Below are positions 1 to 64,000 of a DNA stretch of 64,000 nucleotides, one piece after another. Source of the DNA: Gordius sp. MW1 (Eukaryota; Nematomorpha; Gordioida; Gordea; Gordiidae); the NCBI GenBank assembly GCA_964036665.1, contig OZ038532.1, forward strand, positions 21,169,037 to 21,233,036. The letters are read 5' to 3'. A program made the translations under genes and the position numbers. The first letter of the stretch is position 1; each line of letters begins with the position of its first letter. The notes beneath the pieces were generated by a model that made no database searches, was not told the origin of the DNA, and was given only the letters and a program-made list of their open reading frames with translations.

Positions 1-117
1 ATGTATCCGCGATTCATGTAAAAAGCTGGGTATAAGGCATTTACGGACTCGTAATACCACATCATTTCTTCATTGTAACGTTTCATTTTGGAATCGCATG
101 CATACGTATTGTAAACC
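1..117 (-). CDS. Hyaluronidase locus 1, exon D (cut by window edge)
   Basis: Begins after TTAAAG with one base completing the split Arg codon, then reads VYNTYACDSKMKRYNEE and ALYPAFYMNRGY, matching the GH56 stretch that in vertebrate enzymes contains ALYPSIYMP. It runs off the window at base 1. The locus 2 copy continues a further 13 codons or so before its donor. Confidence 0.83.
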
Positions 118-1941
118 CTTTAATAAATTTACATTTTTATGAGAGGAGAAAGTTGGAAGCAAAAAATAATTCTACAGTCAAAACCGTTTATTTGCAAAGC
201 CTTGGGCCTGAAAAAATTCGCGATTAACCGATATTTCGCGATTAAACGATGGAAATAAAAGTATATGTATTACATTATATTAAATATTAATTTCTTACGC
301 TTCGCAATAAAACAATATATTATATAATTATCTGGTTGATTTAAGGACTTGAAAATGTTTGTGAATATCCGATATTGTACTATTAAACGATTTGTCAATA
401 AACGATGTTTTTGTTAATATTATCGTTTAAAAAAAACAAAATGGCGGTTAACTTCGCGATTAAAAGATTTTCGCGATAATTCGATTTGCGATTAAGAAGT
501 TTCGACTGTATTAGATAGGAGTACCTTATAACTCTTAGCTTAAATTAGTTCTATACAGTTATAGGTCAAAAGTTTTGTTGAAAGTAGAATATTAGCCTTA
601 AAATCCATGTGAAATTTATATTAAACGACTTATATGAAAAATTATCTTAACCGAGCGCAACGGGGCCAAGCATAATAACCCCAAAGTCCTTTAGGTCTTG
701 TTTTCCTCAAAATTTTCATAGATCTCGTGAAAAATCTTTTGTACGACTTGTCCCACACATTTTCTATCGTATCCCTGAAAGTTGATGTATTCATTTGCAA
801 AATATCAAAGGTTTGGTTAAAGTAACGCATAGTTTCACCCTAATATAAAAATATAAACACATTATTGACTATTGTTCTTTCCCTATCTCAATTTAATGAT
901 TGAAAGAGCAAGCCTATTTGTTTAATTGGTAATTGACTTTGCTTTAAATATAAAAAACTACTTGAGGAGTAATATAATACCTTTTATATTAAGTTTTTAT
1001 ATTATATTGGATTATAATCTTTATTATGCTTATATTATATGATTTGTATGCTAATGCGCTAGATTTTAAAATCACGAATGTATGACGTTTTAGAGTCAAC
1101 CATTCGTATTATTATATTTTGAGATGACATTGTTAAAAATAGAGAAGTTAAATAAAGACCAAACGTAAGTGCGATGAGAGGGCAACGTATTTATACGTTT
1201 ATATGCAATTTTAATTTGCAAAATTGCGTGCACTATGTCTTCTATATATTATTTCTAAAAAATCTATGTAAATTTACATAATAGACGGAAGTGATTTGTC
1301 TTTTCATCATTTTCCAGAGTGGCACATAAGCTTCCATGTCAATCACTCCCAATCCCTAAAGATAAATATATGAGACATATAAGTTCATATATTTTGAGTT
1401 TACTAGTAGTCTAATAGCTTTAGGTACAATTTATAAATTTAGGTATATTAAACAGGCATTTTTAAAGTTGTGCAAAAACTAGAAGACACCATGAGCAGAT
1501 TTTTTGCCAAAGATCGATTTTAAGAGCATCATTTATTTAGTGAAACATAACAATGCAATTACCTTTCAAACCCTCAACCTCAGGCGTATTCAATGCAGGA
1601 GAAGTTTTATGTTATTACTTGAAAGTCTAGGGGAATAATCTTTAAATCTTGGTAAATTTGCTTAACATGCGCCTCTAAGCTTCCCCTAGGCGGTATTCCA
1701 CCATTTAGCATCGTTTTGCTTCTAATCAGTGGCCATTCGCCGAATTGCGTTTCGTATAATACTCGTATTACGTCTCCTCCAAACGATTGATTAACATTGG
1801 ATTCAATCCCAAATTTACTCAAATTAAGTGTAACATTGTAGCGTATCTGACATAACTCTGACGGGGAGTTCCATATGACTCGAAAGGGCACTTGTTCAAA
1901 TGTGATTTGTTGGGCGAGAGTTTTAAACGAAATTGTTGTAG
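1..1941 (-). CDS. GH56 hyaluronidase, locus 1 (5' part only)
   Basis: Hyaluronidases of glycoside hydrolase family 56 cut the beta-1,4 bonds of hyaluronan; they are usually secreted or lysosomal. Four coding blocks on the minus strand, 1619-1941, 1278-1355, 652-839 and 1-117, follow the family order: N-terminal strand with WNSP, the DxE catalytic pair in VIDMEA, RPKGLWGYYAWPRC, then the ALYPAFYMN helix. GT/AG borders join them in consistent phase (0, 0, 2). The remaining exons lie beyond base 1. No signal-peptide exon was found upstream. Introns are short (263, 438 and 534 bases), and the last holds a small MITE. Homology to the family is clear; whether this copy is expressed is unknown. Confidence 0.85.
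175..508. mobile_element. pogo/Tigger-like MITE with TA target duplication
   Basis: Inverted ends CAGTCAAAACC and, on the other strand, CAGTCGAAACTT, flanked by TA on each side (173-174, 509-510). The inside repeats TTCGCGATTAA-type words, as in pogo/Tigger ends. It lies in intron C-D of hyaluronidase locus 1 and is absent from the same intron of locus 2 (37159-37344), so it inserted after the duplication. No coding capacity. Confidence 0.6.
652..839 (-). CDS. Hyaluronidase locus 1, exon C
   Basis: 62 codons plus two bases: GETMRYFNQTF at the start, RPKGLWGYYAWPRCAR at the end. The latter is the GH56 block RPxGLWGFYGFPxC, which lines the substrate groove. The acceptor follows a TA-rich tract; the donor is CTCG|GTTAAG in phase 2. 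The copy in locus 2 is 37345-37532. Confidence 0.87.
1278..1355 (-). CDS. Hyaluronidase locus 1, exon B (catalytic DxE)
   Basis: A 26-codon exon, too short for an ORF scan, reading GLGVIDMEAYVPLW and ending TSVYY. In GH56 this strand reads VIDWEAWRPRW or a close variant; Asp and Glu of the DxE pair are the catalytic residues and both are kept. The usual aromatic between them is Met, and the conserved RP is VP. Acceptor TTTAG and donor TAT|GTAAAT give phase 0 at both ends. Confidence 0.85.
1619..1941 (-). CDS. Hyaluronidase locus 1, exon A
   Basis: Encodes the N-terminal part of the mature enzyme: VPFRVIWNSPSELC, then GGDVIRVLYE, GEWPLI and LNGGIPPRGSLEAH, all matching GH56 positions, including the first conserved cysteine. 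The acceptor AG precedes 1941 and the donor GTAATA follows CAA at 1619, so the next exon is joined in phase 0. It enters with two bases of a split codon, so an earlier exon must exist. Same length (323 bases) as its copy at 39905-40227. Confidence 0.88.
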
Positions 1942-2740
1942 CTAATTAATACGTAAATATATTAAATTAGTGCACACATATAACATCTCACCCGCATTTA
2001 AATTAGAGGTAACATAAAATTGAAAGCTAATTTCGAATAAGAAATATTAAAAAACTTTACAACAATTATGTTTAAAGGAAAAGTTTACACAATGTGTCAC
2101 ATGCTTGAAATAGATAAAATGTGTACGTGACTAAAATAGGTGTTATAAACACTGGCGTAGCTAGGGAGGAGCCAAGGCCTCCCTCCCCCAAGGGAAAAAC
2201 CCTGGCCCCTATGCCCCCCCCCCGCCAAGCAAGTATTTAATTTATCGTAACTTCAAAAAAAAATTTATCTATAATGTTTAAATAAGTAAAACTGAACTAA
2301 GCGATTTATTTATATTAAATTTCGCTTTGTTATTTATTAACAAGGAATAAAGAAGGACAAGCAATTAAACTTAACGTATTTTTAAAGTCCTTAGCTCCAA
2401 ACAAGTATGAAGGGTATATTATTTGAGAATGGGGCAATACCATTGGTCATTTTACAAAAAAAAAACTTTGTTGTCAATATACCGGTGTAATATCCATTTC
2501 CACGACGCTCAAAAAAATCGACATGCCAATCAAAAATTTTTCTTAAAATTTGAAATTAAATTTCTATGGGCTAAGACAAACGTCAATCAACAGATGTTTT
2601 TAGTTACTAACCTATAAAATTCACAAAAATATTGATTATAATTCAACCATGGTTTACAAGATTAATTAAAATTTATCATATTTGTAATTAAAATTTTTCA
2701 TATTTAGCATTCTGCATTTACTTCTTTTGATATGTATTTT

Positions 2741-3345
2741 TGAGCTTGAGCTGATGATCATTGATCTATGTTTATAATTCCTTTTAAATGGCTGATATAA
2801 TTTATAAAGTCAATATTGTATTTGGTACATTTAATAACCTAAGGGATATTTGAGTGAGTATTTAAATACATTAGCTAATGATCATTATATCTGATCTATG
2901 TTTATAAGCCTATCCTTTTAATTGTAAAGCTAGTTGATGAACTCAATATTGTATTTGGTACATTTATAATAACCTAAGGGATATCTGTTGAGCTTGAGCT
3001 AATGATCATTATATCTGATCTATGTTTATAAGCCTATCCTTTTAATTGTAATTTTGGTAGGGTTAATTGATGAACTCAATTTTGTATTTGGTATATTTAT
3101 AATAACCTAAGGGATATCTGTTGAGCTTGAGCTAATGATCATTATATCTGATCTATGTTTATAAGCCTATCCTTTTAATTGTAATTTTGGTAGGGCTAAT
3201 TGATGAACTCAATTTTGTATTTGGTACATTTATAATAACCTAAGGAATAGCTGAGTTAGTACTTGAATACATTGAGCTTGAGCTAGGATCATTATATCTA
3301 ATCTATGTTTATAAGCCTATCCTATTAATTATTTTTATTGTCTAT
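2741..3345. repeat. Tandem array, units of about 125-150 bp
   Basis: Units beginning TGAGCTTGAGCTAATGATC recur at about 2741, 2867, 2990, 3123 and 3274, each running through ATCTATGTTTATAAGCC and CCTAAGGGATA. Some units carry an extra piece near GAGTTAGTACTTGAATAC. Units 3 and 4 are nearly identical. No open frame spans the array. Confidence 0.85.
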
Positions 3346-3972
3346 AAGCTTAAAACTAAGGTAAAGTTTATAACTTAGACTAATAAAGTAAAAGATTTTT
3401 TAATAAGGTTCAAATGATGATGTGCATTTTTATACAAAACTAGAGATGAAAATACAAATGCTTGAGCTTGACTAAACTGATATTCATAATTTTCTTGATT
3501 TAACCTAAATTTATAAAATACATGTGAAAAAAAAGATTTGATAAATATACTTAAATGGCTAAATTGATAGTTTGTTAGTGATTCTCTAAATTTTAATTTA
3601 GATAATTATGCAAAGTAATTATTTGAAATATTTTGAAAGTCTTGTGTCGTCATTTTAGTGTCTTCAAAAAAAATACATGTTTTTGTGCCAAAACTAACCT
3701 ATTGAGCTTTTAGGAAGATCACGTGATATAGCATATAACTCGTTATTATGCCATATTAACCAATAGGAATGTTCAACTGAGCGTCGTCGTTTTTTAAATG
3801 TCGACGTTTCAGATCATTACACCGGTTCCATTGCTTTATTGATTGTACATACTCATTATAATATAATTTTATGCTGCCTCATAATAATCCCTTCAATTGC
3901 ATATTCCCATTATATAACTATATACATTATTCATTATACTTAAAATTTTATTTTTTGCTTGTAATTTTGCTT

Positions 3973-4540
3973 AGAGACCTGCACGGCCTGGCCCCTGGGC
4001 CTAAAAACTCAACCCGCGGGCCAGGTTTTTACTTTACAAAACAATTTACGGGGGAAGGGACGTATTATAAGCTAGCAGGCTAGGGCCGGGCATAGAGATA
4101 AGTAGCCGTTGAAAGCCCGTTACAAAAACATTTTAATTTTATATGCATTATAATGTATATAAAAGGCCTGTTTTTTTAATGTTTTCTATTAATTTATAAT
4201 TATATAATGTTTATTAAATTAACAATGAAAATAAAATTATATATTTCTCGTTATTTATTCATTCATCAATATCAAAAGGCGCATTTAAATATGATTAGTA
4301 TAATAATTAAAAACTCTATAGTTACGTGGTCCACTCCAAACATACCCTTTAAAAAGCAATAACATTTAAGTAAGCTTTGAAAAAGTATATTTTTTTGCAT
4401 GATTTTTCAGGTTCGGGCTTTGTAAAAAAATAGGCGACCGGCTCTATCAGTTATTATGTTAATGAGCCCTAACAGTGCCCAGGTTTTTATATATTTGTAA
4501 CGGGCGGGCCGATTGACACTTCGCATGCTCGTGTGTAGGT
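3973..4540. mobile_element. Decayed GC-rich hAT-type fragment (GGCCCGG family)
   Basis: Starts TAGAGACCTGCACGGCC and ends in CGGGCGGGCCGATTGACA, resembling the better preserved element at 53630-54926, which has ends TAGAGAACTGCACGGCC and CGGGCGGGCCGACTGACC. GC-rich islands at both ends of an AT-rich body are the family mark. The outer right end and target duplication are not visible here. It is nested in the hAT at 2150-4751. Confidence 0.5.
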
Positions 4541-4801
4541 TGAAAATATGAGTAAAGATCATAGATTGGAGCATAATATTGATTTGAACTTAAAAAGGTA
4601 GAAGTAAAAAAAATTATAGAAAGTACAGCTGATTATCAAGTTTGACAAATGGCTAAGGAAATTTTTTTTAAAACCGCCCTTGACCCCTTTGCACTGGCTT
4701 AAAGTTTAATTTCGGCCCCACCCCAAGGGAAAAATGCTAGCTATGCCACTGGTTATAAACTATATAATAAATTTATTTAATGTTTATTTAATATACATAA
4801 C

Positions 4802-4969
4802 CATGGGCATAGCCAGCATCGGAGTTAGAGGGGGGCAATAATTATTTAGGGAGGGGCAAAACGATCACTTTTTGAAATTTTAACCATAATTTTATGAACT
4901 TTCAGCAAATTTTTGGATTTAGAGGGAAGCAGGCACCCCTCCCTGTCTCCCGCCCCTGGCTACACAATG
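4802..4969. mobile_element. Short hAT-type MITE, GGGCGTAGCCAG family
   Basis: Ends CATGGGCATAGCCAG and (reverse) CATTGTGTAGCCAGG, flanked by TACATAAC and TATATAAC (7 of 8 bases match). The body has the family landmarks: AGAGGGGGGCAA near the left, TTTGAAATTTT in the middle, and a GGATTTAGAGG block near the right. Other members are at 16485, 24576, 40407, 47754 and 57174. Confidence 0.72.
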
Positions 4970-5032
4970 TATATAACAGTTTATATAATTAAAATGGTAA
5001 AATTTGAAAAAATCTAACATATATAACTTACA

Positions 5033-5460
5033 AGCAAGAAAAAATGTAAATATTCCAATGTGTTTATTTGTCATATGAATGATTTATGGATTGTATTAAG
5101 GGTGTTTTAATAAGGGAGTCTATTTAATAATAATGTTTGCTAATATACATTCTTCCGCAATGATACAAAGTATGTTAAGTTATAAATAATTTGTTGCGAT
5201 ATACAAATATGCTTGAAAACAATTGGACAATTTCATCTCGTATGACCTAGATTGTAAGCAAAATTAATGTTGGCAAGCCACATTAAATAATAAACATCAG
5301 CAGTAGACTTCATAAACTACGTTGATTATTTCAACGTTTCCTAATTGAATTGACAAGGACATCATAAACAAACTGTCAAAAGGCTAGTGCATAGCTTGAA
5401 TTATTTTTCGCTATAATTTTAATCAAGTTAATGCGTTTTTTGGCCTCATTAGTATGAAAT
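5033..5460. repeat. Duplicated 5' spacer of the hyaluronidase loci
   Basis: Aligns by eye with 40680-41085 upstream of locus 2 (shared landmarks: AACATCAGCAGTAGACTT, GTTTATTTGTC/GTTTATTAAGC, TTTTAATCAAGTT). It is part of the segmental duplication that produced the gene array. I looked here for the missing signal-peptide exon; the only candidate frame is broken (see rejected items). Confidence 0.65.
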
Positions 5461-5699
5461 ATTTAAGTTCTTTTAATGACGTGCCCCAAAGTAATTTAAA
5501 TTAGTTTTCAAATAAATAATTCAAAATTTTTTTAAATGAGACTATTGCATTTTATTAGACCCAAAGTTGATTTGTTTAAAAGCAGACTCCTAGCAAAAAT
5601 AGTTATTCAATGTTTTAAATTAGATCTCAATAATTTTAATAATTTTACGAAAAACTAGAGACTAGGAGATTTTAAAATTTGTAACACACATATACAACC

Positions 5700-6165
5700 T
5701 ATAACAAATTCTTTATTTTATACCAAGAGGCAATTTTATAAATCATTTCAAAGACTTGAAATTTCATATATACACTTTTCGAATTGCATTTTATGTTTAA
5801 TTTATTCATCTAACCATTTCAACATTAATGAGGTGGTTTTTATATTTATATTCAAAATTCAAATTTTCAATTCACTCTACATTGGATTCCCTAATTATTT
5901 ACCTAAATTTCCCCATAATTTCCCAAAAGGTGTCCATATTTTCCCCATGGGAAATTTCCCCAATGTTTGCGTTGGGGATAATATGACATTTCTACAAACA
6001 CCAGATGAGGCCTTTAACTAATTATCTATAACCTAACGAATTGCATTTAATATTTAATGTTAAAGCTAGTTAGAGACCATATACAAAGGAGAATATCCAA
6101 TCTAAACATTAATTGTCATTTTACAAATTTTGTATGAAATGAAACAATGGATAAAGCAATTAGTT
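5700..6165. repeat. Duplicated 3' flank of the hyaluronidase genes
   Basis: Matches 20980-21389 downstream of locus 2 and 49150-49458 downstream of locus 3 (shared words: TTTCGAATTGCATTTTATG, CCAGATGAGGCCTTT, AAACATTAATTGTCATT). It contains a run of CCCC/TTTCCC words (5905-5985) also found near 21150-21230. No gene seen. Confidence 0.65.
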
Positions 6166-6193
6166 AAGGAGGTGCTATAGTAGAACTGCAATT

Positions 6194-6363
6194 TCATCCT
6201 GGGTAGCATATGCATGTGTACAAGTCAAAGCTAATTCCTGCTCTGATTAACGAATAAAATCCTTTGTAGTACGGTTTTAGGATTTTAGGTGGCAATATGT
6301 CTCTATCTTTAAACTCTATACGTATACACCTTCCTTTACTACTACACACCATTTGGCTGCATT
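6194..6363 (-). pseudogene. Hyaluronidase last-exon remnant (EGF-like domain), truncated
   Basis: A fourth copy of the last hyaluronidase exon. It starts after the same TTAG acceptor and reads ECSQMVCSSKGRCIRIEFKD through the EGF-like TCIC block, but the Trp codon of the PGW motif is TGA, so it stops before the last cysteine. Three codons following that point in the other copies are also missing. No exons A-F accompany it: the matching intron sequence stops near 6900 at a hAT element. I infer a remnant of a fourth gene whose body was deleted. Confidence 0.8.
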
Positions 6364-6900
6364 CTAACATATAGATATAATTTAATAATACAACTTTATA
6401 TATTTAGAAATATTTATGCAATTTTCAAAAAATATCCTTTAAAACATGAAGTAAACGGTCGAATTACCAACAGCGAAAGATTAAATGCGATTTAAGCTAT
6501 GATTAATTGATGCAAACTATAGACGAAAAAAGAAATTTGCATAGTTTTACTTAGTCTAAATTTATGATGCCCTAAAAAACATTCTTTTTTTGGCAAAATG
6601 AATTTCTTTTCATTGATTTGTTGCGTAAAGAGTATCTAATTGTTTGTTATACATACTTACTGTTTTTTCGCAACTTTCCATCAAAATTGTAGAGGATAAG
6701 CTACTTCGACATAAGATGTACTAAATTTTTAAAAAAACACAGTAAAATACTTAAACATTCTAGAACAGCTAAGTTGATAGAAATTGCATGAAAACATGTA
6801 TAATTTCTTAGGATTTTGGGGTAGATTCTTTATTAACCCAACAGAACTCGACTAATTGATGAAAAATTTAATCCCACACAACCAGGGATTAATTCCAACT
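6364..6900. other. Intron F-G homologue, no gene
   Basis: AT-rich sequence matching 21600-22150 of locus 2 and 49670-50200 of locus 3 (shared: CCAACAGCGAAA, TTGATGCAAAC.ATAGACGAAAA). It is what remains of the intron upstream of the orphan last exon. No reading frame or RNA gene is visible. Confidence 0.6.
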
Positions 6901-6901
6901 A

Positions 6902-8830
6902 GAGATGGCACTAGGGGGAATATTCCCGGATTCACGTTATTTCCCGGGAATATTCCCTCGGGAAAATTGAATTTTCCCTATGATAAATTCCCCTAAAAAA
7001 TTAATGTTTTTAACATAAAATTTAGGAATTATTTTATTTGTTAATTAATTTTAATCATATAGAATTTCATATTTTCCTCGGGTAACTTATATTCCCCATT
7101 TTTCCGCCTATTGTTACTTTACTTGAAACTATTTTCTAACACTTAATTCTAGAAAAAATAAACATTTAAAATTAAACTAGCATTTAACTTTGAAATTTCA
7201 GTTTCCATATTTGTATTCATAAATTTAAATAAACATTTAGTTTAACCTGTTTGACTTTAAATTTCGTTTAGTACTATATTATTCAATTCCACTTCACACC
7301 CACAGTAAGCTCAAATAAATTCATTTAATCAATTTAATTTAATTTAGCATTTAGATGATTGACCTTGAAATTTAAATTAACATTTGGTTAAATCGTTTGA
7401 CTTTAAATTTAATTTAGCACCATATTTTTTGATTTAACACACACTTACATGTAAAATAATAATATTTCAAATGACACTTTGTATTCATTTTGGAAACTTT
7501 TATTCATGTAAAACTTGTCTACTTATTTTGTAAATATCTAAATATTGATTTGATAATTAGAACTTTTAAAAAATATTTTTATATTAGTTCCTCTCATAAA
7601 ATGCCCAGAAAACCATCTGATATCTGGAAACATTTTTCTAGGCATATATCCTCAATAAGAAAAGTTTTATTGCTATCTGCAATTATTGCAATCTTAAATA
7701 TAACTTCCCTAACCCAACAAAAATATTTGCCCATATCCATAAATGTCCAGAGTATGCAAGGGAAAAAATATGCTTAGAATTAGAAGTTTTTTCAATTTCC
7801 CCAGAATCATCTACAATTTCTGCAGTGCTGGAAGACAAACACCCAACTGAAAAAATAGCGGTGTTTACATCAAATTTAATTACTTCAAAAGAATCTACAT
7901 CAAATATTAATCAGTACTTCGATAGCATGACTCCAGTGCAACAAGAAAGGTTAAATGAGAAGCTTGCACTGGCTATCTATATGTCCAACTGTCCCGTTAA
8001 TATAACCAAGAATTATGGAATAACTTAAGTAAATCTATAAAACCTTCTTACAAAATTCCACCTAGAAATGCAATAGGAGGTTCCTTGCTAAATGTTCAAT
8101 TTGACAAGATTACAACAATTATAAATGAAAAACTAAAATCAGGCTCTAAATTTACATTGGTCAGCGATGAATGGACGAATGGAGAGTCTATAATAAATTT
8201 TAATATAATGATACCAAAACCCATTTTTCTACAATCTATAGATACATGGTCGAATGCCCACACTGGTGAGTATATATCTAGTAAATTTCTCAAGATGATG
8301 CAAAAAATTAGTACTCAAAAGTTCATTGCAATTGTAACGGACAATGCAAAAAATACGAAGAAGGCCTGGGAAATAGTTAAATCTCAAATTCCTTTAACTG
8401 AGTGCTTTGGCTGTGCAGCATACGGACTTAATCTATTAATTAAAGATATTTGCAATAGTCACCACTATCCAAACTATAAAAGCAAAAGTTAAACAAATTA
8501 TTACATACGTAAAATTAATACAATTTTGTCTTCGACCTTTAATGAAAAACAGACTAACAAAAAAACGAATAATAACCTTTAAAATCCCCTGTCCAACAAG
8601 GTGGGGAGGTAATGTGAATGCTCAATAGTTTTTTCATAAACAAAGACATTCTTCAAAAATTAGCCCTTATGGATACATTTGTTAATCGCAATGGCCATAA
8701 ATTTTTTTATTGCCCCACACAGGGAATTTGGGAAACGAGAGAACTCTATAATTGGCACTTATCGGGGAGAAGGCGAGGGGATAAAAGGAGTGGGCAATTA
8801 AATTTTTTATTAACCACATCGGCATAAAGG
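6902..8830 (+). mobile_element. hAT transposon relic with decayed transposase
   Basis: The left end TAGAGATGGCACTAGGGGG looks like a hAT terminus and is followed by AT-rich sequence with GGAATATTCCC-type words. The transposase relic lies at 7600-8692. I could not find a matching right end or target duplication, so the outer limit near 8830 is a guess. Confidence 0.5.
7600..8692 (+). pseudogene. hAT-family transposase pseudogene
   Basis: Domains in order: a BED-like zinc finger start (PRKPSDIWKHF, then CNYC and a His/Cys pair in a second frame); the hAT middle region (QYFDSMTPVQQERLNEKLALA, then PSYKIPPRNAIGGSLL); the RNase H-like core with LVSDEWTN, ATVTDNA-like IAIVTDNAKNTKKAW and GCAAYGLNLL; and CPTRWGGNVN. 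Frame changes near 7665, 8003 and 8460 break the frame. The C-terminal dimerisation part is absent. Family assignment is strong; activity is excluded by the breaks. Confidence 0.82.
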
Positions 8831-9370
8831 CCCTATGCTTACTATTTTAAATATTTATTACGAGGGGAGATGGTGATTTGCCCCTCCCCTTTATTTTTTA
8901 CCCTCTTGGGTGAAAAAGAGGGTAAAACCCCCCCCCCCCTCAGTTAGAAAGCGGGTAAAAAAATAGGGGGAGGGGGGCAAACCAACGGTACAAAAAAAGA
9001 GAGGGGGCAAAGTTCTTAATTTATTTATAATATATAATATGAGCAAATCATAAATTGCATAGCAATTAATAGAGTAAGTTACTAAATTATAACAAATAGC
9101 AATTAAATCTGCTATCTGCTCGAGTTTACTGCTCGGGCTTCTGCTCAATGCGCCAACAGATTTCGCTGCTTCGCCTCGCCTCTCGAGCATTTTTTCATGC
9201 TACTGTTCTGCCTGGTGCACCGAACAGCGAGCACTCATTGTGCTAGCAAGCATATTAAACAGCTCAGTGTGCGTGCTCGAGCAAAGCACATAGTGAGCAT
9301 TGCTTACGCGATTTAACAACTCTCGACAATCTTTATACAAAAAACCTGTCTTTTTTTAGCCGACGAAACA
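8831..9370. other. Low-complexity and repeat sequence, no gene
   Basis: Holds poly-C/poly-G tracts with an imperfect inverted pair (CCCTCTTGGGTGAAAAAGAGGG near 8902), one inverted copy of the 20-base word shared by the composite elements (CATAAATTGCATAGCAATTA, 9049-9068) and several TGCTCGAG-like words at 9110-9300. The frame on the minus strand here is a by-product. Origin not recognised. Confidence 0.5.
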
Positions 9371-9399
9371 AAAACAGACTAAAAGTCTTTGATCTATTT

Positions 9400-10062
9400 T
9401 TCTTAGTCGATCTTTTATTCTACGATAATTTCTTTATTGTAATTGAATTTTTAACAACAGGATCGGTAAGTGTATTTAGGTAAATCGAATACAGTATATT
9501 TGGTTGTAAGATGGAACGTTGTTTAAACGACATTAATACAGCTTTATTATAGGATCAAGAACATAAGGTTTTAAGCATTAAATTAAAGTGCACGTATTAA
9601 TTTTTGATTTAATCACAAAATCATTTAAATTCTTCCAATTCTAATTAACTTTGCTATTAAATAGTTATTTATTTATCTAGTACATTATAAGTTCGTGTAT
9701 ATTTGTTTTATATTGCACAATCGCCACAATTATAGAAATTATAGTAAATTCGAATGCACCTGCCAACCCCAGTTTATAATTTGAAAAGTAATGCATATGA
9801 CATAACAATGTATTCATATAATGTATTATCAAGGTTAAAAAATTTGGTAGTTATACTATTAGTTGAAGCATAAAAACTAATAGAAAACTCATGATTTAAT
9901 CTATTAACGTGTCATCAAATACTCAATTATATTTTTGGAATTGTTAGGCAGGTACAAATGACGCTAGGGCGCTCAAAAAATCTCAGGCCATCTTAGCTTA
10001 ACATTATATAATTATTCTTTTATTGTTTATAAACCTAACAAACTCAACTAATTGAATCCACA
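9400..10062. repeat. Copy of the CTCG-hAT interior / spacer sequence
   Basis: Close to 46130-46660 and, less closely, to 17540-18010 and 38530-39010, the inside of hAT elements with CTCGTCTCGG ends. Shared landmarks: GGATTAAGAACAT, GAATGCACCTGCCAACC, AATGCATATGACA, AAACTCATGATTTAATC. The left hAT end is missing here. No gene. Confidence 0.6.
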
Positions 10063-10445
10063 ATTCCATGGGATGATGGTAAGTTCCTATCTTGGGACTA
10101 ACAATAACGCTGACCCATTAGCTCTAACGGAAGCATCCAAAACTCATAAATACCGTGATATAATTCCTTCTTAAATTTTTATCCCTATCGTGGCTTCCTA
10201 TTCCTCCACTTTTGGCAAACAGGCATTAGCCTTCTTTAAATTGATAGGAAAGAGATCTCGCGAAGGAAAATACTCAGCAAGTTTTCTTTTTCGCCAAAAA
10301 ATAGGAATTTTAAAAGCCAAATACATATAAGGCATTTTCCGACACCTGGCCTCTGGCCCTCGATGAAGAGTAGTCACGCTTTATTTATTCATTGATCGTG
10401 TTTTATATTTTTCATATTTATAGATTTTACCTAACAAAGATTTTA
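10063..10445 (+). mobile_element. 5'-truncated R2-architecture LINE, C-terminal fragment
   Basis: Bases 10160-10335 read SSTFGKQALAFFKLIGKR and SASFLFRQKIGI, the same C-terminal block as SGSFGKQAMGFFKEIGKR in the longer LINE at 33320-36047. Only the end of the endonuclease domain is left. The flanking spacer continues without this piece at 46640-46680, so 10063-10445 is an insertion of a 5'-truncated LINE copy, as target-primed reverse transcription commonly gives. Confidence 0.72.
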
Positions 10446-10918
10446 AAAAAAATTAATTCTACACAACTTGGAGGATATAATTTTATTCCATACATCAATT
10501 CAATTACACGCAATGATTTCATTCCCCACATCAATTCTATTGCACACAATACCCATTCCACATATAACTTGAATTAGTTCCACCTAACTCCTTTCAATAA
10601 TACTCAACTCTATCTCACCCTACTCTTCATTCACTCCTAGCGTGTTTTATAACACACCGCACTAGTGCTGTTAATATGCTTAAATGCTAACCTTAGCCTA
10701 TGGTGGTAGCATACATTTCGCCCATTCCCATCAAACATAACGCGCGCATGCTCCTTAATAATTTGGCTAAAAGCACAGGCAGATTATAGCTGCTTAGTTG
10801 CTAGTTGAGTGAGATATAAACTAACCTGGCATTGAGCACAGTGGCTTTAACTCAAACCTAGTAACGAGCAGGGTTGTTTGAAACTAAACATGGTTTTTAG
10901 CAGTTTAATTACAGGGTA
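10446..10918. repeat. Duplicated spacer, no gene
   Basis: Matches 46665-47090 (shared: TTGGAGGATATAATTTTATTCC, AACACACCGCACTAGTG, GCAGATTA..GCTG, ACTAAACATGGTTTTTAGCAG). Part of the spacer duplicated with the hyaluronidase genes. Confidence 0.65.
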
Positions 10919-11199
10919 CGGTGGCCCGTCCAACTTGCCGAAAACCATCTTGCCGAATTGAATGTCCTAATGTTAAAAATTTTTCCCAATTTAAAAATGT
11001 CCCCCAACAAAAAAGCATATTAATCATTCAATTTCGGATTAAAGTTATAATTTAGGTATTTTTATAATGAAATTGATAATTATTATAAAAGGTACTCAAT
11101 TTAGGGCCTTCTTTATGATAATGGGAAAATAATCGTTAATGTCCCAGCCCAGGGGAATTCGGCAAGATGTTTTCGGCGAGTTAATAGGGCACCACAGCT
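10919..11199. mobile_element. MITE with GGTGGCCCG / GCCGAAAAC inverted ends
   Basis: Left end CGGTGGCCCGTCCAACTTGC, then CGAAAACCATCTTGCCGAATT; the right end reversed has GGTGCCC, CGCCGAAAACATCTTGCCGAATT. TA flanks both sides. The matching spacer at about 47093 reads GAGTACTAG without the insert and so is an empty site. 281 bp, no coding capacity. Superfamily uncertain (a TA target suggests Tc1/mariner). Confidence 0.65.
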
Positions 11200-11312
11200 T
11201 ACTAGTAGGCAGCTGGTCTATAATGCTAATTATAAAAATTTCACCCATATATGATAATTAATATTTTTTGAATAATATATTAATAGATTTCTGATTATAA
11301 ACAAATTATTGT

Positions 11313-11876
11313 GTTCCTGCGGCGCGGAATAAATAAAAAAGATTCCTGGCGGAACATGATTTACAAATATTTGAAGGAAGAATTATTAGGAATTAATTGG
11401 GGGAATTGAAAGGAAGGATAGGGGGAAATATTGTTGGGGTGATCATAGGGCATTTAAATTAAAATGAATCTAAATTAATTGGGTGATGCCCCGGCGGTGG
11501 ACAACAAGATTACACGTCTCCACCGCCTCAATATAAAGTACTTTTTTCGACTTTAGTACATCTTTTATTTGATTCAATCTCACATCAAAAATATATTAAT
11601 TAGCGATATCAAAATTATCAATGCGATAACACGCATATATCAAAATCACTGATGCGTATTGATACAAATAACAAACACGTATAATCAGGGGGGGGGATAA
11701 CACACGCGTACTAGAAATTAAATGTAAAAAAATGGTCTAATCTATGAGTGTACAACGTGTAAGATCAAAAGAGTTGTACCGCGTGTTGAACTCTTAACTT
11801 TTGAATAAGATGAGATGGGGGGGGGGGGGAGGGGTGTGGGAAGATATCTTCATCTTGTTATCTCCGGATGCGATAC
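11313..11876. repeat. LTR-like direct repeat, copy 1
   Basis: Begins GTTCCTGCGGCGCGGAATAA and ends CTCCGGATGCGATAC. It is about 95 percent identical by eye to the repeat starting at 12303. Between the two lies only about 425 bp (11877-12302). Two long direct repeats round a tiny middle resemble a miniature LTR retroelement (TRIM), but the TG...CA ends expected of LTRs are not clear. The matching spacer near 47180 (AAACAAATTTAAAAAAATG) lacks the whole block. Confidence 0.6.
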
Positions 11877-12302
11877 CTTTCCCTCTTATTGAAAAGTCGA
11901 AGACTTAATGTATTTTCGATAGAGTACTAAGAGTTCCGTGTTGTTGAGTGCATATCAAGGCGGCGTTATTAACATTATAAGTCTCAAACATCTGGCATCG
12001 AATACCAACTCTGGCCTTTGCTCACACGACTGATATATGTGTCAATCAGCGATAAAAAGGGAACGTCATGGCTAACGGATTTTTTTTTCCAGCTCTGTGA
12101 CTCCTCGAGCAACAGCCTCAACAAAACTTATAATTAATATAGATTGTAAACTACCATTTTGAAAATTATTCTTTCTTGCTCCGCGCAGACTCTCAAATAA
12201 TAGTCAAAGAAACCGCGGGGGGGGGGTTAAATATTGGTTAACAATATAATTTTCATATAATTAATATATGTAAATAAATCAAGTGTATAATTCTGATATC
12301 GA
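11877..12302. other. Middle of the LTR-like pair
   Basis: About 425 bp between the direct repeats, with no open frame, RNA gene or recognisable primer-binding site. It contains one G-run near 12221. Confidence 0.4.
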
Positions 12303-13700
12303 GTTCCTGCGGCGCGGAATAAATAAAAAGGATTTCGGACGGAACACGATTTACAAATATTTGAGGGAAGAATTATTAGGAATTAATTGGGGGAATTGAA
12401 GGGAAGGATAGGGGGAAATATTGTTGGGGCGATCATAAGGCATTTAAATTAAAATGAATCGATTGGGTGATGCCCTGGCGGTGGACAACAAGATTACGCG
12501 TCTCCACCGCCTCAATATAAAGTACTTTTTTCGACTTTAGTACATCTTTTATTTGATTCAATCTCACATCAAAAATATATTAATTAGCGATATCAAAATT
12601 ATCAATGCGATAACACGCGTATATCAAAATCACTGATGCGTATTGATACAAATAACAAACACGTATAATCAGGGGGGGGGATAACATACGCGTACTAGAA
12701 ATTAAATGTAAAAGAATAATGGTCTACGCTATGAGTGTACAATGTGTAAGATCAAAAGAGTTGTACCGCGTGTTGAACTCTTAACTTTTGAATAAGATGA
12801 GATGGGGGGGGGGGGGTGTGGGAAGATATCTTTAGTGATGGGAAAACACGGGGTTTTCTAAACCCAAGGCTGAGGTTTTAGGTTAGGTTGTTTTAAAACC
12901 TCGAGGTTTTAAACCTACCTTACTTAAAACCTTTTAGGCTTAGCATGGGTTTTGCATCCACCTAAGGGTTCCCCAACGTCCCTAACTAAAATTTTGGGGC
13001 AAGATTCAAACTCTAGCCCAAAACATTAGGTCGGAACGAAATGCAAAACCCCGAGAAACCACAAGGTCAGGTCACCTTGGGGTTGTCCATTCATAAGGCA
13101 TGGTTTTTATATCCTAATATTTCGGCTGAATGACGGTCACTAAGCAATTTTATAAAATAAATTCTTAATTATCATTTGTTTTGATTTAAAAAATAAATTA
13201 AAATAATATTGTATCCTAATATCAATATATAAAATAATAATATCAAATAAATACTCTACTATATTGTAATAAAAAATGTAAATGTATTATATCGGTTTTG
13301 GCCATCTATAAACTATTTTAATTTAGATTAACACATTATATCCTTATCTTATACCACGCATGTAGTAGTAGCATTGCACCATACCATATAACTCCCCCCC
13401 CCCCTTCTCTTTCACTTCTCACACAACCCAGCGTATAATGCGAGCATGGGGATACCCTTGCTCCAAAATATTCACACCCAAAGAGCAAGGCAGTCGCCTT
13501 GCTCCAACCCTGCTCTACTCCGGGCCATCCCTGTTCCCAAACCCCGTTCCGACCCCACATAATCCAAATATTATTTTGTATGGGAGGCAATGCGCTACTA
13601 TGCTATGGCGCATACATATCCATATGCATAAGTTAGGGAGGGAGGAGAAGGGGAGAGTGCGTGCTGTGCTGCTACAAGCTATGCATAAGCTATGCAGTAG

Positions 13701-14489
13701 TTAAGAGTGAATAAACATTACTTACATGGCGTTTAGATGAATTAGCTAATTTAGATTTTACCTGAATATTTTCCCTTAATTTAATCCTCCAATGTACTTA
13801 TAGAAATCCCAACCCTGAAGTGACTTATGGGGTTTGCAGGACCCCATTCTTAAAATGATCATAATTTTAAAACCAATAGAGTAACACGTCTCAAATTTTA
13901 AATATAAGTTTATTAAAGCCTCTTATAGGTTTGTAAAAAAATTAATTTAATTATAAATACAAATTTTAAATTTATATGCAATTTACCAAACACTAAGAAA
14001 ATGAATAAAAATCAAAATGACATGTTTTATTTTTGTAATGGAGACCAAACAGTTAGTAGAAATATAAAAAGCAAATGTTTTTTTATTAAAAGAAGGTTTG
14101 AATAATATAAAAAACATGCATTCATGATAAAATGATTATACAGGAAAAAATAAAAAGACTCTAAAATCACTATTATCATCAAAAAAGACATTAATAAGTT
14201 CTTAGGTAAATAATTATTAAGCCGTAACCGATTATCGGAAGGTAGTAAACAATTAAATTTTTACATATTGGTTATTTTTTAAGTTTTAACAATATATTGT
14301 CGCCATCAAGTTGTCTCTCTTTTAGACTTTGAATTTAAAACATAAAAATATCTAATAAAAATGCCAATATTTGCGAAGATATCATCAATAAGTATAAAAT
14401 TAAAACCACTTGATCAAATAGCCAAATTAATATATTACACCGCCTTCACAGCACGCACGCACCATATTTATTAACAATAACTATAATTA
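13701..14489. other. Loop of the fold-back element, no gene
   Basis: AT-rich sequence between the two inverted arms. No frame longer than background, no RNA gene, and no transposase trace were seen. Confidence 0.5.
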
Positions 14490-15100
14490 CTGCATAGCTT
14501 GTAGCAGTACAGTACGCTACGCACTATCCCTTCCCCTACCCCTCCCTCCCTAGCTTATGCATATGGATATGTATGCGTCATAGCATAGTAGCGCATCGCC
14601 TCCCATACAAAATAATATTTGGGTTATGTGGGGTCGGAACGGGGTTGGGAACAGGGATGGCCCGGAGTAGAGCAGGGTTGGAGCAAGGCGACTGCCTTGC
14701 TCTTTGGGTGTGAATATTTTGGAGCAAGGGTATCCCCATGCTCGCATTATACGCTGGGTTGTGTAAGAAGGGAAAGAGAAGGGGGGGGGGAGTTACATGG
14801 TATGGTGCTGTGCTACTACTACATGCGTGGTATAAGCATAGACTAGAGGTATAAGATAAGGATCTAATGTGTTAATCTAAATTAAAATAGTTTATAGATG
14901 GCCAAAACCGATATAATACATTTACATTTTTTATTACAATATAGTAGAGTATTTATTTGATATTATTATTTTATATATTGATATTAGGATACAATATTAT
15001 TTTAATTTATTTTTTAAATCAAAACAAATGATAATTAAGAATTTATTTTATAAAATTGCTTAGTGACCGTCATTCAGCCGAAATATTAGGATATAAAAAC

Positions 15101-15519
15101 TAGAGATGCACCGATACCAAGTATAGGCATGGTATCGGCGCCGATACCTTGCCAAAAGAATCGGCCCGATACTTTGCTAGTATCGGCAATTACCAAGCCG
15201 ATACCTTTTTCAATATGAAACTCAAAAAATAATATTTATAGTATCTCCTACCATTAAAAAATAGAGGACTTTTTAAATTTTTTGAAAATTGTTTCATTTG
15301 ATTGGCTATAAATATTTCCTTACAATTGTTTTATCGTCAAAATTCTGATCTACCAAAATTTGGATGTGACTTAATTTATAATATTTAATTTGCATATATT
15401 TTTTAGTATAAAATTTTTTTTTATTATAAGTATCGGCATGGTATCGGTATCGGCAAAAAAATCTTAAGTATCGGCTGGTATCGGTATCGGCATAAAATAG
15501 TGGTATCGGTGCATCTCTA
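15101..15519. mobile_element. hAT MITE with TAGAGATGCACCGATA ends
   Basis: Perfect inverted ends TAGAGATGCACCGATACCA with many GGTATCGG words inside, flanked by the perfect 8-bp duplication ATAAAAAC (15093-15100, 15520-15527). This terminus type is known from hAT MITEs in many animals. It is inserted in the right arm of the fold-back element; the left arm near 13100 keeps the uninterrupted site. Confidence 0.88.
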
Positions 15520-15849
15520 ATAAAAACCATACCTTATGAATGGAAACCTTCTCGGGGTTTTGCATTTCGTTCCGACCTAATGTTTTGGGCTAGAGTTTGA
15601 ATCTTGCCCCAAAATTTTAGTTAGAGACGTTGGGGAACCCATAGGTGGATGCAAAACCCATGCAAAACCTAATAGGTTTAAGGTTAGGTTGGTTTAAAAC
15701 CTCGAGGTTTTCAAACAACCTAACCTAAAACCTGACCTTGGGCGAACCTCGGGTCCGCCCCACCTAATGTTTTTCCCACCACTAGATATCTTCATCTTCG
15801 TATCTCCGGATACGATACAAATTAAAAATATTTTTTTATGTTTGTACTC

Positions 15850-16140
15850 TGGTATGTGACATTTGTCATAATTGTCGTTTATAGGGCTAATTAAATTTTT
15901 TAAACGAAAGATTATGGGTACAAGTGTCAAAAAATTTTTTAAACTATAAAATTCGGATTTGTCCCATACCTTGGTGACAATTGCCATAATTGTCGTTTTT
16001 AAAACTAATTTTATTTTCTAAACAAAAAATATATTTCATAAAATTATTAAACATAGAATTTAGATTAGACAACTTGTCATGGTGACAATTGTCTTTTTAG
16101 GGCTATTTAAATTTTTTAAACTTAAATTATTTTAAAAGCT
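15850..16140. repeat. Three ~115-bp tandem units with TGACAATTGTC core
   Basis: Units with (GGTGAC)ATTGTCATAATTGTCG followed by GGGCTAATTAAATTTTTTAAAC recur near 15860, 15975 and 16082. Related units occur at 47210-47400, and inverted at 28890-29100 and 55490-55690. Role unknown; the TGACAATTGTCA core is palindromic. Confidence 0.6.
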
Positions 16141-16484
16141 GCCAAAAAATTATTAAATATATTTGTAAAAATATTGGTTTTATTTTGGTCCAAATAATAA
16201 ATACAGGTTAAATATCTTTGTGGTAAAAACGTCCTATTAATAATAAAGGTAGAAATTGTTAAAAAGTACCAGTGAATCTTTTAATACATGTTTATTATAA
16301 ATGTGTAAATTGTAATTTAGGATTTTAGAATGTATGTCATAAAAAATTGCGGTTACATAGGTGAGATAAGTGTCAGAGTCTTGCGAATTAAATTATTTTG
16401 AAATTTTGGCTTTCAAATGATTGAATAAGTTCAACGATTTATAATATATTTTATTAAATTTTGCACTCGCACAGATGTTAAAAG

Positions 16485-16640
16485 CCTAATTGGAATTAGA
16501 GGGGGGGCAATAATGATTTAGGGAGGGGCAAAATGATTATTTTTTGGAATTTTAGCCATAATTCTAATAAATTTTAACAAATTTTTGGATTTAGAGAGGA
16601 GCAGCCGCTACTCCCTGCCCCCCTTGGCTACCCTTATAGT
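16485..16640. mobile_element. GGGCGTAGCCAG-family MITE, left end eroded
   Basis: Has the family body (AGAGGGGGGGCAATAATG, GGGAGGGGCAAAATGATT, TTTTTGGATTTAGAG, CCCTTGGCTACCC) but lacks the left terminus. The same insertion is present in the duplicated spacer at 47754-47892, so it is older than the gene duplication. Confidence 0.6.
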
Positions 16641-18858
16641 CATTAGCTTTATTGAGCTTAGAACATGACTTTATAGTTGTTGTTCCCAGGATGATATTAT
16701 AAAATCATTTGCAACATCGAGTAAAAGGCGTAACGAACTGTTATTATCTAAAGACCAATTTTAATATTTAATAAAGAAATAGTCGTTTTGAACTTTTTAA
16801 CATTTTCAAAATATGTATAAATATTATTATATTCACGAAAATTCCATCCTGGATTTAATTTATTTGTCCATCTCACATATGCTTATTGTTTAACATCTCT
16901 TGCATACTGTTTCGATCTCGTCTCGTCTCGGTCTCGAAAACAAAATCTCGTCTCGTCTCGGTCTCTCGATCTCGTCTCGTCTCAACTTTTAAAAAAAATT
17001 ATATACGGAATAAAAATTTCTCCTGTTTTATTAAAAATATTAAATAAGTGTTAAAAACTCCAAATGGCAAACTTTTATAATTTTTTAAAAACTTAATACA
17101 CAAACTTTTTAAATATTTAGCGGTACACGACTCTCATTAACAATATAAAGATATGAATTAATTCATAAAAATAAAATTTTCTATGGAATGTGCAGACTAA
17201 AAAATCTATAAATAAATTTGAACTATAGAAAATTAAATTTTATTGCTATAGCAAATTATAACATTTGTATCAATTCACTGTGCCTGTCAACTATAAATAG
17301 GCTTAGAAAATTATAAGTTCGCATATAGTTGACTTAGTTGCATAACTGAGCAAATTGAGACACTTTTTTAACCCTGGCTAAAGCTTCAAAGTCGACCTTA
17401 ACATATTTAAGGCAAATTTTTAAGTCCATTTATGTTCCATTATAAATTATAGCCCATAGTGTTTATTGCATGTTTACTATAGCTTTATAAACCACAAATT
17501 GCGATTGACTTTTAATAATAATATTTTATTTACAGAATTGATTACTAGTTGCACATATTAAACCGTTGTAACAACAACAATAAAGAGTGCATTAATATAG
17601 GATTAAGAACATTGGGTTTTAAAACTTTAAATTAAACTGCACGTATTTTAAGTTATGACAAAAATCATTATAATCAACTTCCAATTCTGCCTAACTTTGC
17701 CATTAAATAATTATATATCGAATACAGTATAGGTTCATGTAATTATTTTATATTGCACAATTATAGAGATAATAGTAAATTTGAATGCACCTACCAACCC
17801 AAATTATATTGTGAAAAGTAATGCATATGACAAAACTATGTATTTACACAATGTCTTATTAAGGTTCAAAAATTTGGGAGGGATACTATTAGTTAAAGCG
17901 TATAAACTTCTAGAAAACTCATAATTTAAGTTTTAATCAATTATGGTGTCATTAAATACTCTATTGTACTTGAAATCGTTAGGCGGGTGCTCAAAAATCT
18001 CCAGCCACCTTAGCTTAACTTGTATAATTATTAAACTGATTGACCACCAATTCATAATTACCGCCGCATGTAGGATGAGTAACTGCGAAATTTAAATATG
18101 CTTTAGTAATATTTATTATTCCATCCGAACTCATTTAAAGCTTAAAATTTTGTAATATTTAATAATGCTATAGATACAAATATGTGATAAATATATTATA
18201 AAATTTTCACATACCCTATGGGTCAACCATACTTAGGTAAATGATTGCCAAATTTTAAATGTTTTGCAAAATATAATATTTACAACACCTAGGAATTTTT
18301 TTAATATCAAATATATTCCAACATATTGATTTACACATAATACTTTAAATGTAAATCATCCTAATTAAAATACACAATCATTTACTAAAATATAACAATC
18401 AATAAAAACCAGAGCCTTCGGCCCTGGTGGGAAGGGATGGGGAGAGGGAGGTGCAGGAGGGAAGGGGGAACCAAATTTATGGGCGAGAAAGGTGGGAAGG
18501 GGCGAGAATGCCTATAGGGGGTTATAAATGCAAAATAATTAGTTAATTATTTATGCAAATATATAAAAAGTCAAATTTTAGGAAAACTTGCTACAAAACA
18601 CTTGTTAATACTTTATTTATTGAGGAATAGGTTTTCTTTCATTCATTCTTAATTATCAACTTCTAAATTAATCAAAATGACGAAAGGAACGCAAAAAGAG
18701 GGTATGACCTTGGAAAAGCCAATCCTTCCAAAACGTACAACTTTCAATTTAGAGGTTTTTTGATACTGTATAAATTTAAACAATTTGGTGTAGGCGACCC
18801 ATAATTTGAATTATGACTATAGACTCTATTCAAATCATGCGCGTATGTATAGCATAAA

Positions 18859-19316
18859 CATAGACTAGATAGACTGCTTATCAACGCACAAAATGTGTAC
18901 CCTTTTTCCGCCATCTTGAAAGGCACATTGTAAAGTGGTGATCAGATAGAAATTCGTTATTTTCGCAAATTAAATAATCTTAAAAAGGTAAATAAAAATT
19001 TTTTGAATTGGGTAGATATCAAAAACAGCATTTCAAAATAAATATCATTTTAAAAAAAACATAAAAATTAAAAATGTAAAAAATGCGATTAAATTTTGTT
19101 TAATAATATAGCGCCATCAATTTTAATTGCTATTTTGTATAATATTAATTTATTTACGTTCGTTTAAATTATAAACTAGTGAGGAAGGTAAATTGACTGT
19201 TGTTAGGCAAAATTACATGGTTAAAATACACCGATTACCCTCTTCAAAATGGACGAAAATTTGACACACAATTAGCCATATGCAACGTATGGCATGAGCA
19301 GTCTATCTAGTCTATG
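18859..19316. mobile_element. P-like MITE, 20-bp perfect inverted ends
   Basis: Perfect ends CATAGACTAGATAGACTGCT on both strands, flanked by AGCATAAA and AGTATAAA (7 of 8). The subterminal sequence (CAAAATGTGTACC, TTTCCGCCATCTTG) matches the inside right end of the longer element at 57360-58795, which carries a THAP-type exon. No coding capacity; probably mobilised by such an element. Confidence 0.75.
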
Positions 19317-19365
19317 AGTATAAACAAGATATTAAAAAAACGAAAAAAATTTCAAACCAGACCTT

Positions 19366-19850
19366 GGCCATTGGTCATTTTTTCCATCACTCCAGTGGTC
19401 ATATTTTCTAATGGTTAGCAGACAGCCAAATAACTAGCCTATAATTATCATCTAGAAAAAAAACGATTATAATCTCACTTTGGAGTGGTCATTTTTTCCA
19501 TTGGTCAGTAATTAGCAGACTGCCAAATACTGGCCAATAATTATAAGCTAGAGAAAAAATTTGATCTTAATCCCACTTTGGCCGGTGGTCATTTTTTTTA
19601 TTGGTCAGTAGCTAGCAAACGGCCAAATAGCCTATATTTAAAATATAGAAAAAAAATTTGCTACATTTGGCCAATGGTCATTTTTTTAATTGGTCAGTAG
19701 CCAGGACACGGTCAAAGAAATATAAATACACAAGAGACGAAAAAAACGAAAAAAATCGATTCGCAATTTGGCCAATGGTCATTTTATTTATTGGTCAGCA
19801 GCCAGCGGACGGCCAAAAAGTCATATTATTAATGTATTAACAAGAACAAT
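19366..19850 (-). repeat. Hairpin-unit array in E1 (about five units)
   Basis: Units of about 95-110 bp containing GGCCAATGGTCATTTTT then ATTGGTCAG: two short arms (CCAATGG / CCATTGG type) round a T-rich loop. They are followed by AGCCAGCGGACGGCC or AGCCAGGACACGG. Five units, the first two degenerate. Same unit as in E2, E3 and E4. Confidence 0.75.
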
Positions 19851-20078
19851 ATATAAATTTTATTAAAAAAATTTTTTTGCCCTCTCCGAGTATCGAACCA
19901 GCAATTAAGATATATGTTGGACGGACAACGGACAACGGATGGACTGACAACAAGAAGCGAGCCCATAAATTGCATAGCAATTAAAAGTCGAGATCTCACC
20001 AAAAAAATCCCGTATCGTCTCGTCCCGACATCAAAATTCTCGTCTCGATCTCGGGTTTTCCGCGTCACTACTCTTGCA

Positions 20079-21389
20079 TATTTTTATGTAGCACTGCCAA
20101 TAATTTTCGAAAAATGGCTTATACACCATTTTTCCCCTTCGTTAGTGGTACCTCATCATAAGTTTGAGCAGAACATATTGCTTTTAAAAATTCCTGAATT
20201 TATTAACATTTTAAATGCATCAAACTTTCACAACATAATGAACACAAACAATAAGTTGTTCTGTGCAACTCACATCTATAATTTCTTGACACATATATTT
20301 AAGGACCATTTTATCCCTTTAAATCTTTGGTGGTTAAAGGGGGGTTTGTGAAAATAAATCTATAATATCATCAGGGACAATAACTATTAAATACTCATTC
20401 TCGCATTTGTTAAATTTCACAATTAAGTTTTTTTAAATATATTATGTCATAATTTTGCCTTTTGACGATTTAAACTATAAGGCATTATGTTGTCATTATT
20501 TCTATAAATGCGGCCTGAAAATGCTGCCATAGTTTATGTAAAATTAAGATTCGTTATATATATGGCCAAGGTTTTTTGGAAGTTGCGGCAATACAAGATT
20601 TTTAAAAAATTTTGTTGTGTAGTTATTTAATATTTGTATCATTATTTTTAATATTAAAGTTTTTGTCAATAGCCCGGTTCTACTTTGGGCTCTTACAATT
20701 CATTTGTACACAAACTTACTATACCTTGTGAAATTTGTTATATTATCAAGATATAATCGTTTTAAACACATTCCTGTTTTATTAATTAATAATTCTTTTA
20801 TTTTATGCCCTATAAACATATGAGGGAACTAGACAAAGACTTAATTAGTTAAAACTCTGACCGACTGTATTTACAAAGTTGTTGGAGAAAAAATTTTCAT
20901 TGCGTTTCACCCTTTCTTAACTGTGTAAAATCAAAGCTCGACCCTCAAAGGCAAAAAGGATAGCTAAGCCACTGTATAAAACGTTTTAAAGACTTGTAAT
21001 TTCTTATGTAAACCTATACCTTTCGAATTGCATTTTATGGTTATTTCATTCATTCTAATTTCAACCTAAATTCGTTGGTTTTTGTGTTTATATTTAAAAT
21101 TCATATTTATAATTCACCCTACACTTAACCTCACTAAGTATTTATTCCAATTTTCCCATAATTTTTCAAAAGGTTTTCTTATTTCCCCGTTTCAAATGGA
21201 AAATTTCCCCATTGCTTCGGGGAAAAAATGACATCTTTACACACACCAGATGAGGCCTTTAACTAATTATCAATAACCCAACGAATTTTATTTAATAATT
21301 AATGTAAGAGTTAGTTTGAGGTAATATAAACATTAATTGTCATTGAATAAATTTTGTATGGAAAGAAACAAATTAGATAAAACATTTAG
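20079..21389. repeat. Duplicated 3' spacer of hyaluronidase locus 2
   Basis: Matches 48176-49458 along most of its length (ACATATTTAAGGACCATTTTATCCC, ATCATCAGGGACAATAACT, AGCCCGGTTCTACTTTGGGC, CCTATAAACATAT.AGGGAACT). It includes a worn hAT end (GGATAGCTAAGCCACTG, about 20950-20977). No gene seen; the small frames here are not conserved between the copies. Confidence 0.65.
21287..21292 (-). promoter_or_regulatory. Candidate poly(A) signal of locus 2
   Basis: AATAAA on the minus strand, about 100 bases after the hyaluronidase stop. The word is kept at the same place behind locus 3 (49356-49361) and is lost behind the truncated remnant. In AT-rich DNA such a word arises easily, so this is a weak call. 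Confidence 0.35.
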
Positions 21390-21598
21390 TTAAGGAGGTG
21401 CTATAGTAGAATTGCAATTGTCGTTAAACCATCCAGGGTAACACATGCATGTGTACAAGTCAAAGCTAACTTCTGCTCTGGTTAACGAATAAATTCCTTT
21501 GTAGTACGGTTTTAGAATTTTAGGTGGCAATATGTCTCTATCTTTAAACTCAATACGTATACACCTTCCTTTACTACTACACACCATTTGGCTGCATT
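21390..21598 (-). CDS. Hyaluronidase locus 2, exon G (EGF-like C-terminus)
   Basis: Begins after TTAG: ECSQMVCSSKGRC, IRIEFKDRDILPPKIL, then FDLYTCMCYPGWFNDNC and a short tail ending APP-stop. Six cysteines in EGF-like spacing follow the catalytic barrel, as in vertebrate and several arthropod hyaluronidases. 209 bases, the same length as in locus 3. Confidence 0.9.
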
Positions 21599-24500
21599 CT
21601 AACACATATTTTTAATATTTTATTTATTTAGATTATTTCTGCCTAGATTAAAAAATATCTTTTAAAACCTAAACCAAATTAGTCAAATTACCAACAGCGA
21701 AATATTAAAAGTTATTTAAGCTATGATCATTTGATGCAAACCATAGACGAAAAGAAATTTGTATAATCTTAACTATATATAAATTTGGTATATTACTTGC
21801 CCATAACCCTAAACTAGAGAGTGACTTAATGACCTTCAAAAAAGCATTCTCTGCAAAATTAAATTTATCTTCATTGATTTGCTGCATAACGAGTAGCAAA
21901 TTGTTAACAGGTTTATACGGGCTTTATTACTATCTTTTTGTAATCTTGTATTAAATTTGTTGAGGATTAGCGATTTTGACATAAGATGTACCAAATTCTA
22001 AGAAATACAATAAAACAGTCTAGAACAGCGATTTCGACATAGAAATGGAATGGATTGCAGTAAAACATATGCAATTCTTTACAATTTTGGTATCAATTAT
22101 TTATAAACCCAAATTGATAAGTTAATTCATTCCACATAATTAGGAGGGGTTAATTCCAACACAACTATTTTATTCCACATAACTCAACTAGGATAAATCA
22201 AATCCATTCCACTTAACTCCATTCGCTACTACTCCACTCGTTCTCCCCTACTCTTCTCTCCATTCCATTGGTGTTTTATTATGTCACATCGCGTATTCTG
22301 ATCCCATGTCTTCATCGCGTTGCAATCTTCGTCTAAATCGCAACTCCAACATTTATACCTTTTATGCTTTTGAATTTTAATATATTATATATAATTCAAA
22401 ATTCTCTAAATTGGTACCCCGCATTTTGGGGAGCCGTTTTTTCATCCTTTTTTCAGAACTTCTGTAATACCACTGTCATCTTAGTGTAAATAATTTAACT
22501 CGGATTTTTGGGCACTAAATTGTCAAATCCTTATTCCATACGACATTGGAAAAGACATGACCGAGCTGCAACAATCCACCACTTCACCCTCTCAAATCAC
22601 ATCGAGCAATACGTGCTCAAATTATGGAAGCGAAACAAGCTGCCTACATCCCTGTTGTCACTACGATGACAACCTCGACGCCCTACTACATCTACCATAA
22701 TCAACAAATGCAACTTCAACCGACTATTCATATTGTCTATTGCTCCACATGGCTAAATCACAAAAAAAGTTCAACTCATTCACAACATCATCAACACTTA
22801 CATGGTCTTTTGTTATGAGCAAAGACTTAAGCAATCTCGGCAAGACAATGCATGACACAGATCAAACAACATTTCATGAGATGTTGATAAAGCAGATGAC
22901 CTAACAAGCTCACCACTGATGACCGGCCTAGCTGATGGCCGATTATTAATCCAATTTAGATGCGTCAGAATGTTGCGTGTATCTAATTAACGCACTGGAT
23001 AGCTTATTATAAGCCCCAAACAACATTCACTCGGCCACAAGAACTAAAACCACGGAATGCAACAAACTAATTGGCTAGTAGAGCGATTTCATTTCACTGA
23101 CACCTCCCTGCCAGCGTACAGCAATAGATCTTCATAACTAAGCAAACAAACAACCTTCTCAACTATGAAGTAAATCCCAATCGACTACTTGCCGCTTGTC
23201 ACCAAGTTTGAATGTCTGTTATATTTAAAAACGCATCCCAAACATTTCAGCAATCTAAAGATGAAGCTTTAAGAGGATTAGATTTTGCATTCGTTTATAT
23301 AAACAGAAATAATCATAAACACGTCAGAAAAAAAACACGAGGATATGAGAACCGTTCTTCAGTGTTGGTAGGAATATGATCTTAGAATCAACCCTTCAAA
23401 AGTGCGAATTTGGAGTTTGCCAACTCAAATTCTCAGACATCGGGGATCAAAAACTGCTCCACAATTGGACAAGGCCAACGCTATCCTTGAATCGACTGTT
23501 GGATTTAATAAAGAAGCCTCGTAGATTCCTGGGAATGATAAACCTTTATTGCAAATTTTTCCACGAATAGCTCGGAACTTTTAACGACGATCAGGTTGTG
23601 CATTTAATACAAAACCAGACCAATATTCTCCACGAGAGACGCTGATATTACAATTCACCACTGATATACATAAAAGGTGAAAGCAATATAGTTGCAGGCG
23701 CGTTTTCTCGTGTAGAGGTAGAGGACAAACTCACATAATGCGAAATAAACTCCCTTGTGTGGAATAACCCAAAGAAACGCTACCAACGCACTTAGATAAC
23801 GATCCGCGGCGGAAGACTAGTGCATTGGCTTGAGAGACTGATTAACACCATTATTATTATGTTCAATTGAAACCATAGAAATCTCCATATTCGATTGTTT
23901 CATATTCAACAATATGGCGTGGGAGTTTTGTAACGGATAATAAGAAACATGGTGAAATAATTGAACATTTTAGAACCGAGACCGACATAGAAATGTAATG
24001 GATCGCATGAAACATGTGAAATTCTTAACGATTTTGGCATATTCTATGCTTATTTAACCCAACAAAACTCAACTAATTTATGGATTTATTAAATGCCACC
24101 TCACTTAACTGGAATCAACTCCATCTCATTTAATTCCGTTCTATACTACTCAACTTTATCTCATATACTCATCACTCCACTCCACTCGTGCTCTATATCA
24201 CATCGCACATTCCGATCCCATGTCTCATATCGCGTTGCATTCCTCGTTTTAAATTGCAACAGTGCCATTTATTTGCCTTTCATAAATTATATATAATTAG
24301 AGATCTTTTATCATAGACTGTTTACAAATAATGTGTTCAGCTGCTATCTTTTACAAAAATGATTTAAGTATAATTCTTTTATCGAGCCAATGCTTGATCT
24401 TAAATTTGCAGATATTTTTTTAGTCTGCAATTAAATACTGTATATTGTTGCACATTTGAAGTTAGTGAACATCTTTTGGAACCACTATAGAGGGTGGTAA

Positions 24501-27500
24501 AATGAGCAATTGGAACTTGACGATTAATCCATTATAAAGATTTAAATAAATAAGTTTAACGGCCAAAGGCACTCACATGGGCGTAGCCAGCTTTTGGATT
24601 GGGGAGGGAGGCAAAGCGTTTAAAAGTTCAATTAGAGGGGGGCAAAACATTAATTTTTCAAAGTTTTTGCATTGAAAATTTTTTTTTGTAAATTCCCCCT
24701 GGCTACGCCCATGGGCACTCATGATAGTTAAGGGCGGATTATCCTCTTTTGACTAGATAATGTAATTATTATATACTATTAAAATTATACACATACCGTT
24801 GGCAAAATTAATCATTTGTTGAGCCATCGGTCCTAGCATATTTTCAATATAGGAAGCAAGATCTTGGCAATCTCCTATATCTTCATACGCACCCCAAAAT
24901 ATCTTATTAATATATTATGTCATTTGATTTGATATATATATATGAAAGGAGCAATCAGCACTTTTTTAAAAGTATAGAAATATAATGGAATGGGTATTAA
25001 CAAATGTACACTCAGTAAGTTATAGCAATACTTAGGGAAAAACCTTTTTTTATAGTAAAATTTAGCTCTAAACGCTTTTTATATATAATTAATTTGATCA
25101 AAATATTTATCCAATTAATTTTATTATTAGCCTATTTTCAGCCTTCACAAATCGTTATTTTGATAGAACAAGGAACCAACTTCGTCGGCTCTCATCGGAC
25201 CATTGGATATTCACACAGCCAAGATTCGCTATCATCCCGATCAAAATCCCTTTACAAGGAAGGTAGCAAGAAATTCATGCCTAAATTTGACATGAAAAAG
25301 ATCCAAACCTTAGGCTTCCAAAAGCCAGGACGGAGATAAGCCATTTTAAAAGGAAAATTTGAATACTTTAAAATAATGGTGTCCGTAGAAGTAGTGGAAA
25401 AGAAACATTAAAACATAATGAAATCTGTCACATTCTTTATTGCAAAACCAAACGGAGACACTAGGGTTATAACAAACCTATCAGCTGTCTCCAAGAACCT
25501 TATCCACTACCCGTTGAAACTTTGTTCAATCTCTTTAACATCACGCTAACTATCAAAATCCCACTTTGCCGCTAAAGTAAACTTTAAAGTCGCTTTTTTT
25601 CTATCCCAATGAACGTATCAGCTAGAAAATATCTCGCATATACCTATAAAGGAATACCGATACAAATTTCTTCCCATGACAGCATCTTTTTCACCATATA
25701 TGCTACTAACAATCATTGCAGACCTAGCACACAAATCAATCAAAAGATGCAGTTATAACGTGTTTCTACCAGTGGTTCTTAACCTTTTTATACACGCGGC
25801 CCCCCAAATATTTTATAATTTGTTTGCGGCCCCCCATTTTTTTCATAATAATTTATATTTGTTATATTAATTGATTTTCTATTATTTTTTCATTTTATTA
25901 TATAATAAACATAAAACACAACTTTATTATTTTATTATCTATTTAAAATTTAAATAGATAATGAAATAATAATAACATAAAAACTTCATAATTAAACATA
26001 AAAACAATGTTTAAAATAAAAAATATATGCATTCGGAAATATATTTAATGAGATTTCTGCTGCTGAACATCTTCAGCCAATTTGTTAATTCTTGGTTCAA
26101 TTGATTGTAATGCTATCCTCATGCAGGAATCTAGTCGCAATCGATTGCGTTTTTTAGTTTTTATATTTACCATAGTTGAGAAGCCTTTTTCACACAAATA
26201 TGTACTAGCGAAAGGCAGCAAATTTTGAATTGCTGCTGAAAATAATGGAGGATATTCGCACGAATTTGTATCCAAAATTGCGGCAAACTTTAGATTTTAA
26301 ATTACAGTAATTTATTAATTCTAATAATGAATCTTAAGGCAACTAGTTCGAATCCCCTGGTGAGTATTTTTTCTAAAGCTTTTCTGAATATTTTTATTTT
26401 ATTCTAAAAAAATTTTGGGGGCCCCCCGGCAAACTTCTTGCGACCCCCTAGGGGGTCGCGACTCTCCCAGGTTAAGAATCACTGATCTAGACGACGTACT
26501 CATGTATGCCGAATCTGACGTCCAAAACGATTCAAAAATCTATTTGACATGGCCCACAAATGGGGACTGACAGTTAATACAAGAAAGTCATCCATTCCAG
26601 AAAGAGAGCTTGACTACTTAGGACTCAGAATCTCATTCGTAACTCACTCAATCACCTGTTCCCCCGAGGTCATTACTAGATTATAATATGCATCTAACAT
26701 ACTGTTCCTCACCTCAAGCAACAACGTCCTATCACCGAAAAATGTCCTCCCTGGAAGCACTGGGCGTACTCAATTACTTCTTATACAACTTAACCGGTAT
26801 GTCAAAACTGTTAGCCCCATTTTACGCTTTCCTCACAGACGATAATAGGACATTCAACCTAGACAGTGCGTGCCACAAACTCCATTCCATAATACAATCC
26901 CTACAAATTAAGATCTTCTCTATGTCCCTCCGGACGAAACCATATACGTGGACGGTTCCAGCGACCACATTGGAATCGGACCGCCTTTAAAGAATACTCT
27001 ATATCCTTTACGGACGCAGCCAGACTTCAACTTCAGGTACCCACTTGCATCCCTATATGGAACCTCGTATGCAAATTCGACGAAAATCCTTTCCCATGTA
27101 TAAACACCGACTCAACGACAGCATATTATGTCCTCCTCAAAGGGGGCTTGAACTCACCTACCAAACACCAGATCTCATGCTTTGTCAGAAAATACGGTAT
27201 CTAATCTTTAATAGCCATAAGATATAACATACAATGGACGCCGACCACGGAAAACCCACGGAAAACCCAGCTGCCTTCGCCAGCCGTGCTTGGCTTCCTC
27301 TGGAGAACTATTCAGTACCGTCCATACTAACTCAAGAACTTCCGATAGGCTCACGCCTTCCTGAATCCTTTTCAGACATCGATCTATTCGACTGGTCCAC
27401 CTGGCCCGGAGACCAGACGACGACGAACTTAGATATCGGAATACGGACAGAACGAAACTTTGGACCCTATCTGCGCGAAAAATCGTGCAGGATATAAGAA

Positions 27501-30500
27501 AGTCGCAGCTCGAGGGGTCGCCTTTTGGGAATTTTCCTGTTCTACGCTACTTCCATATATTTAGTCCCTAAATAGGTCCCGCAATATATCCTAAATTTTC
27601 GTCGCGCTAGCATTACCTGTACATACTTACCTTTACACACTATGTACATTAATCGCTATTTACTCATGATACTTGGCATCATTATTTATTTTATCGCTCG
27701 TTTGTTTACATTTATATTGGTATTCGATAAATAAACGCTGTGGGGGACAGCAGCCTGAACCCACCTGGGTACAGCAGCTTAACTGCTGTACTCAGATAAT
27801 AATAAGAAAGGAAATTACTATAAAAAGGGTAATAAAATCCATTATAAATTTAAGATAATTTAAGTAAAAATCTATGAAATCTTTATCTTAAACTTATAAA
27901 TTAATCGGTCAGTGGTGACGCATTTATTGTGGGGTTTGCAAAAATAAGTATAATTCTTGCTTGCCCGGTGAGTTAAGTTTTGATTATACTTGCTATGTAT
28001 ATGAGTTAATAATCCACTATTCATAACTACAAAGTATCAAGCTTCCAAAGTTATGCCCGATAGTACAATAAAATCTTTTGCATGCCTCTAATCAAATTAA
28101 GACATAAGTAATTTTTAAATTATGAAAAAAAGGCATTTAAATAAGGACCACAATGGTGTAATGATCCTAGTGTATAGCAAACAACAACACATCGATTTTG
28201 TCACTTTCTCTTAAGTCGCTATCTCTCTCCATAATCTAATGTTTCATGATCAATAGTCATTTTCACGCTTAAAGCACATTAACGTATTATCATGCATATT
28301 CACTGCAAACAAATTTGTTACAGAAAAAACTACACATAATAATAACGTGGCCTTATGCGCCTTTTGGCGTAAGAAGGGGCTCAACTTTAGATTGCACTTA
28401 CTAAGCTCTTGGGGGTCTTCGGGACAAAAATACATACACATCACTTTAAATTAAGTTAAAATACAAAAAAATTGAATAGTTGATGTTAAAATCTCGCATC
28501 TTAAGCAATTTGTATATATTTTTTAAATGTAAGTTATTTAAAAACAAATTTAGGAGATAGCCGCGCTTAAATTAGTTATAATTTATTTGTTTTTAATATG
28601 TGATGAAAAGATGAGATTTATAAATTTAACGAGCTTACTACACCATCTTGTGCCATATCAACAGCCAAACCAATCGCATTTTTAAGATCCGGCATCTCTA
28701 GAAAAACTGTTTCTTGGTCGTAAACGTATCTCGCATAATTATATATTGGCACTTCACCGTTTCTCCTCAATCTTGATATTCGTAAAGCTTCATTCATAAC
28801 TAGAATAAGAATTTTACTTTTACGATTACTTTTTCAAAGCTGACCTTAATTATATGACAAAGGATTAATAAATTATTGGAGATTTCTTTTAGTGATAAGG
28901 AGTAGTGTTGAAGCCCACCAATTTTCGCTTAAAAGATTCTTTTAGCTCTATTATAACAATTATCACCAAGATGAGGTGACAAAATAAAATTTTAGATTTG
29001 TAACAATTTTATGACACCCTAACCCACCAATTTTCGTTAAAAGAATTTATTTAATTCTAAAAATGACAATGACAATTGTCACCGAGATAAGGTGAGAAAT
29101 TATTTATTTCTAAAATTATATTTAACAGCTAGATATCAATATTAAAAATCACCCTCAACTATCATTATAATCAAAATAGTACAATTAAAAAGCTTCCTGT
29201 ATTTATATTGCTTATTTTCAAAATCACCAAATTATATACTATTTTTCCTCCAGTCCATACCCCAAAACACCTAAGCCAAACCAAAGGTTGACTGATAAAC
29301 CAGTTGAAAAACCTTTGGCATATTTTATTAACAAAATACACTAACAATATTTGGTCTGTTTTTCAAATGAATAAGCCTAAAGGTCGACAAAGTAGACCAA
29401 AAACCTTTGGTCTGTTTTGGTTTAATCTACTATAACTAAAGGTAGGACTAAAAGTCAGCTAAAACAACCCAGGTCGTTTTACATCACTAATATGAAGTAT
29501 TTGCGAATGTATTTTATAAACATTGGCGCGTGCCTTAGTAAGTAACGCTGCGTTGATTGCTATGCAATTTATGGGCTCGTTTTTGGTTGTCCTTCCGTCA
29601 TGTCCTGGCCAACTTGTAATTTTTTTTAAATTCTTGTGAAAACTTATACGGGTTTTAAATGGCTGTGGATTTATGCTTTTGTAAAACACTTTTATTTTGC
29701 TTTATAGACTAGCTAATGACCGCTGATTGGCCTAAATTTTTCAACCTCGCCCGAGCTCAACTTTCATATCTATTTTTGGGTCTGACTTTTATAAATTAAT
29801 AAATTTTTTTAGCACATTGTCTAGGATGTTGCTTTATAGAGGATAATTGCTATCTGGCTCAAAAATCCCCTGAAATTTATTATGACTGTTGCTTACTTTA
29901 ACTATGTCTGACCCCGACCAGAGACCAATCCTTGTTATGCTGATTATTCTTTATTTTTGCTGCTTATTTTCGTTTATAAATTTCTTGTGTCAACTTGTCT
30001 AGGCTGTTGCTTTATACAAATAAATGCGAAACTGGCTAAATAATTCTCTGCAAATTAATGACGACCGTTGCTTACTTCTACTTTATCTGAACCCGGCCAA
30101 AATCTATTTTTGGGTTTTTGGGATCTATGATATCTTAGCTTCAAGTATATATTTTCCCTTTTACTATATAAATCCTTTAGGCTGTAATTAAATGATGACC
30201 GTTCTGCGGCCAAAGATCGACAATTTTTTGCTCATTTTTGTTGGTGCAAGCGGCTAACTTAAGGCCAAAAAAGTATATATTTCTCTAAACACCTGCTTAG
30301 AATTTGACTTTTCAGGGCTTTACCCTGTATCCCTATTTGTCCTCCTTGCACCCCCCCCCCCCCCATTATGAACCCTTGGCCTTTAACCCTCTCAGAACGC
30401 GCCCTGATGTCACTCATCTCCCCCCTTCCCTCACACTTACACTAGAGTCAACGCAACAGCACCTAAATGCAATATCATCGTTACCGACTTCCTTTTTTAT

Positions 30501-33500
30501 TTATATTTGTTTTATTTTTGCTCTACATTTTCGTCGATCTTCTTTTCTGGCTCGTCTTTTATTTTATTTTTATAAAAGAAATATCAAAAACCATTAAGTG
30601 TAATAAATATTTAGAAATGGTAAGAGTGAGAGGGTGATCTAGTTTGGATAAAAAAAGAAACGACTGCAGGTTGGTATAAAAAAGTTTAGGGAATGAAATG
30701 GCGAACACTCCTATAATGTTAATACCACCAAAGGATTTTGAAGGAAACAAGCTGATTCGTTATGAATAGATATATAAAACTCGGGCCTTCGGCCCTCGTG
30801 GGAAGGGGAGTAGGGGAAGGGGAGTAGGGGAAGGGAAGGGGGGGGGGCGACTCATCTATACTCCGTATAAACGTAGCATATTTGCTATGCAATTTATGGG
30901 CGAGAAAGGTAGGAAGGGGCGAGAATGCCTATAGGGGGGTATTAAATGCAAAATAATTAGTTATAGACCCTTGTAGGGGAGGGCATAGGGTAATTATCAA
31001 TGTTAACCAATTCAAAAATGAAAAAAAATTTCGATTTTGGCCAATGGTCATTTTTTCCATTGGTCAGTAGCCTGCGGACGATCAAAAAGTCATATTATCA
31101 ATGATATTAACAAGAACAAAATATTAATTTAATTTAAAAAAAAATAAAAATTTGCCCTCTCCTGAGCTTAAACCCGGGACATCCAGGTCACCCTGTTTAC
31201 AAGCCGTGCGCTATAACTCGTCACACCATGCTGCTATTTAAATAGTAGAAGTTATTATGATATTTATATAGATAATAAAATAATAAAGTTCTGTTTTATG
31301 TTTAGAAAATCAATATATTTCATCGGTCAGTAGCCAGCGGACGGTCAAAAAGTCAAATTATCAATGGTATTAACAAGAACATAATATTAATTTAATTTTA
31401 AAGAAAAAAAACTAAAATAAAAATTTCTTTTAGTTTTAAAAAAGAGCTGAATTCTGAAACTACCCACCCGATTCGCTCGAAACTTTACCTGTAGGTGCCC
31501 AGGGCGGCCAGGGATAAAATAGCCTTTACAGATTCCTAAAATACCTTTTAGTTTTAAAAATATCGGACATTTCCCGGCCACACGTGCGGTGTAATATCTA
31601 TAACACGTAGAAAATTTTACTAATTATATAAACTTACGCGCGCCATCTAATAAAGTACAATTCGTGTTTTTATAGTTTAATAGTAGATTGAATTTAATTA
31701 GAAAGAACGGGCTATGATTATACCTTTGAAGGAGGTTTCGAATTTTGTGTTAGTTTCTATCAATATATTGTATCGTAAATTAGAATCTAATACCTATATT
31801 TTTTTAACTATTGCTTTTTAGGTTTTCTATGAAATCACAATCTAATTAAATGAAATATATTAACTCAATAAAAAAATATATATGCATTTATAAGGTTAAA
31901 AATATATATTACATAGTTGGCTGTCTGTTAGACCATCTATAATAAATTTTTAGGTTATGTATAAAATTTGGCCAATGGTCATTTTTTTTCATTGGTCAGT
32001 ACCAACAGATACTCTATAAGTCAATGATAGCCAAAAAAAACGGAAAAAAATTTTTGATGCTCACTTTGGCCAATGGTCATTTTTTTCCATTGGTCAGCAG
32101 CCAGCGGACGGCCAAAAAGTCATATTATCAATGGTATTAACAGGAACAATCATAAGAGTCAAAAAAAACGGAAAATAAATTTCGATTCACAATTTGGCCA
32201 ATGGTCATTTTTTTCCTATGGTCAGCAGCCAGGACACGGTAAAAGTGGATATAAATTCATAAGAGTCAAAAAAAACGAAAAAAAAATTTTCGAATCACAT
32301 TTTTGCCAATGGTCATTTTTTTCCAATGGTCAGCAGCCAGGACACGGTAAAAGTGGATACAAATTCATAATAGTCAAAAAAAACTAAAAAAAAAATTTCG
32401 AATCACATTTTGGCCAATGGTCATTTTTTTCCATTGGTCAGCAGCCAGGACACGGTAAAAGTGGATATAAATTCATAATAGTAAAAAAAACGAAAAATTT
32501 TTCGAATCACAGTTTGGCCAATGGTCATTTTTTTCCATTGGTCAGCAGCCAACGGACGGCCAAAAAGTCACAATAGCAATGGTAGTAACAGGAACAATCA
32601 TAATAGTCAAAAAAAACGAAAAAAAAATTTCGATTTATACTTTGGCCAATGGTCATTTTTTCCATTGGTCAGTAGCCAGCGGACGGCCAAAGGTCACATT
32701 ATCAATGGTATTAACAAGAACAATATATTAATTTAATTTAAAAAATAAATAAAAATTTTGCCCTCTCCGGGATTCGAACCCACATTAGTATAGGCATAGG
32801 GTTTGGTAAGGGGCACAGGGACCCATACCAGTAAAGGCATAGGCTTTGGTAAGGGGCACAGGGACCCATATCAGTAGAGGCGTAGGCCCTTGTAGGAAAG
32901 GGCATAGGGTAATTATCAATGTTAACCTATTCAAAGACGAAAAAATACCATAAATTGCATATAGCAATTAAAAATTTCGCTTTATTTGGCCAATGGTCAT
33001 TTTTTTCATTGGTCAGTAGTCAGCGGATGGTCAAAAATTCATATTATCAATGGTATTAACAAGAACAAAATATTAATTTAATTTAAAAAAATTAAAAAAA
33101 AATTCGTCCTCTCCCTGGCTTGAACCCGGGATATCCAGGTCACAAAGCTGGCGCCAATAACTTGGAGGACGACGGACGGACGACGGACGACGGACAACCA
33201 AAAACGAGCCCATAAATTGCATAGCAATTAATATGTCTGGATCATACCAACGACAGATATTTTTAACGTACCGAATATGCGACCGGAATTTGAATTGCTG
33301 AAGCTACCACATTTTTTTTATTTTACGTATGTTAATCTATAAACCCCTATGCCCAACTTGTAAGCGACGAATATGTCTTGATAAACACGATTGTTTCTGG
33401 ATTCATGGCCCTGTGTCTTCAAGATGCCCTTCTTCTGGCAAATTACCTCCACCCTGCTTACCAATTCCACCCCTGGCTTCTAACTTTGAAGAGGCTCCCC

Positions 33501-36500
33501 TATTGCCAATCCCCTCGTCACTCCCCCTTCTTTACAATGCTTCATATAAATTATCAACCCCCTGACTCATCTTGGAGCAATTCTTTTATAACAAATCAAT
33601 TTCCTAATACTCTAGGATCCCAAGAGGAGCCAGACCTTCCATCCAACTTGCTAAATATATTCACTTCTATTATCAAACCCTTATAACTTGACTAATTGGG
33701 ACAAACTTTTTAAATTTCCATATCATATCCTTTATGTTAGGGAACCTAATGAACATAATTTATCAAGTCTCATCAAGGAATCCCTTCTGTGTTTTAATAC
33801 TGATGTTCCTATTACATGCACAAGTAAAACAAAACCCTTTCCACCGGAATTCTCAATTAACCAAACTGCCAAGCACATCTCAAATAAAATCCATAATTTC
33901 ACAAACAAAAAGTGCCCTTAGAGCTTTTTATGATAACAACTCAATCGTCCCTTGTTGCCCTGACTCTTATAGGGAGCTTAATCAAAAACACTCACCAACA
34001 TCCTCAGCCATTAAATACCCCACAGCTTCATCATTAATAGTGCTTGAGTCTTCAGACATCCGTGAAGCCCTTAACTCCTTTCTTTTGGGCTCCGCAGCCG
34101 GACTCGACTGAGGGCGCCCAGTATCTACAAGATTTACTCAACTTAAATAATTTAAATACTGAACCTCTTTTAAATTATATTACTTCTTTTTGTAATATCA
34201 TTGTTAACGGAAAATTTCCTCATAAAATCATCCCTATTTTATTCGGTGCAAAACTTATTGCCATCAAAAAACCGGATAACTCAGTTAGATTTATTGCCAT
34301 TGGAAGTCTTTTTCGCCGTATTATATTTAAAATCCTATGCAAACTCATAAAACCTTCCTTATCCACCAAACTCCGCCCTCATTAACTCGGCTTCGGAATT
34401 AAAGACGGCTGTGAGGCAGCCAGCCATGTGGCCGGATCACACTTCAAAATATTCCTATCGAGTCCTGCTTTGTTAAATTAGATTTCGCCAATGCTTTTAA
34501 CAGCATTCGAAGAGAAACCCTTGGTATCTCGACGACGCCACCTTATGTGGCTGCCCGGAGGAGATTAGTAAAACTATAGAAATCATCAAAAATTTTGAAC
34601 GCACTTTAAATCTTAAACTAAACTCGAAAAAATCTGAAATCTTTCAGGTCCCCAACACTATTGACTTTCCAATTTTTAAAACTTTTTTAGTTTTAGAGAA
34701 AGAAAACATATCCCTTTTGGGATCACCCATGGCGGTGAAAAATCTCTTTTAAATTTTCTTCAAAAGAACCTCGAAATTTTGAAATCTAAAACGGAACTTT
34801 TAAAATGCTTGCCAGCGCATCACTCATTTTACATAATCAAAAACTATTTTAACATTTCAAAGATTAATCATTGTTTTCGCTCATCTGGCGCATTTTTACA
34901 CCCAGACGTTTTAAAGTCGTGCGAAGGCTTTTTAAAAACTTTATTAGAAAAAATTTTAAATGTAATAACACTAACAGTTAAATTCAAGCATCCCTTCCAA
35001 CCAAATCTGGAGGATTAGGAATTTGCCCTCCCGGCAGTATATCGCTAGCCGCTTTTATTTCCTCTTTTAAGTAGGTCCAAAACTTAATTTTTAATCTCAC
35101 AAAACATGACTCCGATCCTCTGCTAACTCAAGCCTTGGAGCTTTGGAATTTGAATGTCACACCCGAGACCATTCAACCTCAAAGTACGAGACAAAAGGAT
35201 TGGGTTTCTGGACTAGTATCGCTCTCCGTTGATTACCTTTTATCGAGCAGCGATGATAACCAGCATTACAAGTCCCTAGCTTTTGATGGTTCCGGTCACG
35301 AGTGGCTTGAAGCCTATCCCAGCAAACTTTTGAGAATGCTGCTTGAAGACTTTGAGCTATCATATTCTAAAGCTTTAAGGATGGGGATTAGTTACAGCAG
35401 AGAATTCAACTGTCAAAATTGTCTTACAGTTGTAGACGAATATGCTAGGGACCCTCTACACTGCATAGCAAACAAATATAAATATGTTAGGCACACTAAA
35501 GCCTATTTATTAATTTAAGCTGCCCTTAAAAAGTCCAAAATCCCCTCAATCCTTGAGCCGTCAGATCCCTCTCTTGAAGGTAGGATGCGCCCTGACGGCT
35601 CTTCTCTAGTCCCCTGGCAAAATGGCCTATCCCTAAAATGGAATTTTACTTGTATTGACCTATTTGCCTCTTCCCATTTTAATTACGACCCTATCGCTAC
35701 AGCAGAAGGGCGTAAAATTACAAAGTGTTCTGCCCTTTTGGCATCCAATATTATTATCTCTGTCGTTGCCTCGTGCTCCGGTTCCTTTGGCAAACAGGCA
35801 ATGGGGTTTTTTAAAGAAATCGGAAAACGCACCCCGAAATCTAAAATTTCTGCGTCCTTTTTACTCAGGCAACAACTAGGGATTCTTGTTGTACGATACA
35901 ACTTTAAATCCTTTGCCGACTCATGGCTCATTTTAGAAGATAATGATATAGATCTTTGTATTTAACCAATATGTCTTTATTCTTGTATTTCGCTTATTTA
36001 TGTAACTTTGTTTCGTGAAAATAAACTTTTTAACCAAAAAAACCACATTACGTAGGTCAAATAGAAGACCGGTACCTCCATTGCGGTATCATAGTGTGAT
36101 ATTCAAGATAGGGAAAAATGTAATGATATGCATTTGTTATGATTCCCCCCCCCCCCCTCTCCCCCAATCATTAATCATATCGTACGCACTAATATTAATA
36201 TTAGTCTCCCTCCATTATAACGAGTAGGCCATCAAGACTCGCATCATTTATAATAGGATAGAGTCAGCAACGCAGTTAAACACATATTGAAATAATAATT
36301 TTTTGAAACTAAATAGATACTTATATATAAATCCCCCCCCCCTTATTACCAAACTAACAACCCCTACCCAATTTATAACGTGTTTTGATATGGAAAAATA
36401 TAGAATAAAGTTACTCTGACATAACAAAGAAAAACTAATACAAAAACGTTAAAGATTAAATGACTTGGTCGTCTAGGACTAATATATTTCGGGCGGTTGT

Positions 36501-39500
36501 TAAAGATATAAGTCTAAGGATCGATGCCATCCAATTAGTTTTTAACGCGTTTTCTTTTGTAGTATTTTATTTACCAATGTATTTTACCCATGTGATACTT
36601 TTATTAATTAATTTGAATAAAATTAGTAATTATTTATAAAACTGCTTTTTACAATAACGCAAAGTTTTACTTAAAATGAAAATTAATAACATTCCCGAAG
36701 GATTGAATAGATTATATCTATAAGATATTTTCATAAAAATATAAATTACGATTATTCTATTTAAGCAAATTTTAAGCGCGTTCTTTTGCTTGAATTTATT
36801 GTGAGTTTTATAAATGTAATCCCTCCAAACCAATATAATAAAAACATGCAAACAGGACATTGCCAGGGTGAGTCAAAGAGTCTGATTGCTTGCCCGTCTC
36901 TTAATTCAAAAAATCTCGATCGCTTTTTACTAAGCTTTATGCCTCTCATCAATTCATTGACTAGGCGCATAAAATATTGAATTATTTTAATATGATTACA
37001 AACTTTGTATGAGATGCCTTCCCCTTTCTTCTGGTTCTTTAATGTAATCACGATTCATGTAAAAAGCTGGGTATAAGGCATTCACGGACTCGTAATACCA
37101 CATCATTTCTTCATTGTAACGTTTCATCTTGGAATCACATGCATACGTCGTGTAAACGCTTTAATAAATTTACATCTCTCTTTCAAACGATGAAGTAAAT
37201 ACAAAGTAACTCTATACAACATGAGCCCCTTAAGACTTAGTTCTATAGAGCTATAGGTCAAAAGTTTTATGAATAGTAGAATATTAGCCTTAAAACCCGT
37301 TTGAGAATAGATTTTGAACTACTTATATGAAAAATTATGTTAACCGAGCGCAACGGGGCCAAGCGTAATAACCCCAAAGTCCTTTAGGTCTTTTTTCCCT
37401 TAAAATTTTCATAGATCTCGTGAAAAATCTCTTGTACGGCTTGTCCCAAAGTTCTTCTATCGAATCTCTGAAAGTTGATGTATTCATTTGTGAAACATTG
37501 AAGGTTTGGTTAAAGTAACGCATAGTTTCACCCTATTATATATAAATATAAGCACATTATTGACTATTGTTCGTTTCCAACATCATTTAATGATTAAAAG
37601 AGCAAGCCTATTCGTTTATTTGGTAGGTGACCTATTGCTTTAAATATAAACATTTATAAACTGAAAGAAATACAAATATTTTATATTAAGTTTTATATTA
37701 TATTAGATTATAATCTTTGCAACTCTTAAATTCATATCATATGTATGCTATTGCACTTAATCTTAAAATCACCCATGTATGACGTTTTATAGACAACCAT
37801 TTGTATTATTATATATTTAAAATGACATAGTTAAAAATAGGGAAGTGAAATAGAGACGAAACAGTGTAATTTTTATATAAAATGTAGTGTTTCGATCTCG
37901 TCTCGGTCTCGAAAACAAAATCTCGTCTCGTCTCGGGAGCGATTATGAAAATCTCGATCTCGTCTCGGTCTAGGAAAATCACGGTCTCGTCTCGTTTCGA
38001 CTTATTTAAAAAAACGAAATAAAAATTTCTCCTGTTTAAAATCATTAAATAAGTGTTAAAAAATCCAATTGGCAAATTTATATATTTTTAGAAAAACTTT
38101 AATACACAAACCTTTTAAAGATTTGGCGGGACACGACTCTCATTGACAATATAAAGATATGAATTAATTCATAAAGATAACATTTTCTATGAAACGTACA
38201 GACTAAAAAAACTATAAATAAATTTAAAGTATTAAAAATTAAATTTTATTTTTCTAGCAAATTATAACATTAGTATAAAATTCACTGTATCTGTCAACTA
38301 TAAATAGACTTAGAAAAATATAAGTTGGCTTATAGTTGACTCGGTTGGATAATTGAGCAAAGTGAGACCCTTCATTAACCCTGGCTAAAGCTTTAAAGTA
38401 GACCTTAACATATTAAATGCAAACGTTTAAGTCCATTGATATTACCATCATCTATTATAGCCCATAGAATTTATTGTATGTTTACTATGGCGTTATTAAC
38501 CACAAAGTGCTAGTGACTTTTAATGATAATATTATTATTTAAAGAATTGATAACTAGCTGCACATAAAAGTTGTAAAAACAAAAATAATAGCAGCATTAT
38601 TATAGGATTAAGAACATAAACTTTTAAAATTTATATTAAGGTACACGTATTTAAATTTATGACAAAAATAATTATAATCAAATTTATATTCCAAGTAATT
38701 AACCTCCAATTCTAACTAACTTTGCCATTTAATTGTTTTTTATCAAATATAGTATAGGCTCGTGTATTTATTTTATGATGCACAATTATAGAAACTATAG
38801 CAAATTTGAATGCACCTGCCAACCCTGCATATAATGTGAAAAGTACATATGACGAAACTATGTATACACATAATGTCTTATTAAGGTTCAAAAATTTAAG
38901 AGGTATACTATTAGGTGAAGCATAAAAACTTTTAAAAAACTCATGATTTTTTGAAATCGTTAGGCGGTTGCTCAAAAATCTCGAGGCACCTTAGTTTAAC
39001 TCGTATAATTGTTCAAACTGATTGAATACCAATTTATAATTACCGCATCATGCAGGACGAGTAACTGCGAAATTCAAATTTTAGTAATATTTACTATTCC
39101 ACCAGAACTCATTCTAAGCCTAAAATTTTGATTATAATATGTCAATCATACTTGGGTAAATGATTGCCAATTTTTAAATTCTTTGCAAAATATATAATTT
39201 CTATTACACCTAGGAATTTTTTTAATATCTAATATATTCCATACATATTGATTTACACTTAATACCTTAAATGTAAATCATGCAAGTTAAAATACACAAT
39301 AATTTATCAAAATCTACAAATCAATAAAAAGTCGAGCTCTCGCCGAAAAAATCTCGTATCGTCTCATCTCGACATCGAAATTCTCGATCTTGACTCAATT
39401 TTTCAAATTCTCGTCTCGTCTCTCTTTTTCGAGACGAGACGAGACCGAGATTTTTCTCGGTTTTTCCGCATCACTAATAAAATGAGAATCCTAGGTAATT

Positions 39501-40227
39501 TTACGTTATTTGTATTTGCAAAAATGAACGCACCTATGTCATCTATATAATATCTTTAAAGATCGTGTGTAAACTTACATAATAGACAGAATTTATATCT
39601 CCTTTCATCATTTTCCAAAGTGGCACATAAGCTTCCATATCAATCACTCCCAATCCCTAAAAATAAATGTATTAGACTTAAAGGTTCATATATTTTAGTT
39701 CACTAATAGTAAAATAGCTTTAGACACAATTTGTAAATTAGTTAATATAAACATGCATTTTTAGAGTTGCACAAAAACTAGAAGACACCATGAGCAGATA
39801 TTTTGCTATGTATCGATTATAATAGCATGATTTATTTAGTAAAATATAACAATATAGTTCAATCAACCCTCGCAAATTTAATGCATGAAGCCTTATGTTT
39901 TTACTTGAAAGTCTAATGGAATACCCTCTAAATCTTGGTATAATTGCTTTATGTGCGCCTCTAAGCTTCCCCTCGGCGGTATTCCACCATTTTGAATTGT
40001 ATTGTTTTTAATCAGTGGCCATTCGCCCAATTGCGTTTCATATAATAGTTGTATTACGTCCCCTCCCAACGATTGATTAACATTGGATTCAATCCCAAAT
40101 TTACTTAAATTAAGGGTAACATTGTAACGTTTTATACACCGGTCAGTCGGGGAGTTCCATATGACGCGAAACGGCACTTGTTCAAATGTGGTTTGTTGGG
40201 TGAGAGTTTTTAACGAAATTGTTGTAT
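21390..40227 (-). CDS. GH56 hyaluronidase, locus 2 (complete except first exon)
   Basis: Seven exons: 39905-40227, 39579-39656, 37345-37532, 37004-37158, 28639-28799, 24797-24902 and 21390-21598. Junction phases agree throughout (0,0,2,1,0,1) and give about 405 codons with one terminal stop; animal hyaluronidases are usually 430-480 residues with signal peptide. Visible: the WNSP N-terminus, the catalytic DxE (VIDMEA), GLWGYYAWPRC, ALYPAFYMN, the GVIFWGAYED strand with the conserved Trp, and a C-terminal EGF-like domain. Only the signal-peptide exon is missing; exon A enters with two bases of a split codon. Introns of 2.0, 8.2, 3.7 and 3.2 kb are packed with transposons. Likely a secreted hyaluronan hydrolase; activity not proven. 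Confidence 0.88.
22540..23850 (+). pseudogene. Ty3/gypsy-type pol relic in intron F-G
   Basis: In broken frames one reads QTFQQSKDEALRGLDFAFVY near 23240-23300, then LRINPSKCEFGVCQLKF (frame change included) and KKPRRFLGMINLYCKFFHE at 23510-23570. These are the palm and thumb blocks of Ty3/gypsy reverse transcriptase. An equivalent relic lies in intron F-G of locus 3 (50620-51420), so it is older than the duplication. No LTRs recognised; stops throughout. Confidence 0.72.
24576..24713. mobile_element. GGGCGTAGCCAG-family MITE with perfect target duplication
   Basis: Ends CATGGGCGTAGCCAG and CTGGCTACGCCCATG are perfect inverted repeats flanked by GGCACTCA on both sides (24568-24575, 24714-24721). 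The locus 3 intron at 52147-52165 has the empty site (CAAAGACACTCATGATAG). 138 bp; recent by its perfect ends. Confidence 0.9.
24797..24902 (-). CDS. Hyaluronidase locus 2, exon F
   Basis: Reads IFWGAYEDIGDCQDLASYIE and MLGPMAQQMINFAN, equivalent to the family's VxWGS-x-D, the cysteine, and the YMxxxLGPxxxN helix. Acceptor AATAAG, donor AACG|GTATGT in phase 1. 106 bases, identical in length to 52241-52346. Confidence 0.87.
25770..26484 (-). mobile_element. hAT element relic with CAGTGGTTCTTAACC ends
   Basis: Ends CAGTGGTTCTTAACCTTTTT and (reversed) CAGTGATTCTTAACCTGGG, a known hAT terminus type. It interrupts the RT catalytic motif of the surrounding retroelement. Flanks GTTTCTAC and ATCTAGAC match only partly, so the 8-bp duplication has worn. 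It carries a transposase tail on the minus strand (26045-26275). Confidence 0.78.
26045..26275 (-). pseudogene. hAT transposase C-terminal (dimerisation) fragment
   Basis: Reads LLPFASTYLCEKGFSTMVNI, then KTKKRNRLRLDSCMRIALQS and IEPRINKLAEDVQQQKSH. This is the hAT C-terminal dimerisation block as found in ZBED5/SCAND3-related proteins (LPFATSYLCEKGFS, RNRL, IEPRI). Only this end of the transposase is left; the element is internally deleted. Confidence 0.85.
27765..27795. other. Perfect stem-loop near the retroelement's right edge
   Basis: GTACAGCAG (27769-27777), a 5-base loop, and CTGCTGTAC (27783-27791) form a 9-bp stem that extends by GU/GC pairs outward. It lies just inside the point where locus 2 intron sequence resumes its match to locus 3 (from about 27805). 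Possibly the element's 3' terminus. Confidence 0.45.
28639..28799 (-). CDS. Hyaluronidase locus 2, exon E
   Basis: Reads MNEALRISRLRRNGEVPIYN, then ARYVYDQETVFLEMPDLKNA and AVDMAQDGV. GH56 enzymes have V-x-PY-x-RxxY at this barrel strand. Acceptor TTCTAG, donor GTA|GTAAGC, phase 0 out. The locus 3 copy is 55225-55385. Confidence 0.85.
28880..29110. repeat. Two inverted TGACAATTGTC-type units
   Basis: Units with CACCAATTTTCGCTTAAAAG and AATTATCACCAAGATGAGGTGACAAA repeat at about 120-bp spacing. They are reverse complements of the units at 15850-16140 and are also present in the locus 3 intron at 55490-55690. Confidence 0.5.
29546..30364 (+). repeat. HINE-like 5' part with a different body
   Basis: Starts TTGCTATGCAATTTATGGGCTC with GTCCTTCCGTCCTGTCC, then a body with ACTTATACGGGTTTT and TAGCTAATGACCGCTGATTGGCC; ends in a C-run (30349-30364). 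The same body occurs at 54076-54470 and 56185-56775. The 56 kb copy sits at the equivalent position upstream of locus 3 exon E, so the pair descends from the duplication. Confidence 0.55.
30365..30779. other. Intron sequence, no gene
   Basis: T/C-rich then AT-rich sequence with no recognisable repeat ends. The short frames here lack any family motif. Confidence 0.4.
31140..31235 (-). repeat. tRNA-like module in E2
   Basis: On the minus strand: GTGTGACGAGTTATAGCGC, then GTGACCTGGATG and CCCGGGTTTAAGCTCAGG, resembling a degenerate box A, middle and box B/T-arm of a tRNA, followed by GAGAGGGCAAA. It does not fold into a full cloverleaf by eye. Best seen as a tRNA-derived (SINE-like) module, not a tRNA gene. 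Confidence 0.5.
31387..31610 (-). repeat. Inverted copy of the 42.5-kb repeat family
   Basis: Reverse complement of the unit at 42555-42720: CCGGGAAATGTCCGATATTT, GGTAAAGTTTCGAGCGAAT and GTTTCAGAATTCAGC, with the same order. It interrupts composite element E2. No gene. Confidence 0.7.
31967..32700 (-). repeat. Hairpin-unit array in E2 (seven clustered units)
   Basis: Units start near 31967, 32065, 32193, 32304, 32409, 32514 and 32641; further single units lie at 31037 and 32987. Each has GGCCAATGGTCATTTTTTT and CCATTGGTCAGCAGCCAG. Spacing is 98-128 bp, alternating between units with GGACGGCCAAAAAGTC and units with GGACACGGTAAAAGTGG. Confidence 0.85.
32776..32925 (-). repeat. ~57-bp tandem repeats (GGGACCCATATCAGTAG)
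   Basis: Two and a half units of GGGGCACAGGGACCCATAnCAG with AGGCATAGG..TTTGGTAA between. On the minus strand they read into TGTGGGTTCGAATCCCGGAG, a box-B-like word. The same block, in the other direction, is in E3 (59230-59340) and E4 (61380-61650). Confidence 0.7.
33320..36047 (+). mobile_element. R2-architecture non-LTR retrotransposon, decayed
   Basis: Pieces in different frames: a Cys-rich start CPTCKRRICLDKHDC (33357); the RT start VRFIAIGSLFRRI (34285); LGFGIKDGCEAASHVAG (34388); DDATLCG-like LDDATLCGCPEE (34534) holding the catalytic Asp pair; LNSKKSEIF (34620); the zinc-knuckle CQNCLTVVDE..HC..RH (35410-35500); and the RPDGSSLVPWQNG..FTCIDLFASS endonuclease motif (35585-35680), then FGKQAMGFFKEIGKR. 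The order RT, CCHC, RPD-type endonuclease is that of R2-group LINEs. Many frameshifts; inactive. It sits in hyaluronidase intron D-E. Confidence 0.75.
36048..37003. other. Intron D-E left part, no gene
   Basis: AT-rich intron with two C-runs (36145-36157, 36333-36342). No reading frame with family motifs, no repeat ends. Confidence 0.5.
37004..37158 (-). CDS. Hyaluronidase locus 2, exon D
   Basis: One base completes Arg, then VYTTYACDSKMKRYNEE, ALYPAFYMNRDYIKEP and a short charged stretch ending HLIQ. Donor A|GTTTGT in phase 1 was chosen because exon E enters with two bases and because LIQ-I-MNEALRIS lines up with the vertebrate YVQHRVAEAFRVA block. A phase-2 donor nearby would put a stop at the start of exon E. 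Confidence 0.8.
37345..37532 (-). CDS. Hyaluronidase locus 2, exon C
   Basis: GETMRYFNQTF to RPKGLWGYYAWPRCAR, 188 bases as in locus 1, phase 0 in and phase 2 out. The stop seen in an uninterrupted reading lies just after the donor CTCG|GTTAAC. Confidence 0.88.
37885..39476. mobile_element. CTCG-type hAT element (non-autonomous, 1.59 kb)
   Basis: Ends TAGTGTTTCGATCTCGTCTC and, reversed, TAGTGATGCGGAAAAACCGAG, flanked by the perfect duplication ATAAAATG (37877-37884, 39477-39484). The subterminal regions are dense in CTCGTCTCG and its complement. It lies in intron B-C of locus 2; the same intron of locus 1 (840-1277) lacks it. No transposase frame. Confidence 0.87.
39579..39656 (-). CDS. Hyaluronidase locus 2, exon B (catalytic DxE)
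   Basis: 26 codons, GLGVIDMEAYVPLW to NSVYY, with a consensus donor TAT|GTAAGT. Asp and Glu of the GH56 catalytic pair are present; the Met between them and the VP are shared with locus 1, so these changes are older than the duplication. Confidence 0.87.
39905..40227 (-). CDS. Hyaluronidase locus 2, exon A
   Basis: Reads FEQVPFRVIWNSPTDRC, NVNQSLGGDVIQLLYE and NGGIPPRGSLEAH. Acceptor TTACTTAG before 40227, donor CAA|GTAAAA in phase 0. Differs from locus 1 at scattered codons and is equal in length, as expected of a coding exon. Confidence 0.88.
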
Positions 40228-40406
40228 CTAAGTAACACGTAAATATATTAAATTAGTTATACACCAAAAACATTTTACCGCATTTGAATGATAATTTTAA
40301 TAAAAAATATTAAAAAACTATGAAACATTCATGATTAAAGGGAAAGCTTTCACAATGTGTCACATCCTTGAAATAGTTATAATTGTATGTGACCAAATAG
40401 ATTAAA

Positions 40407-40571
40407 AATGGGCGTAGCCAGTGGGTGGCAAGGAGGAGCGACTGCCCCCCTCTAAATCCAAAAGATTCTTTAAAATTTAATATAATTATGACTAAAATTA
40501 CTAAAAATTATCATTATGCCCTAATCATTACTGCCCCCCTCCCTCTAGATCCAATCCTACCTACGCCCATG
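40407..40571. mobile_element. GGGCGTAGCCAG-family MITE
   Basis: ATGGGCGTAGCCAG at the left and CTACGCCCAT at the right with GACTGCCCCCCTCTAAATCC inside, i.e. the opposite orientation to the copy at 24576. No clear target duplication. In the spacer before hyaluronidase locus 2. Confidence 0.7.
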
Positions 40572-40679
40572 TAGGTTACCTTATAAACTATATGATAAAC
40601 CCATTTAACATTCATATAATATATATAACAATTCAAAAATTTATATATAATTATAAATGAGAATTAAAAAATCGCATTT

Positions 40680-41085
40680 ATAACTTACAAGCCAGTAAAA
40701 CTGTAAATATTCCAATTTGTTTATTAAGCAACATAGAATAATTAATGATTGTATTCAGGGATTTAATAAGAGAAACTTTTAATGATGTTTGCTAATTACT
40801 CTTACGTAATGATAAAAAGTATTTGTTATAATTAATCTTTTGCGATATTGTAATATGCTTTAAAACAATTCTACAATTACATCTCTTAGCACCTAAATTG
40901 TAAATAAAGTTTACTGTTGACAAGCTACAATAAATAATAAACATCAGCAGTAGACTTTTTAAACTACTTTGATCATTTTTAGCATTTCCTAATTGAATCA
41001 GGACATCATAGCAAACTGTTAAAAAGGCTATTGCATAGCTCAAATTATATTTCGTTGTTATTTTAATCAAGTTTGTGATTTTACC
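40680..41085. repeat. Duplicated 5' spacer of locus 2
   Basis: Matches 5033-5460 upstream of locus 1. The promoter and signal-peptide exon should lie here or further right, but no ATG-led frame shared by both copies was found. Confidence 0.6.
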
Positions 41086-41220
41086 TCAGCATTAATATTT
41101 TAGTCGCTCACACCAGTGTATTTTTATTTAGTTTATAAATGAATGGATTGGAAATTATATAAAGTCAGGTGCTTAACAATTGGTTTTTTTAAAAAATATT
41201 TGATAAGCGTTATTTAATAG

Positions 41221-41560
41221 CACAGTAAGAAGTTAAATGCACAGTAAAAAATGCTCAGTAATTTATACATCGTTTAAAAATACACCGTTAATTAGCAATA
41301 AATTAATCAGTAATTCAGATATTGCTCAGTAATTATATAGCATTGCTTAGTAATTTTATACATGAGCATTGATCAGTAATTTACTAAGATTGTTCAGTAC
41401 CTCATTAATTTAATAAAACTACTTACTAATTTTAATTTATAGGTAATTTTAAAGCATTGCTCAGAAATTAAAACACAACTTAGTAGTTAAACAGAATTCG
41501 GTTGAAATCACTTATTGTTTTAAAAAATGCTTAATAATTCTTTACAAAGTGTTAAGTAAA
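41221..41560. repeat. Degenerate GCTCAGTAATT-rich tract
   Basis: The word CAGTAATT or close variants (TCAGTAATTT, TTAGTAATTT, CAGTAATTTA, TCAGAAATTA) occurs about a dozen times with irregular spacing. AT-rich, no frame. Looks like a worn short-unit satellite. Confidence 0.5.
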
Positions 41561-41658
41561 CTTAAGCTGCTTAATTAAAAAAAACTCTGCTTATAAATTA
41601 GTAAATAACAATTAAATTATCATTGATTTGATGTTTTTTATGTTTCATTATTATAAAA

Positions 41659-42048
41659 AACTAGCTGTGCCCGGCCAAGCGTTGCTTTGGCTTAGGTTTT
41701 TTTTAGCTAAATGAAATTAGTGCGTATTAATAGGAAATATATGAAATAATTTTGGTTATCTGTATTAGAGTTTATGATGTAAAAAATATTTTTTTATAAG
41801 GTGCAAATACATATTATTTAACTTAAAAGGAAAAGGCATATTTTTTAATAATTAAATAGATTTATAACAGTTTAAATATTTATTAGGTAGCAATGTTTAG
41901 CGATAATAAATTGGGTGACAAAAGTGTATAAGTTATAAACCACAGGGCAATGATCTGACCAAATTTGGTGGCAATCGGTCGAGAACTTTAGGAGTTATTA
42001 GAGGCCGAAGAAAAAGGAGTTACATTTTTATATATATAGATATATGAA
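41659..42048 (+). repeat. LINE/SINE 3' region relic (CTAGCTGTGCCCGGCC)
   Basis: Begins CTAGCTGTGCCCGGCCAAGC and includes GACCAAATTTGGTGGCAATC, GGTCGAGAACTTTAGGAG and TATATATATAGATA at the end. This arrangement resembles 3' regions of RTE-type LINEs and derived SINEs widespread in invertebrates. Assignment from memory of such repeats, so moderate. Confidence 0.45.
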
Positions 42049-42423
42049 TTTTTGGTAGTTATAATTGAATTCGTCAAACAGCCTCATTGCTGCTGATATA
42101 CCGACCCGTTTGAAATTCACGTCATGGATTTTATGAACCCATTATTTTTAGTATATATATAATAAGACAAACCAAATGCAAATTCTGTTTTAGTCATCAA
42201 ATCCGACTAAAATTAATTTTTTTGAAAAATTGCTGATTAATGTAGTTACTTATTATAAAAAAATACCATTATTTTATTTTTCTAGTTAGCTGGTTATTTG
42301 AAATACAATTTTCTTTAATATAATAAAGCAATTAATTGAAGAATGGATAATTATTAAATATGCTTTTAGGATCGACCACGTGATAATAAGGCAAAAATTG
42401 CATAATTTAAACTTTATTTATTA

Positions 42424-43026
42424 ATTAAATAGTTTGTTAAACCCCAATAATATTCCGTATACTGTAACATTTTTATTATACTTTTAATATCTAATTCGTG
42501 ACTTCAGCCTTGTATGTATTACGTCATTATTGTATATGATGCTATAAATGAAACTGGCCGGGAAATGTCCGATATTTTTAAAACGAAATATTTTAGGAAT
42601 CTGCAAAACTATTTTACCCCTGGCAGCCCTGGGAACCTACGGGTAAAGTTTCGAGCGAATTGGGCCGGTAGTTTCAGAATTTAGCCCTTTTTTAAAACTA
42701 AAAGGAATTTTAGGATTCTGCAAAAGCTATTAATTTAAATTTTATTTATTTAATTTAAATAGTTTGTTAAAACCCAATAATTTTGACCGTATACTGTAAC
42801 ATTTTTATTATACTTTTAAATATCTAATTCGAGAAAACTTCAGCCTTGTATGTATGACGTCATTATTGTATATGCTGCTATAAATGAAACTGGCCCCAAA
42901 TGTCCGATATTTTTAAAACGAAAAGGTACTTTAGGAATCCGAAAAAGCTATTTTACCCCTGGCCTCCCTGGGCATCTACGGCTAAAGCTTCGCGCGAATC
43001 CGGCCGGTAGTTTCAGAATTTAGCCC

Positions 43027-43027
<1 letters not shown>
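42424..43027 (+). repeat. Two tandem ~320-bp repeats
   Basis: Unit 1 (about 42424-42720) and unit 2 (about 42746-43027) both run AGTTTGTTAAA.CCCAATAAT, CGTATACTGTAACATTTTT, TTCAGCCTTGTATGTAT, AAACTGGCC, ATGTCCGATATTTTTAAAAC, TTTTACCCCTGGC and GTAGTTTCAGAATTTAGCCC. Unit 2 leads directly into the ACAT microsatellite. An inverted copy of the unit's end is at 31387-31610. Confidence 0.8.
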
Positions 43028-43028
<1 letters not shown>

Positions 43029-43057
<29 letters not shown>

Positions 43058-43935
43058 CATACATACATACATACATACATACATACATACATACATACAT
43101 ACATACATACATACATACATACATACATACATACATACATACATACATACATACATACATACATACATACATACATACATACATACATACATACATACAT
43201 ACATACATACATACATACATACATACATACATACATACATACATACATACATACATACATACATACATACATACATACATACATACATACATACATACAT
43301 ACATACATACATACATACATACATACATACATACATACATACATACATACATACATACATACATACATACATACATACATACATACATACATACATACAT
43401 ACATACATACATACATACATACATACATACATACATACATACATACATACATACATACATACATACATACATACATACATACATACATACATACATACAT
43501 ACATACATACATACATACATACATACATACATACATACATACATACATACATACATACATACATACATACATACATACATACATACATACATACATACAT
43601 ACATACATACATACATACATACATACATACATACATACATACATACATACATACATACATACATACATACATACATACATACATACATACATACATACAT
43701 ACATACATACATACATACATACATACATACATACATACATACATACATACATACATACATACATACATACATACATACATACATACATACATACATACAT
43801 ACATACATACATACATACATACATACATACATACATACATACATACATACATACATACATACATACATACATACATACATACATACATACATACATACAT
43901 ACATACATACATACATACATACATACATACATACA

Positions 43936-43969
<34 letters not shown>

Positions 43970-43979
43970 CATACATACA
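43029..43979. repeat. (ACAT)n microsatellite, about 950 bp
   Basis: Roughly 237 tetranucleotide copies with a single visible interruption near 43965 (ATATATAC). Followed by CTTTACTTTATATATATAGAT. Three overlapping minus-strand frames of over 300 codons of Met-Tyr-Val-Cys repeats are a mere consequence of the repeat. Confidence 0.98.
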
Positions 43980-44305
43980 CTTTACTTTATATATATAGAT
44001 TGAGTTTGTGAAGAAATTGATGCACTTATTTATTTTAGCTAAAATAAATAGATAAGAGGCTTGATAACATACATTTCGCTTCCTCTCTTACTATGCCTAT
44101 GTGATAAATTGAAACCTAAAATTTGATTAAATTAATGAATTGTTAGAATATATACATAAATGATTTTAATTACAAATACATAATAAACCTATTTTGTAAA
44201 AATTATAAACATTAGGTTTTTAAAAACAAATACATAGTAAACATTTTTTGCTGGAGCCATCTTTAATTTAAGCCTAAAATTGAACAATAAAGGCTGATTT
44301 GGCCT

Positions 44306-44617
44306 TTAAGGATAAGCCTTAACTTCTTTGAGCGGTATGCAAAATTTCAATTTAATAGCCAAACCCACTACTACATGCTTGCAAATATTCTGTTTTAAAA
44401 ACATTGAACAATTACATTTTCCTATCATTTTGTGGAATCTTGGGTAATTGACAAAGCCATAACTTAAATTTGTGTGTCTTGAATTTATCATGTGCTTTGA
44501 AGTTTGATTTTTGGGATTCCTAATGTCTTTTTCATTTTTAATCCCGGTACCGGGGCACATCATATTTGGTAAAACCAAGTTGTTTTTCCGATAGGCAAAT
44601 GTTATTATAATTAGCAA
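44306..44617 (-). pseudogene. SWIM zinc-finger relic, probably of a transposase
   Basis: A 103-codon frame with FHKMIGKCNCSMFLKQNICK followed by HVVVGLAIKLK. CxC...CxH is the SWIM zinc finger, and ICKHxxGLAI is typical of MULE-like transposases and related proteins of invertebrate genomes. The upstream catalytic part is not present nearby, and the first codon does not look like a natural start. Function as a host gene is unlikely but not excluded. Confidence 0.6.
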
Positions 44618-44752
44618 AGTGGTAGCTCTGAGCCATAGCTTTAAATTGATAGTTGTTGATGTAATAAATTTCTTTGTATTTCTTTGAGACAGCTGTAATG
44701 GATTTAAATCATTTTAAATTTCTTTCTGGTATAACCTGTATCACGAATCAAA

Positions 44753-45010
44753 ATAAAGATCCACTGGCGACAGCCGAAGCTTAAAAAATTACCAAGTATT
44801 CTGACCTAGGATCAATTATTTTCTGTCCCATAGCGACCACTACCTTAACAACATTTGACCCTCAAGCCCTCAACATTATCAAAAAAGTGGGAAAACATCT
44901 TTCCACGTTTTCCAGCGACAAACGTGAAGCATTTTTATGAGGCAGAAAATTGCAATTACCATTTGTAAATACAATTCAATCGCTATATATGAATGTTTTC
45001 CTGATATTTA
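44753..45010 (+). pseudogene. LINE endonuclease-domain fragment, second lineage
   Basis: Reads DPLATAEA-stop-KITKYSDL, FCPIATTTLTTFDPQALNII and KKVGKHL in one frame with two stops. This aligns block by block with DPIATAEGRKITKCSAL and FGKQAMGFFKEIGKR of the LINE at 33320-36047. It diverges strongly from it, so it comes from another member of the clade. It is 5' truncated. Confidence 0.62.
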
Positions 45011-45265
45011 TAATAATGTATAATCAAATTTAATTCTATTTAAGATGATTCAAAAATAAAGTATATTATTAGTGATAAAGAAAAAACCTGTATCATAAGT
45101 AAATTAACAGTGATATATTTACCCATTTTTCTATATTTTCCCACTATCAGATTTATAAGGTTCACGAATCTGATTACCTGAAAATGTAGATTCTAAGTTA
45201 ATCAAGTTAAAGTTGCGCCAAATAAAAGTCCTTTTTTAAGAACTATTTTTAAGGCGCTTTGAGTA

Positions 45266-47100
45266 GGGTTTCGATCTCGTCTCGGTCTCGAAAGCAAAAT
45301 CTCGTCTCGTCTGGGGAGAGATTAAAAGAGTTTCGTGCCCGATTCGTCTCGGTCTAGAGGAGTCTCGGTCTCATCTTAACGAGAATTCTCGACTTGGCTC
45401 GACTTTTTAAAAAATTTATGCGAAATAAATCTCTATTCTGTTTTATTAAAAATATTAAATAAGTGTTATAAAAATCTTAATAGCAAAACCATATATTTCT
45501 GAAAAATCTTAATACACAAACTTTTTAAGGGTTTAGCCCGACACGACATCTCACTTGATATAAAGGTATAAACTAATCCATAAAAAACATTTTCTATGTA
45601 AAGTGCAAATTAAAAAGTTGTAAATAAATTTAAAATATAGTACGGACCAAATATTTAAAATAGCTTAATTGTTCATTAAATTGTGGTGTTTATTTACACT
45701 CTTGAAATTTGAGTTTGAACCAATACTCTTGTGAGTGTTTTCGAGTGAAACTTTTATTTATTAAATACACTTACTAACTGATTGTTAGATTAATGACCTT
45801 ATCAAATTTTAAAGCTTAGCAAATTATAACATTGTATCGAATTCACTTCTGTCAAATATAAATAGACTTAGAAAAATATAAGTTCACCTGCATGACGTAA
45901 TATATTTGGGCAAATTGAGACCACTTACTAACTCTAACCAAAATCTCAAAGTTGACCTTAACATATTTAATTCATACTTTTCAGTCCATTGTTATTACCA
46001 TCATCAATTATATCCCATTGTGTTTATTGCATGTTTACTGTAACGTTATAGACCACAAAGTGAGAGTGACTTTAAATGTTAATATTATTATTTACGGAAT
46101 TAATAACTAGTTGCACATATTAAAACGTTGTTTAAACGACAATAAAACAGCCTTGTTATAGGATTAAGAACATAATGTCTTAAGCATTAAATTAATGTGC
46201 ACGTATTAATTTTTGATTTAATGACAATATTCATTATAATCAATATGTATTTTAATACTTCTAATTCTAACTAACTTTGCCATTAAATAGTTATTTTATA
46301 TATCTAGTACATTATAAGTTCATGTATATTTGTTTTATATTGCACAATTGCCACAATTAAGGAAATTATAGTAAATCCGAATGCACCTGCCAACCTTAGT
46401 TTATAATGTGAAAAGGAATGCATATGACATCCTATCGAGGTCAAAAAATTTGGGAGTTATACTATTAGTTGAAGCGTAAAAACTAATAGAAAACTCATGA
46501 TTTAATCTATTAACGTGTCATCAAATACTCAATTATATTTTTGGAATTGTTAGGCAGTACAAATGACGCTAAGGCGCTCAAAAAATCTCGAGCCACCTTA
46601 GCTTAACATTGCATAATTATTCTTTTATTCTTTATAAACCTAACAAAACTCAACTAGTTTATGAATTAATTAATTCTACACAAGTTGGAGGATATAATTT
46701 TATTCCACACATCAATTCTATCAAACAATACCCCATTCCAAATATAACTTGAATCAGCTCCATTCCACAAAACTCTTCTATCTCACCCTACTCTTCACTT
46801 CATTCCACTCATGTTTTATAACACACCGCACTAGTGTTGTTTAATAGGCTTAAATGCTACAACCTTAACCAATGATAGTAGTTTACATTTCACCCATTCC
46901 CATCAAGCATAACGCGCACATGCAACTTAATAACCCGGCTAAAAGCACTGGCAGATTAAAGCTGATAAGTTGCTTTGAGTGAGATATAAACTAACCTGGA
47001 ATTGAGCACAGTGGCTTGAAATTAACCTAGTTGCGAGCACGATGTTTGAAACTAAACATGGTTTTTAGCAGATTTAATTATAGAGTACTAGTAGGCAGCT
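45266..47100. mobile_element. CTCG-type hAT left end and spacer copy
   Basis: TTTCGATCTCGTCTCGGTCTC at 45269 marks the left end; the interior matches 37885-39476 as far as about 46610, and then continues as the spacer shared with 9400-11300. The right terminus and the 8-bp duplication are not visible, so the element is eroded or was truncated before duplication. Confidence 0.5.
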
Positions 47101-47199
47101 AATATATAATGCTAATTATGCCGATTTCACACATAAATATCAATTTTTGAATTATATTATAATCGATTTCTCGTTTTAAACAAATTTAAAAAAATGAAT

Positions 47200-47450
47200 T
47201 TTTAAGTTTTTAATATGGTTGGTGACGATTTTCATAATTGTCGTTTATACAGCTATTAACATTTTTAAGCGAAAATTTATGGGTATATATGTCATAAAAT
47301 TATCAAAAAACTAAATTTGAATTTGACAACTTACCATGGTGACAATTGTCATAATTGTCGTTTTTAGGGCTAATTAAATTTTTTAAACTTAAATTATTTC
47401 AAAATCTGCTAAATAAAACTAAAATTATTTTTAAATATTATAGTTTAATT
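47200..47450. repeat. TGACAATTGTC-type tandem units
   Basis: Two units matching 15850-16140 in the paralogous spacer: TTTTCATAATTGTCGTTTAT and ATGGTGACAATTGTCATAAT, each followed by the GGGCTAATTAAATTT landmark or a variant. Confidence 0.55.
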
Positions 47451-47753
47451 TTAATCCATAAAAAATACAGGTTAAAAATCTTTGTGGTAAAAAAGTCCTA
47501 TTAATACTAAAGATAGAAGAGTTATACATTTAAAAAGTACCAGTTTTTAATACTTGTTTATTATAGATGTGTAAATTGTAATTTAGGATTTTAGAATGTG
47601 TGTCTTAAATATTTGCGGTTACACAGGTGAGAAAAGTGTCAGAATCTTGCGAATTAAAGTTATTTGAAATTTTGGCTTACAAATGATAGAAAAAGTTCCA
47701 CGATTTATTATATATTTTATTAAGTTTTGCACTCTTACAGATGTTAAATGCCT

Positions 47754-47892
47754 AATTGGAATTAGAGGGGGACAATAATAATTTAGGGAGATGCAAAATG
47801 ATTATTTTTTGAAATTTTAGCTATAATTTTAATAAATTTTTGGATTTAGAGGGGGGTAGCCGCCACTCCCTGCCCCTAACTTGGCTAGGCCC
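47754..47892. mobile_element. GGGCGTAGCCAG-family MITE (paralogue of 16485)
   Basis: AATTAGAGGGGGACAATAAT to CTTGGCTAGGCCCATAG. It is the same insertion as at 16485-16640, inherited by both spacers. Confidence 0.6.
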
Positions 47893-48099
47893 ATAGTCAT
47901 TACCTTTAATAAGCTTAGAACATGACTTAATAGATGTTGTTCCCAGGATGATATTATAAATTCATTTGCAACATCGAGTAAAAGGCGTTATGAACTGCTA
48001 TTATCTAAGGACTAATTTTAATATTTAATGAATAAATATCTCGGCTTTGTAACTCGTTTTGAACTTTTTATCATTTTTAAAATATGTATAAATATTATT

Positions 48100-49458
48100 A
48101 TATTCACGGAAATCCCATCCTAGATTTAATTTATTTGTCCATCTCACACATGATTATTGTTTAACATCTCTTGCATATTTTTACGTAGCACATATAATGC
48201 CAATGATTTTTTGACAAATGGCTTGCACACCATTTTTACTCTTAGTTAGTGGTGCCCCATCATAGGTTTAAGCAAACATATTGCTTTTAAATTGATACTT
48301 AAACAAATTTCTGAATTTACCAACATTTATGAATGCATAAAAACTTTCACAACATAATGAACACAAACACTAAGTTGTTCTGTGCAACTCACATCTCTAA
48401 TTTCTTGACACATATATTTAAGGACCATTTTATCCCTTTAATTTATTATTGAATTTTAAATCTTTGGTGGGTATAGGGGTTTGTGCAAATAAATCTATAA
48501 TATCATCAGGGACAATAACTTTTAAATACCTATTCTCGGATTTGTTAATTTTAATTTTACAATTAAGTTTTTTTATATATTATGTTTATGTTATAATTTC
48601 GCCTTTTGAAGTCTAACCTTGAAAAGGCATTTAAATGTTGTTCATATTTCAAAAAATGCTGGCTGAAAATGCTGCCAATATAGTATATGTAAAATTAGAT
48701 TTGTTATATATATGTTCAAGATTTTTTGGAAGTTGTGGCAATACAAGATTTTATAAAAACTTTGTTGTATTGTTATTTAATATTTTTATTATTATTTTTG
48801 AATATCAAAATTTTCTTGTTAATAGCCCGGTTCTACTTTGGGCTCTTACAATTCATTTGTACACAAACTAACTATACCTTGTGAAATTTGTTATATTATC
48901 TAGATATAATCCTTTGTTTTATTAATGATTTTTTTTTATTCTATGCCCTATAAACATATAAGGGAACTGAGACAAGGACTTGATTAGTTAAAACTTTAAG
49001 CGACTGTGATGTTCAAAAAAAAATACACAAAGTGCGGAATATTAAGTTTGACGAACGTATATGCAGGAAAAAATTTCAATGCGTTTGACCCCTTCCCACT
49101 TGTGTAAAATCAAAGCTCGGCCTCCCCGAGGCAAAAAGGCTAGCTACGCCACTGTATAAAACTTTTTAAAGACTTAAAATTTTATATGTAAACCTATATC
49201 TTTCGAATTGCATTTTATGGTTATTTCATACATTCTAATTCCAACCTAAATGGGCTGGTTTTTGTGTTTATATTAAAAATACAAATTTTTAATTCAGGGA
49301 AAAATAGACTTCTCTACACACACTAGATGAGGCCTTTTACCTATAACCCAACGAATTTATTTAATAATTAATGTAAGAGTTAGTTTGAGGTAATATAAAC
49401 ATTAATTGTCATTGAATAAATCTTGTATGGAAAGAAACAAATTGAATAAAGCATTTAG
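48100..49458. repeat. Duplicated 3' spacer of hyaluronidase locus 3
   Basis: Matches 20071-21389. It preserves the empty site of the 16905 hAT (near 48168) and contains a worn hAT end (CTAGCTACGCCACTG, about 49140-49155). No gene. Confidence 0.65.
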
Positions 49459-49667
49459 TTAAGGAGGTGCTATAGTAGAATTGCAATTGTCGTTAAACCA
49501 TCCAGGGTAGCACATGCATGTGTACAAGTCAAAGCTAACTTCTGCTCTGGTTAACGAATAAAATTTTTTGTAGTAGGGTGTAAGAATTTTAGGTGGCAAT
49601 ATGTCTCTATCTTTAAACTCTATACGTATACACCTTCCGTTACTATTACACACCATTTGGCTGCATT
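49459..49667 (-). CDS. Hyaluronidase locus 3, exon G (EGF-like C-terminus)
   Basis: ECSQMVCNSNGRC, IRIEFKDRDILPPKIL and LYTCMCYPGWFNDNC, then APP-stop. It differs from locus 2 at only a few residues (for example CNSNGRC for CSSKGRC and PYYKKF for PYYKGI), with all EGF cysteines kept. Confidence 0.9.
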
Positions 49668-52600
49668 CTAACATATAATTTAATAACTTTATATATTTAA
49701 AATATTTTTGCAATTAAAAATATCTTTTAAATATGAAGTAAAATGGTTGAACTCCCAACAGCGAAAGCTTAAATTCTATTTAATTTATAATCATTTGATG
49801 CAAACTATAGACGAAAATAAGAAATTGCATAATCTCCACTTTATATAAAATCGATATATTACACTTGCCTTAATCCTAAACTAGAGGGTGACTTAATGAC
49901 CTTATAAAAACATTCATTCTTCTGCCAATTAAATAAATTTTTATATATTTGCTGCATAATGAGTAGCTAATTGTTGTCAGGTTCATACGGGCTTTATTCC
50001 TGTCTTTTTGCAAATTTCCTTCAAAATTATTGAGGATAAGCGACTTCGGCATAAGATGTACCAATTTAACATAGTAGAATACTTAAACATTCTATAATAG
50101 AGACTTCGACATAGAAATGTAATGAATTGCAGTAAAACATGTAAAATTCGATACGATTTTGGTTTAGATTCTTTATAAACCTAAGGGAACAGCTAGTTGA
50201 TAAATTAATTCAATTCCTCATAACTAGGAGGGGTTAATTTCAACAAAACTATTTAATTCCACATATCTCAACTAGGATAAATCAATTGCATTCCACGCAA
50301 CTAACAGGAATCAATTCTATTCAAAGTAACACCATCCAACACTACTCAACTCGTTCTCCCCTTCTCTTCTCTTTATTCCATTGGTATTTTATTATGTCAC
50401 ATCGCGTTCTTAAATCGCTACTGTAAAATTTATTTAAATGCTTTTGAATTTTAATAAAATATATATAATTTGAAATCCTCTAATTAATAACCCGCATTTC
50501 GGGTATCCGTTTTTTCATCCCTTTTTCAGAACACTTTCTATAATACCAATGTCATCTTAATGTAAATAAGTCCATTCGGATTCGGGCACTACTTTGTCAA
50601 ATAATCATCTAATACGACATTGCAAAGACATGACTGAGGTACAACGATCAATTACTTTGACCTCTCAAATTTACATCGAGCCATACGTGTTCAAATTCTG
50701 CCAGCGAAACAGGCTGCCTATTTCTCTGGTTGCTATTACGATGACAACCTCGATGCCTTACTAAAGTCTTACCATAATCAGCGACTGCAACGTCTACTGA
50801 TCACTCAAATTGTCGATTGCTCAACATGGCTAAATGACGACAGAGCAATTTCGCATCATACACATTTAAGCGATCTTAAGATGAAATTCTAAGATTCTAT
50901 TATGCATTCCTTTATCTTAACGGTATACCATAGCACCTCCGAAAAGGAACCCGTGTATCATTTGAGAGCCGTTATTCAACGTTGGCAAGATTATGATTTT
51001 AGATTAAACTCTTCAGAAGTGCTAAATCGGAGTTTGTAAAATCAAATTTTTGGACAACGGGCATTAAAAACTGCTCCACAATTGGGCAAGGTCAACGCCA
51101 TCGGCTAATATGGACTGGATTCGTCAAATTCTAAGAATGATAAACTTTTATCGCAGTTCTTTGCTATGGAATAGTTCGGACCTTTTAGTCTAAACTAAGT
51201 AACTTTCAATGATCGGGTTAAGTATTTAATACAAAGTCAGACCAATATTCTCCACGAGAAACGGACTTGATATCACAACATACTAAGTAAAAGCAATACA
51301 GCAGCAGGCGCATTTTCTCGTAAAAGGTAGAAGACAAACACACAATGAGTAAATATACTTCCGAGCGTGGAACAACCCAAAAATACTACCGACAACTTAT
51401 ATCAACTACCCGCAGTGGAAGATCAGTATATTGGCCCAAGAGACTTTTTTAATACCAGCATTTGAAAACATACCACGTTACCTTACTCTATAGTTTCATA
51501 TTAAACAATATATTGGGGGAGTATTAAAGCGGGTAAGCGACTTCGACATCACCAAATTGTGAGAAACACATTAAAATACTTGAATATTTTAGAACAGCGA
51601 CTTCAAAATTAAAATGTAATAGATCGCATGAAAATATGTCAAATTCTTTACGATTATGACTTATTCTACGATACTTAATAGAGCCAACAGAACTCAACTA
51701 ATTGATAGATTATTCAATTTCACAAAACTTAACTGAAATCAATTCCATCCCATTTAACTCCATTCTATACTACTGAACTCTATCCTACCCTACCCTCACT
51801 CCCTTCCATTCGTGTCCATGTCTTATATCGCGCTGCAATCCTCGTTTTAAATCGCAACTTTAACATTTATCTGCCTTTAATAAATTATGTATGATAGGAG
51901 ATCTTCTAAATATCACAGACTGTTTATAAATAATGTGGTCAGCTGCTATCTTTTACAAAAATGATTTAAGTTATATAATTCTTTTATCGAGCCAATGCTT
52001 GATCTTAAGTATAGAGATACTTTTTAGTCTTTAAATAAATACAGTATATTGTTACACATTTGAACTTATAAAACGTATTTGGCACCACTTTAGAGGGTGG
52101 TAAAGCCATCAATCCATCATAAAGTTTTAAATAAATAAGTTAAATGGCCAAAGACACTCATGATAGTTAAAGACGGATTATTTATTAAATTTTTGATTAC
52201 ATAATGTAATTATTATATACTTTTAAAATTATGCACATACCGTTGGCAAAATTGATCATTTGTTGAGCCATCGGTCCTAACATATTTTCAATATAGAAGG
52301 CAAGATCTTTGCAATCTCCTATATCGTCGTACGCACCCCAAAATATCTTTTTAATATAATATGTCTATTGATTTGATATATATATAAAGAGCAATCAAAA
52401 CTTTATCAAAAGTATAGAATTAGGAAGGAATTGGTATTAACAAATGTACACGCAGTAAATTATAGCAAGGCTTAGGGAAAAGCCTTCATTTTTATGGTTG
52501 AACTTTAGCTCTAAGCAATTTTTATATATTATTAATTTGATCAAAACTTTTATTTAATAAATTTCATTTCAAATGCTAGATGTTAAAACAAGGCTAATGC

Positions 52601-55385
52601 ATCTTATTATACAAACGAAACTACTAAACGGTGGAAAGATTTTTCTAATAACCTAATTTCTCCTCATTAATCAAGTTTTCCTTCTTATACCTTCCCATAG
52701 ATCTTCTAGTATAGTAATTTTTAGAAACTTATTGCGTATTATTATCTAAACGTTGGAGTTTCGAATAAGGTCTCCCCACCTTAATATAAATTTGATTACG
52801 CATCATTCGGCTTAAGAAGGGGCTCAGACTTAGATTCCACCTGCTAAGATGAGCCTATTTGTTGCAGACATACATATACACATATATATTCTGCTGTACA
52901 AGGCAGATAAATTGAATATAAGCAACCCACCCTGTCGTGATCTAATTGTTTGTTATAAAATAAAATTTATTATTAAAAAAATCCAACAAATTACATTTTG
53001 CTTCCAATAATATCCGGCCAACCTATTTAATCATTGTGATTACATATAGAAATCAAAGGAAAGAACTACTATAAAACGGGTAATATAATCCATTATAAAT
53101 TTAAGATATTTTAAGTGAAAATCCATACAATCTTTATTTTGAACTTATAAATTAATCGGCCAGTGGTGACGCAATAATTGTAAGGTTTACTAAAATAAGT
53201 AAAATCCTTGCTTGCTCGAGTTAAGTTTGGATTAAACTTGCTATGGATATGAGAAAAAATTCTAGACTATTTATAACTCTAAATACAAAATATAAAGCTT
53301 CCAAAATTAAGCCCGACACAACCTCAAAATCTTTTGAATACCTCTAATCAAATTAAGGCATAAGTAATATTCAAATAAAAGGAAAAAAGGCATTTGAATT
53401 CATAAAGGACCACAATGGTGTAAAGATCCTAGTTTATAGCATCGATTTTGTTAATTCCTCATTAAGTTCTCTTTAATCTAATGTTTCATGATTAATGGTC
53501 ATTATCACAAGCCTTAAATACATTAACGTATGATCATGCATATACACACTGCATAAACACCCTTTAATAATAACGTGGCCTTATGCACCACTTGGCGTAA
53601 ATAGGAACTCAACCTTGGATTGTACTTACTAGAGAACTGCACGGCCCGGCCCAGCCACGGGCCGGGCTTGGACGGGCTTCTGCTTCAAAATAAAACAACG
53701 GGCCGGGACTGGGCAGGCCGTTATATACTTAAGGCCCGTTAAAAGCCCGTTACAAAATCAATTAGATTTAGTATAAAAGAAGGTGTTTTTATAATGTTCT
53801 AATTAATTGTTTATAATATTTTATGTATATTAAATTAACAAGGATAGTTACATTTTATTTCCATCTTAGTTCGTTAATTTAGCAATATCTCAACCAGCAT
53901 TATAAATGTTAAAATTATTTATACACGGGCATGAACGTAGCCAATTTAAGATGGGGGTAGTTTAGGTAGGCAAAAAATATTTTTTAGATCAAAAATTTCT
54001 GCCCATCCTTGCCTTCCCATTTATACCCTCTAGCAATATTGAGTGAATTATTTTAATATTATGTAAGATTATTAATTGCTATGCAATTTATGACCTCGCT
54101 TTTGGTTGTCCGTCCGTCCGTTATCCGGCCGTCCGTCCTGTCCAACTTGTAATTCTTCAATAATTGCCGTAGAAACTTATATGGGTTTTTTAATGGCTGT
54201 GGACTTAGGCTTCTATAGAAGACTTTTATTTTGCTCTCGCAAAAACACTAGCTAATGACCACTGATTGGCTTTCCTTTTTTCGACCTCGCCCGAGCCCAA
54301 ATTTCATTATTGTTTTTAAGTCCGATTGATTATTACCTATATTAATGATTTTCTTTGGGCAACTTGTCTAGGTTGTTGCTATATATCATAATTGCTAAAC
54401 TGGCTAAATAATTCCCTCCAAATTAATGATAACCTTTGCTTTTCATATATATATTCACTAACAAATTTAAAAACAAATTTGAAAATTTATTTCTTCAAAT
54501 TACTTTTGTAAAATATCATTGTTTTTTTATTTTGTTAATAACCTAAAAATTTAAAATGGTGGAAAAGCAAAGAAGCCATGTAACTTTATTAAAAACATAT
54601 CCCGAAGTAACACTTGTAATAGAATTTTTTTTCATGTAGGTCGCCTCTAAAAGATAGAAGATCTCGTCTGATCGGGAATTAATAATTTATTATTTTTACA
54701 ATATTTTTATTAACATATTTAACATATACATATTGTTTGCCATGTCGGTAAAAAAATTAAACAAAAAATAAAAATAGTTTACGGGCCCGGGCCGGGCCTT
54801 GTATAAAATTAGCGGGCCGGACTCGGGCTTATAATTTAATATTTTGAAGGGCCCGGGCCGGGCGGGCTTTTAAATTTTTATTACGGGCGGGCCGACTGAC
54901 CTAAACAGGCCCGTTGCAATTCTCTAGTACTTACTAAGCACTTGGGCGTATTCGGGGCAAAAATACATATACATTACTTTAAAATTAAATTAAATAATAC
55001 AAAAAAATTAAATAGTGGATGTTAAATTCGAGCATCTTACGCAATTTATATATAAACAATGTTTATATGTAAGTAATTTAAAATAATTGTTTGGAGATAA
55101 CGGCGCTTAAATTCTCTATAACTTGTTTTTAATTACCTTCTAGCCTTAAAAACATAAAAATGTACTGGAGAATGAAAGGTTAATATGTTATGAAAGATAA
55201 AATTTACAAATTTAACGAGCTTACTACACCATCTTGTGCCATATCAACAGCCTGTCCAATCGCATTTTTAAGATCCGGCATCTCCAGAAAAATATTTTCT
55301 CTGTCGTAAACGTACCTCGCATAATTATAAATTGGCACTTCACCGTTTCGCCTCAATCTTGAAATTCGTAAAGCTTCATTCATAA
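49459..55385 (-). CDS. GH56 hyaluronidase, locus 3 (3' part only)
   Basis: Exons E (55225-55385), F (52241-52346) and G (49459-49667) have the same lengths and junction phases as in locus 2, without stops. They encode the barrel strand MNEALRISRLRRNG..PIYN, the IFWGAYDDIGDCKDL segment with the conserved Trp, and the EGF-like C-terminus. Exons A-D are not found in 55386-64000 and presumably lie beyond the window. The gene appears intact in what is visible. Confidence 0.86.
50620..51420 (+). pseudogene. Ty3/gypsy pol relic in locus 3 intron F-G
   Basis: Paralogue of the relic at 22540-23850: shared TCTCAAATTTACATCGAGC-type start, GGCAAGGTCAACGCCATCG, GATAAACTTTTATCGCAG and ACCAATATTCTCCACGAGA. 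More broken than the locus 2 copy. Inherited through the gene duplication. Confidence 0.65.
52241..52346 (-). CDS. Hyaluronidase locus 3, exon F
   Basis: IFWGAYDDIGDCKDLAFYIE and MLGPMAQQMINFAN. Acceptor and donor match locus 2 (AG|ATA, AACG|GTATGT). Conservative substitutions relative to locus 2 (E to D, Q to K, S to F). Confidence 0.87.
53630..54926. mobile_element. hAT element, GGCCCGG family, with perfect 8-bp duplication
   Basis: Ends TAGAGAACTGCACGGCCCGG and, reversed, TAGAGAATTGCAACGGGCC, flanked by GTACTTAC (53622-53629, 54927-54934). The locus 2 intron at 28391-28405 keeps the empty site (GATTGCACTTACTAAG). It contains a nested HINE-like piece (54076-54470) and a MITE fragment near 53930. 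No transposase. Confidence 0.88.
54076..54470 (+). repeat. HINE-like 5' part nested in a hAT
   Basis: AATTGCTATGCAATTTATGA, then GTCCGTCCGTCC and the body ACTTATATGGGTTTTTTAAT and AGCTAATGACCACTGATTGG, as at 29546 and 56185. The 3' end is not recognisable. Confidence 0.55.
55225..55385 (-). CDS. Hyaluronidase locus 3, exon E
   Basis: MNEALRISRLRRNGEVPIYN, then ARYVYDRENIFLEMPDLKNA and AVDMAQDGV. 161 bases, phase 1 in and 0 out, as in locus 2. Confidence 0.86.
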
Positions 55386-55439
55386 CTAGAATAAGAATTT
55401 TAAAATTAGAATTACTTTTTTAAAGCTGACGCTCATTAT

Positions 55440-56100
55440 ATGACAAAAAATTAATAAGTTCAGGAGATCTCTTTTAGTGATAAGGAGTAGTGTTGAAACC
55501 CACCAATTTTCGCTTAAGGGGTTTTTTAGCTCTAAAAATGACAATTACGACAATTGTCACCAAGATGAGGTAACAAATAAAAATTTTATATTTGCAATAA
55601 TTTTACGACACCCTAACCCACCAACTTTTGTTCAAACATTTATTTAGTTCTAAAAATGACAATGACAATTGCCCCCAAGATAAGATGACATATGATTTAT
55701 ATCTAAAATTATATTTTGCAGCTAGATATCATTATTGAATATCGCCCTCAACCATTATTAAAATCAAAATAGTACAATACAAAAGCTCCTTGTATCAATA
55801 TTGCTTAATTTCAAAGTCACCAAATTATATACTATCCCTTAGCCCAAACCCTAATACACCTAAACAAAATTAAAAGGTCTACTGATAAAAAAAGCTGAAA
55901 AACCTCTGCCCTATTAACAAAAAAAATTATGACTAAGCCTATATGTTGACTGAAAGAAATACACTAACATCCTTTGGGTTGTTTTTCAAATTTCGAATAA
56001 GCCTAAAGGTCGACTAAGAAAAATAGACCAAAGACCTTTGGTTGTTTTGGTTTAGTAGACTAAGACCAAAGTCAGACAAAAGGTCGGGTAAAAAGCCAAG
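55440..56100. repeat. Intron sequence paralogous to 28860-29470
   Basis: Includes the inverted TGACAATTGTC units (55490-55690) and the AAAGGTCGAC / CCTTTGG words of 29280-29460. Confirms that the locus 3 intron upstream of exon E descends from the same ancestor. No gene. Confidence 0.6.
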
Positions 56101-56184
56101 GTCTTTTTACAACACTAATGGAGGCTTATTTGCCAATGTTATTTGTAAAGATTAGCGCGTGCCTTAGTAGGTAAACGTTCTTTT

Positions 56185-56775
56185 GATTTCTATGCAATTT
56201 ATGGGCTCTGGTTGTCCTTCCGTCCTGTCCTGACATACTCGTAGATTTCTTAAAAATTGCTATGAAACCTTATATGGGTTTTTTAAATGGATTTATGCTT
56301 CTGTAAAAGACTTTTATTTTGCTTGCTGGACTTTATGTAAATTAATAAATATCTTTTAGCAACTTGTCTTGGATGTTGCTTTATGGCGGATAATTGCGAT
56401 TAGGATTAATAATTCCCTGCGATTTAATTATGACTGTTGCTTAGTTCTGTTTTATCTGAAGGCCAAAATCTATTTTTGTTTTTGTGCCTGTGGGTTTTAG
56501 CCTTTATGGTATCTTAGCTAAATATATATTTTTCACGTTTGACTGAAATTAACTGATGACCGTTTTTCGGCCAAAGATCAATCATTTTGTCATTTTTCCG
56601 GGCTTCACATGATTTTTAATTTCTTGTAACTATTTTTGCTGTTAGCTTTTAGGCCCAAAAAGTATATTTCTCTAACCACCTGCTTAGAGTTTGACCATTG
56701 CACCCTCCCCCCTCGTTGACCCCCCCCCCCCCTTGTTCTCCAATTTGTTCCCTATGACCCCCCCCCCCCCCCCCA
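56185..56775 (+). repeat. HINE-like 5' part, paralogue of 29546
   Basis: TTTCTATGCAATTTATGGGC, GTCCTTCCGTCCTGTCCTG, the TATGGGTTTTTTAAATGG body and, at the end, C-runs (56720-56730, 56759-56774) as at 30349. Ends in low-complexity C/T sequence. Confidence 0.55.
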
Positions 56776-56837
56776 CCGTGATTCCTTAAACTTCCTTCCC
56801 TTTACCCCTCTTTGCCTCCCTTGCTCCCCCCTGTATA

Positions 56838-57000
56838 AGAAACCTGCACGGGTCCGTGGGTCGGGTCGAGTTCGGGTTAAAAAAAATTTAATTCCTTCGG
56901 GTCGGGTTTGAATTAAAATTTTTAAAATGTCTACGGGTCGGGTTTGGTTGAAAGGCTTTTGGGTTGGATCCGGGTCGGGTTTAAGGTTATGAGTTGTACA
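56838..57000. repeat. GGGTCGGGT-rich repeat fragment
   Basis: AAGAAACCTGCACGGGTCCG followed by GGGTCGGGTTTGAA and related words. Resembles the GC-rich ends of hAT-type elements such as that at 53630. The minus-strand frame over it is a by-product of the repeats. Confidence 0.45.
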
Positions 57001-57173
57001 TTTCATAATAGACATATCTTTTAAATTAGCCATTATATATCGAATATTATATAATCAATATTCAAATGTATGATTAATTTAACTTATTCCGTTTATATTA
57101 TTTCCTTGTAATTTAAATATCATTTTTGGATTTGCGCAATAAACTTAACAAAGATAAATATCTTGATTGGTAA

Positions 57174-57340
57174 CATGGGCGTAGCCAGCATTGCAATTAG
57201 AGGGGGGCAAAATAATATAGGGAGGGGCAAAATGAACATTTTTTCAAAATTTTAGCCATAATTTTAATAAATATTCCCAAATTTTTGAATTTAGAGAGGG
57301 CAGCCGCCCCTCCCTGCCCCCCCCCTTGGCTACGCCCATG
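57174..57340. mobile_element. GGGCGTAGCCAG-family MITE
   Basis: Ends CATGGGCGTAGCCAG and CTTGGCTACGCCCATG; flanks ATTGGTAA and ATTGATGA match at 6 of 8 bases. Internal landmarks as in the other members. 167 bp. Confidence 0.82.
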
Positions 57341-57683
57341 ATTGATGATATATTATGATCATAGACTACATAGACCATATACTAATAATAACATATAGAC
57401 TGCCGAACAGCTGTTTCTCTCATTAAAATCACGAAGTCATCTAAGAAAGTAGACATAGGGGGAAATTCTTAAAATTAAGGTATAATTTATATATCCTAAA
57501 ATATATGCTAAATTTCATCTAAAATGAAATTTTTAATCTTTTTTTTTAAATAAATTAATAACATAAATTAATTTTTAAAATTATTTTTGTATACATTACC
57601 TTTTATTTGAGATATTCAAGTTTTAAAATCTGTTTTTGACATGTTTACTTTTCTTCGTGATATTTCAAAGTGCTATTTGGAAA

Positions 57684-57928
57684 ATGAGGTCTCGCTCATT
57701 AAAGAACTGCAGATCTTACCGTAACAAAGAAAATAGCAAAATCAATTTATGTTTATTTTTAGAAAAGATCTAGAGTTATGTCTAAATGGATTGAATTGAT
57801 GGGCGCTAAATTTAAATTGAAAAAACACTCATGTATATGCAGTAACCACTTTCGACCCCAGGATTTTAATAAAAATAGAAGTTCAATTATCTTAAAGAAA
57901 ATACTGTGCCATCTCTGTATTTTTTCAG
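57684..57928 (+). pseudogene. THAP domain exon, frameshifted
   Basis: After a possible ATG at 57684 and a frame change near 57767, one reads MSKWIELMGAKFKLKKHSCI, then CSNHFRPQDFNKNRSS and, after another shift, LKKNTVPSLYFF up to a donor CAG|GTAATT. THAP domains show a conserved Trp, then C-x2-H (here CSNH), Phe, and a terminal AVPS/T-F motif. Its N-terminal CxxC pair is not convincingly present. Most likely the first exon of a P-type transposase. Confidence 0.68.
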
Positions 57929-57929
57929 G

Positions 57930-58120
57930 TAATTATTAAATCTGAATTGGATTAAACTAGATCAGTCTCTTGATCAAGGTAATACTGAGCCATCCCAAAA
58001 TTATTGAAAGTAATTATTAAATCTGAATTTGATTAAACTAGAACAGTCTCTAGATCAAGGAAATACTGAGCCATCCCAAAATTTATTGAAAGTAATTATT
58101 AAATCTGAATTAAATTGAAC
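57930..58120. repeat. Tandem repeat, ~81-bp unit, 2.4 copies
   Basis: GTAATTATTAAATCTGAATT, AACTAGA.CAGTCTCT.GATC and ATACTGAGCCATCCCAAAAT recur at 57929, 58010 and 58092. It directly follows the THAP exon donor; each unit begins with the donor-like GTAATTATT. Confidence 0.8.
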
Positions 58121-58935
58121 TAACAGATGTAACAAATGTAGATACATTATCATATTTTTTTCTTCCTGTTATTTTATAAACTGTATATTATCGTTATAAT
58201 ATAAAAAATTCATAAATTTCTAGATGGAAGACCTGTTATAAAATCAAATAAAAAAATTGGAATCTTAGGGATGTTAATTGATATGCAAGCAATTCAATTG
58301 CTTGCATCTGATCTCTTGGTCCGGACCAAACCCCCTCTAAAATAAATATCTTTATTTCAATCATTTAAAAAAACTTAGGTGTCTATTGGCATAAACTTTC
58401 CCAAGACCACCTTGAAAGTTTTTTGGGTTACTCAGGGCCCGAGGTTATAACAATAACAATCCTGGCTACGCAATTGCGTCAAGCATTAAACAAAAATTTT
58501 TTAACTAAAATATATTACCCCTTCTGCGAAGTTCCCCCAGGATTCAACATCTATTGCTGATGCAAGTTTTATCGAGCCTAATGATGATTTATATGAACTA
58601 GAAGACATAAATTAGGCCGAAATAAAGATCAATTTCCCCTTATATTTCATGTATTTCTTCATATATCGGTGGATACATTGTGATGCAAATGATTTTGCGC
58701 AACTTTTTTAAGAGGATATTGAGGTTGTGTTCATCAAAATGGCGGAAAAATACACACACATTTTATACCGTGATGAGCGGTCTATGTAGTTTATGATTAT
58801 GATAGACATTCGCACTTACACAAGCATCGACGCAACTAACTGCACAATTATCGTTAAGGCTCATATCAGTTGGTAATTAAAAGCCGAACAATTAGAGAGA
58901 TTTTATTGTAGCTTACCGGCTTTTTAGATTTTTTT

Positions 58936-61073
58936 AATTGCTATGCAATTTATGGGCTCGCTTTATGTTGTCCTCCCTTGTCCGTCCCTTGTCCGTGCGT
59001 CCACCAAGTTATTTTCCCCTGCTTTCTAACTTGCAGGTTCGAGTTCAAGCCCAGGAGAGGACAAAACTTTTTTTTTTAATTCAATTAATATTTTGTTTTT
59101 GTTAATACCATAAATAATATGACTTTTTGACCGTCCGCTGGCTCCTGACCAATGAAAAAAATGATCATTGGCCAAATAAATCGAATTTTTTTTCCGTTTT
59201 TGAATTGGTATATTAGGTTAACATTGATAAATACCCTATGCCCTTCCGTAGAAGGGCCTATGCCTCTACTGATATGGGTCCCTGTGCCCCTACAAAAGCC
59301 TATGCCTCTACTGATGTGGGTTCGAATCCCATCGAGGGCAAATTCTTAATTGCTGGTTCGAATCCCAGAGAGGGCAAAATTTTTATTTATTTTTTAAATT
59401 AATTATTATATTGTTCTTGTTAATACCATTGATAATATGACTTTTTGGCCTTCCGCTGGCTACTGACTAATGAAAAAAATGACCATTGGCCAAATTGTAA
59501 TTCGAAATTTTTTTTCGTTTTATTTCAAATTAATATATTGTTTTTGTTAATACCATTGATAATATGGCTTTTTGGCCGTCCGGACCATTGGAAAAAAATT
59601 ACCATTGGCCAAAGTGTGAATCGGATTTTATTTCGTTTTTTTTGACTCGTATGTATTTATAAACCGTCTCTTGGTACTGACCAATGAAAAAAATGACCAT
59701 TGGCCAAATTGTGATTCGAAATTTTATTTTTCGTTCTTATGTATTTATATCCTTTTTGACCGTGTCCTGGCTACTGACCAATAGAAAAAATCATTATTGG
59801 CCAAATTGTGATTCGGAATTTTTTTTTTCTTGTTTTTTTGACTCGTACGTATTTATAGACCGTCTCTGTTACTGACCAATGGAAAAAAATAACCATTTGC
59901 CAAATTGTGATTTGAAATTTTTTTTCGTCTTATCCTTTTTGACCGTGTCCTGGCTACTGTATAATTTAGTATTTTAATTGCTATGCAATTTATGGGCTTG
60001 TTTTTTGTTGTCCGTCCGTCCAAGTTATTGGCGCCAGGTTTCTGTTTGAGTTCAATCCCGGGAGAGGACAAGAATTTTTTTTAATTGCTATGCAATTTAT
60101 GGGCTCACTTTCCATTTTCCGATGTCTTGTCACGCTCTTCGGTGTCTCCGAATGTCTTGGTGTCTTGCACCGACATGTCTTGCACCGAATGACGCTGTTT
60201 ACTTTTATTTTAATTGCTATTATTAATTTAACTAGTTTTTGTGTTCGAATCCCGGGTTTTTTTTTACTCTTATGATTGTTCTTGTTACTACCATTGCTAT
60301 TATGACTTTTTGGCCGTCCGCTGGCTCCTGACCGATGGAAAAAAATGACCATTGGCCAAAATGTGAATCGAAATTATTTTTTTTCGTTTTTTTATTACCA
60401 ATAAAAAAATGACCATTGGCCAAACTGTGAAACGAAGTTTTTTTTTTCGTTTTTTTGACTTTTATGTATTTATAGACTGTCCGCTGTCTGCTGACCAATG
60501 CACAAAAATGACCGTTGGCCAAAATGTGGTTGAAAAAGTTAATTTAGCACCTGTAAAATTTTTGAGATATCCTTACAATACCTGTGTTTTTGTAGGTATA
60601 TATTTTTTTAAACGAGATTAATTGGTAATTTATGATAAAATTAAAAACCTCATTTTTAAATTCTGATAATTGCTACTTAGCAATGAAAAAAATGACCATT
60701 AGCCAATTGTGATCGAAATTTTAATTTTCGCTTTTGAATTGGTTAACATCAATAATTACCCTATGCCCTCCCCTACAAGGGCCTATACCTCTACTTATAT
60801 GGTTCCCTGTGCCCCTACAAAAGCCTATGCCTCTATTAATGGGGGTTCGAATCCCGTAGAGTGCAAAATATTTGTATAAATAATTAACTAATCATTTTGC
60901 ATTAATACCCCCCTATAGGCATTCTCGCCCCTTCCCACCTTTCTCGCCCATAAATTGCATAGCAAATATGCTACTTTTATACAGAGTATAGAAAAGTTCG
61001 CCCTTCCCTTCCCCTCTTCCCTTCCCTTCTTCCCTTCCCCCCTTCCCCTTCCCACGAGTGCCGAAGGCCCGAG
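58936..61073 (+). mobile_element. Composite HINE-like element E3
   Basis: Starts AATTGCTATGCAATTTATGG, then GTCCGTCC-type repeats, a tRNA-like block with GGTTCGAGTTCAAGCCC (59036), hairpin units (59147-60520), further box-B words (59326, 59355, 60846), the inverted start CTCGCCCATAAATTGCATAG (60943-60965), and the terminal hairpin GTGCCGAAGGCCCGAG at 61058-61073. Extra start modules at about 59974 and 60082 suggest nested insertions or module gain. Confidence 0.68.
59147..60520 (+). repeat. Hairpin-unit array in E3 (nine units)
   Basis: Units CTGACCAATGAAAAAAATGA and CCATTGGCCAAA near 59147, 59460, 59585, 59674, 59771, 59869, 60326, 60390 and 60490, many spaced about 100 bp. Some arms have mutated on one side only. 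Confidence 0.8.
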
Positions 61074-62153
61074 TTCTTATATTAAGTATGTATAAATTGC
61101 TTTTAATTGCTATACAAGTTATGGGCTCGCTTTTTGTTGTCCGTCCGTCCGTCCACCAAGTTATTTCCACCCGCTTTCTGACTTGCAGGTTCAAGTTTAA
61201 GCCCAGGAGAGGACAATTTTTTTTAAATTAAATTAATATTTTGTTCTTGTGAATACCATTTATAATATGACTTTTTGACCGTCCGCTGGCTCCTGACCAA
61301 TGAAAAAATGACCATTGGCCAAATCAATCGAATTTTTTTTCCGTTTTTGAATTGGTATATTAATTTAACATTGATAATTACCCTATGCCTCTACTGACAT
61401 TGGTCCCTGTGCCTCTACAAAAGCCTATGCCTCTACTGATGTAGGTTCGAATCCCGGCGAGGGTAAATTCTTAATTGCTGGTTGGAATCCCGGAGAGGGC
61501 AAAATTTTTATTTTTTTTAATTAAATTAATATATTGTTCTTGTTAATACCATTGATAATATGACTTTTTGTTTTTGCCTCTACTGATATGGGTCCCTGTG
61601 CCCCTGCAAAAGCCTATGCCTCTACTGATGTGGGTTCGAATCCCGGAGAGGGCAAAATCTTTATTTTTTTAAAATTAAATTAAAATATTGTTCTTGTTAA
61701 TACCCTTGATAATATGGCTTTTTGACCGTCCGCTGGCTACTGACCAATGAAAAAAATCACCATTGGCCAAATAAATTTTTTTTTGTTTCTGTTTTTTTTG
61801 ACTCGTATGTATTTATAGACCGTCTCTTGGTACTGATCATTTGAAAAAAATGACTATTGGCCAAATCGTGATTCGAATTTTTTTTTCGTTTTTATTTTCG
61901 TCTCTATTTTTGCTTGTTTCTATCATTTAAAACATTATGCAACTAGTTATCGACAACAAACAATATATGTTGGAAGTTGTATAGATGATATAGGTTTTAA
62001 GGGCCAGGATTGGATTTAGATAGAGCAATAATGATGAGGGGTAAAATGATATTTTTTCTTATTTTAGCCATGATTATATAAAAATTTTACGATTTTTTTG
62101 GTATTTTTAAAATTTATTTTTATTGCTATGCAATTTATGGGCTCGTTTTTTGT

Positions 62154-62188
62154 TGTCCGTCCGTCCGTCCGTCCGTCCGTCCGTCCGT
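62154..62188. repeat. (GTCC)n microsatellite
   Basis: Nearly nine perfect GTCC units directly after the element start word. Shorter GTCC runs follow the same word at 54107, 60011 and 61138, so it is part of the element design. Confidence 0.9.
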
Positions 62189-62231
62189 TACCCTCCTATC
62201 TATTTGCATTGGGTATATTAGGTTATCGCTT

Positions 62232-62356
62232 TTTTAAATTAATACATGAGAAAGAGGTGCCCCACCCCTCATCTCTATCTCCCTCGCTGTGTTATTTTTT
62301 AAATTAATGCATAAGAGGTGCCCCACCCCTCATCTCTATCTCCCTCGGTGTGTTAT
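62232..62356. repeat. Direct repeat of ~65 bp, two copies
   Basis: TTTTTAAATTAAT.CAT, AAGAGGTGCCCCACCCCTC and ATCTCTATCTCCCTCG.TGTG occur twice in succession, differing by a short deletion. Inside E4. Confidence 0.8.
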
Positions 62357-62381
62357 ATATAAGATTTGTTAAATTATCTAT

Positions 62382-62605
62382 TATATAATAAACATAAATA
62401 AAAGTTGTTTACTTTTAATTGCTATGCAATTTAACTAGTTATATAATAAACATAAATAAAAGTTGTTTACTTTTAATTGCTATGCAATTTAACTAGTTTT
62501 TTAGATAAAAGTTGTTTACTTTTAATGCTATGCGATTTAACTAGTTATATAATAAACATAAATAAAAGTTGTTTACTTTTTAATTGCTATGCAATTTAAC
62601 TAGTT
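62382..62605. repeat. ~60-bp tandem repeat carrying the element start word
   Basis: ATATAATAAACATAAATAAA, AGTTGTTTACTTTTAATTGC and TATGCAATTTAACTAGTT repeat about 3.5 times. Each unit contains the palindrome AATTGCTATGCAATT (one unit mutated). A related single unit lies at 60198-60237. Confidence 0.85.
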
Positions 62606-63371
62606 TTGGGGTTAGAATCCCGGAGTTTTTTTTGACTCTTATGATTGTTCTTGTTACTATCATTGATAATAAGAATTTTTGGCCGTCCGCTGGCTGCTGA
62701 CCAATGGAAAAAAATGACCATTGGCCAAAATGTGATTCGAAAATTTTTTTTTCGTTTTTTTACTCTTATGAATTTATATCCACTTTTACCGTGTGCTGGC
62801 TGCTGACCAATGGAAAAAAATGACCATTGGCCAAAGTGAGCATCAAAATTTTTTTTTCAGTTTTTTTATCTATAATTGACTTATAGAGTATCTGTTGGTA
62901 CTGACCAATAGAGAAAAATTGACCATTGGCCAAATTTTTGATTTTTTTAATTAAAAATTGTTCAAATTCAACAAAAAATTTCTCCCAACAATTCTGCAAA
63001 TTCTTAACATTGTGTTGTTTTAGAATATAATGTTTGTTAGACCCATAATCTCTAAAGGCCATAAAAACTAATGTAATACGCAACTAGATGCAAACACTAA
63101 ATCTAACCCTAACCCTTGCCTATATTACATTTTGCCTTTATTACATTTTGCCTATAATGAAAAATTTGTATAAATAATTAATTAATCATTAGTCATTTAA
63201 TACCCCCCTATAGGCATTCTCGCCCCTTCCCACCTTTCTCGCCCATAAATTGCATAGCAAATATGATACATTTATACGAAGTACAGATGAGTCGTCCCCC
63301 CTTCCCTTCCCCTCTTCCCTTCCCCTCTTCCCTTCCCTTCTCCCCCTTCCCACGAGGGCCGAAGGCCCGAG

Positions 63372-64000
63372 TTTTTTTATTAATGGCGAAATTATGTTTT
63401 ATTTTATAAATATTATTGCCCCCCCCCCTCTCTAATGTTTCTTAAACATTTTAAGATTTTTTATTTATTAGCCTCGAATGCCAAGACAGCTGCTGCACAA
63501 TTTATTTATCCAATTCCCTTATAATTTGTCACGATCGTTTAACGGGATAGTCAGATATAGCAACGTAAAGACATTTGCTTTACCCTACCTCTATCTTACC
63601 CTCTTATCAGCCCACCGCTGACTTGGCATTATTGATATTCCCCCCACTACTATTAATAGTAGTAGTAGCGTATGTGCCTTTGTCAACTAAATCAATGTCG
63701 CGACATTAATCCACTTGTAATATCGGTTTTAGGCTATTTTTGGTTGTGATACTATAATCTTTCATTAAATCCTAATATCTATTCATAAGTCAAATTGCGA
63801 TTTGGGATTAAAATTTATCGATAAATCTATTTTATACACCACCATATGACCGGCAACAATTAATTCTATCATTATGCCGACCTTGCCTTTAGAGTCGTTC
63901 ATATATAAGACTGTCACTTATAATAGCAAAGTATCGGAGTCGGGGTTATGCACTTTTCTAAGGTTATTATCCTTTTGGAGGGTAAGATATTAAATCAACG
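63372..64000. other. Right edge, no gene recognised
   Basis: AT-rich with one C-run (63419-63428) and a palindrome ACTACTATTAATAGTAGT (about 63650). No coding, RNA or repeat signature that I can support. Confidence 0.5.

Follow-up and report, generated by a model that had tools for sequence, protein, structure and literature searches.

A HINE-like repeat family in the genome of Gordius sp. MW1 and its likely relationship to Helentrons

Introduction

The 64,000-nucleotide window analysed here (Gordius sp. MW1, GenBank assembly GCA_964036665.1, contig OZ038532.1, given below as C6:21169037-21233036) contains four long repeats, E1–E4, which raise the questions of what kind of transposable element they are, how they insert and which protein moves them. 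The original prediction, made from the letters of the window, described them as composite elements with the architecture of Helentron-derived HINE / DINE-1 elements, and its coordinates for all four proved correct, E1 and E2 being minus-strand and E3 and E4 plus-strand elements. The features of the window are as follows, where subTIR refers to the inverted start word.

18409..19982, minus strand: E1, HINE-like, divergent subfamily with a truncated inverted start word; three paralogous empty copies of the target repeat
18409..18427, minus strand: E1 terminal hairpin with an 8 bp stem and GAA loop, then T5
30780..33229, minus strand: E2, complete HINE-like element with 108–126 bp central repeats
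30882..30900, minus strand: E2 subTIR, 102 bp from the 3' end
30780..30798, minus strand: E2 terminal hairpin
58936..61073, plus strand: E3, complete HINE-like element whose interior has two more 5' modules, at 59976 and 60083
60947..60965, plus strand: E3 subTIR, 108 bp from the 3' end
61055..61073, plus strand: E3 terminal hairpin sequence, in which a substitution breaks the stem
61105..63371, plus strand: E4, complete HINE-like element with one more 5' module in its interior, at 62121, and with a 58-bp tandem array that includes the start word
63242..63260, plus strand: E4 subTIR, 111 bp from the 3' end
63353..63371, plus strand: E4 terminal hairpin, then T7
54074..54139, plus strand: additional 5' end (start word and GTCC repeats) of a related copy, absent from the original prediction
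29553..29599, plus strand: additional 5' end of a related copy
56951..57168, plus strand: paralogous empty site (77% alike) of the HINE copy at C1:149820-151485

Results

An abundant and oriented repeat family

E1–E4 genuinely belong to a single repeat family, which is abundant and oriented. Each begins with the start word that they had been predicted to share, AATTGCTATGCAATTTATGGGCTCG or a close variant of it (E4 has AATTGCTATACAAGTT, with two changes), and in each this is followed by GTCC-type repeats, again as predicted. Genome-wide counts (211.8 Mb in 12 contigs) gave 16974 exact copies of the 15-mer start word (8387 + 8587) and none of the reversed pattern, which excludes a chance origin of the word. 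Exact 23-mer 5' words numbered 6593, with TT directly before 6370 of them (some of the TT-flanked words being internal modules rather than element starts), and exact 3' hairpins numbered 3415 (1683 + 1732; the pattern was the exact 16-base hairpin with a base other than G as the twelfth base after it); the reversed-pattern control was zero for both.

The pairing of the two ends was followed for 48 exact 3' ends, all from contig 1 and the first 48 of 100 listed; the sample stops before the next 3' end, near which the listing of 5' words runs out. For 32 of these, a 5' word lies in the same orientation at most 4 kb upstream (four of them have more than one such word, and a word may be shared between adjacent 3' ends), and for the other 16 there is none, with the controls giving 8 of 48 on the opposite strand and 2 of 48 on the same strand but the wrong side. 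The median span from 5' word to 3' end was ~1855 bp for the paired ends on contig 1, and the end forms of the family are 5' TT|AATTGC... and 3' ...GGGCCGAAGGCCCGAG|TT. Some copies look young, as the best-matching 3' ends among the matches listed are 93–100% alike across ~180 bp.

Start word, inverted copy and terminal hairpin

The sequence AATTGCTATGCAATT, which was found in E1–E4 (with changes in E4), folds into a 6-bp stem, and agrees with the 12–15 bp subTIR at the 5' end of HINEs, which in the mite families is palindromic. The original prediction also placed an inverted start word some 80–130 bp from the 3' end of each element, and this holds at the distances given above for E2–E4 but fails for E1, where only CCCATAAATT remains. 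Three other copies carry the complete inverted word 98 bp from the 3' end, and the inverted subTIR near the 3' end which is expected of HINEs was present in six of the seven elements examined, at 98–111 bp.

A terminal GC hairpin followed by T, predicted for every element, folds in E1 (8 bp), E2 and E4 (5 bp), giving these three of the four the 3' palindrome of HINEs, but not in E3 because of the substitution. The GC-rich 3' stretch with T after it is nonetheless found in all four, with a C/T-rich tract before the hairpin. Single-hairpin folding energies are weak when compared with those of shuffled sequences (z –1.86 to –0.13), and our argument from the hairpin is therefore one of conservation and not of folding energy. 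These weak energies, together with the loss of most of the subTIR from E1, were counted against a HINE reading.

In the final 60 bp, E1 is 73–75% alike to the other elements and E2–E4 are mutually 87–92% alike, and as the former values fall under the 80% rule given in Thomas et al. (2014; PMC4067079) we place E1 in a separate subfamily. All four elements start with AATTGC, and before the T, E2–E4 end in GAG and E1 in CTGG; the canonical Helitron set of 5' TC, 3' CTRR and A|T insertion was not found in E1–E4.

Insertion sites

T follows the 3' end in all 27 cases where letters were available (of 100 listed) and TT in 26 of them, and the most frequent T-run at this position is four bases long (12 of 27). 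More can be said where the empty form of a site is available. E1 had been predicted to lie in a T-run without an obvious target duplication, and three empty copies of its target, the repeat called hAT in the original prediction, confirm the T-run; A5 in the empty site compares with flanks of A5 and A4 around E1, an excess of four T/A and not of none. A second HINE copy, in C1:10883001-10903000, adjoins a Helitron ORF and has T4 and T6 at the filled site; its empty counterpart reads GGGA-T8-ATCG in three tandem Helitron units on C3, which we treat as one witness because the units are nearly identical, and the filled site has two extra bases. The third case is the copy at C1:149820-151485, compared with which the empty relative within the window (56951..57168) has about five fewer bases, mainly T.

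With an excess of 4, 2 and about 5 bases, mainly T, at these three loci, we conclude that there is no fixed duplication; a duplication of fixed length, which the original prediction had named as evidence that would tell against it, is absent at the three loci with empty sites. As is described for HINEs, insertion is at TT or in T-rich sequence, and the target is otherwise unmodified apart from the number of Ts. A joined-flank search for the empty sites of E2 or of E3 and E4 (the latter inserted 31 bp behind the former) found none among the 40 scored of 813 candidates, where the listing was filled by copies of the target repeat of the third insertion.

These sites also bear on the suggestion that E1–E4 are MITEs of the cut-and-paste type whose inverted ends are short, which would fit the many copies and the presence of the start word, inverted, at both sides. 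However, the inverted copy lies ~100 bp from the end and is not terminal, and no constant target duplication is seen at the three empty-site loci, and we consider this suggestion almost certainly wrong. Ends shared with another class of element, the other evidence named beforehand as telling against the original prediction, did not appear in the sequences examined, none of which came from a search aimed at LINE or cut-and-paste families.

Internal repeats, B-box-like motifs and coding capacity

E2 and E3 contain central repeats of ~97–127 bp, and part of E2 (1650–1810) matches a different repeat at 42555–43028. No ORF of at least 220 aa was found in the window outside a TACA array, and the elements are in this respect non-coding, as HINEs are.

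The tRNA-like modules of the original prediction were recovered in part: B-box / T-arm-like motifs are repeated on the sense strand, but they do not make up a recognised tRNA. The motif GGTTCGANTCC (≤1 mismatch) occurs ten times on the sense strand of E1–E4 and never on the antisense strand (with none in E1), compared with two occurrences, both strands counted, in the remaining 55.6 kb of the window and an expectation of 0.155 from mononucleotide shuffles. No tRNA was found in the window by ARAGORN or by Rfam at gathering scores (the only Rfam search covering E1), and permissive Rfam searches were likewise negative for E2 (up to E = 5) and for E3 and E4 (up to E = 1). A tRNA reading of the modules was dropped on these results.

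The B-box-like motifs, limited to the sense strand, and the insertion at T-runs are what might be expected if E1–E4 were tRNA-derived SINE-like retroposons, copied from RNA and integrated at T-runs with the help of a LINE. The tRNA-related head of such SINEs, recognisable in both sequence and structure, is nonetheless missing from E1–E4, where only the B-box-like motifs were found, and the fixed ends on both sides already argue against this origin: there is a fixed 3' hairpin where a tail would be expected, and a fixed palindromic 5' start at thousands of places. With the inverted subterminal copy of this start and the absence of any non-T duplication, a SINE-like origin appears exceedingly improbable. 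It is also highly unlikely, in our judgement, that the B-box-like modules are 3' halves of tRNAs which were captured and still act as parts of a polymerase III promoter, making the family a rolling-circle / SINE hybrid. Were this the case, polymerase III transcription might open the strand, or supply RNA that aids rolling-circle copying, and so explain the very high copy number.

Canonical Helitrons as a possible source

Taken together, E1–E4 are very probably HINEs, the non-coding and non-autonomous relatives of Helentrons, which are rolling-circle transposons. The structural and insertion features that can be read are present in E2–E4 (with a mutated hairpin in E3) and in E1 without most of its subTIR, and support the HINE / Helentron-derived origin originally proposed.

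Canonical Helitrons are plentiful, with 714 first-look candidates for Helitron_like_N, all 150 of those scored being matches, and one HINE copy lies directly behind a Helitron ORF. Both observations would agree with E1–E4 being non-autonomous derivatives of a canonical Helitron family abundant here. We fetched ten stretches of 10–30 kb around Helitron_like_N genes and translated 11 frames from nine of them; motif 2 has the canonical Helitron form, EWQKRGLPHAH, in all ten frames which cover it, and the elements fall into several families that are ~52–75% alike between families. The 3' ends were read for the family of C6, C5a and C2, with the C1/C3/C5b and C7/C4/C8b families outside that reading, and all three copies have a GCCAA hairpin followed by ..CAGCTAG|T while their flanks differ. 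This CTAG|T end is unlike the hairpin-GAG|TT of E1–E4, which also start with AATTGC and not TC. Moreover, the HINE end is absent from seven of the ten fetched stretches, and the HINE-type copies in the remaining C1, C7 and C4 stretches do not bound the Rep gene. The copy behind the C1 Helitron ORF was tried as part of an autonomous element and rejected, being an independent insertion for which empty copies exist. A canonical Helitron partner is made unlikely by the CTAG ends of the single family whose 3' ends were read, and on the evidence as a whole we regard derivation from these Helitrons as very unlikely.

Helentrons as a possible source

A genome profile search gave 21 matches to DUF6570, and the L049 stretch encodes a protein with both DUF6570 and Helitron_like_N (Pfam). 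Its Rep signature is FKRIEFQHRGSPHAH, and a helicase P-loop was recognised by eye. According to Thomas et al. (2014; PMC4067079), Helentrons are diagnosed by F/Y-x-R ahead of motif 2 and by an S placed between G and P, and L049 shows both in this signature. The reading covered the Rep and P-loop part of the gene, ahead of the C-terminal AP endonuclease expected of a Helentron protein. Additional copies of the Helentron leader are 97–99% alike, further Helentron copies lie at C8:4085000-4097000, and a second Helentron group, ~70% alike, is known by positions only (for example C3:19382767-19385607).

The 5' leader of the Helentron (q601-760) is related to the E2 central repeat (E = 4e-12), and further upstream in the leader there is a start word with a 2-nt deletion, positioned after TT. 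As HINE sequence is common, such a fragment could be background: the fetched stretches, 200 kb in total, contain four words within two edits, each of them inside or next to a HINE-type element, and the chance of a HINE fragment in a 4.7-kb stretch is ~0.07–0.09 (estimated from 3–4 in 200 kb).

The original prediction had proposed that insertion into T-runs without a fixed duplication and a Rep / helicase element with the same ends would support it; the former was observed, and no element with matching ends was found among the 40 candidates scored in each search. In chimeric searches of narrow stretches, again with 40 candidates scored in each, no Rep / helicase element had both HINE ends. No HINE 3' end was found beside a Helentron copy among 40 scored of 1799, 1094 and 217 candidates, nor a normal 5' word upstream of the Helentron leader among 40 scored of 1094 candidates in narrow stretches. 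The same searches placed a HINE 5' end just downstream of one leader copy (C3:2634458; 40 scored of 1094) and another at a distance of 266 bp from a Helentron coding fragment, on the opposite strand (C8:29702201; 40 scored of 217). The negative results of the chimeric searches are weak evidence, because the stretch scored around each candidate seems narrow. Weighing the shared leader sequence against the background chance and the lack of a HINE 3' end listed beside a Helentron, we take the Helentron as a likely but unproven partner, and suggest from sequence comparison that one such as that at C6:2707201-2711900 is the likely source of the protein which would move E1–E4.

Discussion

A rolling-circle mechanism would accommodate the features described above. 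A Rep / helicase protein made elsewhere may nick the element at the palindrome of the 5' end (TT|AATTGC), and one strand would then be peeled off as the helicase unwinds the DNA, with copying stopping at the 3' hairpin. The single strand would presumably be joined into a T-run; at the junctions we observed, the number of Ts varies and other bases are not duplicated. Judging from their arrangement, the extra internal 5' modules and the central repeats could have arisen by nested insertion, by end-to-end insertion, and by slippage or filling during replication.

No account of the E1–E4 family came up in searches of open-access papers. Its kind is already known from mites, flies and oysters, and the following comparisons draw on two papers that describe such elements (PMC4067079 and PMC7492417). 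HINE-Mo from the mite Metaseiulus occidentalis is non-coding and has palindromic subTIRs of 12–15 bp and a 3' palindrome (Thomas et al. 2014, PMC4067079). Mite HINEs insert into T-rich targets and have two or more Ts on either side, the number of Ts varying while the target is otherwise unmodified (PMC4067079), and in Culex the 2–5 Ts at the boundary are part of the element and differ in number (PMC4067079). E1–E4 resemble HINE-Mo in the palindromic subTIR, the 3' palindrome, the T-rich target with a varying number of Ts and the lack of coding sequence, but differ in their spacing, as the subTIR is 98–111 bp from the 3' end compared with 38–60 bp in HINE-Mo and the hairpin is ≤3 nt from the end compared with 8–35 bp (PMC4067079). 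Both distances were counted against a HINE reading. A further difference from HINE-Mo is the C/T-rich tract between the subTIR and hairpin (PMC4067079).

The oyster HINEs have satellite-like central repeats, and several of them also carry GTCC-type microsatellites in the left flank (PMC7492417). By this description, Cg_HINE from Crassostrea gigas is like E1–E4 in its central repeats, its 3' palindrome, its TT insertion and the GTCC/GTCY microsatellite that follows the 5' subTIR; the oyster study left open which Helentron mobilises its elements (PMC7492417). Unlike Cg_HINE, the 5' word is palindromic here, and there are repeated internal 5' modules and B-box-like motifs (PMC7492417). Drosophila DINE-1 is similar in the features described for it, namely subTIRs, a 3' stem loop, a preference for TT and a very high copy number, but the subTIRs of E1–E4 differ in being palindromic (PMC4067079). 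The canonical Helitron family of C6, C5a and C2 in the same genome shares the rolling-circle class and the T after the 3' end, and differs in its 3' CTAG with an upstream hairpin, where E1–E4 have a terminal hairpin and GAG|TT. Against these known systems, E1–E4 are unusual in that the hairpin is terminal, that a C/T-rich tract precedes it and that B-box-like modules are repeated. The family is a good case for studying how modules are acquired by HINEs and by which Helentron they are moved.

Possible derivatives and relatives of Helentron and HINE-like elements

Pieces of the Helentron 5' leader read at L049 (query positions 446-629, 93-96% identity) were found, among the matches listed, at no fewer than 22 places distant from known Helentron genes (e.g., C1:3622449, C2:1550645 and C5:15636222, leader matches), and may represent the same Helentron's own non-autonomous derivative, distinct from the HINE-like elements E1-E4. 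A short relative in the fetched C7 stretch L040 (about 8697-8769; C7 near 1335700) carries the start word and, some 50 bp away, the inverted word; its interior is different, and it is perhaps another subfamily. Within the window, a TACA array (43028-43979; 238 copies of the 4-base unit, 952 bp) is flanked by sequence (42555-43028) related to the E2 interior, and a large inverted repeat lies at 12864-15742 (arms of 253, 194, 150 and 118 bp; complementarity 93-100%).

Tandem and convergent arrangements

Three canonical Helitron genes lie in tandem at C3:19105001-19135000 (L043-L045), spaced by 12458 and 12462 bp, and look like products of rolling-circle concatemers. Among the 21 genome-wide matches to DUF6570, a domain of the Helentron protein read at L049, all five pairs less than 40 kb apart are convergent, with spacings of 3.9 to 36 kb:

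C2:7808798/7827372, plus/minus, DUF6570 pair
C2:14210633/14214553, plus/minus, DUF6570 pair
C8:5354407/5366197, plus/minus, DUF6570 pair
C8:31246341/31257802, plus/minus, DUF6570 pair
C6:10957368/10993435, plus/minus, DUF6570 pair

Some are near-mirror copies, and we take all five to be tail-to-tail Helentron pairs. Two of the exact HINE 3' hairpins listed face each other across a 36 bp spacer (C1:2659505-2659572), which points to a tail-to-tail HINE pair, as with the Helentron pairs.
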